Origin: a virus
Virus record (IMG/VR): IMGVR_UViG_3300027917_000088
Location: 1-39,396 of that record
DNA length: 39,396 nucleotides
Strand: one strand, 5' to 3'
Below, piece after piece: positions 1 through 39,396 of this stretch. A program made the position numbers and the translations under genes. The first letter of the stretch is position 1, and each line of letters starts with the position of its first letter. A model generated the notes under the pieces. The model had not been told where the DNA came from, did not search any database, and saw only the letters and a list, made by a program, of their open reading frames with translations.

Positions 1-55
1 CCCGACCCCGACCCCGACCACGACCGCGACCGCGACCCCGACCGCGACCAAGATC
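1..55. repeat. Six-base tandem repeat (CCCGAC / CGCGAC variants)
   Basis: The first 50 or so bases are imperfect tandem copies of a hexamer, CCCGAC alternating with CGCGAC and CACGAC. The minus strand is therefore G-rich with GGGGTC runs. The repeat lies downstream of the last gene of the leftward operon and at the edge of the window. It may be low-complexity intergenic DNA, a terminal repeat, or the coding end of the gene cut at the right edge if the molecule is circular. The sequence alone does not decide. Confidence 0.7.
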
Positions 56-76
56 TGTATTTACGGCGCTTATTTA

Positions 77-331
77 TCACTTTCCCACCCCCCAAGACTC
101 TATCGCCTGTCGCATGACCCTCCAAGTACCCTTCAGTGGCTGTGCATCTTTCCAGTCGTCTGCCAGAAGCTCACCGGTTTCGTAAACGATTTTAACCTCA
201 GACAATTCAAGGTGGTCGTCATTGACCCCAACTAATCGACCAGTGTAGATGTACACCCCACACCAAATCTGAATGGACTCCCCCAACATTGCCTCAAATC
301 CACCGTCCGTGCTATCAACTATACGTTTCAT
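77..331 (-). CDS. Small phage protein, 84 aa, unknown function
   Basis: Last gene of the leftward operon. The ATG follows a good ribosome site (AGAAAGGAG, about 5 bases upstream). The protein is acidic, with a predicted beta-rich core around residues 18-58 (IYTGRLVGVNDDHLEL) and Trp-rich segments. The short strand-turn-strand pattern resembles small Sm-like or SH3-like barrels seen in many phage hypothetical proteins. That is a resemblance only. No catalytic motif, signal peptide or membrane segment is visible. Confidence 0.75.
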   Translation of the reverse strand: MKRIVDSTDGGFEAMLGESIQIWCGVYIYTGRLVGVNDDHLELSEVKIVYETGELLADDWKDAQPLKGTWRVMRQAIESWGVGK

Positions 332-352
332 AAATTCTCCTTTCTGTGAATC

Positions 353-583
353 TCATTCCCCGGCCTCCTTCCCTTCGCACGCGGCAACCAACCATTCGAT
401 TCTACGCCGCCGGTCCTCGTGGCCCCACCAATCGAGATGTATGAGTGTCTCTTTTACAGACAACAGAAGCATCTCGGCGTTTGTGTGCAGCGGGCAGAAT
501 TGAATCTCTGCTTCCATGGGTATGTTTTGTACTGGGATTATATAGCCATATCCACTTGGTTTAATCCGGCAGCTGCAGTTCAC
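353..583 (-). CDS. Small phage protein with Cys/His knuckle, 76 aa
   Basis: Starts at GTG, which overlaps the TGA stop of the upstream gene by four bases (GTGA), the coupling seen across this operon. Two cysteines near the N-terminus (CSC, residues 3-5) and a CPLH motif near residues 30-33 could make a small zinc-binding knuckle. The C-terminal half is helical and charged (HEDRRRRIEWL). Small proteins with a Cys-X-Cys and CPLHTNAE arrangement are familiar as phage hypotheticals. No role is known. Confidence 0.65.
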   Translation of the reverse strand: MNCSCRIKPSGYGYIIPVQNIPMEAEIQFCPLHTNAEMLLLSVKETLIHLDWWGHEDRRRRIEWLVAACEGKEAGE

Positions 584-882
584 TCCGGCACCCTAACCCT
601 CATCCCCTGCACCGTCTTCCCCCCAAATTTCGTCTTCGCCGTAAACAATATGATCTTCTTGCCCACCCAATCATTTGTCTCGTCCCCAAACGCATCCGCC
701 AACACCCCCGCATTCGTCTTATTGAGCACCAACCCCTGCTCCAGCTCAACAAAAAACAAGACCGGCTTCTCCTCCCTCTCCGGCCCCACCTTATCCATCT
801 TGACATCCGTAATCGTCAACAACTGCTCCTGTTTAATCTTATCAGCCTTAAGGTACGCCGACAACCACTTATCAATCTTCAT
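580..882 (-). CDS. Conserved small phage protein (LVLNKTNA type), 100 aa
   Basis: ATG overlaps the stop of the preceding gene by one base (TAATG). The sequence has the pattern of a small protein family common in tailed phages: a central LVLNKTNAGVLADAFGDET segment (residues about 51-69), then DWVGKKIILFTAKTKFGGKTVQG. I recall the family as uncharacterised, often near recombination or nuclease genes, which fits here because a Cas4/RecB-like nuclease is two genes upstream. A predicted beta-rich fold could be a nucleic-acid-binding barrel, but that is inference. Confidence 0.8.
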   Translation of the reverse strand: MKIDKWLSAYLKADKIKQEQLLTITDVKMDKVGPEREEKPVLFFVELEQGLVLNKTNAGVLADAFGDETNDWVGKKIILFTAKTKFGGKTVQGMRVRVPE

Positions 883-1118
883 TACTGTAACCTCTTCAAC
901 TTCCGCCGAAACTCTTGAGTCTCGGCATCCTTCCTTTCCAATATCAACTGAACATTCTTTAACTGTGCCGTCACAGCATTGAGCTTCTGCTCAAGAAAAT
1001 CCACCGTCTGCCGAATCTCCTCGACAGTATTCGCCAGCTTCGCCCCCTCCTCCTCCAGCCGTAAAACGGCGTCCTGCCATCCCTCCCGACTAATCTTCTG
1101 CTCCGGCTCTCTCGGCAT
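882..1118 (-). CDS. Coiled-coil protein, 78 aa, unknown function
   Basis: Almost the whole protein from residue 15 is a heptad-rich amphipathic helix (LEEEGAKLANTVEEIRQTV, then FLEQKLNAVTAQLKNVQLI), ending in a basic tail. Such proteins usually oligomerise or act as adaptors. It overlaps the end of the nuclease gene by 29 bases, so the two are probably translated together. A role as partner of the nuclease is suggested only by position. Confidence 0.7.
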   Translation of the reverse strand: MPREPEQKISREGWQDAVLRLEEEGAKLANTVEEIRQTVDFLEQKLNAVTAQLKNVQLILERKDAETQEFRRKLKRLQ

Positions 1119-1959
1119 GTCCCACCAACCTAATCTCCGGCACCTCGATCAATCCTTTCACCCTCGTCGCCGGATAACACTTCGGGTAAAAAGAACAAAC
1201 TTCAAGCTGACACCAATAACACTCCGGCGCACATTTCTGCCAATTCCCGGTCTTCTCCGCCTCCCAAAACGCTTGAATCGTATCCGCCACCCAGGTCAGA
1301 GTCTTCTCCCTATGCACGCTTGTCGTCTTCGGAATCGGTGTAATCTTCGTCGTCGACCTCTGCCTCCCCCCATTAACAAAACAAATCACCTTCCCTGTCT
1401 TACAATCGCTCCCCCACTTATAAATCTCAAATTGAAAAGACCGGGCCGCATCCCCCGGATAAATCGGACGCTTCCCGGTCTTATAATCAACCACCATTTT
1501 CTCGTCGTCCTCTCCCACCCAGCTAAGAGTATCGACGTACCCCAAAAACTCCACCTCCTGGCCGCCCACCACCATCGTCATATCAAACCTGGCCTCAACC
1601 GTCCCCTCCACCGGCCTCACCAAATCCCTCTCCCCGCTCTCCCAGAACGAAGTCAACTGTCCCGCATGTTCCACCAAAAACGAGTCCACATCCGCCTTTT
1701 CCTCGAGCTCCTTCTGTTCCTCATTCAGTGAATCCGCCGCCCTCTCCAGCACCTGCCGCATCGTCGGACTCTTCCCCGCCAGCTTCTCAAGGTTATCAAA
1801 CTCCTGCCCCGCATGTTTCGCCCTCCCCTCCAAAAAGAACACCGGATTCTCCCTCAACCCCTGCACATACCGATAATACGCCTTCTTCGCGCACTTCGAA
1901 AACGTGCTCAACTTCGAAAACGAGAACAGCTTCGAAACCTTATACTGGCCTATATCCAT
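1090..1959 (-). CDS. Cas4/RecB-like PD-(D/E)XK nuclease, probable Fe-S cluster
   Basis: A 289-residue exonuclease-type protein. It has the RecB-family landmarks in order: an SFSKLSTFSKC helix with Cys23, EGRAKHAG with His49, GYVD with Asp143, VDYKTG with Asp158 and Lys160, and a QFEIYKW (QxxxY) motif. A C-terminal cluster at Cys243, 247, 250, 255 and 261, together with Cys23, matches the iron-sulphur layout of Cas4 and AddB-type nucleases. Phage copies usually process DNA ends in recombination or replication. It starts 20 bases inside the end of the formyltransferase gene and is followed by an overlapping coiled-coil gene. No CRISPR array is present, so a Cas4 adaptation role is unlikely. Confidence 0.88.
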   Translation of the reverse strand: MDIGQYKVSKLFSFSKLSTFSKCAKKAYYRYVQGLRENPVFFLEGRAKHAGQEFDNLEKLAGKSPTMRQVLERAADSLNEEQKELEEKADVDSFLVEHAGQLTSFWESGERDLVRPVEGTVEARFDMTMVVGGQEVEFLGYVDTLSWVGEDDEKMVVDYKTGKRPIYPGDAARSFQFEIYKWGSDCKTGKVICFVNGGRQRSTTKITPIPKTTSVHREKTLTWVADTIQAFWEAEKTGNWQKCAPECYWCQLEVCSFYPKCYPATRVKGLIEVPEIRLVGHAERAGAED

Positions 1960-2548
1960 ACTGATCTCTCAACATATCCCCCGCTTGCACAATCGTCGTA
2001 ACCCGAGTATCCCACCCATGATCCCAAATCAGGTGAGAATACGCCCGAAACGTCTCTTCCTTATTCAAGCTCCCCTTCTCCTCCTGCCCCCACGGCACCC
2101 GGTCTTGAAAATCCTTCCACACCTCCCGAAACAACTGAAACAACTCCTGCTGTAACACCGTATACGACGATCTCAAAGTGTGAACCTCAGGCGTCAACTT
2201 CACATATCTCCTCGCCACCAACTCCCCCGCGTCCACCTCCGGCCCAATCAAATGTATCGCCACCCCCTTATACGTCCGATCCATCCACGAGAAAAAATTC
2301 GGCTGCACCCCCCTATTCCACGGCAGCGCACTGGGATGCAAATTTATCGCCCTCCCCTGAAACTCCTCACAAATCTCCGGCGAAAGAATATGCCTATACC
2401 TATGCGACACAATAAAATCCGCATACTTCTCCGCCCCCGGCTGTAGCCTCTCCCACAAAAACGTCACCTTTTCCCCGATACCCTTCAGGTACTCGTAAAC
2501 CGGTGTAAACCCCACCTCAGGCGGCGGCCCCAGCACCAGCACATTCAT
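1940..2548 (-). CDS. Formyltransferase (sugar N-formyltransferase type)
   Basis: A compact 202-residue protein with the formyl_trans_N core. The catalytic residues of the family are all present: Asn69 and His71 in INLHPSALPWNRG, and Asp106 in EVDAGELV. Family members transfer a formyl group from 10-formyltetrahydrofolate to an amine, either on Met-tRNA, on glycinamide ribotide, or on 4-amino-4,6-dideoxy sugars. The C-terminal domain of Met-tRNA formyltransferase is absent. Two neighbouring genes encode an aminotransferase and an NDP-sugar epimerase, so an amino-sugar nucleotide is the best substrate guess. The ATG overlaps the upstream HTH gene's TGA (ATGA). The acceptor is inferred, the fold is clear. 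Confidence 0.87.
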   Translation of the reverse strand: MNVLVLGPPPEVGFTPVYEYLKGIGEKVTFLWERLQPGAEKYADFIVSHRYRHILSPEICEEFQGRAINLHPSALPWNRGVQPNFFSWMDRTYKGVAIHLIGPEVDAGELVARRYVKLTPEVHTLRSSYTVLQQELFQLFREVWKDFQDRVPWGQEEKGSLNKEETFRAYSHLIWDHGWDTRVTTIVQAGDMLRDQYGYRPV

Positions 2549-2808
2549 TCTACCTGCCCCCTCACACTCTCCGACAACGCCCTCCTCTTCCGCTCGAGCG
2601 CCTCCCTTTCCTTTACCTCTTTCTCCTCCTTAAACCTAACCACCTCTTCCTTAAGCAGAAAAGTCCCGATCTTACTCCGATAAACCGCTAACTTCCCCTG
2701 TTTCACATACTTCGACAACGTCTGCCGGCTCACCCCCACCAAAAACGCAGCCGCCGCCACATTCACGAACCTATCAAGCTCCTGTGTAAATTGTTGCTCC
2801 GATTCCAT
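2545..2808 (-). CDS. Small helix-turn-helix protein (excisionase/MerR-like), 87 aa
   Basis: A helix-turn-helix unit spans about residues 17-55 (AAFLVGVSRQTLSKYVKQG, then an IGTFLLKEEVVRF wing). This is the HTH_17 layout of excisionases and small phage DNA-binding proteins. The tail is highly charged and helical. A good ribosome site (AGAGGAG) precedes the ATG, and the gene overlaps the aminotransferase by 35 bases and the formyltransferase by four. It could regulate the operon or be a nucleoid-type factor. No integrase is in the window, so an excision role has no support. Confidence 0.8.
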   Translation of the reverse strand: MESEQQFTQELDRFVNVAAAAFLVGVSRQTLSKYVKQGKLAVYRSKIGTFLLKEEVVRFKEEKEVKEREALERKRRALSESVRGQVE

Positions 2809-3751
2809 TCATGATCTCCTCTGCCTTCGACATAATCGTCTGCGCCTCCCCCCTTGTCATCCCCGGATAACACGGCAACGTCAACCACGGAAGACAAGGA
2901 AAATTCCAGGCGCTCGCAATCCCCGCCTCTTCAAAAATCTTCTGCACAGTCTCCAATTTACACGGATTACATCCAATCTGAAACAAATAAGGAATTTCCT
3001 GCTCCTTCACCAAAACCCCCCTCACATACGCCTCTCCCCCTAGCATTCCCCAGCTCTCCGCTATCGCCCCCTTATAACTCTCGAAATGCTCCAGTGCTTC
3101 CCGGTTCAGCGCCGCCTGCACATCGGTCATCCCCGCCTTTCTCCCCCCATTAAACCTCATCGGCGCAACCGATCCCCTCCTCCACCTTGGCCCGAACCCA
3201 CAATGCACCAGTGTCTCGAGCCTTCTCGCATCATTTAAATCCTTACAAAAAACCACGCCCCCCTCCGCCCCCGGCACTAACTTTGTCGGATAAAAGCTCG
3301 CGAACTGGAACCGATAAGCTCGATCTCCGTCTCTCCTGGCTTCCCAGGAATGACAGATATCAACCACAGCGACAGATCCTCCGAATCGTCGATCGTCATC
3401 CAAAAAGCAATCTTTCCCCCCATAACCCCCGACGTCTGTAAAGATAGCGCAATCGGCCATTTGAATGGGAGTTCTTGCAAGTCCCGCATGACATACAGTC
3501 GAATAAATTCCCCCAAATGTTTCCCTAACCCAGCACTTTGAAAAGCCTTCATACTTCACCAAATCCAAAATCGCCTGACACCCGGCCGTCGCCGAACTTG
3601 TCAAAACCAAACAATCCTGTTCCCAATTGAACTTCTCCGCGACCGCTCCCTTCAATCGCTCCCCCTCCTCCCCAGTCGTCAACCACCCGCTCTCCAGCAC
3701 CCCCGTCAAATACTTCCCCCTCAGCTTCGGCGGTTTAAATAGCGGGATCAC
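2774..3751 (-). CDS. DegT/DnrJ/EryC1/StrS-type sugar aminotransferase
   Basis: A fold-type I PLP enzyme that normally converts a keto-sugar nucleotide to an amino-sugar nucleotide. In the 325-residue form starting at GTG 3751, the family landmarks are the N-terminal PLFKPP and SGWLTTGEEGERL segments, Asp131 in VVDICHSW (pyridine-nitrogen Asp), and Lys157 in FASFYPTKLVPGAEGG (Schiff-base lysine). The GTG overlaps the epimerase stop by four bases (GTGA) with AGGTGAT just upstream, so I prefer it to the longer frame beginning at 3793. At 325 residues it is shorter than the usual 370-400, mostly in the C-terminal part. With its neighbours it forms an amino-sugar cassette. Confidence 0.87.
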   Translation of the reverse strand: MIPLFKPPKLRGKYLTGVLESGWLTTGEEGERLKGAVAEKFNWEQDCLVLTSSATAGCQAILDLVKYEGFSKCWVRETFGGIYSTVCHAGLARTPIQMADCAIFTDVGGYGGKDCFLDDDRRFGGSVAVVDICHSWEARRDGDRAYRFQFASFYPTKLVPGAEGGVVFCKDLNDARRLETLVHCGFGPRWRRGSVAPMRFNGGRKAGMTDVQAALNREALEHFESYKGAIAESWGMLGGEAYVRGVLVKEQEIPYLFQIGCNPCKLETVQKIFEEAGIASAWNFPCLPWLTLPCYPGMTRGEAQTIMSKAEEIMNGIGATIYTGA

Positions 3752-4560
3752 CCTATCACCTGCCCCTCTTTCGCGAACGCCGACAAATCCCAAATCTCCG
3801 TCGACAACGACTTATGATCCTGCAACAGCGTCGGCATCCTATAATTCCTCAAATCCGCCGAATCATGTTCCACGATACTCCCTTGCCCCAGCACCTTCTG
3901 GATATTCGCCGCAACCACGTCCAAACTCATATTGAACGAGCAAACCGGTATCGGAAAATCCCAGGTCCCCGAATGCACCAGCCCCGCCAACCACGTCGTC
4001 AAACAATCGATATGCACCCACGGCCTCCACAACTTCTGCCTCGGCGCCGTAATCTCCCCCCTATCAACGCAATCCTTGACCATTTTGTTAAACGGCAAAT
4101 CCCACCTCATCCCCCCATACCGATTCTCCCCGAACACGGTCCCGAACCGAGCAACTATCCTCGACCTCGGCCTTACCCCTCTTGAAACCTTCTCGAACTT
4201 GAGCTTGCTTTCCGAATACGGCAAATCCAGCCCCGCCCTCAGCGACAAAATGCTAGCCGAGCTCGCCTGAATAAACCGCGCCTTCACGGCGCTATGAATT
4301 CTGAACGGCGCCCAGCAATTCACCTCAAACGTCCTCGCTTTCGGCGCCTCCGTGCTATTCTCCTTACTAACTCCCGCCAAATTATAAATCACCTCCGGCT
4401 GAAACTCTTGAATCCGCGAGATTGTTTCTGGCCGACAGATATCCTCGTCCTCCCCGTTCTTGACATCCAGCCCCAGGATCTCGTGCTCGCTCGCCGCCAG
4501 CTTACGCACCAGGTAGGTCCCAATATAACCCTCACTGCCCGTCACAACAATCCGCGCCAT
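3748..4560 (-). CDS. NAD-dependent epimerase/dehydratase (NDP-sugar, SDR family)
   Basis: An extended short-chain dehydrogenase of 270 residues. The Rossmann loop is GSEGYIG (residues 8-14), Asp32 follows the second strand, Ser100/Ser101 and the YxxxK pair Tyr115/Lys119 (PYSESK) form the active site, and a RFGTVFGENRYGG segment is typical of nucleotide-sugar enzymes. It lacks some C-terminal length relative to the 310-350 residues of RmlB or GalE. It probably makes or reshapes the keto-sugar that the next enzyme aminates. First gene of the operon, about 70 bases after an intrinsic terminator that closes the upstream operon. Confidence 0.88.
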   Translation of the reverse strand: MARIVVTGSEGYIGTYLVRKLAASEHEILGLDVKNGEDEDICRPETISRIQEFQPEVIYNLAGVSKENSTEAPKARTFEVNCWAPFRIHSAVKARFIQASSASILSLRAGLDLPYSESKLKFEKVSRGVRPRSRIVARFGTVFGENRYGGMRWDLPFNKMVKDCVDRGEITAPRQKLWRPWVHIDCLTTWLAGLVHSGTWDFPIPVCSFNMSLDVVAANIQKVLGQGSIVEHDSADLRNYRMPTLLQDHKSLSTEIWDLSAFAKEGQVIG

Positions 4561-4629
4561 TGTTTCTCTTCACTCCACTTTTGACCGGACTGCCACACCT
4601 TACCACCCCTGCCCTTCCCCTGCAACCAC

Positions 4630-4673
4630 AAAAAAGCGGAGCCCAAAAATCTACGCAATCTCAGGACTCCGCT
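4630..4673 (-). terminator. Intrinsic terminator ending the small-gene operon
   Basis: Read on the minus strand, a ten-base stem (4664-4673 with 4635-4644, one G-T wobble) closes a 19-base loop and is followed at once by a run of six T. It lies just after the 78-residue gene ending at 4689 and before the epimerase start at 4560. The sugar operon therefore needs its own promoter, antitermination or read-through. Confidence 0.88.
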
Positions 4674-4688
4674 ACACTTACGAAAAAC

Positions 4689-4925
4689 CTAACCAGGAAT
4701 TTGACAAACTTCTACCCACTTCCCATCAATTAGCTTTTCGATTGTAATCGCGTCCTCATAGGGCATACCGTCTTCTACTGACATCCTGCTCAACCAAAAT
4801 CTATACTCCTCTGTCTCAAGTTTAAGGTCGTCGAAGTGTCCTTTCATCAATGTAGGAAGTCCTTCAAGGTCTTTCCTGCGCAACAACCGATTTTCCGCTA
4901 AACCGAGATAGTACTTTGTATCCAT
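4689..4925 (-). CDS. Small acidic protein, 78 aa, unknown function
   Basis: Last gene before the terminator. It starts at ATG with a strong GGAGG site that lies inside the end of the preceding 34-residue gene. The protein is charged and mostly helical at residues 8-50, with a short beta segment at the end (KLIDGKWVEVCQI). No known motif, membrane segment or signal peptide is visible. Confidence 0.72.
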   Translation of the reverse strand: MDTKYYLGLAENRLLRRKDLEGLPTLMKGHFDDLKLETEEYRFWLSRMSVEDGMPYEDAITIEKLIDGKWVEVCQIPG

Positions 4926-4926
4926 T

Positions 4927-5031
4927 TTAACCTCCGATCATGCATACCACTCCCCACCCCGCCATCACAAAAACCCCCACCCACAAAAACCAAGCAATCG
5001 CTTCCCAAAACGTGCGACACCACAAACTCAT
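4927..5031 (-). CDS. Single-span membrane miniprotein, 34 aa
   Basis: A gene of 34 codons. Residues 11-32 form one strongly hydrophobic helix with four tryptophans in the first 17 residues of the protein and small residues later (GVFVMAGWGVV). Its ATG overlaps the TGA of the upstream gene (ATGA), an AAGGAGAGAGG site lies just upstream, and its own 3' end carries the ribosome site of the next gene. These signals argue for real translation. Phage miniproteins of this type can be holins, antiholins or host membrane effectors. No function can be assigned. Confidence 0.62.
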   Translation of the reverse strand: MSLWCRTFWEAIAWFLWVGVFVMAGWGVVCMIGG

Positions 5032-5228
5032 TTTTCCTCTCTCCTTTCTCTAAGGATCTCTTCCTGAACCCTCTCCTCGACCCTTGCCGCCTTCCCCTCC
5101 CCGCAACAACACGGCCCCTGCCGCCACTTAACCCCCGACCCATCTAATACCTCACAGGTGTGGAATAACCCATCACACCTTACCCTATGCTCCCCACCCT
5201 GGTAAATCACCCGATCTACTTTTCTCAC
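5028..5228 (-). CDS. Small protein with Cys triplet, 66 aa, unknown
   Basis: I place the start at GTG 5228, eight bases after a GAAAGGACGG site, rather than at upstream in-frame codons that lie within the previous gene. The N-terminal half is beta-like (RKVDRVIYQGGEHRVRCDG), a CCC cluster sits near residue 41, and the C-terminus is a highly charged helix. A metal-binding role is possible but cannot be shown. It overlaps the next gene by four bases. Confidence 0.62.
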   Translation of the reverse strand: MRKVDRVIYQGGEHRVRCDGLFHTCEVLDGSGVKWRQGPCCCGEGKAARVEERVQEEILRERREEK

Positions 5229-5241
5229 GCTTACCGTCCTT

Positions 5242-5466
5242 TCATTTGTAGTCATCAATAGAACCATCTGTAAACGGATGGTTCTTTGTTACCCTTTCAG
5301 CATTCAAATCCTGCCCAAACGTGTTTTCTGGTATAGGTAACCCATATACCAGATAGCGAACCTTTCCAAATTCCTTGACTTTTCGTACCCCATAGTCGAT
5401 GCGAAATTCTTTCGCCATTGCGACGGCGCAATTATAGGCTTCATGGTAGTCATCAAACGCTCGCAC
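5242..5466 (-). CDS. Small phage protein, 74 aa, unknown
   Basis: Starts at GTG directly after the extended ribosome site GAAAGGCGGTGA, which includes the TGA of the upstream gene. The sequence has an N-terminal helix (DDYHEAYNCAVAMAKEF) and a short beta hairpin (YGVRKVKEFGKVRYLVYG). This looks like a compact alpha/beta domain. No relatives are recognised. Confidence 0.68.
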   Translation of the reverse strand: MRAFDDYHEAYNCAVAMAKEFRIDYGVRKVKEFGKVRYLVYGLPIPENTFGQDLNAERVTKNHPFTDGSIDDYK

Positions 5467-5469
5467 CTC

Positions 5470-5715
5470 TCACCGCCTTTCATAACCCTCGGGCCAAATA
5501 GTGATTTCCACACCGCCCAAAAAGATCCCTCGGTCGGAATACCCACCTTGTTGCTTACAACCTGCCTGGTCTCTTTGAAGGCACAGAATTGCTCCGGCAA
5601 AAGTCCGATGCTTGTGATGGCATCTTCCTCGCACTGAACCTTCGGTGTAGTAATAGGGGCCGGTGATTTTTTCGACCTCCCCCGCTCCTTCAATACTCGT
5701 AATGTGCTCTATCAT
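5470..5715 (-). CDS. Small phage protein with His/Cys segment, 81 aa
   Basis: ATG follows GAAAGGCGGTGA with GAC between. The middle of the protein reads CHHKHRTFAGAILCL, a pattern reminiscent of small phage proteins with a Cys-His-Lys-His head and an amphipathic helix, often followed by GGYSDR as here. It may bind a metal. Function is unknown. Its TGA is inside the next gene's ribosome site. Confidence 0.68.
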   Translation of the reverse strand: MIEHITSIEGAGEVEKITGPYYYTEGSVRGRCHHKHRTFAGAILCLQRDQAGCKQQGGYSDRGIFLGGVEITIWPEGYERR

Positions 5716-5718
5716 GTC

Positions 5719-5919
5719 TCACCGCCTTTCCTTGGCCGTTAACGGGATCCCAGATGACTCCAAGGTTTTTCGCCGAACATTTCCAGTTGGGTCATTTGGG
5801 CAAATCCAATCCTCAATAGAATCCGCCCATTCTGAGTGAATCCAGTGAACGCCTATGTCTTCACAGTAGACACAAGGACATCGACACTCCAGGTAATCGG
5901 GAGGAAGGTTGCTTTCCAT
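5719..5919 (-). CDS. Small Cys-rich phage protein, 66 aa
   Basis: I choose ATG 5919, right after GAAAGGCGGTGAAC, over a GTG two codons upstream that lies inside that site. Four cysteines cluster at residues about 12-19 (CRCPCVYC) with a fifth near 40 (WICPND), which suggests a zinc or other metal site. No family is recognised. The end of the gene (KERR and TGA) forms the next gene's ribosome site. Confidence 0.65.
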   Translation of the reverse strand: MESNLPPDYLECRCPCVYCEDIGVHWIHSEWADSIEDWICPNDPTGNVRRKTLESSGIPLTAKERR

Positions 5920-5931
5920 GTTCACCGCCTT

Positions 5932-6192
5932 TCATTCTGTTTCCGGAGGAAGCAAATCACTAACCTCGATGGCTCGATTGCCGATACAGGTAAGGTGGTT
6001 CGGAACCACAAGAATACTCGGAGTCGATGCAACATCTTCACACTCTTCGGCGTCGCCCATGAAGATACAATGAGCGAACCTGTACCCAGTTTCTTTGACT
6101 TCCCATTCTCGCAAAACGCACCACTCATACGTTTTTAGTTTTTCATACTCCTCAGGAGATATCCGGACATCGCAAGAATTTGTTTCTTCCAT
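5932..6192 (-). CDS. Small acidic protein, 86 aa, unknown
   Basis: ATG lies just after GAAAGGACGGCT. The protein is acidic, with a helix near residues 13-30 and beta-like segments after it (RFAHCIFMG, SILVVPNHL). Its TGA is in the TGAAAGG of the next ribosome cassette. Nothing in it is recognisable as a known domain. Confidence 0.68.
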   Translation of the reverse strand: MEETNSCDVRISPEEYEKLKTYEWCVLREWEVKETGYRFAHCIFMGDAEECEDVASTPSILVVPNHLTCIGNRAIEVSDLLPPETE

Positions 6193-6202
6193 AGCCGTCC
6201 TT

Positions 6203-6565
6203 TCATGCTCTAACCCATCCGCGCTTCAATAGCTTTTCCCAGTGCCCGTAATTCCACCGACATTCAAACCGTTTTGATGGTGTGGGGATCGGAGTCTTTT
6301 CGGTTTTGGCGGGAGTTGTTTTCCCACCATTTTCGAGCCGGAACTTAAGCGGTCGAAAACAATCTCGGTTTACTTCCTGGTAAATACCATCTCTCCAATA
6401 CTCTACGTCAATCGGCAGGTCCCGGCCCCAATTGTAGGTTATATCTCGGGAACGTACACCCAATGGCCAGTATGTATGAACCATGAATGGTTCGGAATAA
6501 CTTGGCTCCGACTCCAGCACAAAAGCCCATCCGTCAACGTCAATCACTTTTCCGGTTCTCAACAT
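6203..6565 (-). CDS. Phage protein, 120 aa, unknown
   Basis: ATG follows GAAAGGCAGTGAGAC. The first 75 residues look beta-rich and aromatic (DGWAFVLESEPSYSEPFMV, YWPLGVRSRDITYNWG), followed by a Pro/Thr/Lys-rich linker (about 83-99) and a short Trp-rich C-terminus. The first part could be a small barrel. No motif is recognised. Confidence 0.7.
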   Translation of the reverse strand: MLRTGKVIDVDGWAFVLESEPSYSEPFMVHTYWPLGVRSRDITYNWGRDLPIDVEYWRDGIYQEVNRDCFRPLKFRLENGGKTTPAKTEKTPIPTPSKRFECRWNYGHWEKLLKRGWVRA

Positions 6566-6578
6566 GTCTCACTGCCTT

Positions 6579-6764
6579 TCATAAAGATTCCGAACCTGGT
6601 TTAACAAACCAAATTTCTTCACCGTTATCGGTAGTCACAAGATAAGAAGCTCCAGTGAAAAGTACGCATACCTCAGAGGGAATTCCCTTATCTACAGCCA
6701 AAATAGTAGAAAACCAGTAGGCGGCTTTCTCGGGATCTTCGCTTAGAATAGTCTTGAGAATCAT
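6579..6764 (-). CDS. Small phage protein, 61 aa, unknown
   Basis: The chosen ATG at 6764 is five bases after GAAAGGACGG, the shared ribosome cassette. A longer in-frame version from 6854 would overlap the upstream gene and read through a UUCG hairpin, so I reject it. The protein has a helix (EDPEKAAYWFSTIL) followed by beta-like segments (EVCVLFTGASYLVTT). Function is unknown. Confidence 0.66.
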   Translation of the reverse strand: MILKTILSEDPEKAAYWFSTILAVDKGIPSEVCVLFTGASYLVTTDNGEEIWFVKPGSESL

Positions 6765-6811
6765 TTGAACCGTCCTTTCCTTGGCCTCATCAGTAAACGC
6801 TTCACGTCTAT

Positions 6812-6827
6812 ACGCCCCGAAGGGCGT
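6812..6827 (-). other. C(UUCG)G tetraloop hairpin between two early genes
   Basis: On the minus strand, ACGCCC-TTCG-GGGCGT forms a perfect six-base stem with the extra-stable cUUCGg loop. It falls between the stop of the 188-residue gene (6835) and the start of the next (6764). No T-run follows on the minus strand, so it is more likely an RNA processing or stability element than a terminator. Confidence 0.7.
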
Positions 6828-6834
6828 TTTGGCC

Positions 6835-7401
6835 TTATCTGTATCGATAACCATTGATGGCGTTCTTGCCTTCGGTGGTAATTTGCACGGAACCTGCTTT
6901 GTTGCGCTTCAACAGCTTCCTGCCCACCAAAGTATCCACCATTTCCACGGTCGCGCCGATCCTTGCCAGCTCCTGCTTCCGGTAGGAGCTGATAATCCCC
7001 TGATAGATGGACAAGATCCCCTTTTCCAGCTCAGTAGTCTCTTCTGGAGCTGGTAGCAATTTCTGGATGTTCTCCGGGTGGACAACAATCGTCGCCCAAG
7101 TGGAATGACCGATTGAACCAAGAATAACCGCGCCATTGATTGGAATTTTGTGCGAGGAACCATCAAGATCTACCTGATTATGTGGATTGAACATGTTCGC
7201 CCCACCCCAAGATCCCCAGATGGTTTTCCTCTCCCCTGTACCAAGGTTAAGGATAATGGCGAAGGCCTTAGCACCCTCGCCACTAAACACGTTAATTTGC
7301 GTTTCCGTTTTCCCTTCCACGGAAACATCTTTTCGGTGGTATGAAACCGAATCTAACGCCCGTTGAAGACAATCTGGCAATTCCTTTGTTCTGACGTGCA
7401 T
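6835..7401 (-). CDS. Early phage protein, 188 aa, possible C-terminal winged helix
   Basis: First and largest gene of the early leftward operon. The start is ATG 7401 after a strong GGAAGGAGG site, about 95 bases downstream of the promoter at 7496-7524. The N-terminal 110 residues look like an alpha/beta domain with a Gly/Trp-rich loop (WGSWGGANMFNPHNQVD). The C-terminal part (about 125-188) has helices and a basic strand pair (VEMVDTLVGRKLLKRNKAGSV) that resembles a winged helix. It could bind nucleic acid. Similar phage proteins are known to me only as hypotheticals. Confidence 0.78.
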   Translation of the reverse strand: MHVRTKELPDCLQRALDSVSYHRKDVSVEGKTETQINVFSGEGAKAFAIILNLGTGERKTIWGSWGGANMFNPHNQVDLDGSSHKIPINGAVILGSIGHSTWATIVVHPENIQKLLPAPEETTELEKGILSIYQGIISSYRKQELARIGATVEMVDTLVGRKLLKRNKAGSVQITTEGKNAINGYRYR

Positions 7402-7495
7402 AAAAACCTCCTTCCTGCTATGGCCTATCACCCCGGCCCTAAAAAATCATGCCTCTCAATAAATACCTCCGAAACAAGGCCTCTGCAACAATTTT

Positions 7496-7524
7496 TTTAC
7501 AGATTTTTATTTCGCGCGCGTCAA
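7496..7524 (-). promoter_or_regulatory. Sigma70-type promoter for the leftward early operon
   Basis: Minus strand TTGACG (7519-7524), a 17-base spacer, then TGTAAA (7496-7501). It points toward the 188-residue gene. The -35 box matches consensus at five of six bases, the -10 box at four of six. Confidence 0.6.
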
Positions 7525-7536
7525 CTCCTGATAACA

Positions 7537-7551
7537 TGACAAAATACGTCA
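7537..7551. promoter_or_regulatory. Dyad TGAC-N7-GTCA upstream of the promoter
   Basis: An inverted repeat TGACAAAATACGTCA sits about 13 bases upstream of the leftward -35 box. It could be an activator or repressor half-site pair. No binding protein can be named. Confidence 0.35.
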
Positions 7552-7813
7552 CAAAAAAATTTTCTCTCTGTCCTATTTCTGGGATCATTTTTCGCCATTT
7601 CACGGGGGCATACTCTCAGTCTTTTTCGCCAGGAGCTCAGTGTGTGACCGTCCAGCCGGGCGACAGGATTTAGTTTCTGCCGGTCCATGCCGTGCGCCAG
7701 CCCACTCAAGCGCCAGGCGTCGACAAGCCCGCTCCCATACCCGGTCACACTTCCTATAAGTGTGTCTTCTCCAGCAACGGCGGTCACTTAGGCCGCGCGC
7801 GTCCCTTAGGGCA

Positions 7814-7851
7814 GGGGTATATACCGCGTGTGAGAGCGCGCACTATACCCC
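7814..7851. repeat. Long inverted repeat in the divergent control region
   Basis: Arms GGGGTATA (7814-7821) and TATACCCC (7844-7851) pair perfectly, and an inner CGCGT/GCGCG stem extends the structure. It lies in gene-free DNA between divergent operons, just before the iteron-like repeats, and could be part of a replication origin or a protein-binding site. Confidence 0.6.
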
Positions 7852-7951
7852 CCACCCCCCCGGCCGGCGCACCTTTAATAATACTGCAACCCCTAACAGG
7901 CGGGAAAAAAGGACAAATCCGCACCCCCCTTTGCCCCCGAGTACCGGTCGT

Positions 7952-8156
7952 TGCCGTGCTCCATCGCGCCCCGAGCAAGGCGCTGACCAAACCAGGAGTC
8001 GAGCAAGGCGCTGACCAAACCAGGAGTCGAGCAAACCAGGAGTCGAGCAAACCAGCACATGCCGTGCTCCATCGCGCCCCGAGCAAGGCGCTGACTATGC
8101 GTCCTGAGCAAGGCGCTGACCAAACCAGGCGCTGACCAAACCAGGCGTTGACTGGT
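7952..8156. repeat. Iteron-like direct repeats (GAGCAAGGCGCTGAC unit)
   Basis: GAGCAAGGCGCTGAC occurs exactly at 7973-7987, 8001-8015, 8081-8095 and 8106-8120, usually followed by CAAACCAGG, with further partial copies to 8156. The first and third copies lie inside a 36-base exact repeat (7952-7987 and 8060-8095). Spacing is irregular (28, 80 and 25 bases), unlike CRISPR. Clustered short direct repeats in a divergent non-coding region are typical of iteron origins. Confidence 0.75.
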
Positions 8157-8160
8157 CATA

Positions 8161-8227
8161 GGGTGGTCCTGGGGTGACCATGGGGTGGTCCTGGGGTGAC
8201 CATGAGGCGGTAATGGGGTGGTCCTGG
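8161..8227. repeat. Tandem 22-base repeat with internal GGTC/GACC dyad
   Basis: Two exact head-to-tail 22-base copies (8161-8182 and 8183-8204) and a partial third (8215-8227). Each full copy contains GGTCCTGGGGTGACC, whose ends pair. It directly follows the iteron-like array and runs into the G-quadruplex motif. Confidence 0.75.
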
Positions 8228-8243
8228 GCTGGGCTGGGCTGGG
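8226..8243 (+). other. G-quadruplex motif (four GGG tracts, CT loops)
   Basis: GGG tracts at 8226, 8231, 8236 and 8241 are separated by CT, a textbook G3N2 quadruplex pattern made by a five-base tandem repeat. It ends the repeat block. Confidence 0.7.
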
Positions 8244-8565
8244 CTGAGTTGCCCCCGCAAGCAGGAGTGGGGAAATTTCCATTGGTTATTTTGCAGATTT
8301 GGTAATTTTTTGGGGTGGGGAGGGGAAAAATTGGAATTTTTACGGAATTGAGCTACGGAAACGGGGGAGAAAGTTTTTCATAAGTTAAGGGGATTTTAGT
8401 TGCGGGGAATGTAACATTTACCATGGTGTTAATAGCAAAAAATCGCCCCCCTCAAGTCCACGTACCGTTTTGTTTTATGATTTCATGAAAATCGTCGGGG
8501 GAGAAATTCAAGTTTTCCCCTTGCTCTTAGAGATGTATCAGTTATGTTATATATATAAAATAAAT

Positions 8566-8607
8566 TTGACACTTAATATGGCTGGGTACCCCTATGTTTC
8601 CCCCAGC
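8566..8607 (+). promoter_or_regulatory. Candidate promoter/operator upstream of the XRE gene
   Basis: A perfect TTGACA box at 8566-8571 is followed by GCTGGG (8581-8586) pairing with CCCAGC (8602-8607), and by the palindrome GGGTACCC (8584-8591). No good -10 box lies at 16-18 bases, so the promoter call is weak. The dyad is a reasonable autoregulatory operator for the HTH gene beginning at 8663. Confidence 0.4.
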
Positions 8608-8662
8608 GAATAGTATGCCTTGAGAAAGAATTAAGGAGGCGCGATTTTTTCGCAGTTAATAT

Positions 8663-8902
8663 ATGGAGTTTAAGCATAAGTTCAAGCTCGACCTCGAGCA
8701 CCATATCAAGGAAATCTCTTCTCTTTTCCCCTTCTTCCGGGAATCTCTGGGTCTCACCCAAGATGAGGCTGCTAAATTGCTCGGAATTACCCGAGTTACT
8801 CTGTCCCGCTGGGAAACTGGCCTGATTCCAGATAATATGGCCCGTTTACGTGCTGTAGAAGACTTCCTTATACAAAACTTCCCTTCTTCTGCCAAAAGTT
8901 AA
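8663..8902 (+). CDS. XRE-family helix-turn-helix regulator, 79 aa
   Basis: A small Cro/C1-type DNA-binding protein. The HTH covers about residues 29-62 (LGLTQDEAAKLLGITRVTLSRWETG), a near-perfect XRE signature. There is almost nothing beyond the DNA-binding domain, so it may act like Cro. It is transcribed away from the early leftward operon across the repeat-rich control region, so it is a good candidate switch. A strong AAGGAGG site (8633-8639) is 23 bases from the ATG, too far for normal use unless the small GCGA/TCGC hairpin between them folds and shortens the distance. A terminator at 9081 follows. Confidence 0.88.
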   Translation: MEFKHKFKLDLEHHIKEISSLFPFFRESLGLTQDEAAKLLGITRVTLSRWETGLIPDNMARLRAVEDFLIQNFPSSAKS

Positions 8903-9080
8903 CCTTCTGTTATCACCACTATTGGTGTAATACTCTTTTTTCCCAAATTTCTCTTGAAAAATTCCTCTCCTCTTCCTATTTTCCCCTCCTATGGTGAAGT
9001 CTCACCCTCAGAGAGAAGTGAAGAATACTCTCCATTCCCTATATTCCCCAAAACTAAAAGAGTCTTCACCATCTATCTCT

Positions 9081-9125
9081 GGGCCGGGTGCGCTCATCTT
9101 CCTAACTCCACCCGGCCCTCTTTTC
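9081..9125 (+). terminator. Intrinsic terminator after the XRE gene
   Basis: GGGCCGGGTG (9081-9090) pairs perfectly with CACCCGGCCC (9109-9118) across an 18-base loop, followed by a T-rich tail. It separates the regulator's transcript from the replication genes. The rest of 8903-9310 shows only a weak five-base hairpin with a T-run near 8914-8940, a pyrimidine-rich tract to about 9180, and no recognised gene. Confidence 0.88.
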
Positions 9126-9310
9126 TCTTTTTCTTCTTTTGGGCGCGCCTTTTCTTCTTTTTCTCTTCCTGCTTCTCGCCCTCGCCCTGTCGCTGGCCGC
9201 AGTGCGGCACTCAATTTGGCTTTGTCACTGCCCGGAGCACGCTGGGGCGATGAGTGAGCATACGTCACGCCGGGCTTTGCCAAGGTCCTCTCCCGGAGAG
9301 GAGGAGACCG

Positions 9311-10795
9311 ATGGGTGAGCCGCGGCCCTCCTTCCCCGCTGCGCTCTACGAAGGTGAGACCCGGCTGGACTGGGCTGAGCGCTTCTATGCTGGCGTCATC
9401 CCCAAAGGTCTCCTCACCCGCAAAGACGACGATTCCCTCTGGATAGCCCCCAACGGCTGCCCTCCCCAAAGAATCTCCACCCTCGACGAATTCATCGGCC
9501 GCATGGACTCAATCTACAATGTCATCAAAGTCAAAAAACTCAAAGGCGGAGAATCCCGAGAAATCCCCTCTGTCCTGCCCCGAATCGACTCTCTTTCTCT
9601 CTTCTACTCCGAAGCCCGCTCCCTACTACCCGAACTCAAAGCCCACCTCTACGAGCCGGCGGTCTTCTTCAAAGGAGGCAAACCTCGTGTCACCCCGCCC
9701 GGCTTCGACCCTGAAACAGGCATTTTCTACCATGTTCCGCCGGATGAGGACCCTATTGAGCCCATCTCCGGCACCCGCCACCTCGAGGAATGCTTCTCCG
9801 CCGTCCCCTTCGAAAAAGAGCTCTACCGAAACAACCTCTTCGCCTGGCTTCTTGGTGGAGTATTCTTCGACGACCGAAACGACCCCCCTATGCTCGCTAT
9901 TACCGGCAACCAGCGTGGAGTCGGCAAATCAAAAACACAGGAATCCGTCGGCTATCTTCTCACAGGCCAGTACCCCTGCGCCGTCGACCACACATCTGAC
10001 GAATTCGACAAACAACTTTCCGCTCGTTTTCGCGAAGGCCAGCGGTTCATCTCATTTGATAACATTGTTACAGGATCGGGCCGCGCTTATCGAAACGACC
10101 GTCTCGCTCGAATGCTCACCCAAGGCTGGTCCAAAAGAGTCCGCCTCCTTGGTCATAGTCGAACCGTGGAACAAAAGGGAGTCCTTTTTGCAATCAACGC
10201 CAACGACTGTAGTTTGGACGCCGATCTTTCTTCTCGAGCCCTTCCAGTCAAACTTTATCGACTACAACCCCAACCCATGGTCCCCTTCTGCCACGACTAC
10301 GTCCGAAAGTATCGTCGAGAAATCTACGGAGAACTCCTGAACATCGCCCTCCGCGACCCCGTCCCGGTCCCCATAACCCTCTACCCCTACTACCGCTATC
10401 GCCGCTGGCTCGACCTCGTCTACCACCCAATCCAGGCTATCTTCGGCGAACTCGCCATCGACGAAATGATGGAACTCGACAACGCCATAATCGACCTCTA
10501 CTCCTGGGGAAACGACCAACCCGACGACTTCACCTTCGACGCCAAAGAACTCTACGACCACATGGAAACCCAAGCCCACCGCTTCATGGGCCTCCACGAA
10601 TTCTTCGATAATATAAGGTCCAACACCACCCGCTCCCGCAGCATGACCCGCTGGCTAAACCAACACTCCGGCAAAACCTACACCATCTCCGGCGTCTCCC
10701 TCCGCCTCGTCTGCTCCACCCCTGGCAACAACCACACCCCACCCCGCTTCCGATTTGAAAGACTTGACAACGAGGGTAACAATGATACTATATAA
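9311..10795 (+). CDS. Primase/helicase-like AAA+ or SF3-type ATPase, 494 aa
   Basis: Start chosen at ATG 9311, preceded by a GGAGAGGAGGAG ribosome site. An earlier in-frame GTG at 9254 lacks one. The ATPase core has Walker A GNQRGVGKS (199-207, Lys206), Walker B FISFDN (Asp250), and a downstream ANDCSLDADLSSRALPV segment that fits sensor and arginine-finger positions. The layout resembles phage/plasmid primase C-terminal helicases of the D5/P4 or DUF5906 type. No TOPRIM or archaeo-eukaryotic primase motif is obvious in the N-terminal 190 residues, so primase activity is not shown. As first gene of the replication block, near the origin candidate, it is probably the replicative helicase or initiator. 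Confidence 0.82.
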   Translation: MGEPRPSFPAALYEGETRLDWAERFYAGVIPKGLLTRKDDDSLWIAPNGCPPQRISTLDEFIGRMDSIYNVIKVKKLKGGESREIPSVLPRIDSLSLFYSEARSLLPELKAHLYEPAVFFKGGKPRVTPPGFDPETGIFYHVPPDEDPIEPISGTRHLEECFSAVPFEKELYRNNLFAWLLGGVFFDDRNDPPMLAITGNQRGVGKSKTQESVGYLLTGQYPCAVDHTSDEFDKQLSARFREGQRFISFDNIVTGSGRAYRNDRLARMLTQGWSKRVRLLGHSRTVEQKGVLFAINANDCSLDADLSSRALPVKLYRLQPQPMVPFCHDYVRKYRREIYGELLNIALRDPVPVPITLYPYYRYRRWLDLVYHPIQAIFGELAIDEMMELDNAIIDLYSWGNDQPDDFTFDAKELYDHMETQAHRFMGLHEFFDNIRSNTTRSRSMTRWLNQHSGKTYTISGVSLRLVCSTPGNNHTPPRFRFERLDNEGNNDTI

Positions 10796-10800
10796 ACAGA

Positions 10801-10968
10801 ATGACAACCATAGGCGACCTCAACCAAATCGAGTGCCCGCACTGCGGTCAACTCATCTTCAACCTCTGGGAAGGCCTCCTGGAGGAATGCCCTCATTGTC
10901 GCCGCCCCTTCCACCTCACCCTCTCGGAGACCCTGGATGTTCTAATCTCGGAGCCTGTCACGAACTAA
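10801..10968 (+). CDS. Zinc-ribbon miniprotein, 55 aa
   Basis: A 55-codon gene six bases after the ATPase gene. Cys12, Cys15, Cys30 and Cys33 form two CPHC knuckles 14 residues apart, a classic zinc-ribbon spacing. The C-terminus is a short acidic helix. Codon use matches its neighbours. It may bind nucleic acid or a replication partner. Position between the ATPase and the methyltransferase gives no clearer hint. Confidence 0.72.
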   Translation: MTTIGDLNQIECPHCGQLIFNLWEGLLEECPHCRRPFHLTLSETLDVLISEPVTN

Positions 10969-10977
10969 GGGGGTCCC

Positions 10978-11547
10978 ATGATCCCTAAACCATTTTTTGA
11001 CCCGGACTACCCGGTTACCACCCTCCAATCCGACTGGGAGCTCCGCCGTGTCCTCGAGATCTTCAAAAAGCTGTCTCCCACCCGCATTATCGAAATCGGC
11101 TGCGAATTCGGCGGAACTCTCTACCAATGGCTCAAACACGCCCCTCCCAAATCCACAATCGTAGTGGTCGACATAATGCCGGTCTCCCCCTACTTCCACT
11201 CCTTCGCCAAAAAGTTCGACCAAAACCTCCACATTATCGCCGGCGACTCCAATAACTCCCAAACCGTCGAAACCGTCCGTGGAATCCTCCCCTCTGTTCA
11301 ATTCCTCCTGATCGACGGCGACCACCACTACTCCTTCACCAAAAAAGACTGGGAACTCTGGCACCCCCTCGTTGAACCCGGGGGAATCATAATGTTCCAC
11401 GACATCGCCGCAATAGGTCCCAATCCGGATAATTGCGCTCGCGAGTTCTGGCTTGAACTCAAAAACTCCACACACCACAAGACCGAAGAAATAATCGAAA
11501 ATCCGGAGCAGACCCACTATGGAACTGGCCTCGTCTATATCGAATAA
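10978..11547 (+). CDS. Class I SAM-dependent methyltransferase (Methyltransf_24 type)
   Basis: A 189-residue Rossmann methyltransferase. Motif I is IIEIGCEFGG (37-46), an acidic VVVDIMP follows strand 2, and the family IDGDHHY motif is at 112-118, with PGGIIMFHDI after it. Proteins of this type (related to CmcI/TylF-like enzymes) often methylate sugars or small molecules and are common in glycan clusters. The DxxH element fits metal-assisted O-methylation. It sits between replication genes, overlapping the DNA polymerase start by 29 bases. It is not a DNA methylase by motif (no DPPY or PC motif). Confidence 0.82.
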   Translation: MIPKPFFDPDYPVTTLQSDWELRRVLEIFKKLSPTRIIEIGCEFGGTLYQWLKHAPPKSTIVVVDIMPVSPYFHSFAKKFDQNLHIIAGDSNNSQTVETVRGILPSVQFLLIDGDHHYSFTKKDWELWHPLVEPGGIIMFHDIAAIGPNPDNCAREFWLELKNSTHHKTEEIIENPEQTHYGTGLVYIE

Positions 11548-13693
11548 TGTCTGGCCCCACGTATTTCATTTCCCAGACCTCGACCTCCCCAAGGTCGTCG
11601 CCATAGACACTGAGACCACCCCCTTCAACCCCCCCGTCTACGCCTGGAGCGGAAAAACCCGCATCGCCCCCTTTGGAGGACACGACCTTGTACTCGCCTC
11701 TATCGCCGGAGAAGGCGCTTGCAGTATTTGGCATCGCGATAATCTGCTGCCTGAGCTTGAACGCCTACTTGAAGACTCTTATCTCCTCATATTCTTCAAC
11801 GCGGCCTTTGACGTCCCCGTCCTCGAAAAAGCCTATCCCCACCTGGGAAGAGTTCTGCGCCAAGCCGTCGACGACCAACGAATCCGCGATTCTCAGCTTT
11901 TGGAAGTTCTTATCCAAATTGCAGACGGACGCCGCACCAGCACCCAACGAAAACTCATCTCCCTTCCCAACCTGCAATACACCGCCTACAAACGCGCCGG
12001 AATGGACATCTCAAAAGATAGTACCCTCCGCACCGGCTTCGCCCCTTTCCTGGACTCTTCAAAGCCCGTACCCGCAAGATTCTTACACTACGCAAGCCAA
12101 GATGCTGTGGCAACGTACCGCGTCTACCAAAGCCAACTCCGCACCGCCCAACACCTAATCCAAATCACCCGCTGCCCCTACCCCGTCTTCAAAGATGCCG
12201 AAAAACGCTTCGGAGTCCTATCCGAGAACATCCAGGTCAAGGGCGCCCTATCCCTGGCCTGGCTTGAGCAGTTCCCCGCCCTCACCGATCAAGCAATGGC
12301 GATCACCCTCCGCACCAAGCTCGAAAAGGAGGCCACCCGCTTCGAAGACGCCCTGTGTAAATACGACTTCGCCCACCGCACCAAAAAACTCGACCGCTTC
12401 CGCCTCAAACAAAAAAAGCTCCGCGAAATCCTCGAAGCCTACGCCAAAGAAACCTCCCTCGAAGTCGAGCGCACCGCCACCGGCCTCCTCAGCCTCGAAT
12501 ACGACTTCTGGTCAAAACACTTCCCAAAAATAGGAAAGGACCTCTATGCCAACCCACAAGACGCCCAAACCCTCTCCGAAAAAATGCAAATCTGGCTCCG
12601 CTACCAACGAGTACGCAAGCTGCTTAGTACCTATGTATACATTTATTCCGCTTCGCCCAAACATTACCCTCGCTACACTAACATTGGCGCACGCACAGGT
12701 CGAACGTCGTCTTCTAAACCGAATTTCCAAAACATTCCCAAACGCCGCGACGGAATCCGCGCCCTCTTCGTCCCCGAAAAAGGTAAAGTCTTTATCGAAG
12801 CAGATTACGACTATGCTGAGCTCGTTGCACTCGCCCAAGTCTACAATAAAATGTACGGCTCTTCTAAGCTCGGAACCGCTATCAACAGTGGTATCGACCC
12901 GCACATTGACACAGCTAACCGAGTCTTCGGTAAAGATCCACCGTTTAACTCCCGCCAAGCTGCAAAAGCTATTAACTTCGGCCTCCCCGGCGGTCTCGGG
13001 GCGAGACACTTTCGGGGCTTTGCTCAAAAAAGCTATGGCGTTACATTCACCAAAGAAGAAGCCGAAAAAATCCGTCTCGACGCCATCGACAGCGATCCCG
13101 AGCTCAAGCGCTACCTCCGCGAAAACGAAACCCAAGAAGAATACCTAAAACGCGCCGCCCGCAACCTCAACATCTCCTGGGAACTGTTTTGCAGTGCTTT
13201 GGAGTGTCCCCTCAAAGATGGCAAAGTTTCTATCCCTCGACTGTACCGTAACCTTCGCCAATGGCTTCTCGGAGCGGCACGCTATCCTCTTCCCATATCT
13301 AATAACTGCGAGCCCGGCGATTTCGACAAAGAGTTCGAGATCTCCCTTCGACCGACCCGCGTACTCACTGGTCGTATACGCGGCCGAAGCACTTACACAA
13401 GCGCTCATAACACTCCATTTCAAGGCCTGGTCGCAGATGGCTGCAAACTTGCGCTATGGAACCTCTATAAAATATGGTGCGATACCCCCATATTCGAACC
13501 CGTGGCATTCATCCACGACTCGATACTTATACAATGTAAACCGTCTGATTTTGACGACGCTAAAATCCTACTTATCGAAGCCATGATCACCGGAATGCGC
13601 GAAGTCTGTCCCGACATAAAAGTCACCGTCCAAATCGAAGGTCCCCTCGACCGCTGGGGCAAGAACACCAACCCCTGGGGAGACGAAGAATGA
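11519..13693 (+). CDS. Family A DNA polymerase with 3'-5' exonuclease
   Basis: A 724-residue replicative polymerase. The exonuclease is intact: ExoI Asp30/Glu32 (DTET), ExoII Asn94/Asp98 (NAAFD), ExoIII Tyr191/Asp195. Polymerase motif A is DYDYAEL with Asp429 and Glu434. Motif B is RQAAKAINFGLPGG with Arg479, Lys483 and Phe487. Motif C is IHDS with His666 and Asp667. Two changes are odd: the tyrosine after motif B (Tyr766 in E. coli Pol I) is glycine, and the acidic residue after the motif C aspartate is serine. No 5' nuclease domain is present. It follows a methyltransferase with a 29-base overlap and is coupled to a zinc-ribbon gene by ATGA. Confidence 0.95.
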   Translation: MELASSISNNVWPHVFHFPDLDLPKVVAIDTETTPFNPPVYAWSGKTRIAPFGGHDLVLASIAGEGACSIWHRDNLLPELERLLEDSYLLIFFNAAFDVPVLEKAYPHLGRVLRQAVDDQRIRDSQLLEVLIQIADGRRTSTQRKLISLPNLQYTAYKRAGMDISKDSTLRTGFAPFLDSSKPVPARFLHYASQDAVATYRVYQSQLRTAQHLIQITRCPYPVFKDAEKRFGVLSENIQVKGALSLAWLEQFPALTDQAMAITLRTKLEKEATRFEDALCKYDFAHRTKKLDRFRLKQKKLREILEAYAKETSLEVERTATGLLSLEYDFWSKHFPKIGKDLYANPQDAQTLSEKMQIWLRYQRVRKLLSTYVYIYSASPKHYPRYTNIGARTGRTSSSKPNFQNIPKRRDGIRALFVPEKGKVFIEADYDYAELVALAQVYNKMYGSSKLGTAINSGIDPHIDTANRVFGKDPPFNSRQAAKAINFGLPGGLGARHFRGFAQKSYGVTFTKEEAEKIRLDAIDSDPELKRYLRENETQEEYLKRAARNLNISWELFCSALECPLKDGKVSIPRLYRNLRQWLLGAARYPLPISNNCEPGDFDKEFEISLRPTRVLTGRIRGRSTYTSAHNTPFQGLVADGCKLALWNLYKIWCDTPIFEPVAFIHDSILIQCKPSDFDDAKILLIEAMITGMREVCPDIKVTVQIEGPLDRWGKNTNPWGDEE

Positions 13694-13986
13694 GATACGA
13701 CAAAAAAGCAAAAGCTTATTACAAAAAACTCCATATTTCGGATATTTCCGACTTCCTTAGTCTGCCTCCTGGGTGTCCTAATGAAAGTGTAGACGCTGCC
13801 AAAAAAGAGTATGATACCTGGTCTGATACAAACTTAGATAAGGTATACCCTACAAACGAATCCATAATATATTTAATATGCAGTCAATGTTTCAGTACGA
13901 CTTTCGAAGTGGCCCAAACCGGCTCCTATCAAACTTCCGCTCGTTGTGTAGAGTGTGGTTTCTGGTATAAAGTGCATTGTGGATAG
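13690..13986 (+). CDS. Zinc-ribbon protein, 98 aa
   Basis: ATG overlaps the polymerase stop by four bases (ATGA). The N-terminal 55 residues are helical and charged. The C-terminal part has Cys64/Cys67 and Cys86/Cys89 (CSQC and CVEC), a zinc ribbon. Codon use is visibly more A/T-ending than in the polymerase, hinting at separate ancestry. Possible DNA-binding accessory factor. Function is not known. Confidence 0.75.
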   Translation: MRYDKKAKAYYKKLHISDISDFLSLPPGCPNESVDAAKKEYDTWSDTNLDKVYPTNESIIYLICSQCFSTTFEVAQTGSYQTSARCVECGFWYKVHCG

Positions 13987-13988
13987 TC

Positions 13989-14732
13989 ATGAAATTCCTA
14001 ATAACCGAACCTCGCGTCCCCGGAACCTTTCTCTCCCGCCAACTCATCGCTCACTGGAACCGCGTCACTCGCGGCCACAATCTCGAATTCTACACTAATC
14101 TCCCCTACGAGGTCCATGGCGAGCTCCTCACCCGTCTCTGGACCACCATCCGCTATGGCCCTCCCGATATCTACCTAATCTCTGAAACCGACATGGTCCT
14201 CAAACGCTCCTTTGTCAAAAAACTCGCTACCTGGCCCTGGCCCGAAAATCTAATCATGGTCCCCTTCATTACTCGGAAAGTCATCGAAGGCCAGCCTGTG
14301 ATTCTCGAGCACGAAGGTCAAACCGGTGCCTGGTTCATGGCCTTCAACCTCACCAAAGTCCAACCCCCTAACTGGCCCCCCCTCGACTGGCTCTCTTACG
14401 GAGGTGTAAACAATGACGCGGCTAATAACGCCCTTAACAATGCTGGCCCTTCTGGCTTTGTGGATTCTATGGGCCTACGACTTCTGGACTGGGAAGATTC
14501 CTATCCTCCCCTTCTTTCTATTAAGTATCCCGCTTGTGGCATTCACTTATTTTTTGCTCGACATTACCATGAAGATTTCAAAAAACCTCTAATCCCCGAT
14601 TTCCCCTACACCGTCGGAGACCACGTCCAGGAATGTCTAAAATATCTCGCGAGAGAGGAGCTCGCTTCGAACGAGCAATCCGGAGGAAAATCGCTCAAAG
14701 TCTCGGCCCGTCCTATACCGTCGAAAGAGTAG
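13989..14732 (+). CDS. Glycosyltransferase-like protein (GT-A, weak), 247 aa
   Basis: Start at ATG 13989; upstream in-frame codons lie in the preceding gene. The sequence IYLISETDMVLKRSF (about 61-75, with Glu66 and Asp68) looks like the DxD-type metal/sugar-nucleotide motif of GT-A enzymes, here as ETD, and GAWFMAFNLTK with a later DSMGLRLLDW segment fit an acceptor-side domain. There is no signal peptide or membrane helix. Its last 100 bases overlap the nuclease gene in another frame. Assignment is tentative: other nucleotide-sugar folds are possible. Confidence 0.5.
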   Translation: MKFLITEPRVPGTFLSRQLIAHWNRVTRGHNLEFYTNLPYEVHGELLTRLWTTIRYGPPDIYLISETDMVLKRSFVKKLATWPWPENLIMVPFITRKVIEGQPVILEHEGQTGAWFMAFNLTKVQPPNWPPLDWLSYGGVNNDAANNALNNAGPSGFVDSMGLRLLDWEDSYPPLLSIKYPACGIHLFFARHYHEDFKKPLIPDFPYTVGDHVQECLKYLAREELASNEQSGGKSLKVSARPIPSKE

Positions 14733-15046
14733 ACGAGTCAGGCTACGGCTACGGAGTCGATATCATTATCAAAGCTCAAGCAAATGACTATACCTTTCCC
14801 GTCGCCATTCAATGCAAAGCCTCTCACAAAACCCGCGATCTCGAGATCGGCCTGGACCAAGCCCGTCTGGGCTGGCCGGGCGCCCGCTTCCACATCTGTA
14901 TACACCGCCTATATTTACAGAACAGACCAACGCGCCCACTACGAATTGCGGCCCACACTCTTGACCGTCCAAATTGCGTCTTTTCCGACCTCTCCTGGCA
15001 AGGTATGATAGATATGATAGGAGACGTCATAGATAATGACCAATGA
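14633..15046 (+). CDS. PD-(D/E)XK nuclease, Holliday-resolvase-like, 137 aa
   Basis: The N-terminal helix SRERGARFERAIRRKIA has Glu13, followed by YGVDIII with Asp43 and VAIQCK with Gln60 and Lys62. This is the PD-(D/E)XK core in the E-D-QxK form used by archaeal Hjc-type resolvases and phage relatives. Size also fits (about 120-150 residues). It stands between replication and packaging genes, where phages place a junction resolvase that clears branched DNA before packaging. The first 100 bases overlap the upstream gene in another frame, and an AGGA site precedes the ATG. A VRR-type or restriction-like nuclease is the alternative. Confidence 0.72.
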   Translation: MSKISRERGARFERAIRRKIAQSLGPSYTVERVDESGYGYGVDIIIKAQANDYTFPVAIQCKASHKTRDLEIGLDQARLGWPGARFHICIHRLYLQNRPTRPLRIAAHTLDRPNCVFSDLSWQGMIDMIGDVIDNDQ

Positions 15047-15446
15047 CGAGCTTACCCCCAGTGCTCGGGCTCTCGAGGACGATCATGCCCCAACTACCCC
15101 TTCTAAAACTCTCGAGCTTGCCCGAGCACTCCTTTCTGCCTGGGAGCACAAACAAGACCCCAAACTCCTCCAGGAAGCCCTGTGCGACAACCCTGATCTA
15201 TCCACAGAGATCATGCGCGCAGGGCTTCTCTCTATTTACATGCACATGTACGACCGTGCACTAACCTCAAAAACCGCCACCTGGACCGAGCTCTTCCTCA
15301 AGCGTTTCGATCCCGAATTCAAAACAAAAGCCGACGACGCCTACCAACGTCAAACTCAAATCAACATCTTCGGCTCCTGGACCACCGACGAGCTCAAAAA
15401 CTTCGTCAAGGCCCAGTCCCGAAAAGTTTTGGGGGAAGCAGTATAG
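15036..15446 (+). CDS. Probable small terminase subunit, 136 aa
   Basis: Overlaps the nuclease gene by 11 bases and lies two genes before the large terminase. The protein is mostly helical with an N-terminal helix pair (KTLELARALLSAWEHKQDPKLLQEAL) and a C-terminal region suited to oligomer contacts (WTTDELKNFVKAQSRKVLG). I see no exact HTH signature. The call rests on position, size and helical content, all usual for TerS, which recognises viral DNA for packaging. Confidence 0.5.
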   Translation: MTNDELTPSARALEDDHAPTTPSKTLELARALLSAWEHKQDPKLLQEALCDNPDLSTEIMRAGLLSIYMHMYDRALTSKTATWTELFLKRFDPEFKTKADDAYQRQTQINIFGSWTTDELKNFVKAQSRKVLGEAV

Positions 15447-15518
15447 TGCCTCTTGTTCCAGAGTATTCCATAAACATAGTAAAAGATTTAGAAGGCCCCG
15501 ATGTCAGGAGACTGAAAA

Positions 15519-15713
15519 ATGACCGACCAACTCCAATCCTGCGGCTGTAAATTCAAGAACGAGCGTGACGATATATCCGGCAAAATGGTCTGTACTCAAA
15601 CCGTCTGGTGCACCCAACACAAACCACCCCCGAAACCGGCTCCCCCCACTCCCAAAGACCAGCACGTTCGTGCCGAAGTCGCCAAGGGAATCGCAGGAAC
15701 CGCCAAAAAGTGA
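15519..15713 (+). CDS. Small Cys-containing protein before the terminase, 64 aa
   Basis: Good AGGAGA ribosome site before the ATG. Four cysteines (CGC near 8-10, C25, C31) and a WCTQH segment suggest a metal knuckle, followed by a Pro-rich linker (KPPPKPAPPTPK) and a basic end. The TGA overlaps the GTG start of the large terminase. Coupling hints at a packaging accessory role, but no family is recognised. Confidence 0.62.
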   Translation: MTDQLQSCGCKFKNERDDISGKMVCTQTVWCTQHKPPPKPAPPTPKDQHVRAEVAKGIAGTAKK

Positions 15714-17290
15714 TCCCCGACACCCGCGAAGATCTCACCAAACAAGCACTTGCGCTGGTAGAGATTCAGGAGCGTCAAAAGGCCTTTCCTTTGTATTTCT
15801 ACCAGCCAAATTCAAAAGTCGTCCCTTTTCACAAGGCCCGGGCTCGCGTTCGCATTCTTTCGGGCGGCAACCGCTCAGGCAAGTCGGAGGCAAACGTAGC
15901 CGAGGCGGGATCGTATGCCCTGGGCTACCGTCCCTGGGTCTTGCGCGAGCTCGGCCTTCCTTTTCCCAATCACCCCTGGGAACGCCCTGACAGCCTCCCC
16001 GAAGAAGCCATCTGCTTCAACGGCCTCGGCATCCGCGTCCCCGTCCCCAACTCAATATTCGTGGTCACTGGCCAATCCATGAAAAAGGGCATCGGTGAAA
16101 CCCTCTACCCAAAATTCAAAAAACTCCTCGGCCCCTTCATAATCGACGAGCACATGTCACATGCTGGCGTCCCTGCCGACCTCGTGCTTAGAAATGGAAG
16201 CCGCATCGTCTTTGGAAGCGCCGAACAAGGCCCCCAAGCATTCGAGAGCACCGAGTACACCTTCAACGCCATCGACGAACCCATCCCCCGCCGCGTCTAC
16301 ACCGGAATCTCCCGAGGCGCCATCGACCAATACGCCCCAGTTATAATGACCTTCACTCCCATCGGCCCCTGGTCCGGCTGGCTTTTCAAAGACCTCTACG
16401 CTCCCGGCCTCCGCAACTCCATAGACGACCCCAACCTCGCTGTCTTCAACCTGAGCATCTACGACAACCAGTACCTCCACCCCGAAGCCGTCGAAGCCTT
16501 CGCCAAGGACCCGGCGATCTCCGATATCGAAAAAGAGGCCCGCCTTTACGGCCGCTTCATGCATCTCACCGACCGCGTCTACCAAAACTTCGACGACCGA
16601 ATCCACGTCATTCCCCCCTTCAAATCTCCCGACGACTGGTACCACGGAATGGCCCTCGACCCCCATTCCGTCAAACCCTGGGCAATCTGCTATTTCACGG
16701 TATCCCCCGATGGAACTATCTTTATCACTAAAGAGTGGCCAACCACAGACTTCACAAAAATTAGACGAGATCCTAAAAGCATTGAGGACTACGTCTCTCT
16801 CATTCGACGACTTGACGCTGACCTGCCGATACAACTCCGGCTCATCGACCCGAATTACGGGCCTCGATCTGAAACTATTAGAGGACGTTTTATACCTTCT
16901 ATTGCTGGCGATCTGGCACGATACGGTCTCGATTTCCATTACCACCTCAACGACGACCTCAACTATGGCGAAGGGAAAGTCCGCCAGCTCCTCCACTACG
17001 ACGAATCCCAGCCCCGATCCTCTCTCAACCGCCCTCGCCTCTATATCTTCGACTGCTGCACAAACGTCATCCAGTCCATCAGCCTTTACACTACCAAAGC
17101 CCGCCGCGGCCACGAAGAAGAGATAGACGACACCAAACGCGACGAAACTTTCAAGGACTTTGCCGACTTAGTCCGCTACATAGCGGTTTCGGAGATCGGC
17201 GAATCCGCCCCAATCGACGCCGTCGACGCCATGATGCGCCAATTCTACGCCCAAGACGCCGATCTCGGAATCACCGGCTACGGAGAATAA
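15710..17290 (+). CDS. terL: Large terminase subunit (ATPase plus nuclease), 526 aa
   Basis: The packaging motor. Start at GTG 15710, overlapping the previous TGA (GTGA); the longer frame from 15608 would be out-of-frame overlap with that gene. Walker A is SGGNRSGKS with Lys58, Walker B is FNAIDEP with Asp189 and catalytic Glu190. The RNase H-like nuclease has Asp317 (MALDPH) and Asp380 (RLIDPNYG). Length is ordinary for the family. It sits next to the small terminase candidate and ahead of portal. Codon use in about 16700-16920 is less C-ending than around it. Confidence 0.95.
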   Translation: MIPDTREDLTKQALALVEIQERQKAFPLYFYQPNSKVVPFHKARARVRILSGGNRSGKSEANVAEAGSYALGYRPWVLRELGLPFPNHPWERPDSLPEEAICFNGLGIRVPVPNSIFVVTGQSMKKGIGETLYPKFKKLLGPFIIDEHMSHAGVPADLVLRNGSRIVFGSAEQGPQAFESTEYTFNAIDEPIPRRVYTGISRGAIDQYAPVIMTFTPIGPWSGWLFKDLYAPGLRNSIDDPNLAVFNLSIYDNQYLHPEAVEAFAKDPAISDIEKEARLYGRFMHLTDRVYQNFDDRIHVIPPFKSPDDWYHGMALDPHSVKPWAICYFTVSPDGTIFITKEWPTTDFTKIRRDPKSIEDYVSLIRRLDADLPIQLRLIDPNYGPRSETIRGRFIPSIAGDLARYGLDFHYHLNDDLNYGEGKVRQLLHYDESQPRSSLNRPRLYIFDCCTNVIQSISLYTTKARRGHEEEIDDTKRDETFKDFADLVRYIAVSEIGESAPIDAVDAMMRQFYAQDADLGITGYGE

Positions 17291-17291
17291 A

Positions 17292-17426
17292 ATGCCCAAA
17301 AAACTCGAAGCCAAACTCAAGCGTGAAGCCCTCAAAAAGTTCGGCTCCACCACCTCCAAAAAAGCTCGTGCTTACATTTACGGCGCCCTCCGTTCAACTG
17401 GCTGGAAGCCCAAAGGAGAAAAATGA
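17292..17426 (+). CDS. Basic phage miniprotein, 44 aa
   Basis: A 44-codon gene directly after the terminase. The protein is strongly basic, and its stop overlaps the next ATG (ATGA). The segment FGSTTSKKARAYIYGALRSTGWKP resembles short phage proteins I know only as hypotheticals. Possible DNA or membrane contact through its lysines. Function is unknown. Confidence 0.65.
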   Translation: MPKKLEAKLKREALKKFGSTTSKKARAYIYGALRSTGWKPKGEK

Positions 17427-17701
17427 AGCTTCTCAAAATCCTTCCCATCTGCGTTGTCCTCTGCCTTTCCGGCTGTGCCTTCCCCGAGCTCCAAAAGGCC
17501 GCGATAGAGCCCGATCCCCGCACCGGTAAAACCCCTCCCCAGGCAATTCTCGACTCGGGCACTGACATTCTCGACTTCCCCCTCAACCTCGGCGCCTGGG
17601 GCGATCTCATTCAAAACATCGTCATCCTCGCCGCTGCCGGCTTCGGCTACAAAGAATGGCGCCGCTTCCGCAAAAACGACACCATAACACCCCAAAAATG
17701 A
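17423..17701 (+). CDS. Lipoprotein with C-terminal membrane helix, possible u-spanin
   Basis: A 92-residue protein with a lipoprotein signal: hydrophobic residues 3-17 and lipobox LSGC with Cys18. A second hydrophobic segment at about 62-76 (LIQNIVILAAAGFGY) is followed by positive residues KEWRRFRK. An outer-membrane lipid anchor at one end and an inner-membrane helix at the other is the plan of unimolecular spanins such as T1 gp11, which fuse the two membranes at lysis. This copy is shorter than T1 gp11 and no endolysin or holin is adjacent. Placement near the terminase resembles T7, which has its spanins there. Confidence 0.55.
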   Translation: MKLLKILPICVVLCLSGCAFPELQKAAIEPDPRTGKTPPQAILDSGTDILDFPLNLGAWGDLIQNIVILAAAGFGYKEWRRFRKNDTITPQK

Positions 17702-18213
17702 GCGTTCAAAACGGCTGGTTCACCTGGCCTCTTTTCTACCAGAGCTTGGCTTTAAGTGCCACCGGCCCCATTGTCGAGCTCGGAGTCTGGCTTGGCCATT
17801 CCTTGTATTTCCTGCACTCAAACCTCGTTGCAGCCGGCAAATACATCCACCTGGTCGGGGTCGACGCCTTCGACGCTCGAGGCGGCACTCCCGAAATGTT
17901 CGAGTTCTCGAAAACCCATGACTTATACGAGCTTGCCCGCACCTATCTCCCCCTCGAAATCGCCCTCATAAAAGGGGACACCAAATCAGTCGCCTCCTCC
18001 TTCCCCGACAAATACTTTTACGCCTGTTTCATAGACGCTTCTCACGACTATGATTCTGTCAAAAATGATATAGAGGCCTGGCTACCAAAAACTCATGGCA
18101 TTATCGCCGGCCACGATATACTCGAACCTTCTGTCCGCAGTGCTGTAGAAAGTATTTTCCCTGATTTCTGCTCCGACCCCGGACAAAATATATGGATAAA
18201 AAAACTGACCTAA
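17698..18213 (+). CDS. Class I SAM-dependent methyltransferase (Methyltransf_24 type)
   Basis: A 171-residue methyltransferase starting at ATG 17698, overlapping the lipoprotein stop (ATGA). Motif I is IVELGVWLGHS, a VGVDAFDA follows, and IDASHDY at 112-118 is the family's Asp/His motif, then IIAGHDI. It resembles the other two methyltransferases here, though Gly114/Asp115 are replaced by Ala/Ser. It overlaps the following glycosyltransferase gene by 22 bases, so the two are probably made together, which suggests methylation of a transferred sugar. Confidence 0.82.
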   Translation: MSVQNGWFTWPLFYQSLALSATGPIVELGVWLGHSLYFLHSNLVAAGKYIHLVGVDAFDARGGTPEMFEFSKTHDLYELARTYLPLEIALIKGDTKSVASSFPDKYFYACFIDASHDYDSVKNDIEAWLPKTHGIIAGHDILEPSVRSAVESIFPDFCSDPGQNIWIKKLT

Positions 18214-19034
18214 TCCTCGGAGTCCTCCTCCGAACCCACCGCCGCGCCAAAACCCTACGGATCGTCCTCGACGAGCTCCTCCGCTACGGCACCTTCCCCG
18301 GCATATCTGTAAGAATCCACGTTTCCCTCGACCGTCCCACCGCCGAGGTCGCTGACCTCCTCGAATCCTATCGTCACAAAATCTGGGGCTTCCTCAAAAC
18401 CAAACGCCCCCTCCTTTCCGCCGAATACGGCGAACTCTTCATGCCCGCCGCCAACGAACAGCTCGCCGCCTTCGAAAAAGTCAACGCCGACTGGTACCTC
18501 CTTTGGGATGACGATAGCTGGTACGAGCCCCTATCAATCACGGAAGAGCTCCCCTCGGCCCTTACCAACCCCGATATCGACGTCTGGACGGCTACTACCC
18601 TTTATTTCTGGGATACCCCTTTTACCTATCGGGCGGATAGGCCCCATTACGCCCCTTCCCTTTTCCGAGTCCTACCTGGAGACCGTTTCCCCCTAAACCG
18701 AATCCTGCTCTGCACTGAAAATCGTTTCGATACAGCCTTCATCCAGAACCGAATCGGGCAGTTAAAAACTCCCATTTTCGGCTATGGTACTTTTGACGAA
18801 ACCGACCGCCGCCTAACCTACGAAGCCTTCGCGACGGCTGGGAAGGTCGACTCCTTCACCCTGAAAGGCCTCCAGCCTCCACCCCGTCTCGACCGATTCC
18901 CTGAAGACGCCCTCAAACAAGGGCTCATTCAGCGACCGGACTGGACCGACCTCTGGACAAAGTACTATGGAACGGAAAACCAACCCCCTCAGCCTGAGCG
19001 TCCTGTCGAACTTGCGGCTGGGAAGCTCGGATGA
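18192..19034 (+). CDS. GT2-like glycosyltransferase, 280 aa
   Basis: N-terminal ILGVLLRTHRRAKTLRIVL is the first strand-helix of GT-A enzymes. WYLLWDDDSWYEP carries the metal-binding Asp106-Asp107-Asp108. No membrane segment is seen, so it is probably soluble. It follows a methyltransferase with a 22-base overlap, and its last 68 bases overlap the portal gene in another frame. A role in glycosylating virion protein or host glycan is inferred. Confidence 0.7.
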   Translation: MDKKTDLILGVLLRTHRRAKTLRIVLDELLRYGTFPGISVRIHVSLDRPTAEVADLLESYRHKIWGFLKTKRPLLSAEYGELFMPAANEQLAAFEKVNADWYLLWDDDSWYEPLSITEELPSALTNPDIDVWTATTLYFWDTPFTYRADRPHYAPSLFRVLPGDRFPLNRILLCTENRFDTAFIQNRIGQLKTPIFGYGTFDETDRRLTYEAFATAGKVDSFTLKGLQPPPRLDRFPEDALKQGLIQRPDWTDLWTKYYGTENQPPQPERPVELAAGKLG

Positions 19035-21066
19035 TGACGAAAAGCGTGTCCTCTCCGCCCTCGTAAATCGTGCCCTGACCGCTGAACGAAACCGCCAAGG
19101 CTGGCTCGACCGCCAGCGCGCCCTCTCCCGTCTCCGCTTCGGCATCCGCTCCCCCAAAACCTTCCCCTGGAAAGGCGCCTCCAATCTGAGCGTCCCCTTC
19201 GTCGACCAGGTCATCCGCAAATACAAGCCCACCATGATGCGCCTCATCGTCGAACCCGACCCCATCGTCGAATTCGTGGGCACCGACCAGGCCGCCATCG
19301 AAGTCGAGCGCACCGCCGAAATCGTCTTCAACTGGCTGTTCAAAACCGAAATGGAAGCCATCGAACCCATGGCCTTCATCATCGACGGACTCTGCCATCG
19401 CGGTTTCGCCTTTGCCCAAGTCGGATGGGAGTACCGCACCGAGTACGAATGCCGTCTCCTCTACGTCAAGGACTACTTTCCCAACGCCCGCAACACCGAA
19501 GCCGCTCAAATCGCCCAGCGCCTTGCCCGCGAGTACGATCTCGACATCACCGACGAGCGCGTCCAAAGCTCTCTATCCCAGGTCGTCGCCAAAATCCAGG
19601 CCGGCGCCGAATTCGTCAAACTCGCCTTCCGCCGTGTAATCGCCGACCGCCCCGCTGTCTGGGACCGTGACGCCGTCCAGGTAATCGCCCCTCCCCGCTG
19701 CACCGACATCGGCAACGCCGAATGGGTCATTATCCAGCACGTCCTCTCCCTGCGTGACCTGAAGCAGCGCGCCGCCGACGCCCTCTTCTCCCGCCCCTCC
19801 GTCGAAAAAATCCTTGGTGACATGCGCTCCACCAAAGACAAAGCAAGCGGTTCTCGCCCCGACACCGATATCCCCTTATCCCCCTCCCTCTGGCACGACC
19901 GCGAGCTCCAAAACGAGCGCGAACGAATCTGGGGCGTCGAAGACGAAGACAACATCCTAATCTGGGAAATCTTCCACTGGTACGACCACAACAACGACGG
20001 TCTCGTCGACCGCACCGTAACCTACCTCCACCCCCGCAGCATGACCAAGCTCCGGTCCATGCCCTACCCCTACCCCTTCCACCAGTGGCCCCTCGTCAAA
20101 TACGACTTCGAAAAAATCAACCGCCGCTGGCACAGTCCCCGGGGCATCACCCAAATGCTCATGGACTTACAGTTGGAGATCAACGCCCAGCACAACGCCC
20201 GCATCGACGGTATGACCCTGCGGAACGCCCCCACATACCAAATGCCGGTCCTCGGCCAATTCATGGTCCGAAACTTCCGGGCCACCCCCGGCACAATCAT
20301 CCACACCAAAGGAGGCGCCAGACTTGAACCCCTCCAGCAAGACCGCCAGGCTTTCCCGGAGCAGTTCCAGGAAGAAAACGCCCTCCGCGCCCTCGGCGAA
20401 CACTACATCGGTGTATTCGACGCAGCTATTACGAGCCCGGTTGCTCAAACTAAACCGCGAACTGCGACGGAGATATCCGCTATCGTTCAATACACCGCTG
20501 CCACCGCCACCTTTGACGCCATCCTCTTCCAGCTTGCCAACCGCAAACTCTACTCTCTGATCTGGGAGCTCTTCATGGACCTCGGCCCCAACGAGGTCAA
20601 GCTAAAGGTCTCCGGCACAGATCCTAAACTCCAGCAAGCCGCCCTCGGCGGTTTCGACCCCAACGTCCTCGAAGAACAGCTTGTCACCATACGAAAGTCC
20701 GACATAAACAAAAAATTTAAACTGATCCCGACCGGCACCATCGCTAACACCAACCGCGCTCTCGAGCTCGCCAACGCCCGCGAAGCCATGGCCATGTACG
20801 TCAACGACATGTCCGGCTACATTGACCCCTACGCCATCCGTCAATGGCATGTCGGTCTCCTGGCCCAGCCCCGGTGGAGCCGCCGTATCCTCCGGACGCC
20901 CGACCAGGCCGCTATCCTCCGTACCCTCATGGAAGGCGCCGCAGCCTGGCAAGACCCCGAGACCCAGGCCGCCATGAGTGTCCGAGGCGGCGTCCCCGGT
21001 CCTGACCTCCCCCGTCAAGAACTCGCCCAATCCGGCCAATCAGGAATCGAGGCCCAGCAACCATGA
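18967..21066 (+). CDS. Portal protein, 699 aa
   Basis: Large protein after the terminase and before scaffold and capsid, where tailed phages place the portal. The N-terminal region carries the typical FPWKGASNLSVPFVDQVIRK segment followed by a long helix-rich core, and the sequence after about residue 380 has the WHSPRGI and LQLEINAQHNARIDG elements common in portal families of podovirus and siphovirus type. Length is at the upper end of the family. It forms the dodecameric ring through which DNA is packaged. Start overlaps the glycosyltransferase; no strong ribosome site is seen, so coupling is likely. Confidence 0.88.
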   Translation: MERKTNPLSLSVLSNLRLGSSDDDEKRVLSALVNRALTAERNRQGWLDRQRALSRLRFGIRSPKTFPWKGASNLSVPFVDQVIRKYKPTMMRLIVEPDPIVEFVGTDQAAIEVERTAEIVFNWLFKTEMEAIEPMAFIIDGLCHRGFAFAQVGWEYRTEYECRLLYVKDYFPNARNTEAAQIAQRLAREYDLDITDERVQSSLSQVVAKIQAGAEFVKLAFRRVIADRPAVWDRDAVQVIAPPRCTDIGNAEWVIIQHVLSLRDLKQRAADALFSRPSVEKILGDMRSTKDKASGSRPDTDIPLSPSLWHDRELQNERERIWGVEDEDNILIWEIFHWYDHNNDGLVDRTVTYLHPRSMTKLRSMPYPYPFHQWPLVKYDFEKINRRWHSPRGITQMLMDLQLEINAQHNARIDGMTLRNAPTYQMPVLGQFMVRNFRATPGTIIHTKGGARLEPLQQDRQAFPEQFQEENALRALGEHYIGVFDAAITSPVAQTKPRTATEISAIVQYTAATATFDAILFQLANRKLYSLIWELFMDLGPNEVKLKVSGTDPKLQQAALGGFDPNVLEEQLVTIRKSDINKKFKLIPTGTIANTNRALELANAREAMAMYVNDMSGYIDPYAIRQWHVGLLAQPRWSRRILRTPDQAAILRTLMEGAAAWQDPETQAAMSVRGGVPGPDLPRQELAQSGQSGIEAQQP

Positions 21067-21404
21067 CCCAAGTTCCCCTCATAGAACAACTTAACGCCGT
21101 CAAAGACCTGGAGAAGCGCGAACTCCTCAAAGCCGACATCTGGAAGCGCAACAAAAACACCGAACTCCACGAGCTCATCCTCGTTGAAATCTTCTCCCTT
21201 TACCAGCACGCCCTATCCATGCTTACCCCACCCGAGGCCACCAGCGACAAGCGTAACTTCGCCAGCGGCCTCCTTTACGGTATGTCAATACTTGCAGACA
21301 AGGCAAACGCTACCCTCACCGAAAAGTACAGAGAATCCGACGACCTCGACCCCTACACCCAACCAGAAATTGATTTCATCGAGAAGGAAGATCCTGTAAC
21401 ATAA
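21063..21404 (+). CDS. Small protein between portal and scaffold, 113 aa
   Basis: ATG overlaps the portal stop (ATGA). The protein is almost all helix, charged, with a heptad-like N-terminal region (LIEQLNAVKDLEKRELLKADI) and an acidic tail. Its position between portal and scaffold suggests a head-assembly accessory or scaffold partner. No motif is recognised. Confidence 0.7.
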   Translation: MTQVPLIEQLNAVKDLEKRELLKADIWKRNKNTELHELILVEIFSLYQHALSMLTPPEATSDKRNFASGLLYGMSILADKANATLTEKYRESDDLDPYTQPEIDFIEKEDPVT

Positions 21405-21421
21405 AGACTAAGGAGTGAAGA

Positions 21422-22414
21422 ATGTCCACCCCACAGGACGCCCAGGACGCAGGCCTTCAACCTGCTGATAAAGAATTCCTCAATCTTCGCGACGCCATCG
21501 TCCTGAAGGAGCCCAAGCTCCCTTCAGAACACGCCTTGCGCCGCGAGCAACTTGTCCAATCTCAAACTCAAACTCCTCCGACGCCGCCTCCCCCCCGTTC
21601 CCCTGCTGAACATGTCACCCCTCGTTTTACCGACAAAGAAGCCCAATCTCCGGTAGCCGGCAATCGTCCTGTCGACACCGTGGTCGTCCCCCAGGAAGCG
21701 CCGCCAATCTCCCCCAAGGATACTCCCCGCGTCCAAGATCGGATCAACAAACTCTACGGCAAAATGAAATCCGCTGAGGAGCGAGCCCAGGACGCCGAAA
21801 CCCGTCTCGCTGAAATGATGAACCGGCTCGAGGCCCGGTACCAAAACCCTCAAGGACCCCCATCCCAACAAAACCCTAACTTTCATCATTTCGGGTTCCC
21901 TTCAGCGCAACCCCAGAGCTTCGAGCCTACGCCAATTTCGTCTCATGACGCTGGTATCGACCAACAGCCCTTCGTTTCGCGTCAAGAACTGGCGAATCTC
22001 ATGGCGCAGCAGACGCAGATGCTCCTGGCCCAGAACGAGGCCATTCAAGCGCGAACCGCGTCTCAGGTTGAAGCCGAGAGAGAATATCCCGATGTATACA
22101 CCAACCCAGAACTGCGCGAAGCCACCGAGCAAATCCTTCGCAACGACCCTTATCTACGACAAGACCCCAAGGGTCCTCTGAAGGCCGCAGCCATGGTCCG
22201 TGGCATGTATGCCGGAGTATTCCCCTCCGAAAGTGGCCTGCCCACCACTGCGCGTAAAGAGGCAGCTTCGTCATTAGGTCCGTCCGTGCCTGAAGGTCAG
22301 TCACAACCCGATGACAGAGCCGCCCGCTATCAAGCCGCTCTCAACCGAGCAGCCCAGACTCAACGGCCTGAAGATTTCGCTTTAGCCCGCAGAATCCAAC
22401 TGGGCCAAGCCTGA
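21422..22414 (+). CDS. Probable scaffold protein, 330 aa
   Basis: Strong AAGGAGTGA site before the ATG. The sequence has low complexity: Pro/Gln-rich disordered stretches around residues 55-110 and 140-180, a coiled coil around 110-140 (INKLYGKMKSAEERAQDAETRL), and helices later. Scaffolding proteins of tailed phages have this composition and stand just before the major capsid gene, as here. The family has low sequence conservation, so the call rests on position and composition. Confidence 0.72.
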   Translation: MSTPQDAQDAGLQPADKEFLNLRDAIVLKEPKLPSEHALRREQLVQSQTQTPPTPPPPRSPAEHVTPRFTDKEAQSPVAGNRPVDTVVVPQEAPPISPKDTPRVQDRINKLYGKMKSAEERAQDAETRLAEMMNRLEARYQNPQGPPSQQNPNFHHFGFPSAQPQSFEPTPISSHDAGIDQQPFVSRQELANLMAQQTQMLLAQNEAIQARTASQVEAEREYPDVYTNPELREATEQILRNDPYLRQDPKGPLKAAAMVRGMYAGVFPSESGLPTTARKEAASSLGPSVPEGQSQPDDRAARYQAALNRAAQTQRPEDFALARRIQLGQA

Positions 22415-22439
22415 TAGCTACAAACCAAGGAGATAGCCC

Positions 22440-23354
22440 TTGCCGCTCCTCACTTATGATGAATTAGGAGCGTTACAAGGTGGAGCAGGTTCGATCCGCG
22501 AGGACCTGATGGATTTCATTGAAATCCTCAGCCCGAGCGATACGCCCCTCTTCAACAACCTCGGCGCCATCAAAGTAAACGCTGGCTACGTCGAGTACCT
22601 CGAAGACTCCCTCACGGCTGCGGCCAACAACGCCTGGCCTGAAGGAGCCCAAGCCACCGATATCACTCTGACCGCCCCGAGCCGTAACGCCTCTCTCGTT
22701 CAAAACTACCAAAAACACTTCCACGTCTCCGGCAGACAGCAAGCCGTCCTCCATGCTGGTATGAGCTCCATGCTCTCCCACCAGGAGATGAAGGCTGTGC
22801 GCGAGATCAAGACCGATATCGAGCTCGCCCTTCACCGAGGCTCGGCTGTCACCGGAACAACCACAGCCGCCGCTCACATGGTGGGACTCCTCAATCTCGC
22901 CTCTACCAACGCCACTCAAGAATCCGGTGTCACCCTGACCGAAAAGGTCTTCAATGACATCCTCTCCCTTGCCTATTCCTATAATGTCAATCTGCGCGAA
23001 ATGTACGCCAACCTCCCGATCAAGCGGACGGTCAACCAATACACCACAAGTGTAACCCGTTTCCTGCCCGCCGCTGATCGCCGGCAGTACGACATCATCG
23101 ACGTCTACGAGTCCGAAGTCGGCGTTCTCGCGCTCTTCAAATCCAGGTACCAGCTCACCACGACCAACCTCCAAACCTGGGTTGCTATCGACCCCGAGTA
23201 CTTTCAGGTCGGCTGGCTTCGCCCGCTGAACACCCGGACCCTCGGAATCGACGGCGACCGGGAACGCCGGATGATCGTCGGTGAATGCACCCTCATCTAC
23301 CGCAGTGAAAAGGCCGCCGTAGCCTGTACCGGCTGCACGACCTACATAACCTAA
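22440..23354 (+). CDS. Major capsid protein (HK97 fold, SU10/DUF5309-like), 304 aa
   Basis: Begins at TTG 22440, seven bases after AAGGAG; the nearby ATGs are out of frame and quickly hit stops. The protein has the pattern of the SU10-like major capsid family: an N-terminal REDLMDFIEILSPSDTPLFNNLG segment, then NAWPEGAQA, a basic QNYQKHFHVSGRQQ and ELALHRGSAVTG, and a C-terminal WLRPLNTRTLGIDGDRERRMIVGECTL. It forms the icosahedral shell. Gene order (portal, scaffold, capsid) and the strong terminator immediately after it agree. A TTG start for the most abundant virion protein is unusual. Confidence 0.9.
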   Translation: MPLLTYDELGALQGGAGSIREDLMDFIEILSPSDTPLFNNLGAIKVNAGYVEYLEDSLTAAANNAWPEGAQATDITLTAPSRNASLVQNYQKHFHVSGRQQAVLHAGMSSMLSHQEMKAVREIKTDIELALHRGSAVTGTTTAAAHMVGLLNLASTNATQESGVTLTEKVFNDILSLAYSYNVNLREMYANLPIKRTVNQYTTSVTRFLPAADRRQYDIIDVYESEVGVLALFKSRYQLTTTNLQTWVAIDPEYFQVGWLRPLNTRTLGIDGDRERRMIVGECTLIYRSEKAAVACTGCTTYIT

Positions 23355-23373
23355 GTCGATCCCGTCTTGTGGT

Positions 23374-23414
23374 GGCCCGGCCCCGGTGCGGCGCCAGGGT
23401 CGGGCCTTTTTCTT
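23374..23414 (+). terminator. Intrinsic terminator after the capsid gene
   Basis: GGCCCGGCCC (23374-23383) pairs with GGGTCGGGCC (23397-23406), one G-T pair, followed directly by five T, C and three T. It lies 20 bases after the capsid stop and separates capsid from tail genes; partial termination would keep tail proteins lower than capsid. Confidence 0.88.
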
Positions 23415-23426
23415 TAGGAACCGCCC

Positions 23427-25064
23427 ATGGTCGAGCCCTACGAACTCACCTTTGCCAATCTGGTCCGAACCACAATCGACGGATCTTTCGTCGACACCGA
23501 TCTCACTCTTGACGTCACTGCGGGCACCGGCGCCCGCTTCACCGCCACCCCCTGCCGTGCAATCCTCTGGCAATCCACCGACTACGCCGACCCCGCCCTC
23601 GCCTACTGGGCCGGAGAAGCCGAAATCCTCGAAATCTCGAGCGTCGCCACCGACACTTTAACCGTCGTCCGTGGCCGCGAAGGCACAACTGGAATCTCCT
23701 CCACCGGCGGTAAAACCTACTCCATCGCCCAAACCCTCACCTCCGACAGTATCGGAAGCTACATTAACACCTACAACGTCCGCGACTACGGCGCCACCGG
23801 CGACGGTGTAACTGACGATTCCACTGCCGTCCAGGCCGCCATAACCGCCTGCGCTTCCGGCGAAGGAACAATCTACTTCCCTCCCGGAACCTATTTATGC
23901 AACAGCACTCTTGATTTCACCGGAAGCTCTACCGGCCACCTCCGCCTCCTCGGCGCCGGCCCCGAGTCCTCCGTAATCAAATGCGCCCATGCCACTCTCG
24001 GAATGAACTTCCAATTCGGCGTAGCCAAGGGCGGTGTAGAAATCACCTCCCTCGCAATCGCCGGCGACCAAACCGGCCCCGACGAACTCATCGAATTCAA
24101 CTACGGCTACGAAATCTTCATCCATGACTGCCACTTCAAAGACGCCGAAATCCTCCTTTCCTTCGGTGTCAACATGTCCCACACCCATATCCATAACAAT
24201 GTATTCTCCTGGAACGTAGCCCCTGCCAATTCCCGCGCCATTTACCTGCGCCAATGCAGCCTCTTCTCCATCGCCAACAACACCTTTGAAGGCGCCAGCG
24301 CCACCACCAAATTTATTCTCGCCGATGGCGTCAACGAAAAACAGCAGCTCTCCATAATCGGCAACACCTTCACCGGCACCTACGACGACGTAATCCAATT
24401 CGGCCAATCTGGCGCCGGCGGCGACTTCGACCGTGTTTCCATAATCGGAAACGTGGCCAACTCCGTCACCGGCCAATTCTTCGCCCAATCCTACGGCACT
24501 CTCGACGATTCCATAATCGCCAACAACATCGCCCGAGGCACCGGCGCCTCCACTGCCATTGAAATCTCAATCACCGCCACAAACGTCTCAATTCTAAACA
24601 ACTCCCTTCTGAATTTCTCAAGCAAATACAACGTTTCCGGCTTCGCCTCCTCCAGCTACATCATCGACAATGAATCCGGCTTTTCCCGTATCACCGACGG
24701 AACGAACAACCTCGATCTCTACCCAGCCCGTGTAACAACCACCCAATTAACAAGCCCCTTCCAAACCGTCGTCGCCGCCAATGACACCGAAATCGACCTA
24801 TCCGCCGGCCGTCACGTCCGCCTCACCCTTGGCGCCAACGTGTCCAACGTTTCCCTATCAAACCCCATAGACGGAGAACTCGTAGCGATAAAAGTAATCC
24901 AATCCGGCTCATTCGGAGTAGACGGCTGGCCCACCAACGTCAAATGGCGTGCCGGGTCCGCCCCAACAATAACCACAGGCGCGGGAGCTATCGACATCGT
25001 CACCCTGCTCTACTCGTCCGACGACACCGAATACATAGGATCCTATGACCAAGACTTTTCTTGA
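23427..25064 (+). CDS. Tailspike with pectate-lyase-like beta-helix, 545 aa
   Basis: The N-terminal 110 residues look like a small beta-rich virion-attachment region. Residues 117-131 read NVRDYGATGDGVTDD, the hallmark start of Pectate_lyase_3 right-handed beta-helix domains, and the following 300 residues repeat beta-helix rungs (IIGNTF, IHNNVFSW, IANNTFEG). A C-terminal beta domain follows (about 440-545). Such tailspikes bind and often cleave surface polysaccharide. It overlaps a glycosyltransferase gene by 20 bases. Ribosome site AGGAA precedes the ATG. Confidence 0.87.
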   Translation: MVEPYELTFANLVRTTIDGSFVDTDLTLDVTAGTGARFTATPCRAILWQSTDYADPALAYWAGEAEILEISSVATDTLTVVRGREGTTGISSTGGKTYSIAQTLTSDSIGSYINTYNVRDYGATGDGVTDDSTAVQAAITACASGEGTIYFPPGTYLCNSTLDFTGSSTGHLRLLGAGPESSVIKCAHATLGMNFQFGVAKGGVEITSLAIAGDQTGPDELIEFNYGYEIFIHDCHFKDAEILLSFGVNMSHTHIHNNVFSWNVAPANSRAIYLRQCSLFSIANNTFEGASATTKFILADGVNEKQQLSIIGNTFTGTYDDVIQFGQSGAGGDFDRVSIIGNVANSVTGQFFAQSYGTLDDSIIANNIARGTGASTAIEISITATNVSILNNSLLNFSSKYNVSGFASSSYIIDNESGFSRITDGTNNLDLYPARVTTTQLTSPFQTVVAANDTEIDLSAGRHVRLTLGANVSNVSLSNPIDGELVAIKVIQSGSFGVDGWPTNVKWRAGSAPTITTGAGAIDIVTLLYSSDDTEYIGSYDQDFS

Positions 25065-25743
25065 CAAGCAAAAAGTATTCATCCACATTCCCACGCTCGA
25101 CTCAAAAGTCGAACTTGGCCTAATGATCGCGTGCATAACCTGGTGCCGAAACGTCAAAATTTCGGTCAACGGGAGCGTCCACCAAATCCCCCTCGACCAC
25201 GCCCGAAACACCGCCGTCGACTACTTCCTAGAAAAAAAGACCGACTGCACCCACTTCTGCGGAATCGATTCCGATATGCTCCCAACCCCCGGCCTCCTCG
25301 AAGCTCTCCTATTATGCAACAAGGACGTCATCGCCCCCTTGATCTACACGGTCAAACCCGACTGTGACCCAACTAACCCGAAAAACGTCCCGGTCCCCGT
25401 CCCCTTCCCCATTGTATGCGAGCGCAAAAACGGAAAACTAAAGCCCAAAGCCCCTCCCCAACGCCCTGTAATCTTCGAAAGCGACCTCTTACCCGGTGGC
25501 TTCTACCTCGTCAAGCGCCGGGTAATTGAAAAACTCCGCAAACCCGCCTTCCGGTACAAATACGACCGAAAAGGCTACCTTGCAGGAGGCACCGACAATT
25601 ACTTCTCCGAACGTATCCAGGAAGCCGGCTTCAAAATCCACGTCCACGCCGGCCTCCACGCCGACCAAAACGTAACCATTGGCGCGGCCATGTTCAACGA
25701 CACAATGGCCCGCTACTGTCTATCACAAAGGAGTGAACCCTAA
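25045..25743 (+). CDS. GT-A glycosyltransferase-like protein, 232 aa
   Basis: Begins inside the end of the tailspike gene (20-base overlap, AGGATCC site). The LDHARNTAVDYFLE helix followed by CTHFCGIDSDMLP with Asp75-Ser-Asp77 is the DxD core of GT-A proteins, with a distal GGTDNYFSERIQEAGFKIHVHAG segment. No signal or membrane segment. Coupling to the tailspike suggests it modifies that protein or acts with it on a surface glycan. Confidence is good for the fold, modest for substrate. Confidence 0.72.
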   Translation: MTKTFLDKQKVFIHIPTLDSKVELGLMIACITWCRNVKISVNGSVHQIPLDHARNTAVDYFLEKKTDCTHFCGIDSDMLPTPGLLEALLLCNKDVIAPLIYTVKPDCDPTNPKNVPVPVPFPIVCERKNGKLKPKAPPQRPVIFESDLLPGGFYLVKRRVIEKLRKPAFRYKYDRKGYLAGGTDNYFSERIQEAGFKIHVHAGLHADQNVTIGAAMFNDTMARYCLSQRSEP

Positions 25744-26204
25744 TGGCTTCAACCTGCTGGTTCCACAATGCCTTCCGCCGTGGCATGGACACCCTCACAG
25801 ACTTCTCAAAAGTCGCGTCCATGAAAGCCGCGCTCTTCCAAAAAGCCTACGTCCCCAACCCCGACCACGAAACCATAAACGACGTCAAAGCCATCGGCTC
25901 GGAATGCGATGCCACCAACTACGCCCGCAAAACAATCTCAAACTGGGTCTTCACCTGCGCCGATGCGTCCAACCGCTTCCAAGTCACCTCCAGCGACTCC
26001 TTCACCTGGGCCACGCTTGGAAACGGCACAAACAACTCTCTCGACACCCTAATCCTCTTCTACGACACCGACACCACAGACACCAACGCCTATGTCATGT
26101 GCTGTCTCTACCTCGGAAGCCGCGTCTCCACCAACGGAGGAAACCTCAAAGTCTCGTTCTCCTCCACCGGCGTCATTGGTTACGTAACGTGTGACGCAGC
26201 ATAG
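25743..26204 (+). CDS. Probable virion structural protein, 153 aa
   Basis: Stop-start overlap TAATG with a strong AAAGGAGTGA site. The sequence resembles a common phage head/tail protein of about 150 residues that begins with a KAALF strand, continues with ETINDV and EC-ATNYARKTI, and ends with a run of beta strands (TLILFYDTD, AYVMCCLYLG, LKVSFSSTGVIGY). Decoration or tail-tip role is likely, since it stands among tailspike and fibre genes. Confidence 0.65.
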   Translation: MASTCWFHNAFRRGMDTLTDFSKVASMKAALFQKAYVPNPDHETINDVKAIGSECDATNYARKTISNWVFTCADASNRFQVTSSDSFTWATLGNGTNNSLDTLILFYDTDTTDTNAYVMCCLYLGSRVSTNGGNLKVSFSSTGVIGYVTCDAA

Positions 26205-26210
26205 GAAGTA

Positions 26211-26972
26211 ATGGCTGAACTCATCATAAAAATAGGTACTAATGGTCCTAATCCAGCGTATCAGGATGGGGATATTGTCGATGCTTTCAATAGTCGCCGC
26301 ATCAAGTTCGGCCATGCTTGGGATATCTGCAAGCCCCACGACAAGGGCTTCAACTCTGACGGGCTTAGGGATTCCATTTTATTAGAAGCATTTGAGTCAA
26401 AAACAAACGAATATAAATATGAGCGAATCAGTAAAACTGAAGTAAGGCGAACAAATCTAAAAACCCTCAATGTTGTTGTTATTGGAAAAACCCCAGATTC
26501 TAACGGCCATTTTATTCACGTCGAGGCATTTCTTGTACGGCGATTAAGGAACAACCGGCATCGCATATTTGGATCAAGTGGTTCAGAACGATGGTATGGC
26601 GGCGAATCTATCAATATGTCTAATACTGTTGTCGGCGAAATATGGGATGCCATCGAAATAAATACGCCACATAGGCGTCAGGATTTTGAAAAGTTGTCTC
26701 TATCTCCCAACATGAAAAAGGCGTTTTTGGTTCTGTCTGTGGATGATTTCGATGATGCAGTTGCCGACCAGTTAGTAGAGCCGGTATCAGAAAAATACAT
26801 AGATCCTCAAGGCGTAGAATTAGAGCGAATAAAAGTCAAGCGGAAGCGTTACGTTAATTATCCAATTATTCCATTAATCGCCTCATCGATAGAAGACATA
26901 AGGAATCGTGCTATCGAGGTGGATGTTAGGCACACCACGTTACTACGTTCGGCTATCGTGAGTATTAAATAA
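26211..26972 (+). CDS. Phage protein in the tail region, 253 aa, unknown
   Basis: Starts with MAELIIKIG then PAYQDGDIVDAFNSRRIK, a pattern I know from phage/metagenome hypotheticals that accompany fibre genes. It is rich in charged alpha/beta segments, with no signal peptide. Its base composition (A/T-ending codons) differs sharply from the genes to its left and agrees with the first half of the next gene, so it probably came in with that module. Confidence 0.7.
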   Translation: MAELIIKIGTNGPNPAYQDGDIVDAFNSRRIKFGHAWDICKPHDKGFNSDGLRDSILLEAFESKTNEYKYERISKTEVRRTNLKTLNVVVIGKTPDSNGHFIHVEAFLVRRLRNNRHRIFGSSGSERWYGGESINMSNTVVGEIWDAIEINTPHRRQDFEKLSLSPNMKKAFLVLSVDDFDDAVADQLVEPVSEKYIDPQGVELERIKVKRKRYVNYPIIPLIASSIEDIRNRAIEVDVRHTTLLRSAIVSIK

Positions 26973-28697
26973 ATGGCGACGGTTACTAAAAGTATTAAGG
27001 CTTCAGGGGGAGACTATTCTTCTATTGCTTCTTGGGAAGCTGACTTAGATACTACTCCCGATCCTTATAACAGTGGCGATGATGCGATTGGAGAATGTTA
27101 TGATGAGGTATATTCTGAACATGTTTCTATTACCCATGGAGCTACAGTTGGTTTAAATAGCATTACTCTTCGAGCGGCTGCAGATGAGGGGCATGATGGA
27201 ACAGCGGGGACTGGAGCGAGAATCGTTGCCACGGGCACAACTAATTTATTAACAACCAACGTAGATGTAGACGTATCTTTGTGCTATCTGGAATTAAATG
27301 GAAACGGAAACGCCATCCAATATCTAAATGCGGCGACTGCACAAGATTTAAGTACTTTGCGTGGATTAATAGTACACAATGTTGCTCGGTATGGCACAAC
27401 AGGCGGAATTTCGTCAGGTGTATGGAATGCATCAAAGCGAAATGTTCTAAATTGTTTTGTTTGGAATCTACAGCAGCAAGGGGCTGGGTTAACTACAGGA
27501 ATTATACAATACGGACATAACTCGCATTATGGATATATTGCGAACTGTAGTGTATATAATATTACTCATACGGGATCAGGGACAGCTAACGGAGTATCAA
27601 ACCCGGACTACAATAACAACCATGTACGAAATACTATAGTTATTGGCAGCACGACGGCGGACTTTTCAGTAGAGCCGACAAATGATCAGGATTATGTGAT
27701 TTCTTCGGACACTACAGCCAGCGGAACTAATGTAGTTGAGAATGCTATAGCCGCCGACAATTTCACAAGCACCAGCCCAGTAGATTTACACATTCCAGAC
27801 ACCGATGCTGATAGCTATCAATTTGCTGAGGATTTAGGCACTTCTCCCGCTGGTGTCCAATATGACATTGATCAGGAATCTGGATCGGTAAATGGCCGGG
27901 ATAGGGATACTCAAGGCGATACTTGGGATTGTGGGGCGGATCAGTATGTAGCTGGAAGCGGAGAACAATCTGTCACCTGTTCCGTGGCCTCCGCTACTGC
28001 CACTGGCGTAGACACTTCCGTTACCCTTGGCCAAATCTCCCGCACCTGTACTGTTGCCGCTGCCACTGCTACCGCCGTAGATACGTCTGCCGATCAAACC
28101 CTATCTGTTACCTGCTCCGTAGCCGCCGCCATAGCTTCCGCCGCCCCAGCCTCCGTCGAACTCGGAGAAATCACTCGAACTTGCACCGCCGCCTCTGCCG
28201 ACGCCGTTGCAGTTGACGCCTCCAACGAACTCCAGGGGGGTCCCCAATCTGTCACTTGCTCCGTTGCCGCAGCCTCCGCCTCTTGTGCTCCTGCTTCTGT
28301 CGAGCTTGGTGAGATCACCCGCACCTGCACCGTTGCGGCTGCCGACGCAACCGGCGTCCAAACCAGCGTCACCCTTGGCGAAATCACCCGCACCTGCACC
28401 GTCGCCATAGCCACTGCCGAAGGCGTCCCCCTCTCTATTGAACTGGGCGAAATAACCCGCACCTGCACTGCTGCCTCAGCCGATGCTGTTGGCGCTCCCT
28501 GCACTAACTTTACTGGAATCGGTGTCCGCTGTACTGTGGCTTCCGCCACCGCCTCCTGCGCCCCGGCCTCCGTTGAACTGGGCGAAATCTCTCGAACCTG
28601 CACCGCTGCCTCAGCCGACGCCATTGGTGTCGACGCCTCCAACGCAATGTCCGGAGTCGGCTACAGCCCCAACCCCGTCTTTTTAATGGGAGTATAA
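26973..28697 (+). CDS. Tail fibre with beta-helix head and Cys-repeat tail, 574 aa
   Basis: Residues 1-325 look like a right-handed beta-helix (GGDYSSIASWEADL opening; NCFVWN and NCSVYN rungs). From about 331 to 560 the chain is a repeat of roughly 20-23 residues built on TCTVAAATA and LGEITRTCT, with a cysteine in each copy. Composition changes inside the gene at about 27960: the head is A/T-rich with T/A-ending codons, and the repeat part has C-ending codons like the rest of the phage. This suggests a chimeric receptor-binding gene. The repeats could form a stalk. Stop of the previous gene abuts the start. Confidence 0.75.
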   Translation: MATVTKSIKASGGDYSSIASWEADLDTTPDPYNSGDDAIGECYDEVYSEHVSITHGATVGLNSITLRAAADEGHDGTAGTGARIVATGTTNLLTTNVDVDVSLCYLELNGNGNAIQYLNAATAQDLSTLRGLIVHNVARYGTTGGISSGVWNASKRNVLNCFVWNLQQQGAGLTTGIIQYGHNSHYGYIANCSVYNITHTGSGTANGVSNPDYNNNHVRNTIVIGSTTADFSVEPTNDQDYVISSDTTASGTNVVENAIAADNFTSTSPVDLHIPDTDADSYQFAEDLGTSPAGVQYDIDQESGSVNGRDRDTQGDTWDCGADQYVAGSGEQSVTCSVASATATGVDTSVTLGQISRTCTVAAATATAVDTSADQTLSVTCSVAAAIASAAPASVELGEITRTCTAASADAVAVDASNELQGGPQSVTCSVAAASASCAPASVELGEITRTCTVAAADATGVQTSVTLGEITRTCTVAIATAEGVPLSIELGEITRTCTAASADAVGAPCTNFTGIGVRCTVASATASCAPASVELGEISRTCTAASADAIGVDASNAMSGVGYSPNPVFLMGV

Positions 28698-28700
28698 CCT

Positions 28701-28958
28701 ATGGCAATCGCTGGCTGGCCAATCGCAAGTTTCCCAATCGCCGGAGCCGCCGGCCAAGCCGATGACTCCGCCCCCTCCTACGCTGCCGTAGCCGAGGAAT
28801 TCCTCTACCAAACTTTCCAGGACTACACGGCCACAAGCGGCGACTTCTACAACATCAACCGCCAAGACATGCGCCCCCTCGAACCCTACGTTGACAATGT
28901 CACTCCCTTTTTCTGTCCCGGAAACCATTCAACCGCACTGGAGAAAGCGTTCTGGTAA
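28701..28958 (+). CDS. Small protein after the fibre gene, 85 aa
   Basis: A GGGAG site precedes the ATG. The N-terminal repeat-like GWPIASFPIAGAAGQA and a following acidic segment suggest a small structural or fibre-associated peptide. One of several short genes between fibre and methyltransferase. No motif is recognised. Confidence 0.55.
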   Translation: MAIAGWPIASFPIAGAAGQADDSAPSYAAVAEEFLYQTFQDYTATSGDFYNINRQDMRPLEPYVDNVTPFFCPGNHSTALEKAFW

Positions 28959-29353
28959 TGGAAGTCCTGATAAAAAACGCCGCCTTGGAATCTCTTCTCG
29001 AAGCCATTGGCGAAGAGTACCGCCGGGTCTGCCCTGGCGAGTACGAAAAATTCATTCGCTACGTCCAAGAGGAGTCCAAAGTCCTCGTCAAACCCACCGG
29101 CATGTCCGCCGACGGCTCTTTCATGAACATGATGAAACTTCCCATAATCCGCACCAAGGACGGCCGCGTCGGCAACATGTACTCCTTCATCAAACACCAG
29201 GTAGAAAAGCGCTGCGGCATCCCCGACTTCTTCGCCGACCGCAAAAACTACCAACTCCTCTGTAAAGTCTGGAAAGACGCTTACGTCCGCAAACAAAAAA
29301 CCACTCGCCTCGACTTAGGAGCGACTAAAAATGCAGAAAATCTCCCCTTCTGA
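28958..29353 (+). CDS. Phage protein, 131 aa, unknown
   Basis: Stop-start overlap (TAATG) with the previous gene. It is mostly helical, basic in its C-terminal half (KNYQLLCKVWKDAYVRKQKTTRL) with an IIRTKDGRVGNMYSFIKHQVEKRCG segment. It ends inside the methyltransferase gene by 23 bases. No family, signal or membrane segment is recognised. Confidence 0.65.
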   Translation: MEVLIKNAALESLLEAIGEEYRRVCPGEYEKFIRYVQEESKVLVKPTGMSADGSFMNMMKLPIIRTKDGRVGNMYSFIKHQVEKRCGIPDFFADRKNYQLLCKVWKDAYVRKQKTTRLDLGATKNAENLPF

Positions 29354-29915
29354 CTTCCTCACCGAAGTCCTCCAATCCACCCATGAGCCCAGGGATCACC
29401 ACGACGGCGTCCAGCCCGAGAACCATGGTTCTGTCTTCCACGAAGAAGGTCAAATCTTGACCAATCTCGCCCTCGTCCTTGGCGGTGATGCCCTCGAAAT
29501 CGGCACCTGCCTTGGAATCTCCACCCGCTATATCTCCGAAGGTCTCGACGTCCATGGTTCCGGCAACGTCCACACCGTTGATATCCACCCCGAATTCCTT
29601 TTCGACGCTTCCTGGCCTCGCATAACTCAACATACCTGCAATTCCGCCTACTTTCCCTGTCGCCCCTTCAAGTGGGCCTTCATAGACGGCGACCACAAAT
29701 ATCCCGGTGTCGTCACCGACATCGAGATCGCCCTCGAATGCTCCTGTAACTACCTCATATTCCACGACACTTCCCCGATTGTCGAATCTGTCCAAAAGGT
29801 CAGCGACGCCCGCAAAGCTGTCCTCGACAATCTCAAAGAATCCGAGTGGGAACTTTTCGACATAACCACCCACTGTGGAATGATATACGCAAGACGGAGA
29901 CCACAAAATGACTGA
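29331..29915 (+). CDS. Class I SAM-dependent methyltransferase (Methyltransf_24 type)
   Basis: A 194-residue methyltransferase with AGGAGCGAC ribosome site. Motif I is ALEIGTCLGISTRY, an acidic THTVDIHPEF follows, and IDGDHKY at 118-124 gives the family Asp/His pair, then YLIFHDT. It overlaps the GT2-TPR-GT4 gene by eight bases. It is the third enzyme of this family in the phage and the second one coupled to a glycosyltransferase, so a sugar or sugar-decorated target is likely. Confidence 0.85.
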   Translation: MQKISPSDFLTEVLQSTHEPRDHHDGVQPENHGSVFHEEGQILTNLALVLGGDALEIGTCLGISTRYISEGLDVHGSGNVHTVDIHPEFLFDASWPRITQHTCNSAYFPCRPFKWAFIDGDHKYPGVVTDIEIALECSCNYLIFHDTSPIVESVQKVSDARKAVLDNLKESEWELFDITTHCGMIYARRRPQND

Positions 29916-32337
29916 GGGAATCTCAATCTGCCTCATCACCAAAAACGTCGCAAAGTACGTCCAGGACTGTTTCGCCTCAATCCGGGAATTCCTGCGCCCC
30001 GGAAAAGGCGATGAAATCGTCGTCTGTGACACCGGCTCCACCGACGACACCATGAAAATTGCCGAGGACAACCGAGCCCGGGTCTTCCACCACCCCGAGC
30101 TCAATGTCCCCGGTATGCTCGATCTGGTCAAAGAGCACCTCCCCGACCACTACGACCGCTGCGCCGAGGACGACCAATTCTCCGACGGCTTCCTCCGCGA
30201 CTTCTCCGAGGCCCGAACAATCTCTTTCAGCCACGCCAAAAACGACATCTGTTTCTGGATTGACGCTGACGACGTCCTGACCTATCCCAAGGAACTCCGT
30301 GCCGAGGCCGCTGAACTATTCTCCGACCCTCAATTCGCCGCTCTCTTCCTCCCGTACGAGTACGCCTACACCGAAGACGGCGCCTGTGAAACTCTGCTCT
30401 GGCGCGAACGAATCTTCCGTAGAACACGCTTTCAGTGGGCCGGCCGCTGCCATGAAACCCTCGTACCCCTCTCAGGCGACATGCGTGTCGTCAAGACCCA
30501 AACCCCATCTACCATCCAACACAAACACGGCCGGCACCACTTATATTCCGATATCCGAAACTACGTGATCCTTCTCGAGCACTACAAAGAGGACCCCAAC
30601 AAAGACCCCCGCACTGAGTTCTATCTCGGGAACGCCTGTCGCGGCCTGGCCAGCGGTAAAACCGGAAGTCCCTGGTACAAGCGCGCCATCGAATGGTACT
30701 TCCGCGCCTACAAACGTTCGGGCTCTCGCGACGACCGTGTGAACATCCTCTTGAACATCGCGTATATCCACCACCAACACGGCCGCCCCTGGCGTGCCAT
30801 CGACTGGTTCAATCAGGCGATCAAACTATACCCGGCCGAGCCCCGGGCCTATTTCGGCATCGCCCACTGCTACCGTGATCTCAAGCGCTGGCACGACTGT
30901 ATCATCTACACCAAGTTCGGCCGCGACCTCGGTCGTCCCGAGCACGTAATCTCCGTCGACCCTCTCGCCTTCGACTACTACCCCACCCTCTTCGAGATCG
31001 ACGCCCTAAAAAACCTGGGCGAGTACGATCTGGCAATCCAGCAAGCCTACCACCTGCTCCAAACCCGACCGACCTTCGCCGGCTGTGAAATCATCCTCAA
31101 GGAGCTCGCCGCCGAGCGCGAACGAAAAAAGGCCATCACCGCCGTCCAGATCGTCAGCGACATGGCCTTCTCCCCGGCCGCTGCCCGGGAGATTTACCAG
31201 CGCATCAAACCCGAAGTCCGTAAAATCTTTCCTGAACTCCAGTTAGAGACCTGCGCCCCGCCTCCGAAAAAGCACGTCACGTTCTTTTGCGCGGGCAACT
31301 GGGAGCCCTGGGACTCTTCGAGCCTCGAGAATGGCATAGGCGGAAGCGAAAAAATGGTCATCCTCCTCGCCGAAGGTCTCGCCGCCCGAGGCTGGAACGT
31401 CGACGTTTACGGACACCCTTCCAAGGACAACACTTACCGTTCGTTAAATAAAGTAACCTACAGGCCATACCAATCCTTCAACTACGAATTCCCTCGTGAC
31501 AACCTTATCCTCTGGCGCTCTCCTGCTCTCCTCGACATACCCTTCCGCGCCAACAAAATCTTCGTCGACATGCACGACGTCTCAAACGACGCTGACTGGA
31601 CCGAGCCCCGTCTATCCAAGCTCCATGGGGTATTCTTCAAATCCAAGTTCCACCGGGAAACCGCCAAAGCTATTCCCGAAGAAAAAGTAATCTACTCTCG
31701 CAACGCGATCAACACCGACACGCTTCCCCCCTCTTCTGCCCGCAATTATAATCGAATCGTCTGGTTGAGTTCCCCTGACCGTGGCCTCCTGGGCGCCCTC
31801 CGAATCTTCGCCCTCGTCAAAGAAAAACACCCCGACGCCCAATTCCAAATCTTCTACGGCTTCACCCCCCTCTACGTCACCAAAGCCTCAAACCAGGAAT
31901 ACGAATTCATGGGCGATGACCGTTGCAGCCGTCACATGCTCGAGTACCAGGAAGACGTCTTCACCCTTGCAGACAAGCTCGACGCCGAATTTCTCGGCCG
32001 CACCGGCCACACCGCTCTCATGCAATCCCTCTCTCAATCGAGCATCTGGCTCTACCCCACCCGCTTCCCCGAAATCTCCTGCATTTCTGCTATGGAAGCC
32101 ATGGCCTCCGGCGTAATCCCCATCTGCACCCAGACCGCCGCCCTAAAAGAAACCGTCAACTTCGGCACTCCCATCCTCGACCCCGACGACTACCCCTCTA
32201 TCGCCAACTCTATCTCTGACGTAATCGAGAAGGGCGCCGACCTTGACTCCTATCGTGAAAAAATGGCCAAAGACGCCCGATCCCGTTTCGCTCTCTCCGA
32301 CCTCGTCACCCAGTGGGAAAAGGAATTCCAAAAATGA
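29908..32337 (+). CDS. Two-domain glycosyltransferase, GT2-TPR-GT4, 809 aa
   Basis: Three parts in one chain. Residues about 1-230 are GT2: ISICLITKNVAKYVQDC, VVCDTGSTDDT and the metal motif FWIDADD (Asp119, Asp121, Asp122). Residues about 235-410 have TPR-like helices (NILLNIAYIHHQHGRPWRAI and AYFGIAHCYRDLKRW). Residues about 450-809 are GT4-like: GGSEKMVILLAEGLAARGWNVDVYG and, at 722-730, EISCISAME, the EX7E donor site. Large GTs with TPRs are usual in protein or cell-surface glycosylation systems and rare in phages. It is coupled by overlap to a methyltransferase and to the next tail gene. Confidence 0.9.
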   Translation: MTEGISICLITKNVAKYVQDCFASIREFLRPGKGDEIVVCDTGSTDDTMKIAEDNRARVFHHPELNVPGMLDLVKEHLPDHYDRCAEDDQFSDGFLRDFSEARTISFSHAKNDICFWIDADDVLTYPKELRAEAAELFSDPQFAALFLPYEYAYTEDGACETLLWRERIFRRTRFQWAGRCHETLVPLSGDMRVVKTQTPSTIQHKHGRHHLYSDIRNYVILLEHYKEDPNKDPRTEFYLGNACRGLASGKTGSPWYKRAIEWYFRAYKRSGSRDDRVNILLNIAYIHHQHGRPWRAIDWFNQAIKLYPAEPRAYFGIAHCYRDLKRWHDCIIYTKFGRDLGRPEHVISVDPLAFDYYPTLFEIDALKNLGEYDLAIQQAYHLLQTRPTFAGCEIILKELAAERERKKAITAVQIVSDMAFSPAAAREIYQRIKPEVRKIFPELQLETCAPPPKKHVTFFCAGNWEPWDSSSLENGIGGSEKMVILLAEGLAARGWNVDVYGHPSKDNTYRSLNKVTYRPYQSFNYEFPRDNLILWRSPALLDIPFRANKIFVDMHDVSNDADWTEPRLSKLHGVFFKSKFHRETAKAIPEEKVIYSRNAINTDTLPPSSARNYNRIVWLSSPDRGLLGALRIFALVKEKHPDAQFQIFYGFTPLYVTKASNQEYEFMGDDRCSRHMLEYQEDVFTLADKLDAEFLGRTGHTALMQSLSQSSIWLYPTRFPEISCISAMEAMASGVIPICTQTAALKETVNFGTPILDPDDYPSIANSISDVIEKGADLDSYREKMAKDARSRFALSDLVTQWEKEFQK

Positions 32338-33290
32338 ACCTCGGAAGCCTAATCGAACAATGCCAATTCCGCACCGGCTTCAACGATTCCTCCTACAACA
32401 CCCATTGGATAGCCTTCCTCAACGAAGGCATCCGCCTCTACGCCAAAAAATATCCCTGGCCCGGTCTCGAGACCCTCATCGACATGACCACCAATGGCAC
32501 CCGCTTCCTGATCTTCCCCCACTACGTAAAAGACGTAATCTCAATCCTTAATCGTTCCCAAAACATTCCAGTCGACCGAATGGGCCAGCTCGACCGCCAG
32601 TCCCCCTGGTTAACCGCCGCTCGAACCTCCGGCACCGTAATCGGTTACGACAACGCCGGCTACGTCCCCTGCCTCGCCAACCCCTCCGGCTACATCTTCG
32701 GCTCTCTCCCTTCTGGAGCGTCCGAGGCCATCACGGTAAACGTCACGGGCTACGTCGCGGCCTCCGGCGCCAGCGGTACAGGCATGGAGCGCCTCTACCA
32801 CTCTGAAACAATCACAATCTCCGACTCCACCGCCGCCACCTTCGCCAACCAATACTACGAAGTTACCTCGATCTCCAAGGTCACCAACACCTCGAACCCA
32901 ATCTACTTCTACGACGCCGGAAACTCAAACGCTCACCTATCCTTTATCGGAGCTTACGAAACCGACGCCGCCTTCAAGCGCGTCCTCCTTCAGTACGTCC
33001 CCTCTGCCCAAACCTTGCTCGAGTGCCGAGTCCGTCACAAGGTCCAGCCCCTCCACCTGGTCCAGGAGGCCCCACACCCCAGCATCGACCCCGACTTCCT
33101 CGTCACCCACGCCATCCGCCGCTACTGGGCCGCCAACCAACAATACACCAAAGCCCAAATCGAACGTCAAGAAGGCCTCGAGCTCATCCAGGATATCGCA
33201 AGCCAAGAAGAAAACTTCTCTGAACCCTTCTCCCGAATCATCCCCGACTACCCCACTTCCGACCCTGACCTGAGGACAGAATGGCGATAA
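32334..33290 (+). CDS. Head-tail adaptor or tail tubular protein, 318 aa
   Basis: I take ATG 32334, overlapping the previous stop (ATGA), over an upstream in-frame codon. The N-terminal LIEQCQFRTGFNDSSYNTHWIAFLNEGIRLYAKKYPWP pattern, a helix pair ending in a Pro/Trp turn, is typical of connector/tail tubular proteins of podoviruses. A beta domain occupies the middle and a helical Gln/Glu-rich segment the C-terminus. Its position before a propeller-like protein and internal proteins agrees. Confidence 0.62.
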   Translation: MNLGSLIEQCQFRTGFNDSSYNTHWIAFLNEGIRLYAKKYPWPGLETLIDMTTNGTRFLIFPHYVKDVISILNRSQNIPVDRMGQLDRQSPWLTAARTSGTVIGYDNAGYVPCLANPSGYIFGSLPSGASEAITVNVTGYVAASGASGTGMERLYHSETITISDSTAATFANQYYEVTSISKVTNTSNPIYFYDAGNSNAHLSFIGAYETDAAFKRVLLQYVPSAQTLLECRVRHKVQPLHLVQEAPHPSIDPDFLVTHAIRRYWAANQQYTKAQIERQEGLELIQDIASQEENFSEPFSRIIPDYPTSDPDLRTEWR

Positions 33291-34927
33291 TCGATCAACC
33301 CGACACCCCCGAGGTAAAGGAAGTCCTATTCCCCCCGACAAAGGGAATGGTCAACAACCGTCGTTCCTTCCATCTTGGTGTAGACGAAACTGTCACCTTA
33401 CGAAACGCCAATACCACAATCGAAGGCGAACGGTCCAAATCTGCTGGTCTCTGGCCCCGCGGCTGCCCCGAAACCGGCGCCACCCTCCCCTGCACCCTTC
33501 TCGCCTCAATCGACCTCACCGGCTACGACGCCTCCTCCAACCCTCGCGTGATCCTTGGAAAATGGGGAAACGCTGTCTGGTCCTCCAACGATGACGCTAC
33601 CACCTGGACCCATCGCTCAAGCGGCATCAGCCTCTCCTCCACCTATTACCAATCCGCCGTAGTTAGCGGAAACGTTTATCTTTGCTCTTGTGTATCCCCA
33701 ACTGAAGCCAATCCCGAAGTATATTCGAATCTTGTTGGCATTTCCCCCACCACCGGCTGGACGGCAACTGAGACGACCATTACTGCTCGTGCCATCTGTA
33801 GCTACCTCAACCGTCTCTGGTTTATAAAAGGAAACTACCTTTATTGGTCCAAAAAAGGAGGAATTTTAACCAGTACTGGAAATATTCGGTTTTACGACTC
33901 TGACCGCAATGTCGCCGTAACCCCTGTCCGAGAAGGCCTCCCCTCCCTCCTAATCTGGCGCGAAAATTCTATTTGGATACTTGAAAACATATCCTGGACC
34001 ACCGATGGCTATGACCTTGAGGCAACCAACGATACCCTCGACTATACCCTTTCCCGTATCCGTCCCATCGTTGAAGGAGTCGGCCTGGTTGCTCCAAGAG
34101 GAGTGATCTGGGTACCCGGCGCTCCTGGCGGCGGCGATTATTTCTTCCTCGCAAACGACGGAATCCGGAGCCTCAACAGATCTTTGTCCGACGTCCAGGC
34201 CGGCGCCACTCTCCCCATAAGCGACCGCATCCACGGCACTACTCGAAGCATAAACTGGAACTATGCCAATCGTTCCTGTGCTGCCCAATGGGAAGGAACC
34301 GCCTATTTCAGCGTCCCCGCCGAATCCTCTACCGAGCCCTCCCTCACCATTGCCTACGACAGCCATCGAGACGCCTTCAGCATTCGCGACTGGGACGCCA
34401 CATCCTTCGCCGTTCACTCATACGCCAACAAATCTCGCCGACTATACTTCGCTTCTGCCAGCCCCTCAAGCGAATCCTACTCCGGCACCGACCGCTACGG
34501 CTATCAAGTCTACCAGGTCGATTGCTCTTCAGACGACTACGGAGGCGGCACCACCGGCCTAAGCCAACAACCTATCCAATACACCGAAATAACCCGAAGT
34601 TTGTCCTTCGACATAGAACCTCCCCCCAACGAAATCCGCCGAAAAAAGCGCTGGTCTTACACAGAACTCCAAATCCAGCCCGGCGCCACCAACGCCACCC
34701 TCTCTCTTTCTTATCGTCTTGACGAAGGCGCTTCCTGGAACACCCTCGCTACCATCGACGTACCCGCCTCCGCCACTGCCACCCTAATCCGCCGAAAATA
34801 CTCCATGCAAAACATCCGTCCTGGCTACTATTTACAATTCCTCCTCCAAGACACCACCTCCTACGCCGACTGGAAAATCGTCCACTGGAACGCTTACGCC
34901 TACCCCCTAAACCCAACTTTCGAGTGA
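33281..34927 (+). CDS. Propeller-like tail protein (P22 gp10 / T7 gp12-like), 548 aa
   Basis: AGGAC site before ATG; ten-base overlap with the adaptor gene. The opening VKEVLFPPTKGMVNNRRSFHLGVDETVTLRN and repeated blade-like segments (NRLWFIKGNYLYWSKKGG, SIWILENISW, DYFFLANDGIRSLNR, RLYFASASPS) are what is seen in podovirus tail-stabilisation proteins of the beta-propeller kind. It closes the tail end under the portal. No enzymatic motif. Confidence 0.68.
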   Translation: MAIIDQPDTPEVKEVLFPPTKGMVNNRRSFHLGVDETVTLRNANTTIEGERSKSAGLWPRGCPETGATLPCTLLASIDLTGYDASSNPRVILGKWGNAVWSSNDDATTWTHRSSGISLSSTYYQSAVVSGNVYLCSCVSPTEANPEVYSNLVGISPTTGWTATETTITARAICSYLNRLWFIKGNYLYWSKKGGILTSTGNIRFYDSDRNVAVTPVREGLPSLLIWRENSIWILENISWTTDGYDLEATNDTLDYTLSRIRPIVEGVGLVAPRGVIWVPGAPGGGDYFFLANDGIRSLNRSLSDVQAGATLPISDRIHGTTRSINWNYANRSCAAQWEGTAYFSVPAESSTEPSLTIAYDSHRDAFSIRDWDATSFAVHSYANKSRRLYFASASPSSESYSGTDRYGYQVYQVDCSSDDYGGGTTGLSQQPIQYTEITRSLSFDIEPPPNEIRRKKRWSYTELQIQPGATNATLSLSYRLDEGASWNTLATIDVPASATATLIRRKYSMQNIRPGYYLQFLLQDTTSYADWKIVHWNAYAYPLNPTFE

Positions 34928-34931
34928 TGCC

Positions 34932-35786
34932 ATGGCAAGAGACATGACTGGTTTACGCCCAACTGGCCCCATTGATTACTATGGAAGCGGTGGAGCAGCC
35001 CCAGCCCGCCGCCCGCCTTTTACTTCGTCTACCCCTTTTCAGCCCAGCTTCCCTAATCCTCAGTCTTTAGTCAATTCTTTAATGGGCGCACAAGAACAAG
35101 TCTATAAATCTCAGATTGCCAACATACAAAAATATGGCTCTGTTCTTCGCGATGAAATCCTCCAGGCCTCTCCCGAACTATCCCAGCTTGCAGAGTTCTA
35201 TAAAACCCGATTCGAGGAGGGCCTCCCGGAATCTCTTCTCGCTGACTATCGAGGCAACCTCCGTCAAGCGATGGAAGCTGGAGGCTGGGGAACCTACGCG
35301 GGCTCCCCCCAAATGGCCGAACAAGAAGCGAACTACATCACCAAAATTCAGGAGCAATCCCGCGCCCAAATCGCCCCCCAGTACCAGCAATTTACTGGGC
35401 AACTAACAAGCATGGCAATGGCGCAAATGCCCCAGTTATCCTTCCAAGACATCTCTAATCTAATGCTCTCCCAGTACCAAGTGGAACAACAAGGCAGGCA
35501 ATTCCAGCAACAAATGAATCTTGCAGAGCAACAATTCCAAGCAGACCTTTTCGCCGCCCAAGAACGTTCCCAATTCGCTTGGGCTCAATTCGGCGCCACC
35601 CAGCAAATGCAAAACGAGTGGTTCGACATAGTCAAACGTAACGAACAACAAACCTACATGGCCAGCCTTCCCTGGCAGACTCGTTATAATCTGCCCGCGT
35701 CCCAGGGCGGAAGCGCCTATGGTCAAGCCCAAATGGCCCCGGCCTGGAGTATTATTGGTCCCCCCAATTCCTGGCTATACACGTAA
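34932..35786 (+). CDS. Gln-rich internal virion protein, 284 aa
   Basis: N-terminal 45 residues are Pro/Gly-rich and disordered. Residues 50-250 are helical with heavy Gln content (QQGRQFQQQMNLAEQQFQ), suggesting a coiled-coil ejection or internal core protein. The last 40 residues are Gly/Pro/Trp-rich. Codon use is somewhat more mixed than next door. It is followed by two further long virion-type genes, the usual order for ejection proteins. Confidence 0.62.
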   Translation: MARDMTGLRPTGPIDYYGSGGAAPARRPPFTSSTPFQPSFPNPQSLVNSLMGAQEQVYKSQIANIQKYGSVLRDEILQASPELSQLAEFYKTRFEEGLPESLLADYRGNLRQAMEAGGWGTYAGSPQMAEQEANYITKIQEQSRAQIAPQYQQFTGQLTSMAMAQMPQLSFQDISNLMLSQYQVEQQGRQFQQQMNLAEQQFQADLFAAQERSQFAWAQFGATQQMQNEWFDIVKRNEQQTYMASLPWQTRYNLPASQGGSAYGQAQMAPAWSIIGPPNSWLYT

Positions 35787-35797
35787 GGTACACAACA

Positions 35798-37186
35798 ATG
35801 CCCAACTACGAAACCGTCCCCCTTCAATTCGCGATGGGAGTTCTCCAAGCCCGGCAAGCCGTCATCCAAAAACGAGCCGAGCTCCGCGAACTCCAGGAAA
35901 CTCGCCGGGTCGAAGCAGAACTGGAGGCCTCTCGCCAGCGCATCCAAATGATGGGCATCCAAATGCAAGCTTCCACGGCCCGCGCTGGCATGGCCTCCCA
36001 GGAAAAGATCGCTGAGACCCAGGCCGAAACCTGGCGCCAGCGGAACGAAATGCAGCTCCAGGAAGCCCGCGAGAAAAACCAAATCGCCCAGCAAAACCTC
36101 CATGCCGACGCCATGACCCGCCTCGCCTCGGGCCAACCAGCCTTTCTCCCCAACACCGTACCCCACCCCACCGAAGAGCAATCCCAGGGAATGCGCGTTA
36201 TCCCCGTCGGCGACACCGGCAAAGTCTACATACCCGCCGAATACGACCAGCTAAAAACCGCCGAATTAGACAAACTATCCCGCGAACGAGACAAATCCTT
36301 AGTAGATTCCCTCATCGCCCTCGAGCGTGTAGGAATTGCCAAAAGAGAAAGCGAAAATTCTGCTAATCGCACCGCCCTAATGGACCAAAAAACCCTCTCT
36401 GAAATCTCAAAAAACGAAGCCGTGGCATCTCTCTACCGAGGATCTGTACAAGAAACCGTCAAAGAGCAGGGCACCAAAGAACAAAAAGAAGCCCTCAGGG
36501 ACCACTCCTACATCTTTGACGAATTTGACGAAGACGATCCCTTGCGCCTCCTTCGTGACATGCTCTTGCACAAATCAATCCTCCAAAAAGACTCCCGTAT
36601 CCTCGGAATGAACCCCTCTATCCACAAAGCCGCCACCGACGTTGAACGTCGTCTTCGAAGCTGGCAAAACGCAACCGAGGAATCCGAGAAAAAAGCCCGC
36701 ACCGCGCTACAAGGCTACGGCTACACCGATCCCTCTGCCATGGGCCTCGGCGCCTCCTGGCGAAAAATGGCTTACGTGACCCTGGACAAAAACGACAAAA
36801 TAACCAAACTGCACACCAAGCCCGTAAAAGGCTCAACCCCACTCATGTACCAAACCTTCACCGATCTCAAAACCGGCAAAGTAGTTGGTGAAGCCTTCTA
36901 CAAACCTTCCGGGGCCATCAAAGAAATCCGAGGAAAAACCCCCTATCGTATCCCTACAGAAAAAATCCTCCCCTCCCCCCAAACCGAATCCCAGCCCGGA
37001 TTCCCTCAATCTTCTTTACCTCCGGCCGCAGCTCCAGCTACCACCGCCGACCGCGACCGTCTCCAAGCCCTCGAAGCCAAAGATTCCCTAACCCAGGACG
37101 AAGCTGACGAGCTCCAGGCGATCCTCCTTCGTCTCGGCGCCCCTCAATTCTTCGAAGTCCCTGTAATAGAAGGACTAATTAAATAA
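35798..37186 (+). CDS. Coiled-coil internal virion protein, 462 aa
   Basis: AAGGT site before ATG. Residues 15-110 form a charged coiled coil (RAELRELQETRRVEAELEASRQRIQ), then a helix/loop region, and a beta-containing part (KVYIPAEYDQLKTAELDKL; NDKITKLHTKPVKGSTPLMYQT) to the C-terminus, with a Pro-rich linker around 390. This composition matches podovirus internal or ejection proteins. Stop overlaps the next ATG. Confidence 0.62.
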   Translation: MPNYETVPLQFAMGVLQARQAVIQKRAELRELQETRRVEAELEASRQRIQMMGIQMQASTARAGMASQEKIAETQAETWRQRNEMQLQEAREKNQIAQQNLHADAMTRLASGQPAFLPNTVPHPTEEQSQGMRVIPVGDTGKVYIPAEYDQLKTAELDKLSRERDKSLVDSLIALERVGIAKRESENSANRTALMDQKTLSEISKNEAVASLYRGSVQETVKEQGTKEQKEALRDHSYIFDEFDEDDPLRLLRDMLLHKSILQKDSRILGMNPSIHKAATDVERRLRSWQNATEESEKKARTALQGYGYTDPSAMGLGASWRKMAYVTLDKNDKITKLHTKPVKGSTPLMYQTFTDLKTGKVVGEAFYKPSGAIKEIRGKTPYRIPTEKILPSPQTESQPGFPQSSLPPAAAPATTADRDRLQALEAKDSLTQDEADELQAILLRLGAPQFFEVPVIEGLIK

Positions 37187-39396
37187 TGGCCGAGCAACTG
37201 ACCGAAACCGAACGCCAAGCCCTTCTACAAAAAGGCCTCCAGCTCCAGCAAAGAGTCCGCCAACAACAACTCCCCCTCACCAACCGGAACATCAACGACA
37301 CCCTCTGGAAAGGCCAGCAAAAGGCCGCCACCCTTGGCCTCCCCTTCTCCCCTCCCCTGAACTACCCTGAACTCGACGGTAAAAAAATCGACTTCCCCGA
37401 AGGAGTCGACCAATTAAACGCCCTACACGACACCTTCTACGCCCAGAAAGGCCTCGACACCCCCCTTTTCGCGCCCGACGAACAAGACCAAAACGAGTGG
37501 GTTGACGAATACCTCTTCCAACAAGACCAAGACCCCGTCTTCTCCCCCTTCCATATCAAGGCCACCCAACTCGAAAAAACCGCCCTCGGCGCAATCGGAA
37601 AAATCCAGTACGCTGCGGCCAAGCTCCCCCCCAGCGAGCGCGAAAAACAAGCCGTCTTCAAAGACCTCCTCAAAACCTACTTCAACTCCAACATCACTTC
37701 CTGGCCCGAGGGTAAACAAATTCGCGGGCCAATCAATGTCCCCCCCGATTTCCCCTACGACCGCCTATACGAAATCTACAGTCTTTGGAAACAGAAGGTA
37801 GGCTCTACAACCTTCTTGGGCACCACTCTCTGGGACTACCGTAAATTTATGGACTATGTCAAGCTCCCCTCGGAGGACGTCCAGCTCCTTAACGACCTTG
37901 AGCCTGTCTTCCCCACTGAGACTACCCGCTGGGATCGAATGTGGGGCCAAGAGCCCATCCCTAATGGCCTTGATATATTCCCCATAATCGACAAACACTT
38001 CGAGTGGGGCCTTTCCCGTCTCCGCCAAGAACGTCTCTCCGGCCACCCCATCCTCCGCGATAAAACCTTTAACATCCCCCGTCTCGTAAAATACCCTGGC
38101 ATGGGCGCCGCCGAAGCCACTATAGCCGCAATTAAACCTCCCGAAGAAGTCCAGGCCAATTACCTGCCGACCGACCCAAAATTCCACTGGTCTCTCTACG
38201 CCCACCTATCCCCTACCCTAACCAACCTCTACACCCAAGTAGAAAAAGAGCGCCAAGCCCAATCCGAAGGACTACCAGACACCTCTTCCTCCGCTACTCT
38301 GGGAGATCTCACCGCCAAGGGCATCATGCACCTTTTAACCGGAATCGGCAAAGGCCTCGAGATTTTATCCGGTGGCCACCTCGAGCCCCTTATAAACCAC
38401 TTCGACACTACTCTGCTTCCCCGTCTAACCCAAGGCGCCTTTACCCTGGCCGCCTCCAGTATGCACAACTCCGGTGTAATCGACGTACAAGACCTAAAAA
38501 ACTGGTCCTCCCCTCACTCTTACGAAGCCTATGTAAAGCCCCTTGTCCAGCGGCCGTTCAACGCCGCCATGAGCATCTTCAACATAGACGCGACAGACCC
38601 CCTGTACAACCACGCCCAATACATAGCTGAAACTTACGAAGGCGACCCCGCCTACACCACGGCCCAGTACTACAAAAGACTAAGCTCGGCCAAATTCGCG
38701 GATCTTGCCCTCCAGCGAATGACGGAGATTTCCCCCTATTCCCCTTTTAAAGTCCTTGTTGGCGACAGCCCCCAACTTCGCCAAACCGTTTCAGGAATCG
38801 TCGGTGGCCTGGTCGAGGACGCCCCTTCTTTTGCCCTCCTCGCCCTGGGCTCGACCCTTCCTCTAAAACTCCTGGGCCGCACCGGCAAACTCCCCCACCT
38901 CCTCACCGACTTCCAGCGCGGTATGGCCAAATACGGCTACACCACCGATGACTGGGTACGTTTAACCAAAATCGAAGAAGAGATCCTCAAGGCCGGCGGC
39001 GACACTACTGCCGTAGCAGGCGCAATCCGCGCCCCCCTTGTCCAGCTCGTCGAGGACGGTATCAAGGCCCTCCCCGACAAATCCTCCGCCTGGAAATTCC
39101 TCGACAACGTCCACGAGGAGCTCGTAAAAGGTGGCCCCCTCGACGGCGAGCTCACCGCCGGAATCTACGACTCTCTCGTCCAGGCCCGAAACGTCCTCTA
39201 TAACACCCAAGGCGTCAAATTAACCCCTGCCGCTCAACGTGCCCTCATAAACATGGCCGAACCTGTTGCTGACCTCGGCCTGGCCGATGCGCTCCTGGTC
39301 GTAAAAGGCGGTATCCCGAGCGCTGGCCCCAACACCAGCGCCCACCTCGCCAAGCTCCTCCACGACTTTTGGGACGAGTGGCAACACCACCCCAAC
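37186..39396 (+). CDS. Large virion protein, partial (right edge), at least 737 aa
   Basis: An uninterrupted frame from ATG 37186 (TAATG overlap with the previous stop) to the last base of the window, 737 codons without a stop. The N-terminal region is Gln-rich (LLQKGLQLQQRVRQQQLP), followed by acidic and aromatic segments; a hydrophobic part around residue 540-570 (VGGLVEDAPSFALLALGSTLP) may contact membrane. Size and place fit the largest ejection protein of podoviruses. If the molecule is circular, the frame would continue into the repeats at the start of the window. No lysozyme or polymerase motif was seen in the visible part. Confidence 0.78.
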   Translation, partial: MAEQLTETERQALLQKGLQLQQRVRQQQLPLTNRNINDTLWKGQQKAATLGLPFSPPLNYPELDGKKIDFPEGVDQLNALHDTFYAQKGLDTPLFAPDEQDQNEWVDEYLFQQDQDPVFSPFHIKATQLEKTALGAIGKIQYAAAKLPPSEREKQAVFKDLLKTYFNSNITSWPEGKQIRGPINVPPDFPYDRLYEIYSLWKQKVGSTTFLGTTLWDYRKFMDYVKLPSEDVQLLNDLEPVFPTETTRWDRMWGQEPIPNGLDIFPIIDKHFEWGLSRLRQERLSGHPILRDKTFNIPRLVKYPGMGAAEATIAAIKPPEEVQANYLPTDPKFHWSLYAHLSPTLTNLYTQVEKERQAQSEGLPDTSSSATLGDLTAKGIMHLLTGIGKGLEILSGGHLEPLINHFDTTLLPRLTQGAFTLAASSMHNSGVIDVQDLKNWSSPHSYEAYVKPLVQRPFNAAMSIFNIDATDPLYNHAQYIAETYEGDPAYTTAQYYKRLSSAKFADLALQRMTEISPYSPFKVLVGDSPQLRQTVSGIVGGLVEDAPSFALLALGSTLPLKLLGRTGKLPHLLTDFQRGMAKYGYTTDDWVRLTKIEEEILKAGGDTTAVAGAIRAPLVQLVEDGIKALPDKSSAWKFLDNVHEELVKGGPLDGELTAGIYDSLVQARNVLYNTQGVKLTPAAQRALINMAEPVADLGLADALLVVKGGIPSAGPNTSAHLAKLLHDFWDEWQHHPN

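Follow-up and report, generated by a model that had tools for sequence, protein, structure and literature searches.

To our knowledge, glycosylated virions have been documented in few systems, these being a few tailed phages and the giant algal viruses. Freeman et al. 2023 reportedly found that the virions of mycobacteriophages are glycosylated by phage glycosyltransferases (GTs). In actinobacteriophages, GT genes together with methyltransferase genes have been taken to indicate glycosylated virions (PMC13313380). The chlorovirus PBCV-1 encodes A064R, a GT-GT-methyltransferase, which together with A061L builds and methylates the terminal portion of the glycan on the capsid (PMC9614988). GmaR, the flagellin O-GlcNAc transferase of Listeria, has a GT2 domain followed by TPRs (PMC3150276), the same order as in the phage protein described below.

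The window analysed here is a whole linear virus record of 39,396 bases from an uncultivated, podovirus-like bacterial virus. It encodes GT809, an 809-amino-acid GT2-TPR-GT4 fusion, along with further GT candidates and methyltransferases. Virion glycosylation by phage GTs is known from mycobacteriophages, and the window most likely represents a variant of it with a GT2-TPR-GT4 fusion and methyltransferases. Mycobacteriophages are likewise tailed phages with GTs but form another phage group, and the window is set apart by description through the conserved GT2-TPR-GT4 fusion beside its capsid gene. A search of the literature did not find this cassette described in podovirus-like phages.

The window resembles PBCV-1 in that its enzymes are virus-encoded and look soluble and in that sugar-nucleotide genes are also carried by the virus. 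Two GT domains and a methyltransferase are linked in both, fused in A064R and adjacent in the window, and methyl capping of a terminal sugar is shared, which for the window is proposed from its gene content. Unlike GT809, A064R is without TPRs and the GT2-TPR-GT4 order and extends an N-glycan started by other enzymes; its host is eukaryotic. Glycan structures have been solved for the chlorovirus and virion glycosylation is known for mycobacteriophages, whereas the window is known from genes alone.

Gene organisation of the window

The window consists of two blocks. The leftward one includes sugar genes and an exonuclease. The rightward one opens with a gene at 9254 and a DNA polymerase resembling family A, continues with terminase, portal, capsid and tailspike genes and ends with more virion-like proteins. 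The gene-poor gap between the blocks holds short direct repeats (7952–8167; a 16-base periodic array and a 36-base pair), possibly an origin or regulatory region. The major capsid protein (22440–23354, plus strand; PHROG major head protein) served as the genomic anchor and is a candidate acceptor, as is the tailspike protein (23427–25064, plus strand; PHROG tail spike). No close DNA-level relatives of positions 15000–39396 were found in the phage collection, and defence-system models run on the window gave no match.

All seven ORFs named in the initial annotation (starting at 10978, 13989, 17698, 18192, 25045, 29331 and 29908) were recovered. Five of its seven labels are firm, namely the three Methyltransf_24 proteins, the GT2 protein at 18192 and the GT2-TPR-GT4 protein at 29908; those of 13989 and 25045 are weaker. 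The overlaps it reported, of 22 and 8 bases in two methyltransferase-GT pairs and of 20 bases between a GT and the tailspike gene, are exact. Neighbouring rightward genes overlap at 16 of 28 junctions, so overlap was rejected as a sign of GT-methyltransferase pairing.

Domain structure and relatives of GT809

GT809 (29908–32337, plus strand) was identified by Pfam, homologues, a structure model and its motif. It comprises a GT2 domain (residues ~1–215), a TPR region (~216–400) and a GT4 domain (~450–809). The model, built from 12 sequences, was confident (pLDDT 87, pTM 0.83), and the catalytic WxDxDD motif was invariant across all 12 homologues. Structural comparison placed the C-terminal domain among GT-B enzymes of the GT4 type, with Z scores reaching 30.6 (rmsd 2.8 over 324 residues).

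Comparison of the GT2 domain alone with solved structures revealed homology to GmaR (2.4e-27), SunS (4.6e-14) and ThuS (3.5e-12). Polysaccharide GT2 enzymes were far weaker, with chondroitin synthase next at 1e-7 and others worse, and the domain is thus more like polypeptide GTs than like polysaccharide enzymes. A Foldseek search with the whole model ranked SunS first, followed by SPINDLY, ThuS and OGT, although the TPR part's likeness to OGT and SPINDLY reflects to some extent what TPRs have in common. These nearest proteins, GmaR, SunS, ThuS, SPINDLY and OGT, are polypeptide GTs. GmaR differs from GT809 in ending with an anti-repressor domain where GT809 has a GT4 domain, and it acts on flagellin. 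The S-glycosyltransferases SunS and ThuS target bacteriocin cysteines and have no GT4 domain; SunS comes from a Bacillus subtilis prophage. A viral structure library contained giant-virus and uncultured Caudovirales proteins of similar build, two of which carry an FkbM methyltransferase annotation; sequences of related proteins were thus already available.

Other glycosyltransferase candidates

A GT2-like protein just above the Pfam cut-off is encoded immediately upstream of the portal gene (18192–19034, plus strand), and in phage contigs L001, L020, L006 and L008 homologues also precede the portal gene. By Pfam, both GT809 and 18192 are thus phage-encoded GTs. The 18192-family profile had no match among PDB sequences.

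Neither 13989 nor 25045 matched Pfam or NCBIfam. The former (13989–14732, plus strand), weakly labelled a probable GT-A-fold protein, has homologues in L001 and L020. Its model is of low confidence (pLDDT 61) and was closest to the LH3 GT domain (Z 7.5, rmsd 4.0 over 158 residues), with a resemblance to domain 1 of PBCV-1 A064R (Z 6.6, rmsd 4.1 over 164). This middling match from a low-confidence model is only suggestive of a GT-A-like fold, and Foldseek with 13989 returned nothing under an E-value of 0.03. The gene at 25045–25743 (plus strand) is the one that overlaps the tailspike gene by 20 bases. Its product, weakly labelled a possible GT-A protein, has a DSD motif and matched a PHROG glycosyltransferase weakly (E 5e-4); homologues were found neither in viral contigs, the relatives nor PDB sequences.

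Searches for 18192, 25045 and 13989 in phage records gave no match, and hhalign among 13989, 18192, 25045, the GT809 GT2 domain and the other GT candidates of the phage MW202718 detected no homology. Membrane-spanning stretches were absent from all four GTs and from the methyltransferases, and the proteins therefore look soluble as judged from their sequences.

GT809 in other phages and in bacteria

About 18 other phage records, two of them complete circular Manatee Spring phages, encode GT809 in the virion-gene region. In L001, L020, L006, L007, L008, L009, L011, L024 and MW202718 the capsid gene comes first and GT809 follows a short way on; in another clade (L010, L014, L017, L018 and MW202497) GT809 precedes both the portal and the capsid gene. 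Some members of the latter clade encode the GT2-TPR and GT4 parts as two distinct genes. A GroEL chaperonin gene upstream of the portal gene separates the two halves in L014 (11579–13141), L015 (8634–10202), L017 (11734–13302), L018 (3100–4824) and L084 (MW202497; 5640–7208). In L024 the capsid region and GT809 are separated by a gene with a PAPS-reductase domain (7472–8182), and one may ask whether sulfur chemistry takes place close to the GT.

The portal and terminase of L001 and L020 are ~50% identical to those of the window. Both contigs retain GT809 (48% identity), the pre-portal GT 18192 (36–40%) and the 13989 homologue (26–29%). Neither contig had a match to the tailspike, to GT 25045 or to the genes after 25045. 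In their place, 387 and 60 bases beyond the capsid gene respectively, stands a homologue of 28958–29353 (plus strand), which in the window encodes a small conserved protein of 131 amino acids (17–45% identity in an alignment over seven contigs). In several relatives, homologues of this protein are encoded at GT809 or a little way before it. As L001 and L020 are both fragments, the presence or absence of the left operon and of 10978 is not readable from them.

Bacterial homologues of GT809 were mostly GT2-TPR or GT4 parts with no other window phage gene nearby, and therefore no host is suggested. Tentatively, the GT2-TPR-GT4 enzyme may belong to the virion-gene core of a broad group of uncultivated tailed phages, in which glycosylation and methyl capping of the particle might be old and largely host-independent, in parallel with the giant algal viruses, and not an occasional accessory.

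Methyltransferases and their adjacency to GT809

All three methyltransferases of the window (plus strand) were above the curated Pfam cut-off for Methyltransf_24 (E 1.4e-15, 5e-15 and 2.5e-10). The first (10978–11547) lies upstream of the DNA polymerase gene, between it and the gene at 9254, with no GT adjoining. It also passed the cut-off for Pfam RMNT_CmcI but fell short of the NCBIfam thresholds for NanM-type and rhamnosyl O-methyltransferases. The accessory genes at 17698–18213 and 29331–29915 overlap GT 18192 by 22 bases and GT809 by 8 bases, respectively, and matched no named sugar O-methyltransferase family. A profile of the window methyltransferases found nothing among PDB sequences. 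Methyltransf_24 was absent from L001 and L020, which keep the GTs at ~50% portal and terminase identity; 17698 and 29331 are thus, by this comparison, lineage-specific genes inserted beside conserved GTs.

The coupling of GT and methyltransferase genes that the initial annotation had proposed recurs elsewhere: in eight other contigs a methyltransferase lies within ~200 bases of GT809 or of the split GT4 half. It follows GT809 or the GT4 part with an overlap of 8 bases in L010 and L013, 23 in L011 and 11 in L014, and is ~80 to 200 bases away in L018, L015, L020 and L017. The partners are of the Methyltransf_11, 23 or 31 type, unlike the Methyltransf_24 partner of the window, which is also on the other side of GT809. 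Co-occurrence in relatives accordingly holds for the adjacency and not for the methyltransferase family, and GT-methyltransferase pairing draws its support from this cross-genome comparison, the overlaps carrying no weight. In MW202497, a 'capping protein' in the partner's place is 51–61% identical to the methyltransferase family of the relatives.

The pairs of L010, L013, L014, L015, L017 and L018 involve one orthologous family, so few independent events are represented. A random-placement test over five contigs gave p ~4e-6, which overstates the evidence, as the L010 and L017 pairs are orthologous. The three methyltransferase Pfam families were found in none of eight contigs without GT809 (0/8), some of them short. 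Among GT809 carriers, no methyltransferase was seen in L001, L006, L007, L008, L009, L022 and L024, some of which are fragments, and the two methyltransferases of MW202718 are several kilobases away from GT809.

The left operon and sugar supply

The left operon (1940–4560, minus strand) was assigned by Pfam and encodes an SDR (3748–4560), a DegT aminotransferase (2774–3793), a small excisionase/MerR-like HTH protein that overlaps both of its neighbours (2545–2808) and a formyltransferase (1940–2548). By sequence comparison, the best solved relative of the formyltransferase is PseJ (2.5e-29); later steps of pseudaminic acid synthesis were not recognised in the window. The operon is a possible, optional supplier of an N-formylated amino-deoxy sugar nucleotide. 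Searches for the formyltransferase and DegT in phage records found none.

The formyl-sugar operon had been proposed to form one system with the GTs and methyltransferases. This part of the proposal was not supported by comparison with MW202718, a complete circular relative that keeps GT809, more GT or GT-like genes and two methyltransferases, while no DegT was found in it and its annotation lists no formyltransferase or other left-operon gene. The case that the initial annotation had named as counting against a single system, relatives without the left operon that keep the GT and methyltransferase genes, is thereby largely realised. Other sugar genes occur beside GT809 in further contigs. In L011 (7725–13886) a GDP-mannose 4,6-dehydratase, DegT, a cytidylyltransferase-like protein, LicD, a GT2 and a GT10-like protein are encoded next to GT809 and its methyltransferase, and in L009 a DegT, a Gfo/Idh/MocA oxidoreductase and several GTs are found beside GT809. 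Because MW202718 is without the left-operon genes and L009 and L011 carry others, the gene content makes sugar supply look like a module that can be swapped; in the window phage, GT809 may or may not draw on the left operon.

Proposed pathway and alternative explanations

We propose, with a probability of roughly 0.6, that the genes encode a soluble phage pathway by which a virion protein is glycosylated and methyl-capped. Cytosolic glycosylation of a virion protein is suggested because GT809 is nearest to polypeptide GTs and the proteins look soluble. GT809 would be the conserved core of this system. Its TPR region would hold a virion protein or precursor, its N-terminal GT2 domain would attach a first sugar and its C-terminal GT4 domain would add a second. 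The 18192 protein, and perhaps those of 13989 and 25045, would extend or diversify the glycan, the neighbouring methyltransferases would cap sugar hydroxyls with methyl groups, and the left operon would optionally supply the N-formylated amino-deoxy sugar nucleotide. The genes and their domains, the conserved catalytic motifs, the position in the virion region and the recurrent GT809-methyltransferase adjacency are observed; we infer the enzymatic activity, the protein acceptor, the order of steps and the methylation of the sugar rather than of another target. If the proposal is correct, virion glycosylation extends to environmental podovirus-like phages, through a soluble two-GT fusion encoded by the capsid genes with a swappable methyltransferase, and GT809 becomes a compact cytosolic protein-glycosylation enzyme for study. 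Any phage with a GT809 gene could then be tested for virion glycosylation by mass spectrometry.

The initial annotation had left the target as a virion protein or a host glycan. The former is the likeliest, with the GT2 domain of GT809 nearest to peptide and protein GTs. It is rather unlikely that the enzymes act on a surface glycan of the host at a late stage of infection, for instance against re-adsorption of progeny to debris or to exclude other phages. Phages often change host surface glycans, this phage has a tailspike, and next to GT809 L011 carries LicD and GT10-like genes of a kind similar to surface-glycan genes; yet the GTs are without membrane anchors, the GT2 domain is nearest to polypeptide GTs and the genes lie within the virion block and not in an early or lysogeny block. 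The genes do not match a Gtr-type serotype-conversion cluster, as none of the four GTs is membrane-spanning (0/4) and no flippase was recognised among the genes examined.

That the GTs and methyltransferases are independent acquisitions with no common product, clustered at tolerated insertion sites between virion genes, would fit four GT families without detectable mutual homology, the lineage-specific 25045 and window methyltransferases, the position of 10978 away from any GT and that of 25045 with the tailspike. We regard it as improbable, since methyltransferases of different families repeatedly adjoin GT809 and rarely occur elsewhere, and homologues of GT809, 18192 and 13989 persist together at ~50% portal identity. 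Least credible is glycosylation or methylation of phage DNA bases against restriction, for which we see hardly any room. The GTs of T-even phages do work on DNA, one PHROG match of 10978 and 17698 is named 'DNA methyltransferase' and far down the Foldseek list there is a phage DNA alpha-GT, but none of the genes examined was recognised as encoding a base hydroxymethylase or as serving hypermodification, the Methyltransf_24 proteins with their RMNT/CmcI match point to small-molecule or sugar O-methylation, and GT809 is similar to peptide GTs.

Under glycosylation of a virion protein, one further acceptor was considered and set aside, the protein encoded at 26973–28697, for which composition and position are what hint at such a role. 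It is rich in Ser/Thr, Ala and Cys, consists of ~23-amino-acid repeat units, of which six copies were detected at the DNA level, and had no PHROG match. The preceding gene (26211–26972), within the region missing from L001 and L020, has a low GC content (0.417 against ~0.55 around it) and is probably a recent acquisition.
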